Source of the DNA: Phorcus lineatus
Lineage: Eukaryota; Mollusca; Gastropoda; Trochida; Trochidae
Assembly: GCA_921293015.1 (NCBI GenBank)
Contig: OV121089.1
Span: 48,245,220 to 48,309,219 of the forward strand
Direction of reading: 5' to 3'
Length of the DNA stretch: 64,000 nucleotides
In this document: positions 1 through 64,000 of the stretch, one piece after another
How positions within the stretch are numbered: the first letter of the stretch is position 1
Layout: each line of letters begins with the position of its first letter
Notes under the pieces: model-generated
Told to the model about the DNA's origin: nothing
Seen by the model: the letters and a program-made list of their open reading frames with translations, nothing else
Databases searched by the model: none
Made by a program: the position numbers and the translations under genes

Positions 1-2335
1 AAATTGCATTTTGATATGCGCAACGCTCGACGTGTGTGGATTGCTGAAAATAAACCAAGCTATGATAACTCTGACTCTTACATGAAATATAAGAACGCTA
101 AACTTATCTTTAGATGTGAATATAGAAAAGGAGAACGTAGAACCCAAGACATCCCTTTTATGGACTTGAACCAAACAACATTCACGAACAAAATCTGACC
201 ACTAACAAAAATATTTCCTGTCGCATTTGCAAAGATTTTCATTTTTATGCCCGTTTTTTCAGTATGCCGTTTCAGACAAATGAGGTACCGAATCAAGTGC
301 AATCCCATCGCGAGTACAAAACACTGGAAATCTAGTAATCGCAGCGCCGGTACTTATGACAGACGCATTCTTCATTGAGTTTACCACATTTTTGTTATTT
401 CTGTATTTGAAAAAGCGCAAGCTATTAGTTATTTTCATTGGATATTCAGCTGGGAAATTTTATGTGTTCTTCGACACGGCCTTAGCGAAATGACGTGGTA
501 AGGACTAACGCTCGCAAAAAAACATAATATTAGGGTAGGGTAGGATAGTTTGAACTTCATTATTGAGGGCTAGAATGCCTGCAGAGTTCTGATAATTGTT
601 GCAAACGTCAAGGCAAAGATTTCTGTGAGTGGTGAACCATTTGTCCGGCATTTATTTCAATTTGCCTTGCAAAAATGTGACTATGACTTTAAGCTCTCTA
701 AATTGGGATTTCGAGGTAACTTGTTGAAGCTCATAAAGCACAGCTATTCGAATAGTTTTGTATATGTAAACTATAAAGGTGAAAAATCAGAAATATATCC
801 TGTTCAACAAGGACTTGGTCAAGGCCGAGTTTATTCTGCCTGGCTATTTCTTGTATATATCAACGGCCTCATATTATTATTAAGAGAAGTAAATGTGGCA
901 TCCAAGTTCACGGAGAAGACATACCTACAGTTGTCCTCGCTGATCATACGCACCTAGTTAGTGCATCACCCAGTGGTCTCCAGACTGAGCTGGACGTAGT
1001 AAACTCATATGCCACAAAATGGCGCCTGACCTACACCTGCTAAAACTACCCTCATCGTATTCACCAAGTCAAGACACCTACCCTTCGCTATTACCTGTCA
1101 TCTTGGATCAGATTCAGTGACATTTGGCGGAGTACTTCTGACAAAGAATTTATCCTGGAACAATAAAATTGAGAAAGACTGCGCTAAGGCTAGAAGAACT
1201 TTTAATTCACTGCGGCCCCTCAGAATAACCTACTATCAAATAAATCCAAGTATATCTGTGAGAATTTGGCAAAGTGTGATATTAAAAGGCAGTTTCTATG
1301 GATGTGAACTCCTCAGTGATATTTAAGGAAATGATATTTACTTAATCGAAAAGACATAAAAATTCTTTGCCAGATGTGTACAGGGTCTCCCAAAGAGATC
1401 GCCAACATAAAGTGCTAGACTTGACAACTATGATTGGTTACATAGACACATGCAAACTTCAGTTTGCAGCTCGTCTCTTCAATATGCCGTGACACATGTC
1501 CCAAAAATATATTCTGCGCTAGCATTATTAGAAGTTCTGTGAACAGTACCCAGTCATCAACTATAAGTAGTGAAATTTCATCAACTTTGCACAATTATAG
1601 ACTTTCAAACTATGCATATAAATACATTGAATGTGGTCACTTTGCAAAGAAATATGAATGGAAAAGGATAGTCAATGATGCTGTTATGCAGTATGAACTC
1701 GCAATATGGAGAAACAAAATTTTCATGACAAAGGATTATCAAGGTACATAACTGCACACACCAATCTCTCTCTGCACGTCTACTAATGTTTCCTAACCGA
1801 AGATGAAATTTCAGCTATGTGTTAAAATTGGCTCAAGATCAAAATTATCTACAGAATGTCCAACGTGTGAAAAACATGCATTTGACATAGACAAGCACAT
1901 TATCCTCTGCTGTGAAAAACTTCTTCAAAAAAGAAACGCAGTTTACTCCTCCCTCCTGGACCTGCTTGACATTGATACTTACATAAAAGTTGAAACACAA
2001 GACGAAGACGAACAATTGTCATTTCTTCTTGGAGGAAATTGCAACTGTGTAAACGCTATTGTTCAAAGACAAGAAACACAATTATGTTTGAATTTGCCAA
2101 TTACTTCTACAATACCAAAACGAATCTAAGCCATAAAAACATCTAGAATCTTTGCCCTTTTATAATGACTATTGTAAATATGCACTGATTGCAATAATGT
2201 TTTCATCTATACATGCATATTGTACAAAGCACGTATTATATTCTGTACATTCATGATTGATTTACTATGCTTTTAATTTTTTTGTAATCTTCGGATGTAG
2301 TTATGGAGGAAATAAGGAATCTCTCTCTCTCTCAT
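1..2335 (+). mobile_element. Decayed non-LTR retrotransposon (LINE) remnant
   Basis: Several frames in order resemble a non-LTR reverse transcriptase. Positions 4-198 match the segment before the RT domain (RNARRVWIAENKPSYD, then a KNAKLIFR-like helix). Positions 625-957 hold the RT core, with VNYKGEKSEIYPVQQGLGQG corresponding to RT motif B and a following YINGL. Positions 1117-1326 contain a GGVLLTKNLSW thumb-like segment. Positions 1803-2129 carry a terminal zinc-knuckle-like CPTC...DKHIILCC. Reading frames are broken by many stops, and 200-600 has no recognisable coding. The downstream end is vague, near a CT-rich run at about 2320. No target-site duplication was found. It occupies the place where exon 3 of gene A would be expected by comparison with gene B. 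Clade is not assigned. Confidence 0.75.
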
Positions 2336-2480
2336 GGTTCTTAAGTTCAAAGCATCAAATGAATTGAGAGTTTAATGGGACAAGCATCACATAAGTTTAG
2401 AGTTTAATGGGACCAGCATCACATAATTTTAGAGTTTAATGGGACCAGCATCACATGACATGGAGACGCCAAGACTTAAA
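2335..2480. repeat. Short minisatellite in intron 2 of gene A
   Basis: Three or four imperfect copies of a roughly 33-bp unit built on GAGTTTAATGGGACCAGCATC. The same unit is expanded at 8480-9010 in intron 2 of gene B, which supports A and B being duplicates of one another. Confidence 0.7.
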
Positions 2481-2854
2481 TGATGCGACTTTGCCTCATG
2501 ATCAATCTTTGAAATCAGATTTTTTTCAATTGTTTTTTTCTAACATCTTTGATATGTTAAGTTCATTTCATGCACTGTTGACTGATTCAAGATTACCAAT
2601 AACAGGTCCAATAATGTAAAGTCATTGAGCAAGTCCAAAAAAAGTTTACACTTTTAGTGAACCAGCATTCAATCCCTTGATTACAGACGGTTACAATTGA
2701 ATTTTAAGTGTATAGACTGTTTCACTTTTGTCATTGAAACGAGAATAATGCATCAACTACTTGTGGGTTATACATCGGTAAGGAAAGGGTCAAATTCGTT
2801 ACAATAGCTAAAGAGTGTAGGTAAACCGAATACAAAAGTGTTTTCCAACCTCAC

Positions 2855-3475
2855 CTCTCGCTTGATTGCAGCCTTCTTCTTCACACAGAGCGATGTCCCT
2901 CGCCTGGTATAAACTGCTCGACAAGATCCAGATGTGCACGTCTTGAAATAAAATAACATGCGCACCATAAACTGGAACAAATGTTTGTGGTATCTATGTT
3001 TCAATCACCTTCGTGAGAAAGGCAAGATGACTTGATATGTCTTATAAGCTTTCTAGTACATTTTCTATAAACAAAAGTTAATATAATACTCTCCTAAGTA
3101 CTCATATCATGGTAAAAGTAAAACAGTTTACTTTCATTTCATCTTTATGTGCCAAGTTGACTTCATTTAATTATTTACTTTGGCTACGTTGACAAAATCT
3201 AATTGTAAATATATATTAACTTTTACCTGTCATTATGATGAAACCAAACACGATTTAAACAAAACATATACAAGAAAAGGAACTACCATTCCATTCCAGG
3301 TTACATGAACGCCTGAAGACAACTTGAAGTTACAAGTCATATGTCTCGAATCATATGATGGAGCTGAACAGGAACAGTCCCTGTAACAGAGGACACGACA
3401 CATTCTGATGCCCACAGGACCAGAGGACACGAGGTATGCAGTGCAGATCCCGTACAGAGCAACTGTTGCAAGCAT
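2855..3475 (-). CDS. Gene A: secreted cysteine-rich family protein, partial (exons 1-2 only)
   Basis: Exon 1 is 3475-3287 (63 codons) and exon 2 is 2941-2855 (29 codons), both phase 0, joined by ATG|GTAGTT and TTCAAG|ACG junctions. Exon 2 ends at GAG|GTGAGG. Exon 1 starts with a signal peptide (MLATVALYGICTAYLVSS), followed by the family cysteines at about residues 26, 30, 34, 36 and 48. Exon 2 carries C-x4-C-x11-C around CRAVYTRRG. Exon 3, present in B, C and E, is not found to the left; a LINE remnant fills that place, so the gene is either broken or continues outside the window. Exon 1 is nearly identical to that of gene B (changes such as His/Gln at residue 45). I do not recognise the family; secretion is inferred from the leader. 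Confidence 0.7.
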
Positions 3476-3660
3476 GCTTTTCTTTGACTAACAATGTTCT
3501 TTCTGATTTATGATATAGTCTAAATCTAACCAACACTAAATTGATCAACCACATGTTCGAGAATGAAGCTTGCCTCGATATATAGCGATATATAAGCGTT
3601 TCTGGTATTTTTTTAATACACAGTTGCCTTCTCATTAAAGCTCGAGTCAAGGTATTTGGT
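3476..3660 (-). promoter_or_regulatory. Conserved 5' flank of gene A with TATA-like element
   Basis: Directly upstream of the gene A start codon. Read on the minus strand it contains TTATATATCGCTATATATCGAGG about 100-120 bases before the ATG, then a CTTCATTCTCG...CATGTGG stretch. The TATCGAG and CATTCTC/CACAT words recur at similar distances upstream of B (near 10030), C (near 24950) and E (near 48690). Promoter function is inferred from position and conservation. Confidence 0.45.
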
Positions 3661-4004
3661 TAAATGATCGGAAAAAATTGCACCTTTCTGTTCATGATGT
3701 CTAATTCAATTGTAATTATTCAGTGTTGCGAGAATGTTTCTATTCGGTTAGCAATGTCTGATGAGAAACGCAAATATAGCTACTTAAGATCAACAATGAC
3801 CACGCTCAATGAAATGTTTCTCAGCTTCAATATAAGTTATCCCATTAACATGTTCTCTTTCTTCGGAAATTCCACAGAAGCAATCAATGATAATAACAAG
3901 GAATTTGATACTGAAGTACCTGAATGTCATTTCGTAAACGTAGAAGCTTCAATTTACCATGTGTACTAAGATTTACTAAAATTACTATATAATTTACTAT
4001 CCCT

Positions 4005-4078
4005 ACTGATCCCCACAGGCCCAGATGACACAAGGTACATATATACAGTGTAAACACAGGAACCTGTATTGCAAGCAT
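4005..4078 (-). pseudogene. Relic of family exon 1 (5' half)
   Basis: On the minus strand an ATG at 4078 opens a stretch alignable base by base to the first half of exon 1. CTGATCCCCACAGGCCCAGATG corresponds to the SSGPVGI-coding segment, and GCAAGCATGC matches the start-codon context. The frame is altered and the cysteine-rich half is missing. It lies about 530 bp upstream of gene A, inside the shared flank, so it is probably debris of an earlier duplicate. Confidence 0.7.
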
Positions 4079-4720
4079 GCTTCCGCAGGTGGAATAAGTC
4101 TGGAATGATTTTAATTCAAATCTTTCGCAATCTATATGCAATGACATACTGGTAATTAAGAAATACCACAAAATCAGTTTGTATGTTTAGGAGTCTACCT
4201 CATTTGAGGCAATGTAATCAGGAATTTTGATACAATGTTTTTGATACAATATTCATAACGCAGTTTTTTAATTCTAAAAGGCAAACTGTAATGTATCAAC
4301 ACTTGCACATAATCAAAGATTCATTATTTACCAGATAAATCTATTCCATATCTGCAAATTGTGATCATTCTCAAATTGCAAAGAACACATACACGTATCT
4401 ACTGAAATTAATAGGAAATAAATGTACTTACTGAAATCAGGAGTATATGTTTTCAGACATTTACTGATACTCAGATATTAGTCTGTTATTGTACCCTTAT
4501 ACTATGTGTTTATTATAAAAATAATCATATTGTAACACGTTTATACAATTGTTCGTTTTATTTTTCTGTTTCGACAAACGGGCAATTCTTACACATTAAA
4601 CTATGCTCCCCTATATGATTACCTTCATTGTCTCTTTCCAGACCCCAAACACACATACTTCAACAAAGTAGTGCACAAGTTGTGCCAAAAAACAAGATGC
4701 TAATGACATTATTGAATTGT

Positions 4721-5158
4721 TGTAGCACAATCAGCAGGCACACACTTCGTAAGATTCAACAAGAAGATGAGACGTGTATTTTCTTGGCTTTTATTTCTTC
4801 CAATTACTCTTTAACTGATCTGGCTGTTGACAATTCCAGCCCGCGGCTGTTGACAATTCCAGCCCTCACGACCCCCAGCGCGTCTACGATCACATGGCTG
4901 GTCGTGGCTGTCACTAGCCCATGGTCGGGTGCTGGCTGAGAATCAACTCCCCAGTCCCGTGGCTGAGACTCAACCCTCTCTCCAGGTCTATGGCTGAGTA
5001 CTGAACTCCGAAGTCAAACCTGGGTCTTATATACCCAACAGACTCAGTTGTCAACACATTGTCACTTGACAACAGCTTAATGATTATTACATACTTAGGG
5101 ATTACTTGGGGACGGGATTAGCAGAGTATAACATAGGCTTCATAACAACTATGTTACA
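4721..5158 (-). mobile_element. Solo LTR (Ty3/gypsy-like)
   Basis: A GC-richer 438-bp block begins TGTAGCAC and ends GTTACA, flanked on both sides by the 4-bp direct repeat TTGT. On the minus strand it has the order expected of an LTR: a TATA box (GGGTATATAAGACCC, near 5023-5040), then an AATAAA signal near 4791-4796, then the CA end. It contains a 22-bp tandem duplication (CTGTTGACAATTCCAGCC) near 4824-4867. No internal retroelement sequence adjoins it, so it looks like a solo LTR left by recombination. Superfamily is inferred only from the 4-bp target duplication. Confidence 0.6.
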
Positions 5159-6324
5159 TTGTTTATGACGTCACGAAGACAGAGTTTCACTAGAATATAT
5201 ATGAATATAACCGAAGTTCTTTTATTACACGGTTCCACATAGCAATTGCAAATAAAAGAGTTTAGTGAAAATATGGCAATGGATAACTTGATTTGCGGAA
5301 ATGATCCTCTAAGTATCATTATTATGACTTTTTACTTTCCAAGGTATAAAAATATGAATTCCAAGCATTTTGATATCAAGAAACCTAAGTAAATTTCGAA
5401 GTATGCATTATTTTTTTAGCTTATCAAAGAGATTTTACCAAGTCATCTATTTGACTTATATTCTATTTATTATTTCTTTAAATATATATGATGCATACAT
5501 TAATTGATATCCCTGTAAGCTCATACACTATGTTTACTCTATAAAAAAGGTAATCATTTTGGTAAAGTAAATTGAGCCTGAATTTTCATTGGTTGATACT
5601 TACCATTTTATCACATAGGTAGGGATGAGTTTAAGATAAGGATACATGACATCAGTATTGAATCGGCCTCAAGAATTCTGGCAAGGATTATTTCGTTGGG
5701 TTTCTGAATGGAACGTGATTTTCCATCAGATGCATAACCAAAACCATGACTCGGTCATCTTACCAAAACAAGATCAATGTCAATGAAACACCTTATGTTA
5801 GCCTAATGAAAAGGTTAAACATCTGTAGGAAGTATTTGCATTGATTTTTAATTATTTTACCTTAATTCTTTTACTTTTAATTATCATTATGCAAAGTCTG
5901 TATCTTGAGTTTCTGGGACCACTTTGGGAAGCTGGGGTTTATGAATTGTTTAAACGGTTCAGGGTAGAAGGCTGTGAGGAGATTTAATCCCAAAGGCTTG
6001 GAATCAGCAGTCGTCAAACGAAAGGGAAAGCAAATGAGGAACCTTGTGAATTCTGCAAAATGACATTAAGAGTTCTTTAAGATAGAAAATGTGAAGAAAA
6101 TAGCCAAGTCACTTTTTTTAGTGAATGGCATATCAATAAAATTGACCTTTTTGCTAAATTTGTTTCAAATTACTGAATTTATTTATTGTCGATTTGTTGA
6201 GAATCCTCTGCCTATACTCGAAAATATCCTAGATAGTATTTTAACTATTTCAAACATGAGTATATTGGTAAGCTTTACTGCTTATGGAACAAACTCTATT
6301 GTTGTTCTCCGATTTTGCAAAGGA
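5159..6324. other. Spacer without recognised gene
   Basis: AT-rich sequence with no coding pattern I can support. Parts near 5400-5500 (ATTTTTTTAGCTTATCAAAG, ATATATGATGCATACATTAATTGAT) recur at 10450-10560 upstream of gene B, so this is part of the A/B duplicated unit. Confidence 0.5.
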
Positions 6325-6540
6325 CTTTCGAAGATTAGATACTGTGAATAGATTTACCACGCTCGTGGGTATGTTTCTGATATGAAAAGCAATTAAAGCT
6401 ATGTACGACCAACAGCTAATAGATTTAACACACACAAAGGAATGTTTCTGGTCGATTAGCATTGTTAGATATGAAAAGCAATCAAAGCTAAGTACGACCA
6501 ACAGTGATTAGATTTAACACTCAAGGGAATGTTTCTCTGC
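6325..6540. repeat. Duplicated 5'-flank block, copy 1
   Basis: Two or three imperfect units of about 85-90 bp, built on GAAAAGCAATTAAAGCTA and TACGACCAACAGTGAATAG, separated by AATGTTTCTGGTCGATTAGC. The same units are found at 10722-11020. Single diverged versions lie upstream of exon 1 of A (3730-3830), B (10160-10260), C (25060-25160) and E (48850-48950). Confidence 0.7.
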
Positions 6541-7717
6541 CCAAATAGACGTATTCCATTATTATCTCATTATTCATACGACATACAACACAACCAATCA
6601 ATGCTGATTCCAAGGAATTTGATATTTTTCCTCAGACCATTTCCATATCTATGAGTTCCACTACTATTAATTCCTTGTTTTATCAAATGGAAGCACGTCT
6701 TTCCCCGATACCAAGGCAATTAAAATAACAACAAATAACCTATGGATATACAATAAGAATTGCCTTTATTAATGTTGAAATAATACATTCAAATGGATTT
6801 ATAATTAGGTTACAAATTAATTGTACGCATAGATCAAAACAATGAAAAAACTAAGGAGGGCACTATGCAGATCAATATACAGCAAGGTCGAAATAAGATA
6901 AAATTGGAATTTTACTACTAAATGGAAACATTTGAAGAAAATTGTTAATATACCATTCTTATGTAACTGTCATTTTCGATTTTTCTAAACATTTGCAATT
7001 TAAAGAGTTCTCAGCAACGTATCTTTGTTTTACTACAGCTTCATAAAAGGACTACAGCTGCATGCCGTAATGTCTGAATATACTAGTGCAAATATCATAT
7101 AATTTGAGATGTCTTTGAGGTATCGTTGCAATGCGAAACAGGAACTTATACTATGGAATTTTCAGTACACATTTGCAGATCCAATTCTCTTTCAGGCAAA
7201 GGTTTATCGTAACCAACAATTACCCGTAACAGTTTTGGCAGGTCATTGAAGTGACAAGATGTAAAAATTCCGAAAAAACACTAATTTTTATTTTCTCATT
7301 AAAATCTGTTATGATTTATCAACTTCTTTAAATATTACTTTCGTGTGTTTCTTAGCATAAAGCCAATATGCAAATGTTACTTTTAAACTAAAAAATTTGA
7401 TATGGAACATTCAATATTTAACGGAAATCTAAATTTCGAAAATGTGACCCCATCTGTTTATATCAATATGCCAAAATTCAAATTTATGCACGAGTTCATA
7501 CATGGACAATGGGTGATTCATTGTCAGTCTCGCTGAAGTTATTCTATTGACGTTGAAATGAAACCCATATTATTTGATATTTGCACTACGATTCAGTGGT
7601 AAGTGAACAAACTTTCGGTATGCAGCTATGCATGTCAACAGTAATTTCTTGTTCCTTTAAATTTGAGAATTCATCAAATAATAACATTGTTGTTATTGAA
7701 CTTGGCACTCTATTAAC

Positions 7718-9924
7718 TTATCTGACGTAGGTGAAAACCTCTATAATCATGTCATTACCCCATGATCCTTTGACCAATAAATCTTTGCATTTTCTTTCTT
7801 TTGCCATCACTTCTGTGAAGACGTAACGTGATGTCTTATGAGGGTGGCTTAGACAAAGTCTCATCTCTTGCTTGGTCAAGGTCAAGTACACATAGGCTCT
7901 AGATAATATCTTTTCCTTCATTTTCTTATAGAATACCCTCTTTTTGCATTTTTCGGCTCGTACCGTCAAACGGCTATAGCTTGAGACAGAGCATATTGTC
8001 ATAACGGACTCACAACCATCTGGACTCAAGTATGTAAAGCTAAAAGTGACGAAGGGATCCTGTTTGATAATGATCTGTTGCACGAATTCCACATCAATTC
8101 CCTTTTTGGATAAAGATATAAGTGTATTTCGATAAGTTACCTTGAAGCGTTTGCTTGTCTTCTTCCTCATGATTTTCTATAACAGATAAGAATTGATATA
8201 CTTATCAATTCATTGCAGATATGATGTTAGGTAACTATAGTCATTTCAGATATATACTGTGCAATTGTTAGTAGGTCCTCAAAATTCAAACTTTTTTTGT
8301 AATCAAAACATCTGTGTTATTAGTTTTGTAACAACGTATGTATAAGCTGCAAACAAGGGCTCAAGATGTAAAATAATGAACCAGAGCATAATCTAATTTC
8401 ACAAAAAGCATGAAAAGAGTTTACTGGGTACATTGGAATAACCGTTAGGCTAGTGTTAAAGTGCTAACAGTAAAAAATGACCAGTAAAACGCGACCAGCC
8501 TCACTTGACTAGTTGAATGGGAACAACAACACATGGCAATAGAGTTACAGGGGGCAACTAACATGACTTTAGAGTAAAATGGGACTATTATGACTCTATA
8601 GTTAAATCCATCTCATAGAAATCAGTCTGAAACTAAAAGATCGTACCTCGTTATGACATTAATTTCAGCCAGAAACTAATCGCCCTTACCATGTTTCGAC
8701 ACATTTAAGTTCGGAACATGCATCACAAGACTCTAGAGTTAAATCTGACCGGCATCAAAAGATTTGAGAGTTAAATTTGACCGGCTTCAAAAGATTTAAG
8801 AGTTAAATGGGACCAGCCTTAAACTACTATAGAGTTTATTAGGAACAACATCATATGGTTCTTAAGTGTAATGGGACCAGCATCAAATGACTTTAAATCT
8901 TAATGGGACCAGCATCACATAATTTTAGAGTTTAATGGGAACATCATCCAATGGCACTAGAGTTACATGTGGCCAGCATCACATAATTTTAGAATTTGAT
9001 TGGACCATCATCACATGACATGGGGACGCTAAGACTCAAATGACACTACTTAGCCTCATGATCAATCTTTGAAATCATATTCTTTCAATTGTTTTTCTAA
9101 CATCTTTTATATGTTAAGTTCATTTCATGCACTGTTGATTGATTCAAGAAAACCAATAACAGGTCCAATAATGTAAAGTCATTGAGCAAGTCCAAAAAAA
9201 GTTTACACTTTTAGTGAACTAGCATGCAATACCTTGATCACAGACGGTTTCAATTGAATATCAAGTATTAAATTACATTATAGACTGTTTCAGTTTTGTC
9301 ATTGAAACGAGAATAATGGATCATCTACTTGTGGGTTATACATCGGAAAGGTAAGCGTCAAATTCGTTACAGTAGCTAAAGAGTGTAGGTAAACCGAATA
9401 ACAAAAGTGTTTTCCAACCTCACCTCTCGCTTGATTGAAGCGTTCTTCTTCACACAGAGTGCCGTCCCTCGCCTGTTATGAACTGCTCGACAAGATCTAG
9501 ATGGGCACGTCTTTAAATGAAACACTTACACTATAAACCGGAAAAATAAACTGTGATATCTATGTTTCAATCACTTTCGACAGAAAGGCAAGATGACTGG
9601 ATATGTTTTATAAGCTTTCTAGTACATTTTCTATTAAACAAAAGTTAATTGAATGCTCTCCTAAGTACTCATAACATTGTAAAAGTATAAAAAAAGACAC
9701 GATTCAAAGAAAACCTATTAAAGAAAAGGAAATACCATTCCATTCCAGGTTGCAGGAACGCCTGAAGACAACTTGAAGTTACAAGTCATCTGTCTCGAAT
9801 CATATGATGGAGCTGAACAGGAACAGTCCCTGTAACAGAGGACACGACACATTCTGATGCCCACAGGACCAGAGGACACGAGGTATGCAGTGCAGATCCC
9901 GTACAGAGCAACTGTTGCAAGCAT
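7718..9924 (-). CDS. Gene B: secreted cysteine-rich family protein, complete three-exon model
   Basis: Exon 1 is 9924-9736 (63 codons), exon 2 is 9510-9424 (29 codons) and exon 3 is 8176-7718 (152 codons plus stop). All are phase 0: ATG|GTATTT, AAAG|ACG, GAG|GTGAGG, TATAG|AAAATC. Predicted protein is 244 residues. Residues 1-18 form a signal peptide; cysteines sit at about 26, 30, 34, 36 and 48, then C-x4-C-x11-C in exon 2 (CRAVHNRRG). Exon 3 begins KIMRKKTSKRFKV, has LISLSKKGIDVEF, and continues with basic, beta-prone sequence ending EVFTYVR. No transmembrane segment follows the leader, so a secreted product is inferred. Intron 2 is filled by a 33-bp minisatellite. Function unknown; I know of no matching family. 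Confidence 0.8.
8480..9010. repeat. Degenerate ~33-bp minisatellite in intron 2 of gene B
   Basis: About 15 imperfect units built on (A)GAGTTTAATGGGACCAGCATCACATGA, many with AGAGTTAAATGGGACCAGC variants. The same unit, with fewer copies, occurs at 2335-2480 in gene A. Confidence 0.75.
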
Positions 9925-10330
9925 GCTTTTCTTTGACTAACAATGTTCTTTCTAATTTATGATTTAGTCTAAATCTAACCAACACTAAATTGAATAACCA
10001 TATGTGCGAGAATAAAGCCCGCCTCTATATGGCGATTTATCTGCGTTTCTGGTATTTTTGATACAAAGTTGCCTTCTCATTAAAGATCGAGCTTGGTTAA
10101 ATGATCGGAATAAAATTGCACCTTTTTGTTCTTGATGTCTAATTTTCAATTGTAATTATTCTGGTGTTGCGAAAATGTTTCTATTCGACTAGCAATGTCT
10201 GATATGAAAGCAAATATAGCTACTTAAGATCAACAGTGACCACGCTCAATGGAATGTTTCACTGCTTCAATATAAGTTATCCCATTAACATGTTCTCTTT
10301 CTTCAGAAATTCCACAAAAGCAATTAATGT
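9925..10330 (-). promoter_or_regulatory. Conserved 5' flank of gene B
   Basis: Nearly colinear with 3476-3880 upstream of gene A, with substitutions and small indels only (same ACTAACAATGTTCTTTCT word, same AGATCAACAGTGACCACGCTCAATG word). The conserved stretch holds the predicted transcription start region. Regulatory function is inferred. Confidence 0.4.
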
Positions 10331-10721
10331 TAACAGTAGTATACTGTTCCACTGTTGCCTTCCAGCCAATTAAAATTGTGTCAACGTTTATCTTGCCCTT
10401 GTTCCTCTATTAAGTAATTCTAGTTAACATAAAATATTGGGAAATGCAATATTTTTTAGCTTATCAAAGTGATTTTCCCAAGTGATCTATTTGACTTATC
10501 CTTTATTAGTATTTCATTAAATATATATATGATGCATACATTAATTGATTGATTTACTCTAGTATGATGTGTGATGAATATTTTCAACAGCCTTGTTTGA
10601 TTGCGTGTACACATTATAAAACCGTCCAGCTTCCATGAATGAATTTCATTAATATCAAGTCATTATATTCTTCAGAGTCTTTCCTTGGTAACAAATCATT
10701 AGTTAACAACTGTTTTTTCGA

Positions 10722-11020
10722 AGATTGGATACAGTGAATAGATTTACCACGCTCGTGGGTATGTTTCTGACATGAAAAGCAATTAAAGCTAAGTACTACC
10801 AACAGTGAATAGATTGAACACGTTAAACGGAAAGTATCTGGTCGATTAGCAATGTTAGATATGAAAAGCATTTAAAGCTAAGTACGACCAACAGTGAATA
10901 GATTTAGCACGCACAACAGAATATTTCTGGTCGGTTAGCAATGTTAGATATGAAAAGCAATTAAAGCTAAGTACGACCAACATTGAAATGATTTAACACG
11001 CTCATGGAAATGTTTCTCTG
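10722..11020. repeat. Duplicated 5'-flank block, copy 2 (tandem units)
   Basis: Three to four tandem units of about 85-90 bp sharing AAAGCTAAGTACGACCAACA and GGTCGATTAGCAATGTTAGATATG. Homologous to 6325-6540 and, more distantly, to single copies upstream of exon 1 in A, B, C and E. The A/B duplicated unit continues to about 12560 (compare 12300-12420 with 6740-6845). Confidence 0.7.
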
Positions 11021-14000
11021 CCTAAATAAACCGTATTCCATTATTATCTCATTATTCATACTACATACAACACAACCATTCAATGATGATTCCAAGGAAT
11101 TTTATACTGCATTACCTGAATGTCATTTTGTTACAAATTTCGTTTTGAATTATGTTTTACTACTGATACTTCTAATTAGAAATATTCAAGATGTGAACAC
11201 AACAAGAATTATCAAATTCAATAGCAATAGTTTACTTTCTGTTTCTGGCATATGTAAGGATTTTTCTTGAGTGTTAGTAGGATCTACTTGTGTTTGTCAT
11301 GATTCAAAGGAAGTAATATAAATTGTTGGGAAATTTTCTTTCAGACAGAGGGACGGGTTTTTGTAGGGAATTCTATCCTTCAAATAGTGTCTTGAAAAAT
11401 CGTCAAAAATGTTTTCCTAAAAATTATTCATTTAAATTACATTTAGTCTAGGTTTAACCTTAGAACTTTCAGGAACAAAGTAGATGATTTGTATGTGGCT
11501 AAGTATAAAAAAATAATGCAAGAACCCTACTCCAAAAACAAAAACCTCTTTAATCCTTTAGAAGTTGAATTAATTGTAAAAGATAAGAAGATTCAACAAC
11601 CTTTTTTGATAGTTCAATCCATGACATTGTGTATTGTTACATGCTAAAATGGAGCAAAAACTGTTATTCAATGAATTCGCAAGCTGCTGACAAGCGATTC
11701 AAAGGTTGATGGGCACCACTTATACAAACGTTCTTGGATGCAAGTTTCACATAGTGAATTTTGTGTTTTTGAATTATGGCATGATATAAAAGTGATTCTG
11801 CATTGTCATTCTATACTCATTGTCAAGGAAGATGGCCCGTTTAAGTTTTAACAATTGATTATCATTCCTTAATTTTAGATATATAGGAGATTTAAAAGGA
11901 AACAACTGTACGTATAATTAGAAATGTGATCAGAAAATATCAGCAGTAGTTTAGCCATACACGTCAGATTATCTCACATACAAATTTTAAATCTCATCAT
12001 TGCATTTCATGAAAACTGTGTCATACGCTTAAAACCAATATGAATATAAGGTCACAATATTATCTCATCTGGACAATCTATCATCTAAAGCATTAGCATT
12101 TTAGGTACCATTAATTGTATCTGAACACTCACTCTTTGAATATGTAAAGCAATTTTTAAAATCATGGAATATGAAATGGAATGAAAATTTTTCTCCCACA
12201 ATTTCCTTATCTTGAATTTTTAAGTTTCACTACAATTCATTCCATGTTTTATCAAATTGAAGCAAGTCTTTCCCCCACTACCACACCATGTAAAATAACA
12301 ATCACGAACATATAAAATATACAATAAGAAGTTCATTTAGCAATGTTAAATTTATACAGTCAAATGGCTTTAGAATTAAGTTAAACATTATTTGTATATA
12401 AAGATCAACACAATGTACCGATCAAAATAAGATAGAATTGGAATATTACTATTAAATTGAATTGTTTTTAGGTAAATGGTTAATATATCATTCTAATATA
12501 ACTGCCATATTTTAAGTATTTGTTTATAGGAAGTTATCAGCAGCGCCTTTTAGTTTTAAAAAAAGGAAAAGAGACGGACAAAGATTAAATACTTGTCAAT
12601 CCTTCGATTAAATTGCGAGGAAACGTTTACACTTGGCATGACTTAACATTCCTAAAATCCTTTTATTAATAATGCAAACATAGCATGAAAATTGTATTGA
12701 AATTGCAACTTTATGAGTGGTTCGTCAAATCATTTTCGTAGATATTAATTTGTTTAAAATATAGATGATTTTATCTAGGAGATATATCTAATTTGGATTT
12801 TATTTTTGGGTTCTATGTGGTTAATCCTCACATCTTAATCGAAAAACACACAATTTTGCTTAGAAATCAAATCTAGATATGAAAGATTAGAAATAAACAT
12901 ATTTGACAACATAACTCACTGAAAGGAGCAGTGATACTTATGAAACTCTCACTTAGGTCCAAATACCTACACAATAAAAGTACATATTATGAAACAGTCG
13001 ACAAGTATGCTTTAAGATACATTAGAAATCAAAATCGAAATTAGCTCTGAAAGAAGTTATTATGTACCATTCTTACCACAATCTCACCATACAAAGACTT
13101 GAATACATATTTACGTTCCCTGTCAGAACAAAATATTTTCCAGGCCTACAGGGCAGACGAAATTAAAATAAAAGAGAAAATATGGAGTATTATTCCTTAT
13201 TTTATTTGTTTATAAACTTTTATCACGAATTTACCTTAAAAAAGGTACTAACCTACCTCACGGGGTTAAACCCGGCTCTCAGTGTATTCTCGAGGATTCA
13301 CGTGATGCTGGAAACCACTTCCAATGCATCTTGTAGACTCGGTATGGTTGAGGTCCAGATTGACCCCAAACCAACTGAATGTAACATTCGAATTTCCATC
13401 GGATAAGGGTTAATTTAGATTTCTACGAAATTCATCTGTTTCCGATCCCGAATTAAAATCTTTAATTTGACAGGAGGGAATCTATGATACCACCTACAAA
13501 TAAATTGAAGATTTACTATGAGCTCTTTGTTGGTAGTGTCAGGACATTAATGTTTTATAAAGTTAAATTGATTTTAAATCAATGATAAGATTGAGAGTTA
13601 ACATTACCTGCATAATTTTATGTAAAATATGACAAAAATGTTGTCATTTGTGTGATGTAAATAAAATTTCATTTAATTTGGTTAAATTTCATGAGTATTT
13701 GATTCACTAAAGAATCTGTTTTGTGAGGGAGTAGATATTGAATATTACCTTGGTCTCCATGTCAGTTAGAGGCTCAAGTGCCGTTCCTCCAATCTTGCTC
13801 ATTTGCTCTATTGTCTTTCTTTTTACCTATGACCTGCAATTCTTTACTTTGGAGATATGATCTTATGTTCAATATCTGTTATAAAAGGGGTATTTGATGC
13901 TGGTATACTTTATGAAAATGAATGGGAAACTTGCGAAAATTTACCGAAATTTTTATTTTATTGTATTAGTGCATGAAAATGCTGTGAATCAAATAATGAT

Positions 14001-15313
14001 GAAACTTACCGTTTGCATTTGGTTGATGCTTGAGTCATTTAGATAAGTTGATCCAATCAGAAGTCGGCTGGCTCACAGCTCGTATGGCCAAGGTAGGAAA
14101 CTCTAAAACTTAACCAATGTGAACAACTATCTCCCACACTGAAGAGCTCAACCTTAACTAAGGTTGGTTAAGATTGAAAGAGGCGTTAATATAAGGTTTA
14201 CCTTAACTATCCACTTCAGAGTTAAGGTTAGCCATAGTAAAGGGTTGTTTTTTTTGAAAATTGTTTTTATTAGTTTTCAATTTGACAGAGTCAAAACATC
14301 CAGCATATCTCCCATACAATTATATAAGAGTTAAATTCTAAATATCAAGACAATGAATATAGATATGCGACCTAAATCAATTGCTATAATTGGGATCAGT
14401 GACTTCCATTTTTGATTGAATTTTTCAATATCATTGTTTTTCAAACAATTGAATCTTTCTACAAAAAATATTTCTGTAAGTATTATTTGTAGTAAAGGTT
14501 GTTTCGTGAAAGACATACAGACAGACAATCAGTTTATTCAGTAACAGATCTCCGGCCCAAAATACATATACATCAACACTTTTAAATTGTACCATGCGCA
14601 TAATTATCTATTTACATTTAGATTTGTGTTTCTTGTCAAAATAGTATAAATTTAGACAAACATCCTTCATGTTATTAACATTATTACTCTGTATAATGGA
14701 TATAAAATTAATAATAGTTGGGTATTTACTGAGATATATTGATAGGTACTTTTTTCTTAACTCTGAATATGCATAACATACATATAATTCTTGCCACCCA
14801 TATTCAACGACTGAAATGCCATTGGATTTTTAAAAAAACAACAATGCCTTTAATTATTCATTATTTCAAGTTACAATTATGTATCTACCAGTTTCTACTG
14901 TTAATTTAAGTTACAGCACTGAAATCTTGCAATATGATTTTTAAATATTGAGGTATATCATTATCTGTTAAGTAACGTTCCACATTTAATAAAGATTTAG
15001 ATTGCTTATGGTAATTACATTTAATGTTTTTTTCCATAAATGATTGCCAGGATTGGAGTAAATTATCATATAACCTCTGCCTGAATGATTTAATTAACAA
15101 TTTTGGTTACCAATTTCCTGGCTTAGCCAAACAAATCCAAATCAAAAATGAAAAAGAATGTTTTTAATCTTTGTTGCCCATGAATTTCTACCTACATTGT
15201 CTAGTGATAAAAGCATGTAATAACATTGTTTTGGTAATCTATAGTCAGGTATGTTAAGAAGTCCACACCAGTGTTTCACAGCTTTAGTTGTATAAGTCAA
15301 TTGTAAAGGCACT
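11021..15313. other. Spacer without recognised gene
   Basis: Positions 11270-11830 align with 25430-26240, upstream of gene C (shared GGATCTACTTGTGT, TTATACAAACGT and AAAGTGATTCT words), so this is a remote part of the family's upstream region. A GC-richer patch at 13240-13410 (CACGGGGTTAAACCCGGCTC) and an inverted AACCTTAACTAAGGTT at about 14150 look repeat-derived, but I cannot name them. No gene is supported. Confidence 0.5.
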
Positions 15314-16143
15314 GTTACGACGTAAATTGTAATAAAACGTGAATTGTAACACTTGCAGCAAATTGTAATAACTCTCGGTGCAAATTGTAATAAAAACGTA
15401 AATTGTAATAAAACCTGACGTAAATTGTAATACGCAAATTGTAACAAAAATTGACGTAAATTGTAATAATCTCTACTTGCGGTAAAATGTAATAACTTTT
15501 TACGTAATTTGTAATAACCGATTGCATTTCTCAAAATTACGAATATAAATGGGGTTTTTGGTTTATAATTATGAAAGACAGAATAAAACCGTCGGAATGT
15601 TCATTAGCGTTTTACTGCAACAAGTCAAGTAGAAAAAGTTGTGACAAATAAAGAGACAAACTGATTCACTTGCAAATAGACACAGAGACTAGCTATGGGA
15701 AAGATGAAAAATAATGAAATCTTTTCTTATGTTTATTTCTTTGTCTTGTTGTTTATATATAAAAAATGGACTTACTGAATAAGGTCTTTATGATTCATGA
15801 TCATTGGTTTACAAATCTTTAGCGTTTTACATGAAAACAGGATCTTGTGAAAGATGGGATGGATTGTTATTGGTACCTACGTTTTTTCCATCCAATTTTA
15901 CAAACAAATTTATTGTTTTCATATAAATGTGGTTTTCTTACATCATTTGATTTTTTCCGACCAAGTGGAGTTATCGATTCTACTCTTGCTTTAAAATCAT
16001 TTTGCATGAATTGTAATATCTATCACTCCCTAACTAATCTGAATAAAAGGAGATCATATATATTATTACGTTCACGTTCAAATAGGTAGTCGCAGGGTGT
16101 CAACCACAAACCTGCTTTGACTAAATATTCCAGGACAAAGTTA

Positions 16144-16622
16144 AAGAGCCACTCCGTGAGTTGTTGGAGTCATATATGCCAAACTTAATCAATTGTGTCA
16201 TTTGATCGCGATGTATCGATTGTTACCAAAAAGACACATTTTAAGGCTTATTGTTTTTTTACAGTGACATTATGAAGGTAGAACGTCGCAATTATGATCG
16301 AAAACCGGACAGTGGAGCGCGTCAAATAGTCAAACGTAATTTTGGAGACTTATCTAATACAGCCAGGAGGGCAGTTAGGTGCTGTTAGCGTTTATTAGGT
16401 TATTTAACTAGTATCCATGTATATTGGACGTAATATCTACACCTCTGTGCATTTATAAGGCTGTTTTTAGATTCTCATGGAAAACCAGTATTTGTCATAT
16501 ATATATATATATGTCTTTTGGACATGAAAAGTTCAGATGTTTTGATTTTATATCACCACATATGACATTTAGGTTCGTATCAAAGGTAAATAATATGTTA
16601 TGAAAATCACGGAGTGGCTCTT
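16144..16622. mobile_element. 479-bp MITE with TA target-site duplication
   Basis: Begins AAGAGCCACTCCGTGA and ends with its reverse complement TCACGGAGTGGCTCTT, flanked on each side by TA. No coding capacity. TA duplication and short inverted ends fit a non-autonomous Tc1/mariner-type element. It is nested in the foldback element. Confidence 0.75.
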
Positions 16623-17544
16623 TATGAAAATGTTATATTTTTAGGATAAGGAGTAATGTACATGTAAATATCCCTCTCCAACCTACAAAACTAAGGACAT
16701 AGAAGAGTTACATTTTTGGGGTGGTAACCCTGTTAACCCTGTTTTGCGCTATGACATAATGCTAATGTAGTAAAAAAAAATTGGGTAATGAACTTTCAAA
16801 TGAGTCCTATTTCATGTCTGTCGCACGAAACTAAAAAGTTACAGGCATTTCTTCATAATCATCAAAATACTTGAATTGCTTTTTATGCTTGAGGCTCACC
16901 ATATGTTACATGTATATTGGTTAGCACCAAAGTTGGGTTACAATTTGGATAGAAGATTGGAATAGAGCAAGGGGGTTGTGTTTGGTATATCGTGTTACAA
17001 ACCGCTATCAATGCTATTTTGAGCTTTAGTCATTCAGTAAGAGGGTGTAACTCGAGTTGAATAACACAAGAATTTTAAGACATTGACAGAAAAAAGAGGT
17101 TTCATCCTTAAAAGCTGTTTGTTTATTTCTCTCTTAAAATGTAAAAGTTGAACATATTGAAATTGTTTGTAGTTACCCTATGTATCCGATTCAGTCTCTA
17201 CTCAATACCCAAAGGCCTACAGTACATTTTCATAAAATTAAACGAAATAATGCAACACATTAAACGTATGATTTTGGTGTGATTTAAACAAAAAAGAATG
17301 TAATGTACTTCATTTATACTAGTACTTTTTTCTGAGTATTTATGCGTGGGGTATAAACATTACACGATTCCAGTTTACAACCCTACTCGTACCAGTTGAT
17401 AAAACAGAGAATATATCTGTAAAATAATGGCCATAATAACAATTATGAATTTGTAATTGTCCGATTGTAATTTTTTTTAATCATTTTGGTTTTCAATGTA
17501 TTATATATACGTTCACACATTATCAATCTTTTAGTGAGACTGTA

Positions 17545-17600
17545 GTAAAAGAGCCCCTCCGTGAGTTGTTGGAGTCATATATGCCAAACTTAATCAATGT
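17545..17600 (+). mobile_element. Truncated end of the same MITE
   Basis: About 50 bp (AAGAGCCCCTCCGTGAGTTG through CCAAACTTAATCAAT) repeat the left end of the MITE at 16144 with one substitution. The rest of the element and its right end are missing. Confidence 0.75.
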
Positions 17601-19265
17601 CTTTTAATGAAAGAAGCAGTTCTTTTGTTTATATCTTATTGTTTCCTCTACGACTACGGATAATCGGGTTCAGTAATGAGATGTTTTGAACCTCTGAAGA
17701 AAATACATCTCGCATAAACAAATGATTAATTGGGAAAATTTGAATAAATACATATTTTAAAAATCGTGCTATTGCCCCTGTAAGCGTAAGGGTTACGTAA
17801 ACAAATCTAAACGACAACCATACGAACTTGCTATACGCAAAACAGTCACAGGGCCCTAACCCGTTTCTCGTAGCGATCTTGAGAGGATATATAATGTTGC
17901 GTGCTAATGATAGAATAAAAATATGAATTTTTAGAGTACTCCAATAAATTAATGCCTGTCTAATGAAATTGGAGAATAAGATTGAACGTACAAAATGCAC
18001 TTTGATTAAAGGACATATCTATATAGGGTTATATCTATATGCAGCCGTTTCACTGTTTATTTAATGCAGCAGTACTAGAAAACATTCATTGTTTTAAAGT
18101 ATGTTATTTTGCATTAACTTAGTTTAAGAATTTGGTTACAAATAAAACCTCATTGCTGTGTGTTTAATTCGTTATCCTAACAAATACATAGACATAATTG
18201 GTAAATGTTAACAAAATATTTTCACTTTATTTGGTTTGGGTGGCATACAGATCGATTGTAAGTTAATACGTAGAAGCGCCGACTTTTCTTGTCATAATCA
18301 TCTACTGTCTCCAAAACATCTACCAATGGCTGGAGATATATAATTAAAAAATACGTAATAAAATGTATAATAATAGCTGGTCAAATATCCCTTACCCCAG
18401 CCCCCTCACCATATATTATCTTAAATGTTCACTAGAATTTGTAAAAGTCCATTTTTCTTCTTATCTACAATGTATGAATTTCTATATATTATTAGCAGGT
18501 TCAAGCCCTTATTTGGTGTCTGCATTTGCTGTAAAATATATCCGATCAAAGCTTGCCTAGGACATTTAGAAGCATACGGTGTACGGTACAAACCGTTTCC
18601 TTCTATGTAGAACGAGAAGCGTATGCAACCCTAAATATATACATGTATGTTATTGCGTAAAACGAATCAAGCTGAAACTTCTTGAAAAATGTTTTTTGAT
18701 ATGTTAATGTGAAATCTAAGTTCAAGTGAAAGGGATTTTGAGGTAGTTGAAGGTCACACAAACGCTCAGTACCTGAACGTAGCAGACATCTGTGGAGTTG
18801 ATGTACCCACCAGGCAGTATAGGTTTGAGATTGTATACAACCTACTGTCAAGTTTTCGGTTATTACAATTTACGTAAATATTTATTACATTTTACCGCAA
18901 GAAGATATTATTACAATTTACGTCAGTTTTTATTACAATTTGCGTATTACAATTTACGTCAAGTTTTATTACAATTTGCGTTTTTATTACAATTTACGTC
19001 AAGAGTTATTACAATTTGCTGCAAGTATTACAATTTACGTTTTTATTACAATTTACGTCGTAACAGACACTCTTCCACATTCTCACAGAGCCATGTTGTT
19101 ACCAGTAGATTTTCCAAGTTTCAATACGTACTTACAAAACTTAACATGGATAGATTCAATAGTAGAATGTACCCCATATTTCACCTCCTTATCATTGGAT
19201 AGGTGATATCTTACAATCAAAAATCTAAAATAAATCTGTGCAATTAATATTTTCCAGATTCCTTT

Positions 19266-19379
19266 GATTTAAATAGTTGTAATACCAACACACTGTTATT
19301 GCTAAACATTATGTAGGCATGATGATGATGATGATGATGATGATGAAAATTAACAATAATAATAATAATAATAATAATA

Positions 19380-19416
<37 letters not shown>

Positions 19417-19468
19417 AAATAGTTGTAATACCAACACACTGTTATTGCTAAACATTATGTAGACATGA
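19266..19468. repeat. GAT/AAT microsatellite between 57-bp direct repeats
   Basis: A compound trinucleotide tract, (GAT)n-(AAT)n-(GAT)n, occupies about 19320-19411. It is flanked by two copies of a 57-bp sequence beginning GATTTAAATAGTTGTAATAC (19266-19322 and 19412-19468), identical apart from one base near the end (TAGGCATG versus TAGACATG). Confidence 0.9.
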
Positions 19469-20582
19469 AGCGATTGTGTTTACAAATGAATTGCATGTAA
19501 ATCGTCATAAATGAAAATGTTATGTTATGTGTATGTCTTAGTACTTGCAAAGGAATCAATATACCGTCATCTAATCACTGCAGTGATAGATTGAGAAATA
19601 CAGTTTCTAACATGAAGACTGACACACGCTTATAAGAGATATTTGGTTACTTATTTGTGTCATATATATAGCTTTTATAGCTATTTTTGTGTTCTTTTAT
19701 TTTTATTTTCTTTTTTTTTTAAATATTTTTTTGTAAGAGGCATTGTCTCTATAACCTTTAGGCCAATATAAGTGTTGTTATATTTTAATTGAACTTTGAT
19801 TGCCAATTGTATTTGTATAACAATCTCTCTCACGCTGTCTTGCTCTTATGAACATCTTAATACATTTACGAAATTAAATCGGACAAAATAAAAAATCAAT
19901 GATGAAATATCACTTGTTCTATTCCTGTAAACTATCCATATTGAAACCCTGCATTTGATCATTATGAAACAATAAAACTGCAACAACGATAAATGTAACT
20001 TATATCTGCACTTCTGACAAAAAGTTTTGAATGCAGATTGTGACATCGCTCTGTTTCACTGCATTCGCTTGATTTGTATCCAGATTTGGTATTAATCTGT
20101 TGGGTACAGATACTCTGTGGACAGTAATTAACCAAAATGAAGTGCACTCCAAAATATTGTTCATCTAGTGTCTGAAGATCACTGAGAAATGATTAATGTG
20201 AGGAAGACAACAATTTCTGGATAAACACTTCTTTATTGTACAATTCACTCATATTTCATTCTGCTTACACTTTGTTTATCATTTAGATATGCATGATTCA
20301 TATCACGCCTGACGCATAATGTATCAACAAAGGATTGAATTTAAAATTGTAAACATTTGATGACATTATATTTTTAACAGAGTGACTGTAATGAGACTAA
20401 TTATTTATCCGTTGTTGCGTTAATTTACATACACAAAAAAAGAATTGTTTAAAAATAATTTTGTAATAAAAAGGATACATAGCTCGATTATATCCCTCGT
20501 AGAACGAATCTTGGAGTAAAGCATAATTATTTAACGAGGGACCTAAACTTGACTTGTGGTTTGATACCCTAGCAATATGTAA
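19469..20582. other. Spacer 3' of gene C
   Basis: AT-rich, including a T-rich tract near 19680-19730. No gene or named repeat was recognised. Confidence 0.4.
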
Positions 20583-23500
20583 CTATGACAAACCAAGCTC
20601 GACAGTAATCTTCCTACCTGTACCTCTCATTATCATGTTTGTAGTCTTATCCATGGCAATCTTTATCGTGCTTTTGAAAAAACATTTCGAAGTACATCTA
20701 GTGGGACAAACATTTAAAATCAATAATGATTGTTCCACCCATGACACAAAAAATATGTATGATTGATGGACGTCTATAAACTTTTTCTTATGAAAAGAGC
20801 GATTTTTGAAAGCTTTTGCAAAAAGTGTTATTCGTTTCCTGGGGAGGATAATTGTTAACATTAAAGTTAACCTACTTTCTTGTCCTCTCTTAGCAGCTAT
20901 CATCAGGTAAGTGAAACGTTCCAATTCAACCTTAATCTGATTAAAGGATCCCATGTTTATTCCTTTTTTGGATAAATCTATTCCGTAAGCAAACCTTTGA
21001 ATTTCGAAGCGTTGACTCGTCCAATCAGCGTTTTTCTACAACAAATCATGATCAATTAATAATGACATGATAATAATGATATTAACCATTCTAAAATGAA
21101 AATAATCTATATTCTAAACTGCCATCGTTTCATACATCTATTTAATTTTTGTTATTGTATTGAATTTCTTTGTAATATCATTTTCTTAGTTATATGATGC
21201 TAGTGACTTGGAATTGGTGGAAATTTGATGACAATATTTTTTCAATAGTGAAAGTAGGGGCGGGAAAGTGCAGTGGTTAGCGCGTTCAGCTTTGGATTAA
21301 GAGGTCCGTGTTTCGAATCCCGCCAGGGGCTCGGCAACTTTGTCTGCAGTAGAGAAATGTTCTACACGCAGTAAAGTTTGGGTACAATGCTAAACTGAAT
21401 TTTAGCGCAGTACCACCCATGATTTGTAGTTCCAGTCGAAGCTCGCATGTTTCACCGCAGTTGATAACCACAGTGGTGTTGTGGGCTTCCTTCCTGCAAT
21501 AGCACTAGCAGCCGCGATATAAGTAAAACACTCTACTGATTATAAGTGTGTTGTCAAGGCTCACCTGACTCTGGACTGTCATCAAGTTGCTGTGTTTGTT
21601 CACATAGAGCACGTTTCTACGCCTTGCTTGAACCACTCTACAAGCTCCAGATAGGCACCTCTTGAAATAAAAAACAACTTCAAAGCTTATTGACGCTAGT
21701 AATGTGCATATCTCTACGGTAGTAACTATGATTGTTTCCCGTCCAGCATCATAAAAACGAAACATGAACATTTTCTAATATGACTGTCTTCAATGAGTTA
21801 CGTCTTTCACTATATTGACTGCAAGGTGTTTTTTACTATTCTGAGAGGTACACAAAACCATAGAAACATGGAGAGTAATGGCTGAGAGTTATTTTTGTTC
21901 ATGTGAAATAAAACATATTTACACAGCTTTAACTTTATTAAACTCAGTTGCTCTTGTGAGATTAATAAGTATGATACCTTGGATGTTGATGAATAAATTT
22001 AGTTCATTGTGTACCTGATATGACATACATTTATTATGTGAAGGTAAGTTCCTTACAGCACTTTAAAATTACCTAACTTTACCTAAATATTTTACCTAAT
22101 AATTACCTAATATTGAAGAAGCTACCTGTTTGCGAGGCCGTTATATATCCCCTTTTAAAACTTCCTGAGACTGTACATCAAGCATACAGCAAATATTTTT
22201 CGCTTGTTGCACAGCAATACTGATTACTTATTGGTAGTCTAAAGTCCATATTGAAATATACGTTTCTAATGTTTTCTTCAATATTTTTAAATTTTAATAG
22301 TTCTCATATTTAAATGCGAGCGAGACCTTGTGTGATTCTATAATAAGCTATCAAATTTACCAAATAATGATTTCCCGTCTTCCTTTTCTTTAATCATTCA
22401 TGTCAAGTACTTTAAAGTAGTATTTATTAACTGTTTATGAAGACAATACTTTTGGAAATTAAATTCGTCAATCATCAATACCTCGATTTTCGCGCACGTA
22501 AATATAATCTCATCTAAGCTCTTAGTATCTGACATCTATTAAGTAAACTCACTCGTTTTCTTCACCATACATCCTCGTATTTTGTGGTTTTAATCCAGGT
22601 TTAATTATTTCAATGTTGTTGTTTATGTCACTTCTTATTTTGTATCCTATTTCCTCGTGTACATTTATCGGTATTGCACTAGTACTGTTGTGATATTCAT
22701 GTTCCATTGACCGAAGAGTGCACAATGTACTTGCGCACGAATTGTTTGTAAATATACATATTTTCATAATTTTGTACATTAACATAATAGTAATTATTGA
22801 ATTGTCCCTCATTCCCTTGTCACATAAAGACCTTATCATTAATAACTTTCACATATTTTATCTGAACTATTTCTTTTCGCTCTGTTGTTATGTTGCGAAT
22901 GTCAAAATTCTAGCACTCGGTAAGAAATTGTGATTTGACTGTTATAATCTATAAGAGTATTTATAATCAATGAAATAATGACTAGTAACTATTTAAAAGT
23001 GAAATGTGATTGTTTTAAATGTACATTTTAGTTCTGGCATCTGTATTTCAACTTTCTTCGTAGCTGTCATTTACCCTAAAATCTGTAGTGGACGCCCGCC
23101 TAGATCCAAAATTCACTGTCAGTTTATTTATTTCTTTATTGTAGATTGTCCTTTTAGTCTTATTCAAGAGCCTGTATCAAACGGTCATGAAGGACATTTA
23201 AAGGACATTCCATATTCCATGTACATTTTAATGATCTTTATTATTTGTATACTAACTCTGACATAAACGTCAGCGGCCATGTTTTTGCTTTGTTTTGATT
23301 GGTTGTATTAAGTCACCTGATCACTTGGAAAGCCTATAAAAGCAAGCAGCTTTCAGACTCAAACTTAAATCGTACAAGGTAATTAGCAATACGACTTTTC
23401 AGTCTGCTACATCCTTAAAGACCATTATAATAAAAACATTTAATATATTACTTGCTTATAATATTGCTTTCCATTAGTAATAAGTGACCTGACATATTTT

Positions 23501-24846
23501 TTTGGTATTTCCTCATATATAAAAACATTTGATCGTCAAACTTGAAATAAACTGTTGCTATTAAGGTATGAAATCTTCTTGAGTATTTTATTACTATTAT
23601 TCTAATAATTATCCATTAGCTCTTGTTGCACCCTTGCGTTTGTGACAATTTTGAAGAATTTATGAACATCAACAATGAATTCATCGGAATCAGAAAAGTA
23701 TCGCCATGGTAATGGCTCTTATGAAACAATGAACACCGTTAAGATATTGAGAAACAGTAAGTCTCAAAAATCAACCAATTTCTTTAAACACATAGTGGCA
23801 ACACATTATAAAATGCTATCTTAGCAATAATTTTTTTCCGAACGTGTTGTATCACCCTTATACTACTGTTTCACTATTCATGTGTAACTTGCTTTGATAG
23901 GAAGTGATGTGACATATGTTTTTTGTTGAATGAGTATTAATCGGTCAATCGGTCACAAAACATCCTAATCACTTGTAATCTTAAACGCAGAAGCTATTTC
24001 GTGGGTCTTGATATGTTCATTGATCATCCGAGTAGCTCTGATGCCACCTGTCACATTATCACATTATGGATCTTCAGCATTTGGTATCGAGGGCGTCAGA
24101 GATACTTTTAACGATGGTCTACTGCTTGCGGATATCAGTCTTCACGAAGACAAAACACTACTTGTTCTATTAATTTTGGCTTGTCCAATATCCCGTCATC
24201 CTGTGATGACAACCAGAGGTAACGGCCAGTGGCTTCAGTTCTGAGTCAAGTGAATTTTTACCACTGGACAGGTCAGGTGAGTCTAACCTTTTTGCGTTGA
24301 TATCCGAAATTTGAAAAAATATATTCCTCATAAATTTAAAAACACGAATACAAAGTTTTGATTCTTTGAATACGAATTTATTTACATCAATCACATAAGA
24401 TATTTTTCAGTTTTTCAGTTTAAAAGTGATTATTTAATCTAAACAATGATTCAGTTTGGACAGGATATTTCCCCCTTTGTTCTAATGAAACGATTGATAT
24501 TAAGTGACCCTAAGGTGTTAAATATGTAACAAGTGACTTTTCTCTTTCTCATTATATTCCCAATGTGTTTTTTTATTTGCTTGTAATTTCTTTTGCTTCA
24601 ACACCAGATAGTTTCTACAATGGTATTGTATTAATAATCTCATACTCTCAGACTTACCATTTCTTTAACTTTTGGTGGCGGTGATGCATTTGATATGAAC
24701 TCGCAAATCAGCTGTTCTGAATCATATGACGGAGCTGAGCAGAAACAGTCCTTGTCACAGAGGACATGACACAGTCTGATCCCCACAGGACCAGAGGACA
24801 CGAGGTATGCAGTGCAGATCCCAAACAGAGCAACTCTGCCAAGCAT
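20583..24846 (-). CDS. Gene C: secreted cysteine-rich family protein, complete three-exon model
   Basis: Exon 1 is 24846-24658 (63 codons), exon 2 is 21660-21565 (32 codons) and exon 3 is 21035-20583 (150 codons plus stop). Junctions are ATG|GTAAGT, TTCAAG|AGG, CAG|GTGAGC and TTGTAG|AAA, all phase 0; the predicted protein is 245 residues. It has a signal peptide (MLGRVALFGICTAYLVSS), then cysteines at 26, 30, 34, 36 and 48. Exon 2 has C-x4-C but Tyr (TAT) where every other copy has the last cysteine. Exon 3 contains SQRFEIQ and GIDLSKKGINMGSF, then a lysine-rich stretch ending KITVELGLS. Intron 1 is about 3 kb; intron 2 holds a SINE ending about 30 bp from the exon 2 donor. Function unknown. 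Confidence 0.8.
21256..21532 (+). mobile_element. tRNA-derived SINE in intron 2 of gene C
   Basis: The head has a box A-like GTGCAGTGGTTAGCGCG and a box B-like GTTTCGAATCCCGCC, followed by the body seen in three other copies (GGGGCTCGGCAACTTTGTCTGCAGTAGAG, then AGCGCAGTACCACC). It stops at ATAAGTAAAACACTCT, before the tail seen in the copy at 30208. Lies antisense to gene C. Confidence 0.85.
23300..23390 (+). promoter_or_regulatory. TATA-box promoter-like segment inside intron 1 of gene C
   Basis: CCTATAAAAGCAAGCAGC at about 23333 is followed 20-30 bases later by a plausible start (TTTCAGACTC), and then by ACAAG|GTAATTAG, resembling a splice donor. About 290 bp downstream, an ATG at 23675 opens a short frame that can end at AGAAACA|GTAAGT (about 23757). 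This could be a small antisense gene, an LTR (an AATAAA lies near 23546) or chance. No homologue was recognised. Confidence 0.3.
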
Positions 24847-25350
24847 GGTTTTCTTAAACTAGCAGTGGTGGTTATGATGACAAATCAGTCTTTATCTTAC
24901 CAACACCGAATCGATCAACAATATGTGTGAGAATGACGGCTGTCTCGATAGATTGCAATTGCTGGTATTCAAGATATACAGTTTTCTGCTCATTAAAGAC
25001 AGATGAACAAAGGTATTTGGTTAAATGATCTGAACAGAATTTTTCAGCCACTTAAGAATATTTCTGCTCGGTTTGCAATGACAGATATGATTAGCAAATA
25101 AAGCTAAGTATGGCCGACAGTGAATAGATTAACCATGTTAAAGGGTTTGTTTCTCTGCCTCAATGGAGGTACCCAAATAACAGATGGTCTTTCTTCAGAA
25201 ATACCTCAGTACCAACCAATGGTGAATACAAGGAATTTAATATTGCAGTACCTTAATGTCAAATCGTAAACGTAGAGGCTTTGTTTCGTCATAAGTTTTC
25301 GTGTACTTATATTTACTAAATATACTATATTTCCTTTACAAATCTTATGT
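24847..25350 (-). promoter_or_regulatory. Conserved 5' flank of gene C
   Basis: Shares with the flanks of A, B and E the TATCGAGACAG and CATTCTCACACAT words near the predicted start, and the AGCAAATAAAGCTAAGTATG / ACAGTGAATAGATTAACCATG unit near 25090. Function is inferred from conservation across paralogues. Confidence 0.4.
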
Positions 25351-28300
25351 CAAATGTTAAGAAAAAAGATGTATCGACTTCGAAAAGGAAAAACTAATCA
25401 GAACGTTCTCTTTCTTGCACATGTTCTTTCTCTTTCTTGCAACAGGATCTACTTGTGTATCAACAAGCTCTTAAGAGAAATGTTATTCAGCAAACATTGA
25501 ATATCACTCTGAAAACATGCTTCCAACGCACAAAAAAAGGATTTAATCTTGGACATTTTCACCAAGGTAAAATCTAGTCAAGGGTTTACTTAAGAAATTT
25601 TAGGAAAGAAGAAAATTTATTGTATGTAGCTTTGCATTGAATAAAGATGAGAAGATTCAAAATGCTTATCTAATAGTTCAATTCATGACATGAATTATCG
25701 CTGCATGCATAAATAGTGCAAAAAGTGTTTTAATCACTTACCAGCACAAAATTTTAAAGTGCTATTTTTTATATTGATTAATGAGTGAGTTTGATATTGA
25801 AAATATTCTAGTGATGTTTTATTATTTATTATGAGTGTATAAACTTAAACATAAAACAAAGGGAGTTTAATATGTTTAAGTTTTATGATCTATTTATTAG
25901 ATGCAACTCTAGAAATGTCAAATAATTTGACATAATCATCACTATATCACATGGGCAATGATACGCTGGTGAGAACGTTAAAATATACAAAGTCCTGTTT
26001 TCCATTGATTTACTCTATACGTATACATTACATTCTTTTTATTATTTAATGCTGAAATCGTTTAATGATTAGAGATAATTATTCCACACATTCACAGGCA
26101 CTCTCATAGATATTACGATGCCGTTGAGAAATTATGCAGGAGAGGACGTGGTGCAGTTATACAAACGTCTTATTGTGGATTTTGTGGTTTTAGATCGTGG
26201 CAATGGTGATATCAAAGTGATTCTACTTTGTCATTATGAAGTCAATTTCAAGAAAGATAACTCTTTCAGGACTACATTTAAACATAGCACTATCATCCTT
26301 TAACTGAAATGTAACAGTTAACAATTGCACGCAAACAAATCCTTTTTTGAATGCAAGCATATTCAGGAAAGATAATGCCAAGATTATGAAGTGAAACTTT
26401 GAGAAAGTGATTATGAAGTGAAACTTTGAAGAAGCGAAGTGAAAATGTTGAAAAACTTATTTCAAATAACCGAATAAATCTTATGATGTCATTTATAACA
26501 TGTATGTAATAAATGTCAATATCCTCGTCTCAATAGGCATACCTTGGGAGACGAAATCTTTTTAAAAAATACTCTGCCTTTCAATTTTGTTTTATCGAAT
26601 GCTAATTTATTGACACCCGTTAGATAACTTTTGACTGGTTATACAACACTTGTTGCAAATACCGCAGTTAAAAGACAATAAAAATATGTGTTTAAAAATC
26701 TTAACTGTATCTGATGAAACATACCTTTTATGTTGATTTTAGACCCTCAAAACAAAGAAAGTACTTTTAATATACAAACATTTTCAAGAATACCCTTTTC
26801 GTGTTTAAATCATTACCATTATAAAAATCAACACTTAGGAGTTACGTTTTCCATTAATAAAGAATTACCATTTTTAAAGATTTTATCTTTATTTTGTATA
26901 AGCTGAAATTAAACTAATTCTACTTTATGACAATGTATAAAATATGTTATTTGACCAAACCTGTTTGTTCTGTATTGTTGGATAAATCTAAACAAACTAG
27001 AGCTAGAACAATTAGTATGTTAAAACTGGATTCGTTCTGAAAGTTTTAATTTGGAGACTTGTTTGGTTCAATGAAAATAGGCAAAAAGAGAAAAGATTAG
27101 CCTTTGCCATAACACATGAATGTTCCTGGTTATGGTTATTTTATCGAATGAATTATATAATAATGATAGGAAAATCTTATATAAAAAATTTGAAACAATT
27201 TTGAACAGAAATGCTCATTTACCCACTGAAAACAATATTCTACTTTTCAAGCAGGTACATCAATAACAAATTGGATTTAAATACTCTTCATTTCCAGGTG
27301 ATATCTATTTGCTAGCCATTCCGTATGTTATACTTTATACCTTGGGCTTTTAAACTTATCTAAAAACACGTATGCTATTAGTGCATGTAATCATTTAAAT
27401 ATAATTGTTTTACACATTCTTGCATTTTTATGTCTTTAAAGCTTAACATTACTGTGACATCTTACACAATGAGAATTGTGTACATTGAGAGTGAGATTGT
27501 GTACACTTATATTTATAATGCAGCACTGTACATTTCGAATAAAATTTTTAGAAACTGTGTGAGGTTATTAATATTCATTAGTCCCGATAAGATATTTAAT
27601 ATAAACATTTGTAAATAAGAGAAAGCCCAGTTAATTTGGGATCATTTGTGCCTACATTTCATCTGTTTGTCAAATTAACAATCCAGTGTGATATATATAT
27701 AATCACAATTAATTTGAAATCGCTGAAATGAGGTGGGTAGACTTCCCGCGCATTGATATATATTTCGAACACGTAGAAGACCTGTACAGATGAAATGATG
27801 ATTTGCTTCCGCAATTGTTTTGGTATTTCTAACTCATTTGCGTCGTTTAATTTGTAGTTTCCAAAGTGCGTAAACAAAGTGATAAGATAAATGAAACTGT
27901 AACTATTTATTTGCAAAGAACTGAATATAAAATTCCTTATTCAAGCGACTGTCTGCGAGGCTTCTTTAAATTTCACCAATTAAATGACGTCACAATCGAT
28001 AAGATTATATAAGTATTTCATTATTAAATACATCATGATGGAAAGAATCTAGGTTTAACAGACAATTAACAGGAACATAATTATCATATTTCTCTTGTTA
28101 CAACGCAAGAATGATATACTTGTTTACAAAACTTGAGGTGACAGTGTCAAGGCATGCGGTCGCGCTATAAGCCAGCTCTCTTGCTATTAGGATTGTCGTA
28201 AATACCATCCACAGTACACAGGTAGAACAACAAAGTCATCTAATTTGTTGAATTGTTTTTCTGAAAACCAAATCTCACGTAAATTCAACTTTCGAGGACA

Positions 28301-29362
28301 ATATAGATGAAACTAAGCCATCTGCCATATTGAGTTATCTGTCGACTCCAAACGGATTTGAAAATCATCATCTCTAGTTGATTACCTTTCCAAAGATACC
28401 CTCATAATTGTGTATCTCTTGACATTCGACTGCTACTTAGTTTATTGTCACGACTTTCAATCATTATGAACCATTGAAGTTGTAAAATATATATTAAACC
28501 AATCAATTATGTAAAGCTGATTGGTATCATGCATTTCTACCGACGATGACAATTATTTGAAAAAGTAACGGTTACCCAAACTCTTTAGGATTTTGCGATG
28601 TTTCTAACGATTTTGCAAAAACACGTGAGATTTTATATTAGATAACAATATATGTTAGTTAACTAGGTTGTCATGAAAGTGAAAGAAAACCCACCCGAGA
28701 AAAGCACGTCTAGGGATTTTCTCAGTCCAAACAAAGTGGAAAAGATGACTGAGAAGGAAAGTTAATATTATGAAACACTATTTCTATTTGTGAATTCTTT
28801 CGGTCATGCCATTGCCTCTATTTAACTGTTGAATTATCTTAAAAATACAGAGAAAATCTTTGAGCTGGAGTTTCAGGTGACTACTAACACGTCACACATT
28901 GAGCGTGGCTTCCAGTCATGCGTCAATGATTTTGTCAACGCTTGCACAGGTCTGATTAGGCAGTTTTATAAAATAAGTCTATAAACGGTCTCCAAGTAGT
29001 CGAATTAAAGCGTATATTTTCTCTTTTTTCGCTCGATTGATTTTAACAAGTGATGCGAATACTGATAATAATTTGTAATAATCAAAATTATGCGTTTCGC
29101 CGTCTCTTTAATAACCAACTGATAAGCAGTTGAATATCATTAACTGCTGCAAACTTGTAAACGACTGAGAATCAATTACGTCTGCTTATCAGACAAAATT
29201 CCTCAATTCTGGTAGAAGTCAATGGTGTCCAACTAATTATTCAGTAGTGCTCTTTAAGATAACTAATTCTCGAATATCGTTCTCTCATAAATTTTAATCA
29301 TTACTTTAGATCAAATACCTTTGAATTTAAGAATTTATTTGGAAAGACACAACCAAAGAAGA
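25351..29362. other. Spacer between genes C and psi-D
   Basis: Positions 25430-26240 align with 11270-11830 upstream of gene B. The short open frame at 26118-26303 falls in this homologous block, but the counterpart at 11700 is not open, so I do not call it a gene. A TGACGTCA palindrome occurs at about 27985. Nothing else was recognised. Confidence 0.45.
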
Positions 29363-30207
29363 ATGTTCAAATTTCAAGCTGTGTTTGGCATCTGTGTTGC
29401 ATACCTCGTGTCATGTGCTCTTGTGGGGATCAGACTGTGTCATGTCCTTCATCTCCATCTTATGATTCAGAAAAAATGATATGCGAGTTTATGACAAACA
29501 TATCACTGCCTTCAAAATGAAATGGATTAGTGAGTCTGAAAATATGAGATTATCAATACAGCATCATTGTAAAAGCTCTTTAGAGTTGAAGCAAAGAAAG
29601 TCACAAACAACAAGAAAACAATAAACAGTAATTGTTAGCATATTTTTTATTTGAAATGCACCTGGAATGTCATGGAGAGAAGAGTCACTATGCACGTATT
29701 AAGCACCTTGGAATCACTGATAGTCAACTGTTTCTTTTAACAAAGGGACATCTGTTAAACTTGCAATGATAAAGTGAAAATGAAATGAAAATGACAAATG
29801 ATAAACTGCATCATAGTTTAAAAGAATATAATTCCTGAAACCCTGGGTTTAAAATTAAAATGATTATAGTTGCTTTAGTGTTTTTCTTGACATTATTGTT
29901 GGATGGGAATAATCATATGTCCGAAAATCCTATTGGACTTCTTAGTAAGTAGTGAATGTTGTTGTGCGGACAAACTATAATATACGATGTATGCAGTCTC
30001 AGAAAGATTTATCGGGTCCCTCTCATACTTACCACGCCATTCTTATCTATGTCACAAGCATAAGGAATTTTGAGATGAAGATGAAAGCGGGTACATATAT
30101 AATATTAAGCATGAAATGATTATTTTGGTTATATGTGAATAGTCAAAATATTTGCAATCAATATATCAAATGAGGACATGCAAAGACATAGTTACCCTCA
30201 TTCAAGT

Positions 30208-30470
30208 GAGGTGAGGTGAGTTCGGGTTTAACGCCGTTTTCAAGAGTATTTCACTTATAAATTATTACACCGCGTCTGTTAGTATTATTGCATCGACCGG
30301 AAGTGGTCAATCATAGGTGGTACTAAGTTTAAATTCATTGTATCATCGCACACAAACCATACCGAGTGTAGAACAGTTCTCTACAACAGACGAAGTTGTC
30401 GAGCCCCTTGCGAGATTCGAACCACGGACTTCTTGATCCGAAGCCGAATGCGCTAAAACAAACTGTCACT
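30208..30470 (-). mobile_element. tRNA-derived SINE, most complete copy
   Basis: On the minus strand: a tRNA-like head with GGTTCGAATC box B, then GGGGCTCGACAACTTCGTC, the ACTGTTCTACACTCGGTATG body and a tail AAAACGGCGTTAAACCCGAACTCACC. Box A is degraded. Lies in intron 1 of pseudo-D. Confidence 0.85.
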
Positions 30471-30818
30471 TGGAACCTTGAATAGTGAGATCATAGCATT
30501 GTGATATCATTAGAATCATTACTGTAAGGCATTGTATTGTCATCAACATTGAGGCGACATAGCATTAACTTAAGATGCAAATGAAGAATACTAAACTATG
30601 TCCAATTTGATAACATTTTATAAAAACAAGTGGATGGTTTGGTATCTAGCAAGTGAAATCGAGTTATATATTGATATTTTTGACGACTTTCATAAAAAAA
30701 AATTATTTAACGGAACTGAGTTTTTATTCTTTTATTTACTACTCACTTAACTGTATCATTTACAAAGAACGAACATATCTGACAGTACCGTTGCTGGTGG
30801 GTCGGTAACATTGTGTGA

Positions 30819-30882
30819 CCTCATGGGACCTCATCGTTTGACCTCATGGGACCTCATGTTTGACCTCATGGGACCTCACTGA
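30819..30882. repeat. 22-bp tandem repeat, three copies
   Basis: Three copies of TTTGACCTCATGGGACCTCA, with small changes in the first and last. Confidence 0.85.
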
Positions 30883-31149
30883 GCACGTGATGCTATGACA
30901 CGATGAGCAGTAACATTGTGGATGTCATTATGCTAAATCAGGGTAAATGAATCCGCTCAGCTCCTTCCTTATACCCTGATCTCTTTCGGGTCAAATGCCT
31001 CGTTCAGCTAGAACGGCGTGATATGCATGACCTGTTATTGTGTCAGCCAATGAAATGTTGTTATTCAAGGAGTTCAAGCTACTATCGCAAACATTGGTTT
31101 GTCCGATAGGTAGTAATTTAGGCAGGTTTTAGAAAGGGGTTCTCGACCA

Positions 31150-32920
31150 TTGACAACATATAATTGCAACATTTACTTAATCAAATATTGAAATCATTAA
31201 ATAGGAAATACATATTGATTTTTCAAAGGCGTTTGATTCCATGTAGGGCCGGTCTGGGGTTTAAAATGATCAAGTTTGGACTTAAGGGAAGATTTAAGAC
31301 TCTAGCTAAACATATATATCATGATATAAAATCCTCGGTCTCGGCGAACAATGAGGTGTCTGATTTCTTTCCCTGTAGTTCTTGCGTGCGAGAGGAAGGA
31401 AATCTTTCGCCATAACGTTTCTGTATTTTTACAAATTACCTTGAACAAGTGTTAAATGAAAATGGATGCTCTGGAATAAGCATTGAAACTAAGTCAGGTG
31501 ATGAAATAACTTTGTTTATAAAGTTCCTTTCCTTGCTGTATGCAGATGACACCGCCCTGTTCAGTGATACTCCTATTGGCCTACAAAAGACCCTCAATAC
31601 TTTCTTCGATTACTGTGTTGAATAAAATTTAAAAGTAAATATTTCTAAAACTAAAATTGTAATTTTTGAAAGCCAATAGACAAAAAAGTCAAAATTAAGG
31701 TTTATTTTTGGTGATACTTATTTAAATATAGTTGACGATTACAGTTACCTTGGTATAAAATTTCATCGAAATAAAATAATGTTAGCTAGTATGAAATCTA
31801 TCAAAGAAAGTGCCTCAAAAGCAATGTTCTGTCTTCTTAAGAAAGCTAGAAATATGAATATGCAACTAAACAGTCTTTTAACTGCATTTGAAGCAATGGT
31901 TGTACCAATCTTATTATATCTTATTATACGGATGTGAGGTATGTATATATAGGGGGGGAATAAAAAAGCTTGCTTCCTGTCTAAAATCCTCAACACCATC
32001 GTATTGACTCCATGGAGAATTCGGAAGAGCCCCTCTATCTTTAAAAATAGAAAAACGAATGACCCCTATTGGCATGGAATAGCGAGCAGTAACGAAAAAG
32101 TCAAATTATCTCAAGTTTTGTACTCATTCATGTAATGTAATGTAATATAATGTAAGGTAATACGTCTTGGATTTTGTACAACCGGAATCAGTTCTAAAAG
32201 ACCAATTTAATCAGTCTTTAGGAGGTTACATCCAGTTCCAAAGGACAATATTATAAACTTTTGAAAGAAAACTAAGTTTTGAAAATCATCTCTTCTTGTC
32301 TATACATATTCCTTTTCCAATACTTCACTTTAGAACCACTTATCATAGACTCCCTTTAGAAACTGGACGCTAGCAGAATACTATTAAGCAAGAAATAACA
32401 TGTAAATAATGTAATACCCCTGCAGTTGGTGATCAGTTCCATTAGTTGCTAAAGTGTACAGCTCTGAACCATGAACGCTCTATTCTTATTTACTTCTATT
32501 TTACATTGCCGAGCATATTCAAATTTAAAAGACTAATTACTTTTAATTACACAAAGGTGCTGAAAAAGCTTACCAAATTTATCAACATTATTATTAAGTG
32601 TTGCCAGTTATTTTCGTATGAATGAGGATTATTTTTTTCGGTAGAACACAACTGCACAATGCATGCTCTATATATAGATATATATTCTTCTTACAAGTTA
32701 TAAATGATGTATGTAATGCTATTGAAATGTGTTTAAGATTACATAGGAACAGATATATTTATTTTTATAGATGTTGTTTATATTATTGTGTAAATGTGAA
32801 AATTTGTCTGTCCCTGCTGTCTTCATTAATTTGTATTTAAATGTGATATAATTTTTTTGCTCTTGTAACACCGTTGGTGGCGATATGAGGTTAATAAATG
32901 AATCTGAATCTGAATCTGAT
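31150..32920 (+). mobile_element. Degenerate LINE with (TGAATC)n tail
   Basis: RT motif A (IDFSKAFDS) lies at about 31215 in one frame and motif C (LYADDTALFSD) at about 31540 in another. They are followed by NLKVNISKTKIVIF and DDYSYLGIKF, typical of non-LTR reverse transcriptases. Several stops and frame changes make it inactive. The 3' end, TAATAAATGAATCTGAATCTGAATCTGAT, is a short-repeat tail as used by many LINEs. It is 5'-truncated at the RT and lies inside intron 1 of pseudo-D. A TGTAATGTAATG run occurs near 32130. Confidence 0.8.
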
Positions 32921-34539
32921 ACAAGGCATTTTGCCCAATAGAGATCAGGGTATTGGAGTTGAAACAGATTCATTTACACTGATATAGCAGGATGTGTAGA
33001 TGTCTTCATCAGGAGATATCTTCAATGGGCTAGTAATAAAAACAACGTTTTGAAGACTTGATTGTTACGTAAGCTTGTGGATATGATTTGGCCTTTAATA
33101 AGCAATATAACCTGTGAAACCCTTTTAGGATGACATTAATCTGTTTCAGAAATTTCAAGCATGACTTTAAAATGACCCAGATATTTTGCTGATTAATGGT
33201 TGTTGCCTCAGATTAATGCAGATCTTTTACATTAGTTTTAAAGCTGCTTCTCTTTTAAAAGAAGTGTGTATCTAGATCATGCCGAGCAGTTCATGCCAGG
33301 CGTCGAGCAGTGCTATGTGTAAACCAGCTAAGCGACTTGGTCTGGCAGAACAACACTACAATCAAGAAATCAGCAAAGCTTGAGAACACCTTGAAAGTAA
33401 GTAGAAATACATAACAAGGCAACGGTTTTTTTTATAAAAATTATTTTTTAATCATTGTTATTGCAAGAGCAAATACACTGTTCTATAAATGCGTCCTTAG
33501 CAGGAGAAAAGATCACATGAAAAGATGTCAATTTGTCAACAATTTGATTAGTTTTAACCATGGGCAGACCCTTTTGAAATCAGTTTACCTTCACAGATCA
33601 ATAATTTCCATGAAATACTGGAACCAATGAGTAAACATCAAATAAAAATAACACAAATGACAAGCTTGAACCCGCAGATTAAAATTCAATTAAAGAAAGA
33701 AAATATATTCAAGTGTTGATTTTTGAAAGCGTGTGTAGAAAAAAAGACTTTATTTTGTTTTCTAAGATGTACTCTTATTGAGATTTCCACGATTGATATT
33801 AACTAATTTGAGTTAGAGAACCCTTGCTCATTGCTTAGTCACCATTTAAGCTTTGAACAGGAATATTTATAGTTAAAAATAGTTTGAAATAGTTAATGTT
33901 GCATTCATTTATATACATGATATACACAAATATATAAACATGTAAAACATCGTTCAGCTTATCATATTTAAAAGATTGTCTGATAAAGTTTCATCAATCA
34001 TATTTTTTTTTAGAAAGAGGGAAAAGCAAAGCTTCTAAATTCAAGGATTGATTAAAGGAATAACATTACCGAGAAAGGTTTGCAAGTTGGATCCCTTACG
34101 CAGATTAAGGTTCACTTGACACCTTTCAGCTCTCTAAGGTTTGCTTGTTCTTTGGCTGATCGAAGCAAGTTATTTATAAATGAACGAAGAAGGGTTGGTA
34201 GAAGACAAATACAAGTTTCGGCTAAACCTAGCAGAAATAAAATTGTAAATAAAAAAAGAGGGCATCATTGATTTCTTTTTTTCTTATTTTTACATGGATG
34301 GAACGAACATACTTGATGTTAATTTTTGTGATATGTGATAAACGTTTTTGTGTAGATAAACAACATACACTAGCATCATTAGCATTACTATAAAAATAAT
34401 TACTAATGTTCAATTGTTGGCAGCCCTTCATTGTCTCCGTAATTAAATTATCCATATTTGAAAAAAATAGAAATAACAGCTATGCAGAAGATTTTTTTAG
34501 TGAACAAGAACTTTCCCAATAGAAGGCTCCACAATAGAA

Positions 34540-36320
34540 CGTCTAATTATGAATATTACAAAAGTGGATGAAAGAATAATTAACGTTCTAACAAAGGGAA
34601 AGAAATTCACACCAACACCATCGAGCGGAGATCCAAAAGAACCTGAAAAGGAGAATCAGGAATTTTCTAGAAAATTTAAACTTTCATAATACTTTAGTTA
34701 AGATTCCAATAACATTCAATAGATAACTTAGAAAGTCATACTCGGTAAATGATCAGTCAATAGTTTACAAAAAGAGCATGTTTACCTTAAAGGCAGGGAG
34801 ATATACAATTTTAGATAAAACGGTTGAACAAATTAAAGAAATAAAACATTCTGAACAACCAAAGGATGACAAATCAAACATAAACCTGAATGAACGCATA
34901 CCAAAAAAGCATACCAAAAATCATTATCGGGAAATAATTAAAACATTTTTATTGATGGGAGGAGCAATTATATTTATTGATGAAATTTCTCATAAAAACA
35001 TACATAACGTTATCAACCTTTGATGATAAAAAATTGTTTTGAAAGAATTGACCAGGGGTGTGACAATGAAACCTTTTCATCATTGAAAATATACTTAACA
35101 AACCATGACTAGCAAATTCTTTGTAGTGCCAAAACTTTATTTAAATGCAGATATAAAGGAAGGTTGTCGACATTTAAATCAGCCTATGTTAAATTGCCTC
35201 CTTTTCCGGAACTCTACTCAAGACTGGTAATAACTGGACCTAAATGCCCAACACAAAATGTTGAAATGTTGAAGATAAAAAACAATTTAAAACAATTAAC
35301 ATTATGTGAAAAGTTATTTAAGAGACACAAATGTTTTTTCAATCATCTAGCTCGAACAACAAATCAGACAAGCTGGTATCACTGGATGCGACAATCCTCT
35401 TTTCAAATTTCCCTCACGACATAGGTTTAGGAGCAATTAACTACTGGTTGGATAAAATGACATACATGATTTTTCAATAGAAAGATTAGAAAAATTTATT
35501 CTTTCAAATAATAAAATCAACTTTAATTAAACAAAAACGGGAACTCCCTCAGGCACGCGAATAGTCCAACATAGGAACATTAGATAACTAGAAGAATCAA
35601 TGTATGAGATTGGAAATTGGAGACGATCTCGAAAAACAATTCCAAAGTAACTTGACAACATGCTTGGATGACTGCTTCGTAATATTGTCTCAAGATAACG
35701 CCAAGTGGTACATGACATCTTTCAAAACATATAGCAGATATGGCAGATAGCAACGAAAAGTACGATTCCTAGATGTAATGTTATCCATTCAAGCAGGCTA
35801 CATAGATACATATGTTACAAGCCTACAAATCCAAACAGTCTTGAGACTACAGATCCTGTCACACCGACATACAGCATTCCATATTCTTTAGCAAGTAGGT
35901 TATGTACCAGAAATAGGAATGGCAGAAATATTAAAAGACAGAGCTTGTTCTGGCAATATCAATTTGTATGATATAAGAAAAACTCGCTCTTTCAATAGAA
36001 AAGACTTTTTTTAAAACAACGGCAACAGGAAAACCACTTCGTATATTATTACTACAATTAACAACTTCCTTAAGGTAAGAAACAATCTTCAGGCGTTATA
36101 CATATGTCCAAAACAAAGCACAAGCAAGAAGGTACAAACCAATATTTTTTTATTCTAAATTGCAGCACATGCCCACATATTGTAGAGGTAAATTTATTTT
36201 CTTTTAGAACCAACTTCGAATTCAAAATATTGCAGCTTTGGCAAGATACATTTACCATCATAGGACATACGATCGTGATAACCTCCTATAAAGTCATACT
36301 GAATTCATTTTGCGTTAAAT
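34540..36320 (+). mobile_element. Degenerate Penelope-like retroelement
   Basis: In order: LTKGKKFTPTPSSGD (about 34585, N-terminal region), VITGPKCPTQN (about 35222), a segment readable as LDATILFSNFPHD (about 35376, the SLDVTSLYSNIPHD-type RT motif), INYWLDKM (35436), KTGTPSGTR (about 35535, equivalent to GTAMGTK of Penelope-like RTs), and a cysteine-bearing NCSTCPHI segment (about 36160) as found just before the GIY-YIG domain. Multiple stops and frameshifts break it, and the endonuclease itself is not clear. Second copy of this class in the window (compare 51921-52770). Confidence 0.7.
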
Positions 36321-36759
36321 GACTGAAGGCATTAATGTAACAGTTTTCTTCAACTCAGCATTATCATAAGAAATGTTTACTACTAAACGTTTTGATGGCA
36401 TATTCGAACTCTTATACTTTCTTGTTTCGGAAGACGATCATAACTCACTTAGAGAGGTGATCTGCTTCCATTGCATGGCAGCTTGCGTAAACATGGTATC
36501 AAGGATACTTAACTTAATACCAGTCTGTTATTCTCTTCACTAAACAAGCAATGTAAGAAACACCAAAGATGAATATCAAGATTTTCAACAGAAACTTGCG
36601 ACATCAAGGATATTTTCAAAAGACGTTGCCACACTTGAGGTGATGTGATTTGTGTTATACGCTGTTTCCAAGTTATTTCACTAATATCATGAATGCTAGT
36701 ATTATTGCAGGGAGTAATCCTTAGTAACATTGTGGTTATACATTACAGTGAAACCTGTA

Positions 36760-36935
36760 AGCATCTGCTGGATCTAGCGAACCATTGGTGGTGGTACTGC
36801 GCTGAAATTCAGTGTAGCATTGCACCTAAACCTTACTGAGTGTAGAACAGTTCTCTACTGCAGACGAAGTTGCAAAGCCCCCAGTGAGATTCCAACCATC
36901 AAACACTTGACCTCTGTTATTTGCATCAGTAACCA
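36760..36935 (-). mobile_element. Truncated tRNA-derived SINE
   Basis: Minus-strand match to the other SINE copies: GGGGGCTTTGCAACTTCGTC, TGCAGTAGAGAACTGTTC and CAGCGCAGTACCACCA are recognisable. The tRNA-like head is eroded and the tail is missing. Confidence 0.8.
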
Positions 36936-38821
36936 TACATGACCCCTACAAAATATACAAAATTTCTCTTTTTAAGAAAATACCCTTTAAATTTCCACTA
37001 GAACCCAGAAGTTCCTCAAGTAATTATTTAGACGAAGTGTCTGTGAAGAGGTTTTATTCCAGTTGAGATGTCGTCCGTCATCAAAACAACGACACATCAG
37101 AGTGAGGAAGACTGTGCTTCGCCTGGTACTGATATTGTTAGTTCGTTTGGCTCGTGCGTATTTTTCAGAATCTGACTTCTTTCACGAAATGTCCAAGTCG
37201 TCATTTTAGTAACAGTTTAAGAGAGTGGCTAAAATTAGTGCTCCGAAGTTTGTAATTGTTACATTTCTGACTTGACCATGCTCTGGCGGTAGCAACCCTC
37301 TCTCGATAGAAACGTAGCATTTGTTCAATAAAGGTCTAATACTTGGCCCCCTGTTGTTAATCTAACTGTTTACACGGATGTTTTATGTTTTTCGCAGGCA
37401 AGATTATAGCTTTCACTCAAATCTTTGGATGTGTCTTAAGACGTTTTTTAATTTGTTATCAGAAATCGATAGGTATTCTTTTGGAGTAAAAATATGAGCT
37501 TAGGGAAAGTTCTGCGAATGTACAAACTGCTTTTCTGGGAGAGAAGAATGCAGACCTTGTGTTTATGCTTACCATTTAAATTCAAAATTAGAAAGATTTA
37601 ATTCTTTGATTCTGCATGTAGAGTGAGTTGACAAATTTACCCAGCATGGACAGTCGTTCAGTTCTTCATGTAAATTTAGTCTTTAAAACTTGTTTGGCAT
37701 GTAAAGCTGTGTCTGCAATGGGACCGATGTGACAGTTTGCTTCTAATTGGCCTTTGCTGTTCCTGGGAGGTCAATATAATTTATTTCTCCATAGGAATAT
37801 GTTCGTATAATCAATATTTAATGTTATTGAACTTAACTGACATTGTCCATGTATGTACAAATATTATTTCTGCTGTTGTAACGTAGTTTGCAAGGAGGAA
37901 AACTGATCTATAACCAGTTGTGGGAATTTGCTTAGTGAAGTGTTATGTTTTATGTACTGAAATACTGATTCACCGTTTGATTGTGAGAATCAGAACATGA
38001 AAGTCATTTATCAGTGGCTGTTGTTCTCTTCAGGTTATTAGAAACAAATATATCTGTTAATATTTCTTTAGAATATATTGGTTATGTAATAAAACATCTA
38101 GGTACATCATTATTCTTGCAATGCAAAGCCCGTTATTGAGTTCCGACCTGTATAAGTGAAGCACTTCGTTATTCAATTAATGTTAGTTTATAGGTTTTTA
38201 AAGAACAAATCCAGATGTTGCGACAGATGTTGACATTATGTCAATTTTACATAACTGTTGTTATCTGCCAGAAATTCATAGAAATTGATGATCCTCAAAA
38301 TGAATAATACTGTAATTATTTCAATTCTTTTGCATACATTTTGTTGAACGTCATGACATAATCAAATCAAAAATAAACACAACAAGATTAATAAGAATTA
38401 TCTTGATTAGTAATGGTTTGGTTATTTCGATTTAAGATTATTTTCACGCCTGACTATGAAATTATAGGATAATAAATATATAGATGACCCTATGTATCAT
38501 TAAGATTGTGCTTTTTATGGCAGACTTCTTCCGAGACAGAACAATGATTATCAATTTTGTAAACTGTATTTGAGAAAAAAAAATGCACAGATGACAACAC
38601 GGATTGTTGATTTGTGGTAAAGTAAGAAACTAACAATAGTCAAGACTATTGTTGGGTTTTTTTACTTCAAAATGGCCAAGTGAAAGTAACAAAATATGAT
38701 ACAATTTTATAACCTCAAGTTAACCCTGTCATACTTTAGGCAGATTTTTAAAAGTAAACAAGGATAGTAAAGTAAACTAAAATAAGTTTTTATTTCCCTT
38801 TGTAACATCGACTTCATAAAC
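36936..38821. other. Spacer without recognised gene
   Basis: AT-rich unique-looking sequence up to the LINE target duplication. No coding or repeat structure was supported. Confidence 0.4.
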
Positions 38822-39318
38822 ATTTGTTGAGGTTTATTTTATTTTATTTTATTTCCATATTTTTCGTATTTTACAATAGATCAAATTGACAACAAGTGCG
38901 TTCAAAATACAATAAAGAAAAACAAGGGAAAATAGTTGTCCCATAGAAAGAAATACATATAACATACATTCGTGATATAAGTGACCGTTAGCATGTTATG
39001 AACAGAGTGATAAATAGCGTTACATAAACAAAGACATTATCGAAAGTTGACTTCTATACATCAATCTCTCAGCATATATGTATCTCAGTTGTGCTGGTGA
39101 CAGACATACAGGTTTTTTTTGTGGCCTTAAGCACTTTACAGACATAGTTATAAGTGTTATACTTATATAGACAATGTTCAAAGTTAACTATTATAAATAC
39201 ATTTTTCAGTATAGCATTTATACTGACATATATGCAGGTTTTAAGTGACTTTTTGCACTTTACAGACATGATAATAATAATCGTTACTTTGACAAAGACA
39301 ATGTTGAAAAGTAAACTT

Positions 39319-40332
39319 CTATAAATCAATTCTCAGTATAGTATGTAATGAGGACCAGAACTTGACGAATAAATCATTCTCACCAGAAACTAAATAAATG
39401 CATTTTGTTCTATCGTAGTACTGCTTAATCTGGCCCAGTATATAATCAAAGTTGGGTACATTCATTTTTTGAGCGCTTGTGAAAATTATTTCTTTTACAA
39501 GCAGAATAATTGCGTTAATGGGATTGTTGTTTCTCCCTTTGATTCCGAGTATTATCTTTGTAATTGTAAAGTTTACATATATTTGGGCGGTTTCTAACCA
39601 TTTTTCTAATCTTTTCCATAAATTGAGTACCGGATTACAATACAAGAAAAGATGTTCCAAAGTTTCTAGTTCTCTATTACAAAAACGACAAAGGGGTGAC
39701 TCAGATATTTTTATCCGAAATAGGAAACAATTTGTAGGGAGAATATGATGAATAATCCTATACTGAGGCCATGTTAAATCTGTACTACGAGTACATTTGT
39801 GAGCTATCGTATTAAATACTGTCAAATCTTTTTCTGACAATTCACAATCTAAGATTCGTGCCCATTTACTGTAGCAAGGTAATTGTATATATTTAGAATC
39901 AATCAATTTCTCATATATGTATTTATTTCCTAGTTTGGTGTTTACGTGAAATAAGTTAAAGGGATAAATGGGACTTGGGATAATAGTTCGAGTTTTTTGT
40001 ATACCAAACTTTGAGATATATGATAAAACAGCCCTTTTTATACCTTCAAAAGTTAAAACATTAGTTTTTATGTTATATATACTTTTGAATTCTTCGAGAT
40101 TGAACAGTCTACCCTCATGGTGAATTAGATCATTGATAAATATTACACCTTTCTTGTACCACGATTTGTACATGATAGGGTGTCCATCTACTTTAACTCC
40201 ATCATTATTCCACAAGGGCTGACTAAGAAGTTCAATTTCTGAAATGTTTTGTGTTTTGCACGTATTAAGAAATTTGGAATATGCCATTAGAACATCCTTC
40301 CAAAAAGCATTTGTGACAACTGGAATTAACAT
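39319..40332 (-). pseudogene. LINE ORF2 C-terminal region
   Basis: A 337-codon open frame continues the LINE protein after the RT. Its same-frame upstream part is interrupted by a TGA at 40384-40386. Near its middle it has the zinc-binding CRFCNRELETLEHLFLYC motif common at the end of such ORF2 proteins, preceded by LTWPQYRIIHHILP. The stop at 39319 is probably the natural end, since the untranslated tail follows. It is the longest open frame in the window but is mobile-element sequence. Confidence 0.88.
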
Positions 40333-40526
40333 TTTTCTAATATAGCCGCTATCTGAAAGCCAAAGTTCATTTATATCATTTAGTCAATTTACGAAAATAG
40401 TACCCCATTTATTTTCTCTACTTTGCAATCTACCTATCCACCTTAACTTTTGGGATGCTATAATTTCTTTAATATTTGGTGCTTTTATTCCGCCATGCTC
40501 AGGTTTAAGAACTAGTACATTACGTT

Positions 40527-41420
40527 TTATTTTATCGGGCTTACCTCTCCAGATAAATCGAAAGCATTTCTTCTGGAATGTTTCAATAGTTTCTTTGGTG
40601 GATCAGGCACTGCAGAAAACAGATGATTCAATTTAGGAAGTAGGAGGGATTTAAGGATAGTGTTTCTACCTATAGGGGTGAGGTTTCGGGCTGACCAAAT
40701 ATTCATTTGTTTTTCAATATAGGAAAAATTGTCTTCATAATTTATTTTAACCATGTTGTCAAGATCAATGTCAAAGTTGATTCCCAAAAGAGAAAAGCTC
40801 GTTTGGGTCCAATCAAATTTCCATTCTTTACAAAGTTTGTATCTAGATCTTTTTTTGGATCCGATCCATATTAATTTAGTTTTTTCTACGTTTATTTTCA
40901 AACCAGAAAAGCGTTGGAAAAGTTGCAGAGTATTTAGCGTTGAATAAAGGCATTTTTCAGATCCATCTAAACTAAGAGTGGTATCGTCTGCAAATTGTGC
41001 CAATAGGTATTCAATATTTCCCAAGTTTATCCCTTTAATGTCCTTATTGTTTTTTATCATAATGCCTAAAATCTCTACGCAAAGAATGAACAGGTACGGG
41101 GCAATCGGGTCACCTTGACGACAGCCACGTCCAATCTTGAAAGGCTCTGAGGCAAAGCCATTCACAAGCACCCGTGATTCTATCCCATTATAAAGCGTTT
41201 CTATCCACTGTATAATACTTGGACCAAAATAAAAGAAATGTAGAACCTTAGTGAGATATGTTCTGTCTACTGAATCAAATGCCTTTTCAAAATCTATCAA
41301 CAATAACAAACCAGGAATTTGAAATGTTTCAGTGTATTCCATCAAATCATAGATTAACCTTGTAACCTCTCCGATGTATCTACCTGAGATAAAGCCTTTT
41401 TTGATCCTCACTGATAACAT
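40527..41420 (-). pseudogene. LINE reverse transcriptase domain (truncated, frameshifted)
   Basis: About 290 codons with classical RT motifs: LLLIDFEKAFDSVDR (motif A), IGRGCRQGDPIAPYLFILC (motif B), LLAQFADDTTLSLDG (motif C with catalytic FADD) and SGLKINVEKTKLIW. The frame is lost in an A run just before the GFISGRYIG segment near 41400, and again at about 40585-40600, after which the homologous RFIWRGKPDKIK continues in another frame. It lacks the apurinic endonuclease and ORF1. Not expected to be functional. Confidence 0.9.
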
Positions 41421-41699
41421 TTGGTAAAACTCTTTTTATTATTATTTGTTGAGGTTTATGCTTTAGTTTTTATGTGAGCTAACTTTCAGTTATGGTCATC
41501 AAATGTTCTTACATGTTTCTAAAGGTTCAAGAAGATATTGTAGTGTGATTATCATATTTTCCTCTTTATGTCGCTGAAATATGTTCCAATAAGAAATAAG
41601 ACCTATATCAGTCGCCCGTTTCAAATGTATCAGACATTGCTTTTGTGTTAAATGAGATGTTACTTGAAGTTATTTAAACATCAACCTAAAGCTAGAAGT

Positions 41700-41759
41700 A
41701 CCGTTCCCTTGTACACCGTTCCCTTGTACACCGTTCCCTTGTACACCGTTCCCTTGTAC
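41700..41759. repeat. Four perfect copies of a 15-bp repeat
   Basis: ACCGTTCCCTTGTAC repeated four times head to tail without change. No neighbouring gene was recognised. Confidence 0.95.
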
Positions 41760-42326
41760 TTGAGGATGTAACAATTCTTAAACTAGTCATCACCCAATGT
41801 ATCGACCATTTCCTCAATGACTTTCTGTGCAGACATTCCTTTCCTGAACAAATACTTGATGAATTCCGCTCTTCAAGATCAGTCATTTTTCAACTTTCTT
41901 CACCCCTATCCACTTGCGGATGTGACAATTCTTATACTACTCTACTGATGAATGCAATATTTTATCACAGACTTCAGAAAGGATTACTGTCAAGGTTCAT
42001 AGATAATTTGGAACAAATGGATTGTTACCACATGATTATTTTACGAACGTTTAGTTTTACCCTCGTTTCGGTATATTCATATTTCTAAACAGTTTCATTG
42101 CCGCATGCTGGGTGGAAGATTTAAAATTGAACTTGAGTAATACACAAAAGTGATAATAACACTTAAGTTGCTAGAATATGTTGTCCAACCCTTGTCTGTG
42201 AGAGAAGTGTCTGAGGGACTCCACATGAAAACCTTTTTACAAATCAGCAGGTATAATGTCCTTACTTTCTCTCATAAACCTACAGTTCTTCACTCTATTG
42301 TTCTTCTCTACCTCGGCAGCTATAGG

Positions 42327-42456
42327 GAATACTAAACGAGTTTCTATTTTATACTATTTTTAATGAAAAAGTATAAAACGAGCGAAAACGATTTTGATAC
42401 TAAATCATTAACGAGTTTAGTAAAAATAGTATTACATTGGATGAGGTTTAGTATTC
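42327..42456. repeat. Large imperfect palindrome (hairpin element)
   Basis: Left arm 42327-42372 (GAATACTAAACGAG...ATACTATTTTTA) pairs imperfectly with right arm 42411-42456 (TAAAAATAGTAT...TTTAGTATTC). The loop region holds ACGAGCGAAAACG. About 100 bp to the right is CGACGTCACAATCACAT, which is shared with the element at 45198. Confidence 0.65.
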
Positions 42457-42984
42457 TATTTATTACTTGACCTTGGTAATCAAGCATGATTGCCGAAAGT
42501 GTACTGAACGAAACATTTCCGCGACTTGGCCTCCATTGTGACGCCAGTGCCAACAATGCGACGTCACAATCACATAATATTATGACATCATATGTGCAGC
42601 GGAATTACACTAGTTTGATATCGCGGTATAAATATTACACCGCAGTATCTTACACGAGGGAGTTATCCATCACACTTTCTCCATCAAATGAGATATGATT
42701 ATTGGTTTTCAGAAAAAGTCAAAGTGTTAACCAACTATCACTTTTGAAAAATAAAAAGATAAATTGGTGGCCGCCTTGACATGATTTTATTCAAAAAATT
42801 ACTCTGATATTCTATTTCAAATACTTCGTCTATTGTATTTGGTGCAATTGATCTAATTATACCACGTGTGACGCATGACGGATAAACGAAGGACTGATTA
42901 AAAAGATTCGGGACAAAGCAAATGTATTTCACTCGGGACAAAAACTTGACAGGAAAAGGGAAGGTTTTATAAATATGTTAATAT

Positions 42985-45900
42985 CTAACACGCATTGCCA
43001 CACTTTCTTAACCTAACCTTAACAATTATCTTTACACCTTTACCCTTTATTGCCAAATCTCTTATTTCCTTGCCAGTCTCTATCTTTTTATAGACATAGC
43101 AAGGCCGATCAATTCCACGTGGACAAATAATTAAAAACAAGGATCGTTCCAGAAATGACAAATTGACTTTGAACGATTTAAGGAGGCCTACTCCTATTTC
43201 CACATTAGAATGTATATTTTTGCAATATTTCCCCCAAGCTTTTGCTTGAATCTTAGTAGCCAGTTTTAGGACGTCAAGATATATTCTACATCGATCAGGC
43301 GTCGTAAAAACCCACTTCAGAATTCTGAAACGTTCCAGTAAAACATTAATCCCAAAAATGGATCTCACTTGAAATCCTTTTTTTGAAAGGGTTATTCCTT
43401 TAGACAATGCTTGAATCTCAAAACGTTCACTTGTCTTCTTTGCAGTTTCCTACAAAAAATTATGATTTATGAAACGTTAACATTTACAGTAGACCATGAT
43501 GTAAAAAATCACTGTCAACATTAAACTATGTTTAGCTGAACTCTGTCTTACAATATTGATATAAGGATCGACATGTAAGTGAATGAACACATTTTTACTT
43601 GATTCGATTTCTTCCTATGAATTTTGTTTAAATGCTTTGAAAATGGTACGTAAGCAACGGGTCTGTGTCTGATCATGATTTTAAGCTGTTTATGATAGCT
43701 TGTAGCGTTCTGTAGTAAAAGTATTTAGTTATTGCCTTGTATAATATGTCTTCTGATTATAAATATGTTTTTAAGCCTCACCAGACTCTTGTCTTCAGTC
43801 TTCTTCTGCTTGACCAAGTTGCTGTGCTGGTTCACACAGATCACTGTCCCATGCCTTGCTTGAACCGCTCGGCAAGATCCAGATGAGCACTTCTTCAAAT
43901 AAGAGATAAATTATCAACTAACTGATGTTATTAATGTCTGGCAATAACCATAAGGAACGTAAACTTTTTAAAAAACTACAGCTCTTTCATGAGTCATGAA
44001 TGCTCCCAGTAACTCATGTTAAAAATAAAATAAAATTATATAGGGCAAACTGACCGAGGTTCGGACAGTGTATCGATATATTTGAAATACTGCAATATTA
44101 AAGATAATTTGAATAAGGTAAATATGAGCCAACCAAACTATCAAAAAGAATTATGTATTTTGAATTTATATCTTAAAATGCAGAATTGTTTATAAATTAT
44201 CCGAAAATAACGGTTTTATTGCCTATATGAAATCGCCCGAGGTTCGGACAGTTCTGACCTAACTTCAAACAGTTGCACATGATCTTCTCACATGTATCCA
44301 TAGCTTAAAATATTTATCAAAATGACCTCAGATATTCCAAAACAAGCAGTGAGTAGTTCATGTACAATAATAGCAAGGTTTTTCGGATACATGAATTCAG
44401 TTAAGGATAACATACAAGTAACCGTACATTCGTGAAAAAGAATGTACGAGCCGCGAAGCGGCGAGGACATTGTTTTCACGAATGTACGGTTACGAGTGTG
44501 TTATCTGACTTAAAATACAGCCTAGTTTAAAGTGTTTTTTGTATGACCTGCTTTGGTTTATGATAATAACATTCGTATTTCATTGCATAATTATAACACA
44601 AAAAACGTTTTTCAATAAAACAAAATCCTTTAACAAAATTTGAGATGGTCCCAACTGGTTCACCGGTCATTCTTAATGCACGTGCAACGTAACCATCTTG
44701 CCGGTACATTCTTAATGCACGTGCAACGTTACCATTTCGCCAGTACATTCTTAATGCACGTGCAATGTAACCATCTAGCTAGTACATTCTTAAAGCACGT
44801 GCAACGTTACCAGCTTAATTCACGTGCAAGACGTTTGAAACCGCAATCAGCTTGGGATTTGGTATAAAAGGAAGGTGGTCTTAATTCAACTTAGACATTA
44901 TGTATGGCAATTTTGTTGTTGAGTGGGAAGACATGGCCGAGTATCCACACTTCGAAGACATTTCTTCAGATGATGATGTTGTGTTATCAAATAACGAAAC
45001 CAGTTCCCTTCCGGGGACCATCTCAAAATTATTATTGCTCAATTGTCCACATAGAAGCAGTAGATTCTTGTAGGATAATGTATGATTGAAACAATACAAT
45101 GACGTCACTGCTGTATTTTAATTTGTGATATCTGCAGAGCATGCTTTCCGATGTTAAATTCTCCCAACACTGTCGATTACGTCAGTACAGAATTATGACG
45201 TCACAATCACATTAGTAGGCATTCGACGGGAAAATGCCGTAATCGCTAAACCGTATGTGTTAAAAGATGATAACTTTGTAAAATGTGTTAGTTGTATGTC
45301 ATTTCATGTTTCCAGAACTTTTGTTGGTTGAATTAAATCATAACAAGTCTGTATAGAGAAAATATAAAAAGTGTCCGAACCAAGGTCAAAACTGTCCGAA
45401 GAAAGGTCATTTTGACATATTACCAATATATCAACAGTTGCTAAGTTAATAACTTGAAATGCACCAATATTCAGCACAATTTGACAGTTAGGTTGCTTCT
45501 CTTTGTTTATGAATACAGTTTACAGCAAAACATCGATTAGATATACTATCTACAATCAAATGTTTATCTGATGAAATGATAAAAAATAACATACTGAAAA
45601 GTAATATTTTAAAACTAATTTATTGCCGACAATGCTCTTATTATTGCATCAGCTCGTTGTCAAAAATCTTCGGGCGATCTCGTGCGGTGTCCGATCCTAG
45701 GTCAGTTTGCCCTAATATTGTCCTTGTTTGATTATCTCTGTATTGATTGCAAAGTTATTGATTGCGATTATCCATAAAAGTACACATGACCGTCAAAACA
45801 TCCTTTATTTACCCAGTTTCACCTCTCTGTCGAAGTTATTTGCCCTTGTGAGGTATTGTTCCTTGGATGTTACCAAATAAATGTGGTAAATCGTTTACCA

Positions 45901-48588
45901 GGCAAACTTGTTTTATAATTATTTTACTTTATTGGTGCATCACCAAACCATACATGCTGTGTGCTTCTTGTTGATTCTACTTTATACAAGAAACTAGAGG
46001 TGACCAAAAAACCTTAGGTATCCCCTTTGAAAGTAGGTTCTCTGAGACTGTACATAAAGCATGCATCAAATAATTTTAGTTTGATAGCAAGGCAACACTT
46101 TATATTAATTAGAGTCTTTATTTCTCAGCAAATTTCAGCTTTTGAATAATTAGCAAAGAAACAGAGACAACAAGATTCCGAATTGGAGAGGATGAAGCTG
46201 GGAGCAGTTGAACGAAAATTCCAACTGGAACAAATTAGTTTAGATAATGTAAACGAAGCAGGAAGGTCGTGAGCATTAGCTATATTAGGTAGGACATGAG
46301 TCGCAGGACATCTGGGTACCATGAAGACCATAGAGCGAATTCAACGACAGATCTACTGGCCAAGGATTCGGTCAGAGGTGGGGAAATTTTGTCGATCATG
46401 TGATGTACCTCAGCGCACAGTACACAAGGGAAGAATACAGAAAGTTCCCCTAGGTATAATGCCTTGGATTGATTTTCCCTTTGATCGGGTAGTAGTTGAT
46501 TTTATAGGACCTCTTGACCCTGTTACTGACCAAAAGAACCTATACAAGTTGACATAGGTAGACTATGCTGCAAGGTATCCTAAAGTTATACAGAATATTG
46601 TTACAGAGACAGTGGTTGAAGCGGAAGTATCCATATCCAGTAGAATTGGCATACCTCGAGAAATACTAACAGATATGGTAAACTGTTTACGCCAGAGCTA
46701 ATGAAGGAACCAGTCATATACTCTCTATGAAACCGCTAATAACTACACCTTACCATCCTAGTAGGGAAATGTAATTGCAATTATAAAGCATGTTAAAGAA
46801 GATGTATTTGGAAAGACCTAAAGATTGAGATTGGTACGTGATATTGTTGTTTCAATATCGTGAAGTATTACAGGAAAGCTTGGGATTCTCGCTCTTTTAG
46901 CTGTTGTACGGGAGAACTATACGTGGACCAAAGAACATCTTAAGAGACGTGGACCTAGGCGATAACGGACCCTGAGGTGAACAGTACTTATCAGTATATG
47001 ATTCATCTCGAGGAAACATTGCTCGAGTCATTTCAGTTGACTCAGAGTGAAGTGAGAAAAGCCTGTTTACGGTACAACCATTAAGCCAAAAACAGAGCGT
47101 TTGTTGTTTTGGAGAAAGTACTTTTGTTGCAACCAACTCAGCCAAATAAGTTGTTATTGCATTGAAAGGGACCTTTTGAAGTAGCTACACAGGGAGATTG
47201 GAGACGAGGTAAGACATTCCACGCCAACCTCTCGAGGAAGTACTAAGACTGGTAGACACCAAAAGAGAGCCATGAAGTGTGTGCTGCCCCTACGTTGATC
47301 AGTGACCAGTGTCAGGACATCAAGAATGTGCTTCAAGTACGCACAGAGGTTATGACAGATATGCATGGGGGACTAGCTTGGCGGAAATATCAATCAAGCT
47401 GACAACTAATGATCCGATGAGACGTAAATTATATACTAGGCCATATTATCTGATGAATACAGTGAAGTCAGAACTTGATCAGATGTTAGACATGGGTGTC
47501 AAAATCAGCTTATGCCAGTCCAACTGATTTGATAGGGAAGAAAGACAACATATTTGTTTTTGTACAGAGTTTCGCCAGATGAACATAGTGAGTACTTTTT
47601 ATCCAGAATATATTCTAGATGCAGAAAGAACTTTTTGTTTAAAGTATTACGCTAAAATCTTTCTTAGCAAAGGATATTTGCAGGTGTCAGTAGCTAAAGA
47701 ATGTAGAGATATGATTTTTAACTGCGTATGGTGTTATCTTTTTGAGCAGAAAGCATGAAGAAGTGGACTTTTATCTAACCTTTACTTTCCCGCAAGCCTT
47801 ATATTTACCTAGCTGAAGAGTTGCACCCGGAATCTAACAATCGCAAAAACACAGCAAGATGGTGTTGCCTTAAACCATATTAAGTTCAGCCCGTGCAACA
47901 CCGTGCATGTGCCATGTTTCTGACTTTGAGATGTGACAAGAGTCACCTTGTCCGCCGTTGAGGCAACATGTGTGAAAGGAAATTTTTATTATTTAAACAA
48001 ACTGAGACTTTAATTCACAGTTGATGAATGAAAATGTGACAATTCTCACGATAAAATATGTAGGAAATTGAACCATTATTGTAAATATTGTACCTAATGA
48101 TGCGGGGAAATTAAATGTGTTTTTTTTTCTCTCATTTGTTATCTTTTAAATTATAGGAGTGGGCTGCATTCCACTTACCATTCCGTTTCATTTTGGTGGA
48201 AGTGATGAAATTAGTTCAAAGTTATAAATAAAGATGTCGAGAATCATATGATGGCGTTGAATACGAAATTGTGTTTGCAGTAGTATGAGTAACATGCTTA
48301 TTGGAAAAGAGAACTATTGAAAAGATTAACACAAAAATGTATCTGATAAAAACAACAGTACACAAAAAAACATATGAAACAAACGACATAATACCATACC
48401 ATTCCATTCCAGGTTGCAGGAACGCCTGATTTCAGCTTGAAGTTACAAGTCATCTGTCTCGAGTCATATGATGGAGCTGAGCAGGAACAATCTCTGTCAC
48501 AGAGGACATCACACTGTCTGATGCCCACAGGACCAGAGGACACGAGGTATGCAGTGCAGATCCCGAACAGAGCGACTGTTGCAAGCAT
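42985..48588 (-). CDS. Gene E: secreted cysteine-rich family protein, complete three-exon model
   Basis: Exon 1 is 48588-48400 (63 codons), exon 2 is 43892-43782 (37 codons) and exon 3 is 43449-42985 (154 codons plus stop). Junctions are ATG|GTATGG, GAAG|AAG, CTG|GTGAGG and TTGTAG|GAA, all phase 0; predicted protein 254 residues. Signal peptide is residues 1-18 (MLATVALFGICTAYLVSS). Cysteines are at 26, 30, 34, 36, 48, then 65, 70 and 82 around CRAVQARHG. Exon 3 begins ETAKKTSERFEIQA, contains GITLSKKGFQVRSI, and has further cysteines, ending KCGNAC. Intron 1 (about 4.5 kb) has taken in a TIR transposon and a gypsy fragment; its remaining sequence near 45800-46110 still aligns with intron 1 of gene C at 21940-22230. 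Function unknown; secretion inferred. Confidence 0.8.
44418..44493. repeat. Palindrome with GCCGCGAAGCGGC loop
   Basis: Perfect 21-bp arms (GTAACCGTACATTCGTGAAAA and its complement, 44418-44438 and 44473-44493). The loop contains a second small hairpin, GCCGCGAAGCGGC. Outer flanks (GGATAACATAC / GTGTGTTATC) extend the pairing imperfectly. Nested in the TIR transposon. Confidence 0.9.
44668..44830. repeat. ~40-bp minisatellite, four copies
   Basis: Four imperfect copies of a unit containing TACATTCTTAATGCACGTGC and AACGTTACCAT, plus a shorter fifth. It produces repeated peptide-like open frames on both strands that I regard as artefacts. Confidence 0.9.
46130..47780 (+). mobile_element. Ty3/gypsy fragment with integrase before reverse transcriptase
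   Basis: Positions 46150-46250 encode a charged, coiled-coil-like stretch of gag type. After a deletion junction near 46280 comes the integrase zinc-binding domain (GHLGTMKTIERIQRQIYWP, then CRSC, about 46300-46410) and the start of the catalytic core (FDRVVVDFIGPLD, 46480-46520). Later parts are broken by stops. At about 47370-47530 a reverse transcriptase N-terminus follows on the same strand (KLTTNDPMRRKLY, KSELDQMLDMGVK), with further RT words (FCTEF-like, DAER, SKGYLQVSVAKE) to about 47710. Integrase upstream of RT is the order known for Gmr1-like Ty3/gypsy elements and the opposite of standard gypsy. No LTRs were identified. Lies in intron 1 of gene E. Confidence 0.75.
48170..48300 (-). 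pseudogene. Relic of family exon 1 (3' half) inside intron 1 of gene E
   Basis: On the minus strand, STPSYDSRHLYL followed by a stop aligns with the SAPSYDSRQMTC part of exon 1. It is followed by ACCAAAATGAAACGGAATG|GTAAGTGG, an exon end with donor like that of gene C. The leader and first cysteines are missing. It lies about 100 bp downstream of the intact exon 1 of gene E, in the same orientation. Confidence 0.7.
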
Positions 48589-49060
48589 GCTTTTCTTGGA
48601 CTATCAAGGTTGGTTATGTTTACAATTAAGTCTATATCTGACCAACACTAAATTGATCAACCAATGTGTGGAATAGAAGCCTTCCTCGATAGATGACATT
48701 CATAGATGCGTTTCTGGTATTCTATATGCAAAGCTGCCTTCTCATTAAAGTCCGATTACGTCAAGGTATTTGGTTAAGTGATCGTAATGAATATTGCACA
48801 TTTCTCTTCTTGATGTCTTATTTCCCATTGTCATTTGTCAGTTTTGCGAGAATGTTTCTATTCGGTTTGAAATGTCTGTTATGAATCGCAAATAAAGCTA
48901 ATTAAGCCTAACAGTAACCAAGCTCAATGGAATGTTTTCTGCTTCAATTGGAGGTATCCCATTAACAGGTTCTCTTACTTCAGAAATACCAGAGAAGCAA
49001 TCAATGTTGATTACAAGGAATTTGACATGGCAGTACCTGAATCTCATTTTGTGAACGAAG
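48589..49060 (-). promoter_or_regulatory. Conserved 5' flank of gene E
   Basis: Aligns with the flanks of A and B over about 450 bp (GAAGCCTTCCTCGATAGATG; TTGCGAGAATGTTTCTATTCGG; AGAAGCAATCAATGTTGATTAC). Contains the TATCGAGG word on the minus strand about 100 bases upstream of the ATG. Regulatory role is inferred. Confidence 0.4.
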
Positions 49061-50480
49061 AATCTTAACATTCCTTTCAATTTTGTGATATTTCCCTATA
49101 CAAATCTTACATGAATTGTTAACAAAAAGGATAAATAAAATTCAAATTGAAAGGTGTATATTTGAATAAAGCTTTTGGAAATTTCACAGAAAAAAACTTT
49201 TCAAGCGATTTGTATGGTAATTCTTGAAACGGCGTCACTGATTGCAACTTTGAATGCATCCAATCAGCTTTATACATTTCTAGAACGAGAAACGTTCTTG
49301 TTAAGACAGAAGTTGTATAGGAATTTATGACAGAGCTACCTCTGTTGGGAGCGAATACATCTTTGTGTGAAATAGTTGCTTTACATATTCAAAGATCGAG
49401 TGTTCGGCACTAATGTTACATGATAGATTGTCAAGATGTGATAAATTTGTGTCCTTATGTTTATATTGGTTCTAAGGCTATGGTAAAGCTTACTTGTGAT
49501 GGTTTGTGGACTTTAGCACTTACGTTTAAATGTAAGATATTCAGATGTGTAAGTTAAAACGTTTGATGTTTATCATAGTAGGCTCTAAGAATAAAAGTTT
49601 TCAAGTTTTCCTAAAATCAGTATATATGGTATTCAATTGACAACAAGCGTCTGTGATAAATATGTCAATAGAAAAACATTAAGAGGTGAAAATACAAAGA
49701 ATTTATGTAGAGTAATCAAGAATTTAAAGGGCATTTAGAGACAGTTTAGATGAAATCTTTTTGCGTTTATGAAAAATTAAGTAAAAAAAGTAAAAAAATT
49801 TCATTGAATGCATGAACATATTTGTTGTTACACAGGCAGATGCAATGATGATTTCTCTAAATGAGGCGTATGGGTTATGTAAAGGAAATGCAAAATGAAA
49901 AGTATAGTCATGACTAAAGTTTAGCTTTTGGAAATTTTACGGAAACAATTTAGGCGATATGAATGATAACTTTTAAAACGGCGTCACTGCACCCAATCCA
50001 CTTTCTCTGTTGGGAGAGAATGTAAACAAATGAATTACCAATAACATGCTGGTATTTAGGAAATACTACAGAATCAATATGCTTGTTAAGGATTTCACCT
50101 TATTTTGAACAATGAAATTAGAATTTTTAAAGAAATTTTAATGATTCAAAAATCATAATTATGTTTCCGAATATCCATATTGAAAACATTAAATGGTTCC
50201 TCATGGTAACGTGTCATCACTGCACGAAATATATCTATCAAGATCAAGCTAACCTGAAGTCAATAAGTTCATTTAAATGAATTTTGTTACACCCCCGAAG
50301 ACATCATTGTTGATGTGGTCATTGAGATGGACCATCTGACGAACATTAAATGTCATTAACAAGACTTCACGATCAAATAATTTAAATTTACTGCATGATA
50401 AACACAAGAACCCTCCTGTAAACGTGACAGTGGTTATCATGTTTCTCAAAACTCTAATGTTGGTTGGCAAAATGGTCAGC
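49061..50480. other. Spacer upstream of gene E
   Basis: AT-rich, no gene recognised. CATGATAGATTGTCAAGATG-like text near 49420 and ACAGAAAAAAACTTTTCAAGC near 49190 have relatives at 49930, hinting at an internal degenerate duplication. Confidence 0.35.
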
Positions 50481-50481
50481 T

Positions 50482-51300
50482 GAGTTTAAGCTGCTCGTGG
50501 TCAGGAAGGCCTGTTGAACTCACTACAGATGATATTGTTGCACGGGCTTAATCATGTCCGATCGTAGAATAAAGGTGGACGAGATATCTTCAGAGTGTGG
50601 CATTTCTCATGGAAGTGTTTGCACCATTATTCATGAGCACTTGTATATGTCCAAAGTGTCTGCAACATGGGTGCTGCGAAAATTAAATGCGCAAGTTTGA
50701 TATGAGAGAGTTGAAATGAGTCGTGAGCTCTTGGAAATCTACAATGCTGATCACGATAACTTTCATTCCAATCTGGTTACAGTGGATGAAAGTGGAACAT
50801 CACTGACACCATGCACGAATTCATATATTGGAAGCATAAGCACTTTCCTAAACTACAAACGGTCAAACCTCTGCCTTCTACTGGCAAGATCAAGGCCACC
50901 ATTTTTCTGGTTTACTATAAACCACCTTAAACTACAATAACACGAGCTTTGCAGCACGTTGACTCTGAAGCTATGCTACATCATGACTACACTCCAGTGC
51001 ACAAGAGTTGTATTGCACAGGTTGCACTTCAACAATGTGGCTTTTTAACAACTGAACCATTCCCCCACAGTCAAGATCTGGACTCAAGCGATTTCTATCT
51101 GTCTATTTGTATTGACTTCGCAATTTGAAATCACACTAGCTTAGTACAAGGTTTCATGATGATGTTGATGAGCTCAAGGCAGCTACTGAGACGTGGCTTA
51201 GGGGCCAGTAAGAAGACTTCCACAGCAAGAGCATAGACATTCGCAAAGACAAATGGGTCCAGGGAAAATATATTGAAAAATAAACTTACCATTACAACCA
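50482..51300 (+). pseudogene. Mariner transposase pseudogene
   Basis: Readable in order: RIKVDEISSECGISHGSV and HEHLYMSKVSATWVLRKL (HTH region), MSRELLEIYNADHDNFHS, VTVDESG (in place of the usual VTGDET, catalytic Asp region), and finally LNHSP with later fragments to RKDKWVQGKYIEK. The wording matches the mariner family closely. A stop after LRKLNAQV, several frameshifts and the altered catalytic region make it dead. Inverted terminal repeats were not located. Confidence 0.85.
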
Positions 51301-51815
51301 TATGCTTTTGTTTAGGCGAAACATATTTAGCTTATGACCACTTTTCAAAATAACTTTTTATTTTACCCAAGTCAGACAGAAATGAGGCTAGGCAAAAACA
51401 TTTCGCTTTAACATGATTGCTTATTTTGATTGGTTAAACAAGGTAATGATCATAGAAAGAGTACCAGCCGAGTAGGCGTTAAGATCTAAGGAATGGATGT
51501 GCAAGTGTTACGATCAAAAGTAACTGATATTTCAGTTTTCATATTCCTATTTATGCAGAATGGTCAAACATTCTGTTTCCAAAACTGATTACATATCTAA
51601 CTAAATATCTTATGAGCTACAGAATCAATTGCTTTAATTCAAAATAATAATGCTTAAACCTTTGCGAAGCAAATTTCAATTCAATGAGCTCAATTTCAAT
51701 AAGGTTTTTCATCATGCGAGAACTATTCATTACATGCTGTAAACAATTTATGTTACTAAGGTGATGAGGGGGATCATTTTAACTATCTAGATTCAATATT
51801 TGTTTCCTAAATAAT

Positions 51816-52772
<957 letters not shown>

Positions 52773-52775
52773 TCC

Positions 52776-53440
52776 ACCTTGCACGTGCCCATCTCATCTT
52801 CTGTTGACACCACTGGAGACGTTCCGCCAGATGACGTTGGGTTAAAATGGGACGTCGAACCGGTCGTTGTGGAAAAAGTCCAGCCTATCTCAGCCTGTTG
52901 CGTACCGTTTGGTCGGAAATTCGACGCAGGCCTGGTATCTGCGTTGTTGTTGACGTTGCTGTCCTGGTGCGTTCCCGAAGGTGGAGCAGTCGGATGTACC
53001 GATCTTTGGCCCGAGTAGTCACCCTTGGTCTGCCTGACCTTGGCCTATCATCAACGCTGTTTCGGGTGTTGAAACGGGTCTACAATGAAGAGATGGTCTG
53101 TCTGGACACACCAAAGTGTGTTGCAACATTTCGCTGCGTCGCTCCTGCTTGCAGTCTGCCAATAGCGTTGTTGCGTTGCGCTCTGTTCAGTCTTGGCATT
53201 CTTCAGGTCATTGTACCGATGATGTGTAGTCTGAATGAACAGCGGCTGATATGGCTTTTTATACCTCTAAAGCAGACGTGTCTGCATGTAAACCTTCATG
53301 ATCCCATGCTGCACGTGCTTTGGCAGAAAATGCATTTGGACGAATCGCTCGTTTTCGTCCCTGATCACAACGTAAACGTTTTGGGCCATTGTTTTTGGTA
53401 TATTTACACTTTTGAGCAAGCCTTTCTTTAAATTACATCA
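52776..53440 (-). pseudogene. Tc1-like transposase, N-terminal fragment with stops
   Basis: From the ATG at 53199 on the minus strand: MPRLNRAQRNNAIGRLQAG, THFGVSRQTISSL (helix-turn-helix), RPRSGRPRVTTRAKDRYIRL (linker with the GRPR hook) and RPVRRPILTQRHLAERLQW. Two in-frame TAG codons interrupt it, one in place of Trp just after the first HTH. It stops before the catalytic DDE region, at the junction with the Penelope-like element near 52775. The 53200-53440 stretch is presumably the element's own 5' flank. The long plus-strand frame across here is its antisense. Confidence 0.85.
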
Positions 53441-53834
53441 TGAAAAAAATTGACTCGTTTCGAAAAAATAAATTTCGCATGAATGTCAAGTTTCTTTTTT
53501 TGAAGAGTTTATATGAAATAAAAGCTATGAACAATTGTACATTATTTGAAATATCATCAATAATTACAAAACCACATATCAGTTAATGAAATATTATACA
53601 AAATAACTTAATAAAGTCAATTGAAGTCTTTTGATAACATCAAAATCAAACTTTTATGGTGATCTATATCTGAAACGGTCCTTATCTTTGATTTCTTTGA
53701 ATTGAGTTAATAATACATAAAGTCATCAACACAATCAATGTTTGAAAATTTAATGTAATTTATATTTCACTTAATATTGATACCTTTACTTTCTTGCAAC
53801 TATTGTTCATTTTGTTGGTTATATTGGAAGGAGG
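53441..53834 (+). promoter_or_regulatory. Conserved upstream region of gene F
   Basis: From about 53515 this aligns with 60400-60741 upstream of gene G (CTATGAACAATTGTACATT; ATCATCAATAATTACA; TTTGAAAATTTAATGT; TTGCAACTATTGTTCATTTTG). It differs from the flanks of the minus-strand genes. An (AT)n insertion distinguishes copy G. Promoter activity is inferred. Confidence 0.4.
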
Positions 53835-56800
53835 ATGTATTTTCTGTTAGCGCTGCTTTGTATCTGCACTGCATACCTCGTGTCCTCTGGTCCTGTGGGG
53901 ATCACAATGTGTCATGTCCTCTGTAACGGAGACTGTTCTTGTTCAACCCCAATCTATGACGCTGAACACATGGTTTGTGTCTACAAATCAAACACGCTGT
54001 CCTCACGTGCAACTTGGAATGGGAGAGTAAGTTGATGTTTTTTAACGCACACTCATACTTTTCACATGAATTATACTCATCATTCTCATTCAAGTACAAC
54101 CTACAATAAATAAATAGCAATTGCTTTGCGTCAATCTGATTCGCTGAACATGGTAATAGAAGTTCAGTTCATACCTCCATAAACTTAATTTCGTGACGTC
54201 ACATCATTTTAAGCCACGCCCATCGACGGAACTATTTGTAAACAAGTTACGTTTTTCTAAAAATAGCAACACTTTGTGCAATGTCACTTCTTAAAAGTAG
54301 GTAAATAAAAAATTAACATAATTCAGTAAGAAATAATCATTGTTGTCAAAGGTTCTAAAGGTAGTCCTTTTCATAATAAACAAGAGAGCTCTATCAGAAA
54401 TTACAACCGATCGTGTTCCACCCCACAGAAGGCAAATGTCATTCTTCAATGCTCTCGCGGCCTTTGCAGGTGGGTTGGCAAAGTAATGTCGTTAAGTTCA
54501 TGAACAGAGTTAAGCTTGGCTCCTCAACAAGTTTAAGAACTGTGTGCTGTTTAATCAGATTCCGTTAGATCGAGATCATAACACCACTAGTATAGGCATC
54601 TACGAGGGTAAATTCGGCTGGTTTCCTCTCCGAGTTCTACGTTCGCGATTTGTGTTTACAACTGTGAGAACTAGCAATGTCAAGGCCACGTGTGACGGAC
54701 GTCCGATAAGTTCATGGCCACGTGCGTTGTAGATTTTCATTGGCTGATGAACGTTTTGTAGGAGGGGCTAGGGATCCGATGACGTTTTGATTGACATTTT
54801 ATCTCTTTCATGCTGTTGAGCGTTGAATTCATTCGCGTGTATAGTGCAGCTCTATTTGGTGCAAATATGTATATTTAGAGCAATAAAATGTTTTAAAAAC
54901 AACTAGTATGTATATATTTATTTATAAGAATTGACTTCAACATTTATTAAGTTCATGGAGGTATAAACTTAAAAACCGATGTGCAAACTCGGCGTAAATC
55001 CGCTACGCGGATTCACACAGTTTGCACATCGGTTTTTAAGTTTATACCTCCATGAACTTAATAAATGTTGAAGTCAATTCTTAATTAATAATTATTTTAT
55101 ATCACGAGACTCTCTTTATTAGCCTTTTAATTTATCCTTGAAATTGGTCTAATACCCTGTTGTTTTGAAACATTGAATATGTGTGCCTATTCATAAGAGA
55201 GGAAGCATTCATGAATGTGATAATTACAGACAAGTAGCGTTAACTTCCTTTTTGGGCAAAGGTTTCCAAAAATGCATATTCAAGAATGTATACAAATTCA
55301 TACAAAGGCAATTAAATAATATCAAAACACCAGTCTGGATTTAAACATTGAAACTCGATAGTTTATCAATTAACTTAACTTTGTGATATCAAAAGTCATA
55401 GAAGATGGTAAAGAAGCTATTTTTTTTATGTTAGTAAAGCTTTCGAATGTGTTTGGCATGCACGCTTATTAGTAAAACTTGAATCCAAGTATATTATACT
55501 GGTTTAAAGTGACACTGAGTATGTTAGATTATCTTTCTTTGGCTGTAATAAAACAGCCACATAAATGTCTGGCAGTTGAAATTCTGCATCCAATTTAATA
55601 TAATGACCTACTATACACTACCAATCAATATTTGACTTTGTTTCATTGTTAATCAGGTTTAAAAAAATTACATTTGAGTCAATGTCACTATACTGAACTT
55701 ATAAGCACTTTGATGCTGATTTCGGAAAAAACAACCGTGTCGATAAAGTTAAACTATTAATGAAGTTTGATATACTTGACTCCAACAAAAAATACTGTGG
55801 CCCTTACAGAAAGCAATCGGTTGTAATAAATGGTCATAAATCAAATACAAAGTCAATAGATGCTGGTGTTCTCCAAAGCTCTGTCTTTGGACCAATACTA
55901 TGTCTTGTTGATATAAATGATTTAACAGACTAAGACTAAGAAATGTTAAACTCTTTGCAGATGATATTTCTCTATACCTTGTTAAAGAAGAACCTTTCTA
56001 GACTCAGACCCTGCTAAACAGTGATTTTAAAAAAAAATTAAGACTGGGCTAACAAATGGCAGCTTAAATTCAGCTTTTTCATTTAAATAACTTTTCTTCC
56101 ATCTACTGTCTACCATTTAAAATTTGATTCATGTGACAGGACTTTATCTCCTACATTTAAAGATTAAACATCTTATGTTTCATGGCGACGTCAAATTCTT
56201 CTTTGCCGCCTTGGTCGTAGCGATCTCAATTCACATTTGTTTGATAGAGGTTCGTCAGAAAATCGCGCCTGTTCTTGTGAAAACACTCAGGAGGATCATT
56301 TTCTTTACTTCTTTAAATGCCATAGATAGGTTCCGATCAAATCAATACTTTTTTAAAAACGACATAACAAAACACCTATCTTAAGCGGCGACAAGTCCTT
56401 GTCACAGAGAGTTAATGAATCCCTTACAATATCTGTATATCATTTAATAAATGATACCAACCGGTTTAATGCTCTATTCTTAAATCTTTACCAATGCAAG
56501 GTAGACAAAGCTTGATATGAATTTGAATTAAGTTAGAATCATTGCAAATATATATTTCCTTGTTATATGTACTTGTTATCTTAATCGTTTTAAGTTTGTT
56601 TCAGGAGAAGCATTTATATAGACGTTTGCTGCCTATTTGCTAATGCTTTTAGCTGTTGGTATATATAATCTAAAATTTGTATATTAAAAATTATATCGAA
56701 ATCAAATACTGTTTAAATCATATTAAGAGACCCAAATCAGTTTCACTAAATCAAACATTATTAATAAAACAACTGACTTGAATGTACTCATCAATATTCT

Positions 56801-57657
56801 GTCTTCTAGAACTGTATGTCGACATCCTGTAGAGCAGTTGTAACAAGGAGAGGCGTCCAACTCTGCTTGGGTATAAATAATGCCACCAGCGGGAGTGTTC
56901 ATCGTTATATTGATGTGAGTATGTCAAATAAGATGCCTAAAGACCATTCTTTTGATAATGATTAGTTTGCTGACTGTTGTACACATCAATGGTTTATCAA
57001 ATATAGCACAGTGCTTACATTGAGCTTAATTGAAATACAAATTCTTATTCAACCGAGACAGACAGATACTCACGGTGTTTGGCGTCATTGCCTATCGCCC
57101 TCAAAAGTTTTGAACAATTTGAATGACTATATCATGCTGTAATCAGATCAGTGAATGATTTGATACATTGCACCATGCAGTGAGGTTGAAATATCAAAAT
57201 AGCTTGAAGTATGTGTCTCTTATTCTATCTTCAGGATCGGATACAGAAGAAGCGAACATACAGATTTATCAGTATTCCAACACTCGGGAGAAACATGCTA
57301 TCACTCTCTCAAAATGGAATATACTTTTTATCCATGAACTTCACTCGCATAAAAGCAACAGGAGTAACCTCCCTTAAGCTGTTGATATCTAGAAGATGTG
57401 CCTGCAGGCTTAACGTCGTGTTCCATTTCATCAAGATTTTAAACGATATAACTTTACGAATAACTGATTGTAATGAGATTTATCCAAAGAAACAGTTTTA
57501 TGTAAAGAGGATGGATAAAGTGTATGTATGTTTGCACTGGATCAAAGAATTCGTCTTAATTCATGTCGATATAGCAGGCAGACGTGTCATAAATCGCCGT
57601 CTGGACACCCAATCCACATTCGAAGATATTACTGTTTCCGGTTTGGAACAAAGATAG
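53835..57657 (+). CDS. Gene F: secreted cysteine-rich family protein, complete three-exon model
   Basis: Exon 1 is 53835-54026 (64 codons), exon 2 is 56810-56914 (35 codons) and exon 3 is 57235-57657 (140 codons plus stop). Junctions are AGA|GTAAGT, TTCTAG|AAC, GAT|GTGAGT and TTCAG|GAT, all phase 0; predicted protein 239 residues. Signal peptide is MYFLLALLCICTAYLVSS. Cysteines are at 26, 30, 34, 36, 48, then 66, 71 and 83 around CRAVVTRRG. Exon 3 starts DRIQKKRTYRFISIP and has MLSLSQNGIYFLSMN. It ends earlier than in gene G because a TAG follows SGLEQR. Intron 1 has taken in a palindromic element and a LINE. An AATAAA at 58072 has a homologue after gene G. Function unknown. Confidence 0.82.
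54166..54970. mobile_element. Putative MITE body ending in a large palindrome
   Basis: GTTCATACCTCCATAAACTTA at about 54166 is an imperfect reverse complement of TAAGTTCATGGAGGTATAAAC at about 54950, suggesting about 20-bp inverted ends roughly 800 bp apart. The interior has TGACGTCAC near 54196 and a GC-richer core (CACGTGTGACGGACGTCCG). No coding. The right end merges into the palindrome at 54925-55083. Lies in intron 1 of gene F. Confidence 0.5.
54925..55083. repeat. Perfect 65-bp-arm palindrome
   Basis: The arms 54925-54989 and 55019-55083 are exact reverse complements over all 65 bases. The 29-base spacer carries its own hairpin, AATCCGC-TAC-GCGGATT. Capable of forming a long cruciform. 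Perfect arms imply recent origin or active correction. Confidence 0.95.
55190..56520 (+). mobile_element. Degenerate LINE in intron 1 of gene F
   Basis: RT pieces in order: NYRQVALTSFLGKGFQKCI (55225), VSKAFECVWHARLLVKL (55430, motif A region), VVINGHKSNTKSIDAGV and FGPILCLVDIN (55825-55920, motif B region), and VKLFADDISLYL (about 55947, motif C with ADD). It resembles jockey/CR1-type reverse transcriptases. Frames are interrupted by stops and indels. No tail or target duplication was identified. Confidence 0.8.
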
Positions 57658-58755
57658 TTTATTGAGATATCCAAGAAGCGATTTAGATTACATTAGTCTG
57701 AAATATGTTTCAGGTATGTTTAAGGTACTTGAAGACCAAGTTTATTGTTAAAGGAAGAAATTAAAATGTGTGCTATGACCACAGCCTGAATGTAGATGTA
57801 TAGAATTTATCATGAGCTTATCTGACTGTCTTAACAAACGATGGAACAAAGGTTTGAATGATGCAAACATGGCTTGCCTCTCAAATCGAGCGTGAACTTC
57901 AGTTATCATGTTCAAAAGCGTTTGATGAATTATATAATTTGACTCAACCTTCATGTTATATGAGCGGATGGTGCCAACTATACCTTGGCAATATTCAAGG
58001 TAGGAAGTTAGGAAACTGTGTACATGCAGAATTGCAGAATGCAGTTTCTTTTGTCTAATCGGCGGCTGTTAAATAAAACATGACATGTTTATTATCGTCG
58101 TCTGCTGTTTTCATTTGGAAAAATATTTACTAAACGCCTCAGGTCATATTTCTGTAGAATGAATCTTAGTACCAGATCTGTCTTACAGGTAATCGACCAC
58201 ATAATGTCATCTTGGTGTAAAAAGTGCTTATATCTTTTAATGGATTCACAAGAACATGTCCCAGCACAAATTTCAACACACCTGGTAAATATGCTCATTG
58301 ATATAATTGTCATACTGAGACATATACTATCTGTAAGATTAAGCATCACACGATCAGTGTCTTTCCCTTTGGACCTTTTAAACTCCAGATATGCTATTCA
58401 AAACATATATGTACGATTTCAAATCGCAATAAATAGTCAAACATTTTGGATTGTTTGATTCGGGTTTTGATTTGTTATAAAGGATACATCCATTTTATTC
58501 TTGCAACATTATTGTGTCCAGACATTCATGCTAACATTGTTTATGAACAACTATGAGAACTTAAACTGGAGAAACCATTCTCTATTCTCTATCGTTCGAG
58601 ATCATTGTTCATCGAGTTCAAGAAACTAAATGAAGTCCTTTTCATACTTTCACCTTATCATGTTACATGTTATCAGTTTCTTGTAAAGGACTTGTTTTGG
58701 TGATTTAAAAAGGGTGGACGGTTAAACAGGTGAAAGTGATTATATCATTATACAA
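57658..58755. other. 3' flank of gene F
   Basis: Aligns in patches with 62160-62960 after gene G (for example GAAATTAAAATGTG with GAAATTGAAATGTG, and TTGTGTCCAGAC with TTGCGTCCAGAC). Holds AATAAA at 58072. A 58100-58450 stretch absent or much altered in G has a short minus-strand frame that I could not assign. Confidence 0.45.
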
Positions 58756-58888
58756 TTATAGATTCTTGTAGAGGTCGATATCGGTTTCTACTGACCTGAG
58801 TAAAACAATATCGACCAAGCTTGCGAGGTCTATATTGTTTTACTCAGGTTAATTAACACCAATATCGACCTCTTCAAGAGTCTATAAT
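58756..58888. repeat. Imperfect palindrome with AAGCTTGCGAGG loop
   Basis: ATTATAGATTCTTGTAGAGG and CGATATCGGT pair with ACCAATATCG and CCTCTTCAAGAGTCTATAAT. The inner arms CCTGAGTAAAACAATAT / ATATTGTTTTACTCAGG are perfect. The loop is CGACCAAGCTTGCGAGGTCT. Architecture matches the palindromes at 44418 and 54925. Confidence 0.88.
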
Positions 58889-59261
58889 AGTTTTATTAAA
58901 TTTACAAAAGACAACCACGGGTAAACAGTAATAATATTTAATCCAACACAATGTCATCTCAGGTGTACAGCTCATCAAAGTCTTGATTCAAGAGTGGGAT
59001 GTACTTGATGAATGTCCTCACTGGCCAACATAGATTGTCTGGAAGCTATAAACAGAAAAAAAAATTTTTAAATGTCAAAAAAATGATTTTGTTTGATTTG
59101 AACTCGGGAAGTAAAAACAACCTAAAGTACGTTGCAAAACATTTGACGCCAAGAGTTGTCTCCCTTCCGTTACTCAGCAAAATACGATCAAAGTCATGGC
59201 TTCCGGGGGAACGTATCTTTTCTGGAATGTTTATAGTAAGAGAGTTTGATATCTCATGTAG

Positions 59262-60165
59262 CTATCTACATCAGAAACCATGTCTTCTTAATCCCCCCAA
59301 TGTAAAAATCTTCATCAGAAACCATGTCTTCTTAATCCTCCCAATGTAAGAATCTTTATCAGAAACCATGTCTTCTTAATCCTCCCAATGTAAGAATCTT
59401 CATCAGAAACCATGTCTTCTTAATCCCCCCAATGTAAGAATCTTTATCAGAAACCAGGTCTTCTTAATCCCCCCAATGTAAAAATCTTCATCAGAAACCA
59501 TGTCTTCTTAATCCCCCCCCCCCCCCCAATGTAAGAATCTTCATCAGAAACCATGTCTTCTTAATCCCCCCAATGTAAGAATCTTTATCAGAAACCGGGT
59601 CTTCTTAATCCCCCCAATGTAAGAATCTTTATCAGAAACCAGGTCTTCTTAATCCCCCAAATGTAAGAATCTTTATCAGAAACCAGGTCTTCTTAATCCC
59701 CCCAATGTAAGAATCTTCATCAGAAACCAGGTCTTCTTAATCCCCCAAATGTAAGAATCTTTATCAGAAACCAGGTCTTCTTAATCCCCCAAATGTAAGA
59801 ATCTTCATCAGAAACCACGTCCTCCTAATCCTCCCAATGTAAGAATTTTTATCAGAAACCAGGTCTTCTTAATCCCCCAAATGTAAGAATCTTTATCAGA
59901 AACCAGGTCTTCTTAATCCCCCAAATGTAAGAATCTATATCAGAAACCAGGTCTTCTTAATCCCAACCCCCCCCCCCCCCCCCCCCCCCCCAAAAATGCA
60001 AGAATTTTTATCAGAAACCAGGTCCTCCTTATCCTCCCAATGTAAGAATCTTCATCAGAAACCATGTCTTCTGCATCCTCCCAATGTAACAATCTTCATC
60101 AGAAACCACGCCTTCTTCAACTTCCGAGTGTCACAACCTTCACCAGAAAACATTTCTTCTTCCTT
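59262..60165 (+). repeat. 44-bp minisatellite with poly-C expansions
   Basis: About 20 head-to-tail copies of a 44-bp unit made of GTAAGAATCTTTATCAGAAA, CCAGGTCTTCTTAAT and a C run. In two units the C run has expanded (about 59512-59527 and 59966-59991). Later units are more diverged. Lies between genes F and G. Open frames crossing it (for example 58999-59349) are repeat artefacts. Confidence 0.95.
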
Positions 60166-60440
60166 GTCAGTCAAGCCTTCTACCAGTGATTTATATTTCT
60201 ACAGTTTTAAAAACACACTGTGGTATATATAATTATCATCAGTTGATTGTGTGCTTCTTTATAAGAAAATTTAAGTTGGCACAGTTACACCTGCCGTATT
60301 TAGTTAAACATTGTATTAAACTTCCTTTAACTGTGTCTTTTATCTCTACTTTATGGCATCAAAAGCAAACATGAAGTTCTTAAGATGTCATAATCAAGAT
60401 ATGAAATGAAATCTATGAACAATAGTACATTTTAGAAACA

Positions 60441-60466
60441 TATATATATATATATATATATATAGA
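60441..60466. repeat. (AT)n microsatellite upstream of gene G
   Basis: Thirteen or so AT units inside the upstream block shared with gene F; absent at the matching place near 53545. Confidence 0.9.
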
Positions 60467-60741
60467 AATCTCATCAATAATTACAGAACCAAGGGTCAGT
60501 CAATTAAGTATTAAACAAAATAATGAAAGAAAGTGAAGCGGATGCTTTTGATAACATCAAAATCAAATATCTATATCTAAAACTATACTTATCTTTGAGA
60601 CATTAAAGTTAATAAAATAAAATACAAATCCATCGACACTATACATGTTTGAAAATTTAATGTTATTCAAAAGGCAATTAATATTGATGACTTTATCTCC
60701 TTGCAACTTGTGTTCATTTTGTTAGATATATAAGAAGGATC

Positions 60742-62159
60742 ATGTATTTTCTGTTAGCGCTGCTTTGTACCTGTCATACATACCTCGTGTCATCTGGTCC
60801 TTTGGGGATCAAACTGTGTCATGTTCTCTGTAACGGAGACTGTTCCTGCTCAGCTCCTATCTATGACGCTAAACACATGGTTTGTGTCTATACATCAAAG
60901 TCGTCTTCCTTACGTGAAACATGGAATGGGAGAGTAAGTAAATGTTTTGCTAACTCAATTTTACCAGTTTTCTTATTTAGCTATTTCATTTCCCTTACTT
61001 TGTCACCGCCAAAGAAAGATTAGCACACCTTTTCACGAGAGGAGAATTTGAATCAACTTCACTACGACATCACTACGACATCACTACGCACAGTAAAGTT
61101 ATTATTTTTTCAATCATAAAGCACTCTCAGCATTTTTCTCACAAGAAGTCAACTCAGAATTCTCCTTTAAGAACAATCTGAATTCGTCATGTTATATAAA
61201 GAGCGCTCAATCCTTCCAGTTTAACTCAAACTCAGTATTTTCTAACTAAATCAAACATATAGCAATGAAACAACTGGCTTGAATGTACTCATAAATATTT
61301 CTGTCTCCTAGAACTGTATATCGAGATCCTGTAGAGCAGTGTTAACAAGGAGAGGCACCCTAATCTGCTTGGGTATAAATACTAATACCAACAGGAGTGT
61401 TCATCGTTATGTTGATGTGAGTATTTCAAATATCTAAGATGCTTGTTGACCTTTCTTTTGATATTAATTAGTAGGTTGACTGTTGAACACATCTATGGTT
61501 CTTCACATGTTTCAGAGTGCTTACATTTCGCTTTATTGTATTGAGAGTTTTGTTACACAGTGACAAATTCTGACAGTTATTTGAGCCATTAACTTCTTGA
61601 ACAATCCGATTGTCTATGTCGTGCTGGGATCAGGTCGCTGAATGTCTTAATCATTGCGTTGGAGTAATTGTCTCTTATTCAACATTTCTATCTTCAGGAT
61701 CCCATACAGAAGACGCTTTCAGACAGATTTATCAGTATTCCAACCCGGGGGAGAGACATGCTATCACTCTCTCAAAATGGAATAAACTTTTTATCCATGA
61801 ACTTCATTCGCATAAAAGCAACAGGAATGACCTCCCTTAAGCTGTTGATATCTAGAAGATATGCCTGTAGGCTTGACATCGTGTTCCACTTCATCAAGGT
61901 TTTAAAAGATATAAGTTTACGAATAACGGCTTGTGGGGAGATTTATCTGGACAAAAATGTGTTTGTAAAGAGAATGGATAAAGTGTGTGTATTTCTGCAG
62001 TGGATGCAAGGATTGGTTTGGATTCGTGTCACGACACAAGGCTCGATTGTCTTCAGTCGCTACCTGAAAACACGCTGCACATTTGAAGACATTACTGTTT
62101 CCGGTTTGAAAAAAAGAAAGTTTCTTGAGATTTCCAAGAAGGGATTACGGAGACATTAG
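60742..62159 (+). CDS. Gene G: secreted cysteine-rich family protein, complete three-exon model
   Basis: Exon 1 is 60742-60933 (64 codons), exon 2 is 61312-61416 (35 codons) and exon 3 is 61698-62159 (153 codons plus stop). Junctions are AGA|GTAAGT, TCCTAG|AAC, GAT|GTGAGT and TTCAG|GAT, all phase 0; predicted protein 252 residues. It has a signal peptide (MYFLLALLCTCHTYLVSS), the cysteine set C-x3-C-x3-C-x-C-x11-C and then C-x4-C-x11-C around CRAVLTRRG. Exon 3 has DRFISIP, MLSLSQNGINFLSMN and CTFEDITVSGL, with a basic tail (KKRKFLEISKKGLRRH) lost in gene F. It is the most compact copy: introns are 378 and 281 bp and carry no mobile element. AATAAA lies at 62430. Tandem duplicate of F, about 6.9 kb apart. 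Function unknown. Confidence 0.85.
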
Positions 62160-63875
62160 AGCCATGCCCTAGGTTTAAGTTTGATGTTCATTGAGACCAA
62201 CTTAAGTGTTGAAGAGGAAATTGAAATGTGCTTTGACCATAGTCAGAACGAAAGTATAGAACTTATCATAAGCCGATCTAAGTCTTTATACTAAGGCTTG
62301 AACAAAGGTTTGAATGATGGCGCCATAAGTTTCCTTTGTGTCATTTGAGCGGGAGCTTAAGTTATCTCGGTATGAGGAGTACTATTGAAATTTCGTAACT
62401 CGACTCAACCTACATGTCACATGGAGCCAAATAAAATAAACTTTGCCATGTTTATTATCATCGTGTACTGTTTTAATTTTGAAATATCCTTTAAGTAACG
62501 CCCTGTGCAATAGTTTTGGTGAACGGTTAACAGTCCGAGGTGTGTCTTATGTTTGAGAGAACCGACTGTCAAGTCTTCGTGTTAACAGTGGTCATATCAG
62601 GGCCCAGTACTTGTAATAAACATATCATAAGTAAAAGATTAAGCAATAAGCTTTAATCCCCCCCCCCCCCCGGGTCGTTTGCATATTGAATACCTTGCAG
62701 TTACGTAATATAAAATGGGAATTGTTATTAAGGACACACCCATTATACTATTGCAAAACTATTGCGTCCAGACTATTCATTCTTTGTGCCATGTAAAGAA
62801 ATGACCTTTGTGAGACTGTTCGGTGTTGAGTGTGCATATGACTTATTGTTTGAGAATTAAATCAACGAGTAAAGTTCTTTCCATGCTCTCACCTTACCAT
62901 GATACATATACCAGCACTTTGCAAAGGATCCGTTTTGGTGAAATAAAGGGGGAAGGGGGAATAGGTGGCACATGCACATTAATACTAATTAGAATAGTTT
63001 GACCAAAATGAGGACCATGAGACAAATATATGATATAAAAACAAGTTCCTAAAGATTAACAGAAAACTTTAAAAATTGCTTGAGGCTAGCTGCCCATCTC
63101 TCCAGAGTAAATCTGATGGTTTACCCACTCAAACATTTGCATGTATCATACGCTATCAAGGTTTTTGCAACCTTGGGAAATATTATTCAGCTGTGGTATG
63201 TGTTTGAAACGATTGATTACCCTATTAATACGTAGCCTATAAAACAAGTTGAATCATCTCTTGACAACATCTGTTGACCAATGGAACAATTATCAATATA
63301 AAATACCAAACGTGCTTTTTGTACTTATTGTTTGATTTTTTAGAAGGAAAGTTGTTAGTTGACCTTTCTGTTGCAATTGATTCACCATGCATTTTGAATT
63401 ATTATTCAAGTCCACATCTGCGGATGAATATAAAACCTATATCTAAAAATTGTAGGAAATTAACAACGGGGATAAGTGATTTAAATTCAACTCCGTTCCC
63501 AATAATCAAAATAAAATGATCCGATTTTCCTTAATATCGTAACGTTAATTTGGGAAAATCGAAGATGATTCCATTCCAGTCCTGTTTCCTTTTGAAATTG
63601 CTTCTTTTAAACACATTTTTATTTACCAGATTTCCGCACATAAGTGTTAGTTCATGTGATAACAATGCGTATGAAATGCATTTAAGTGTGCGTTCACGAT
63701 CTTTCGATTTCGAAACAATATTCATTTGAGTTATTCAGATATCAAATTTTGGACCAAAAGCACAGAGGATGGACGTGAGCACAAGTCTGAGCCTGGAGTG
63801 AGTTCTTATTGTATATACAATAAAGATTGTCATTATTTTAAGTTATGCAGAGAGCATGTAGGTTAACCATGACTA
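62160..63875. other. 3' flank of gene G and spacer
   Basis: Homologous in patches to the region after gene F up to about 62960. A poly-C tract of about 16 bases lies at 62657-62672. No further gene was recognised. Confidence 0.45.
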
Positions 63876-64000
63876 CGGGGGCGGGATAGCGCAGTGGTTA
63901 GTGCGTTCGGCTTCGGATCAAGAGGTCCGTGGTTCGAATCCCGCCAGGGTCTCGGCAACTTTGTTTGCAGTAGAGAACTGTTCTACACGCAGTCAGGTTT
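63876..64000 (+). mobile_element. tRNA-derived SINE, runs off the window
   Basis: Best-preserved tRNA-like head in the window: GGGCGGGATAGCGCAGTGGT (box A) and GTGGTTCGAATCCCGCC (box B), then GGCAACTTTGTTTGCAGTAG. The body continues beyond position 64000. It is not called a tRNA gene because the same body follows the head in four copies. Confidence 0.88.

Follow-up and report, generated by a model that had tools for sequence, protein, structure and literature searches.

A tandem family of apparently secreted, basic three-exon proteins in Phorcus lineatus with a PAN-like exon 1 and a predicted jelly roll in exon 3

Six gene copies (A to F) and one pseudogene with a common three-exon layout lie within a 64,000-nucleotide stretch of the genome of the top shell Phorcus lineatus, a gastropod of the Trochidae (hereafter the window). 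The best explanation of these genes, which can be given roughly an even chance of being right, is that they encode secreted and strongly basic binding proteins of a lectin-like kind, in a family that is diversifying rapidly. Each gene would consist of a promoter and an exon 1 encoding a signal peptide and a PAN/apple-like disulfide core, followed by a short cysteine-bearing exon 2 and an exon 3 encoding a jelly roll. The gene structure, the size of the family, the lack of a sequence-family match for exon 3 and the disagreement between 5' and 3' histories are established; the PAN-like core of exon 1 and the fold of exon 3 are supported but not proven, and secretion, ligand binding and a part in recognition are inferred.

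Gene copies and extent of the family

Exon ends of the six copies were re-derived by author choice from open frames and splice signals. Within the window, GT donors occur at all 12 internal exon ends and AG acceptors at all 11, and as every exon length is a multiple of 3, the introns are phase 0. These splice sites bear out the tandem family of six copies and one pseudogene, each with three phase-0 exons, that a preliminary description of this DNA had proposed. The copies are found in both orientations, and exon 3 lies within the window for five of the six, the exception being copy A, whose exon 3 (at about -2957 to -3409) is 3 kb beyond it. The features are as follows.

3287..3475, minus strand: copy A exon 1, signal peptide and PAN-like core (predicted)
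2855..2941, minus strand: copy A exon 2
3996..4076, minus strand: loose exon-1 fragment upstream of copy A (profile E 4e-7)
9736..9924, minus strand: copy B exon 1, signal peptide and PAN-like core (predicted)
9424..9510, minus strand: copy B exon 2, with C-x4-C-x11-C
7718..8176, minus strand: copy B exon 3 with stop codon, predicted jelly roll
24658..24846, minus strand: copy C exon 1, without PAN match when scanned alone
21565..21660, minus strand: copy C exon 2, Tyr in place of the last Cys
20583..21035, minus strand: copy C exon 3 with stop codon
48400..48588, minus strand: copy D exon 1
43782..43892, minus strand: copy D exon 2
42985..43449, minus strand: copy D exon 3 with stop codon
53835..54026, plus strand: copy E exon 1
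56810..56914, plus strand: copy E exon 2
57235..57657, plus strand: copy E exon 3 with stop codon
60742..60933, plus strand: copy F exon 1
61312..61416, plus strand: copy F exon 2
61698..62159, plus strand: copy F exon 3 with stop codon, predicted jelly roll (second model)
29363..29529, plus strand: pseudogene P exon 1 remnant, frame changes inside the exon
33262..33366, plus strand: pseudogene P exon 2
34015..34313, plus strand: pseudogene P exon 3 remnant, stops and frame changes

Pseudogene P thus spans 29363 to about 34313 on the plus strand, its exons 1 and 3 broken by frame changes or stops. A tRNA scan of the whole window found none.

The cluster continues past the window on both sides, with 11 three-exon copies in the 304 kb read around it, and clear exon-1 places number 20 genome-wide (15 on C15, 4 on C37 and 1 on C32). 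In these 11 copies, E values range from 2e-27 to 9e-39 for exon 1, from 8e-13 to 6e-18 for exon 2 and from 3e-45 to 1e-56 for exon 3, the profiles having been built including the very copies that they score. The best E values in a reversed-DNA control were 0.19, 0.19 and 0.12 for exons 1, 2 and 3, with 3, 4 and 8 matches, respectively, at E up to 1. A search with the single protein sequence of copy D exon 1, using no profile, found other copies at E below 1e-4. The exon matches shared among the copies are not due to chance.

Exons 1 and 2

Exon 1 probably encodes a signal peptide, called from hydropathy and cleavage-like residues, together with the core of a PAN/apple-like domain. Its cysteine pattern, C-x3-C-x3-C-x-C-x11-C, is invariant in all six window copies, confirming the earlier claim that the positions are the same on both strands, and four core Cys columns are at least 90% conserved across 25 sequences. 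The spacing C-x3-C-x5/6-C-x(about 11)-C constitutes the central PAN core and is also visible in alignments of exon 1 with the PAN profiles. Scanned alone, exon 1 gives a PAN match at E up to 10 in five of the six window copies and in 11 of the 16 family members, with no PAN match in the remaining five, copy C included. The Pfam PAN cut-off is reached by none of the six window exon 1s and none of the five complete window proteins, the best window exon 1 being that of copy B (PAN_1, 20.3 bits against a cut-off of 21.4). One family member in 16, the paralogue H4 in the cluster, passes the PAN_2 cut-off (21.9 against 21.1), and two of the nine weak relatives (L043 and L051) lie above the PAN cut-off (25.3 and 22.3 against 21.4).

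The exon-1 matches are limited to profile positions of about 21-64 of 67-76. A complete PAN domain also has first and last strands and an outer Cys pair, and exon 2 may supply the end of the domain. Compared with PAN/apple proteins (PF00024, PF08276; the factor XI apple domain), exon 1 has the C-x3-C-x5-C-x11-C core and surrounding residues in common, although it carries one extra Cys and matches only the middle of the domain. The preliminary description had recognized no named family and had proposed profile searches with the proteins. Its view stands insofar as no window copy, and none of the five complete proteins, passes a Pfam cut-off, but it needs qualification in that exon 1 is weakly PAN-like and H4 passes PAN_2.

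Other assignments for exon 1 fared less well. LRRNT, weighed by eye against PAN, was dropped because the profiles supported PAN. Matches of a six-sequence exon-1 profile to Squamosa and FGF21 were gone from the list when 25 sequences were used, and a spider toxin (E 0.013, in H4) and PHD, RELT and L37e (one of the 25 sequences each) were set aside as chance-level matches. A Kelch-titled protein is matched by both exon-1 profiles, at E 2.6 with six sequences and 0.004 with 25.

The exon-2 pattern C-x4-C-x11-C, described earlier as surrounding CRAV throughout, is kept in five of the six window copies; in copy C the last Cys is replaced by Tyr and CRAV by CRVV. Among the weak relatives L043-L051, the exon-2 profile finds nothing at E 10. 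Exon-2-like segments seen by eye in L046, in L049 and near L047 score 6.7, 4.3 and -1.0 bits, values that reversed DNA also attains (up to 10.6), and are treated as no more than a suggestion. Downstream of L043 lies a 258-residue open frame that by eye has the look of a beta-propeller and matches no Pfam family at E 0.01.

The predicted fold of exon 3

Exon 3 matches no sequence family: Pfam gave none over its cut-off in the five complete window proteins or in five exon 3s, and matches to mIF3 (E 0.074, one of five complete proteins) and to a late-blight NB-LRR family (E 0.13, one of five exon 3s) were set aside as chance level. Structure prediction, which the preliminary description had also proposed, offers an answer at low confidence. 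AlphaFold models of exon 3 from copies B and F, which are 18% identical, both take the form of a concanavalin/galectin-type jelly roll, with mean pLDDT of 54.6 and 57.1 (31-50 for the remaining four models of each run), both models having drawn on the same five sequences. None of 974 Foldseek matches to the copy B model reaches E 0.001. For both models galectins rank first or close to first among the structural matches, beta-glucanases are the best Foldseek matches to the copy F model, and beta-glucanases, CBM66 and PilC pilin fit the models as well as galectins do; the match lists also hold coronavirus spike domains and GH32 and GH43 modules. The predicted structure has the general jelly roll also found in Laminin_G_3, beta-glucanase (GH16) and CBM66.

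The rank of galectins among these matches raises the question of whether this is a true galectin gene family to which a signal peptide and a PAN module have been added, a reading that is highly doubtful. The predicted jelly roll is of a size like that of galectins (PF00337; GRIFIN, Caenorhabditis elegans LEC-6), but the family differs in having a predicted signal peptide, in being basic and in placing the domain in a single exon. PF00337 has 46 matches in the genome, none of them in these clusters, and it matches neither the five proteins (E up to 10) nor the five exon 3s (E up to 1). Most of the 46 cover only part of the profile, suggesting galectin domains divided over exons, whereas the whole predicted domain here occupies exon 3. 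The galectin sugar-site motifs, H-x-N-x-R and W-x-x-E-x-R, are absent from all nine exon 3s, so that any sugar binding by exon 3 is putative, and the equally good fit of beta-glucanases, CBM66 and PilC pilin also argues against galectins proper.

PAN with Laminin_G_3 is a common architecture, and it was considered for the pairing of exon 1 with exon 3. It was rejected since Laminin_G_3 (PF13385), with 41 matches in the genome, has none in these clusters and none in the window proteins or exon 3s; judged by eye, the PF13385 places all lie more than about 400 kb from any PAN place listed (150 of 907 PAN candidates scored).

Another parallel is one of organization. The variable immunoglobulin and lectin (VIgL) proteins FREP, CREP and GREP are freshwater snail plasma proteins with an N-terminal module and a C-terminal lectin-type domain, which in GREP is a galectin domain (PMC5433772). 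The present family likewise joins an N-terminal module to a C-terminal, here predicted, lectin-type domain; VIgL proteins have Ig domains in front (PMC5433772), whereas here the place is taken by a PAN-like core. The five complete window proteins have no Pfam match to Ig, fibrinogen, C-type lectin or galectin domains.

Module exchange, divergence and possible roles

The histories of exon 1 and exon 3 are incompatible, with many branches of the exon-1 tree poorly supported, and from this conflict an exchange of the promoter-exon-1 block between paralogues is inferred. For exon 3, dN/dS is not distinguishable from 1 in eight of nine pairs; the interval lies above 1 in only one pair (uncorrected for several tests) and wholly below 1 in none, so that the ratios give firm evidence of neither diversifying nor purifying selection.

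Such ratios would also fit mostly decaying copies, without present function and kept by recent duplication, as would the full pseudogene in the window, the broken exon 3 of the C32 copy, the stop codon within the signal peptide of copy G and the H2 exon 1, which as read has no start codon. Decay is nevertheless a very unlikely explanation: the splice sites are kept, and the frame of exon 3 is open in every one of the 11 copies with three exons in the 304 kb, although copies this divergent would be expected to have gathered stops and frameshifts had there been no constraint.

Under the favored explanation of secreted binding proteins, the protein would be exported from the cell, its PAN-like part would anchor it to a partner protein or matrix, and the basic face of the jelly roll would bind polyanionic glycans or a protein target. 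Tandem duplication together with exchange of the promoter-exon-1 block would preserve the likeness of the export module across copies as exon 3 diverges. The mature proteins are strongly basic, in keeping with the earlier characterization of the family as apparently secreted, cysteine-rich, basic three-exon proteins, in which secretion is predicted from sequence.

Basic charge is also a feature of two further explanations. Gamete recognition, with the proteins acting as basic sperm or egg-coat proteins under sexual conflict, is possible though somewhat unlikely. Lysin-type proteins of abalone and top shells evolve in this manner, and the vetigastropod host, the small tandem copies and the fast change of exon 3, with one of nine pairs over a dN/dS of 1, are all consistent with such a role; lysins are helical proteins, however, whereas exon 3 is predicted to be mostly beta. 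Rather improbable is a function in the matrix of shell or mucus, where the secreted basic proteins would cross-link chitin or acidic polysaccharide. The 200-residue Lys/Thr-rich repeat ahead of the domain in H1 would suit a matrix protein, as would the chitin-binding-like open frames some 45-62 kb upstream of the window (two of four were scanned, both CBM_14), but these neighbors may be coincidental, and matrix proteins have no need to diversify in a folded domain.

A role of these diversifying binding proteins in recognition would most likely lie in defense, with reproduction next. A broader and unlikely extension is that a single export cassette, comprising the promoter, the signal peptide and half of a PAN domain, stands before unrelated C-terminal modules genome-wide and is moved by gene conversion between paralogues with different jelly-roll heads, giving a germline-combinatorial secreted recognition repertoire. 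Its logic would be comparable to that of FREP or GREP, using different domains.

No description of such a PAN-like plus jelly-roll family was found in searches of open-licence literature. With their incompatible histories, exons 1 and 3 offer a clear example from nature of modules being exchanged among tandem paralogues. If the structural reading is true, a PAN-like export module has been joined to a galectin-like fold that was missed by every sequence profile tried, and if secretion and binding are confirmed, molluscs would have in this family a diversifying recognition protein of a new type.

Gene copies and their distribution

The window (C15:48245220-48309219) belongs to a genome assembly of 957,807,699 bases in 74 contigs, in which C15, C37 and C32 are taken to be P. 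lineatus chromosomes 9, 16 and 15, respectively, on the excerpted text of the xgPhoLine1.1 report (PMC10444997). Exon boundaries of the six window copies, A-F, were re-derived one exon at a time with splice sites picked by hand. GT follows all 12 internal exon ends, AG precedes all 11 internal exon starts and every exon length is divisible by three, bearing out the preliminary description of six three-exon copies with a common layout; exon 3 of copy A lies ~3 kb past the left window end. The fixed pattern of exon-1 cysteines claimed for both orientations likewise holds, with five cysteines invariant in 6/6 copies, as does the single pseudogene, P (plus strand), in which exon 2 is kept and exons 1 and 3 are broken. 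The three-cysteine pattern described for exon 2 is kept in five of the six copies and fails in the other. Exon 3 is weakly conserved, with 15-29% identity to copy D in a five-copy alignment; that of E is 68% identical to that of F.

Sequence was also read over flanks of 140 kb (left) and 100 kb (right), giving 304 kb with the window. Profiles built from the copies mark 15 exon-1, 13 exon-2 and 12 exon-3 places in these 304 kb, as compared with best E values of 0.19, 0.19 and 0.12, respectively, in a reversed-sequence control. Complete, ordered three-exon copies number 11: H1-H4 to the left, A-F, and G just right of the window. Because G has a stop codon inside the signal peptide and exon 1 of H2, as read, is without a start codon, both may be damaged or may use another first exon. 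No family exon exceeds the profile thresholds at +67 to +164 kb or at -140 to -100 kb.

Across the whole genome, copy D exon 1 matches 69 places at E <=10, including 20 at E <1e-4: 15 on C15 (47.80-48.31 Mb), four on C37 (~35.06-35.09 Mb) and one on C32, where exon 3 is broken. The remaining 49 are weak (E >=0.005), three of them adjoining C15 copies or remnants already listed. H3 exon 3 matches 20 places, of which the 12 at E <0.01 all fall within these same C15, C37 and C32 regions, and exon 3 of H2 matches eight, every one on C15 or C37.

Mobile elements and repeats also occur among the window copies, and copy H4 carries in intron 2 a longer array of the 32-base repeat found in A and B (BLAST alignments).

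Mobile elements and repeats in the window
2321-2492 and 8689-9052: tandem repeat with a 32-base unit, within intron 2 of copies A and B
39319-41435, minus strand: remains of a reverse-transcriptase element in two open frames, RVT_1 (E 3e-21) and zf-RVT (E 4e-7), between P and D
46300-46557, plus strand: Integrase_H2C2 open frame (E 6e-12), a retroelement piece inside intron 1 of D
52152-52592, plus strand: open frame matching GIY-YIG below threshold (E 0.003), possibly a Penelope-like element
54925-55083: perfect inverted repeat, 65-base arms separated by 29 bases, intron 1 of E, resembling a fold-back mobile element
59168-60223: minisatellite of 44-base units, 16 in-register copies of the reference stretch, between E and F

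Upstream of the window, chitin-binding-like open frames lie on the plus strand at about -62343, -53330, -47544 and -44846 relative to its start; the two of the four that were scanned (-53330, -47544) both match CBM_14 at E <1e-13. Exon 3 of H1 (about -98320 to -99417) includes an in-frame, 200-residue Lys/Thr-rich repeat preceding its predicted jelly-roll domain.

Relationship of exon 1 to PAN domains

Exon 1 opens with a hydrophobic stretch consistent, from hydropathy, with a signal peptide, followed in most copies by G-P-V-G-I-x-x-C and then the cysteine core. Complete window proteins match Pfam PAN_2 at E 0.019-0.12 in three of five cases, with no match in the other two. Scanned alone at E <=10, exon 1 matches PAN in five of the six window copies, C being the exception, and in 11 of the 16 members of the family. 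The cut-off is reached among the 16 by H4 only (PAN_2, 21.9 versus 21.1).

PAN scores of exon 1 alone in window copies (bits)
PAN_1 (cut-off 21.4): A 18.6, B 20.3, D 18.7
PAN_2 (cut-off 21.1): E 11.1, F 12.1

Nine of the weak genomic places were read, and P-x-G-x3-C-x2-[LI]-C is common to all nine. The cluster exon-1 profile matches 9/9 at E <=6.5e-4 (database size set to 12,000), matches that are not independent because these relatives were picked for exon-1 resemblance. PAN_1 matches six of them and its cut-off is passed by two, L043 (25.3) and L051 (22.3). Over all 25 exon-1 sequences, PAN_1 is matched in 12, PAN_2 in 10 and PAN_4 in four. A profile of the 25 finds four PDB matches at E <=10: three titled Kelch domain-containing protein (overall E 0.004, from two individually weak stretches each), which we take to be a fungal oxidase carrying PAN domains, and factor XI (2j8j, E 0.055). 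Given the Pfam scores near the cut-off, the relatives above it and the PDB profile matches, exon 1 is best described, on sequence comparison, as an incomplete and diverged PAN-like core that has an additional cysteine, on the border of formal membership. The earlier statement that the proteins could not be matched to a named family stands insofar as no window copy passes a cut-off, and gives way for exon 1, whose core is PAN-like, with H4, L043 and L051 passing.

PAN_1 domains are abundant in the genome (150 of 907 candidates scored, all 150 listed), and none of the 150 scored places lies in the family clusters. Several genomic PAN_1 matches begin near profile position 20. Exons combining a signal peptide with a half-PAN occur on many chromosomes (C9:33427658, C41:9721673, C25, C19, C2, C29 and others), some with other open frames downstream. 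Among the weak relatives, exon-1-type sequences are followed by unlike frames, of 258 residues near L043 and of repeats near L046, which suggests that the exon-1 module may be used with several partners.

Discordant histories of exons 1 and 3

The clash between exon-1 and exon-3 histories is the clearest evolutionary result. Synonymous divergence between A and D is 0.15 (0.04-0.29) in exon 1 versus 1.23 (0.86-2.06) in exon 3; between D and H3 it is 0.11 (0.02-0.24) versus 0.80 (0.56-1.21). Across the 450-base flank ahead of exon 1, A is 81% identical to D and 44% to H4, the latter being the level at which unrelated flanks elsewhere in this alignment agree (39-47%), whereas exon 3 of A shows the opposite pattern, 72% to H4 and 43% to D. 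AU tests on the upstream sequence plus exon 1 reject the grouping given by exon 3 (p 0.006), and those on exon 3 reject a grouping of A, B, D and H3 (p 3e-7). Fifteen-gene exon-1 and exon-3 trees also reject one another (AU p 5e-8 and 2e-152), tests that can come out sharper when support is low, as it is for many branches of the exon-1 tree. A and B share 87-91% identity over the 5' block (upstream sequence, exons 1 and 2 and nearby intron sequence) and 75% over the exon-3 block, non-coding sequence being counted in both. As non-coding and synonymous sites are younger too, selection alone is insufficient, and exchange of the 5' block between paralogues accounts for the pattern.

By Nei-Gojobori counting with bootstrap intervals, exon-3 dN/dS spans 0.59-1.55 across nine chosen pairs; the interval lies above 1 in one (C-H3, 1.55, 1.06-2.56, uncorrected for nine tests) and wholly below 1 in none of the nine. 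Exon-1 values are 0.45-0.78 in the eight computable pairs, with an interval just under 1 in one pair, C-H3 (0.23-0.99). Those of exon 2 range from 0.49 to 2.08 over ten pairs of 29-36 codons.

Proposed function

The simplest account would be a family of secreted binding proteins in which a similar export module carries a diversifying, predicted jelly-roll head, whose basic charge suggests polyanionic targets. The available text of one account (PMC5433772) describes the snail FREP, CREP and GREP as plasma defence proteins in which a lectin-type domain is combined with a different one; the family here is like them in logic and unlike them in parts. The present data do not separate roles in defence, reproduction and matrix; matrix would rank third and reproduction second, with defence the first choice.
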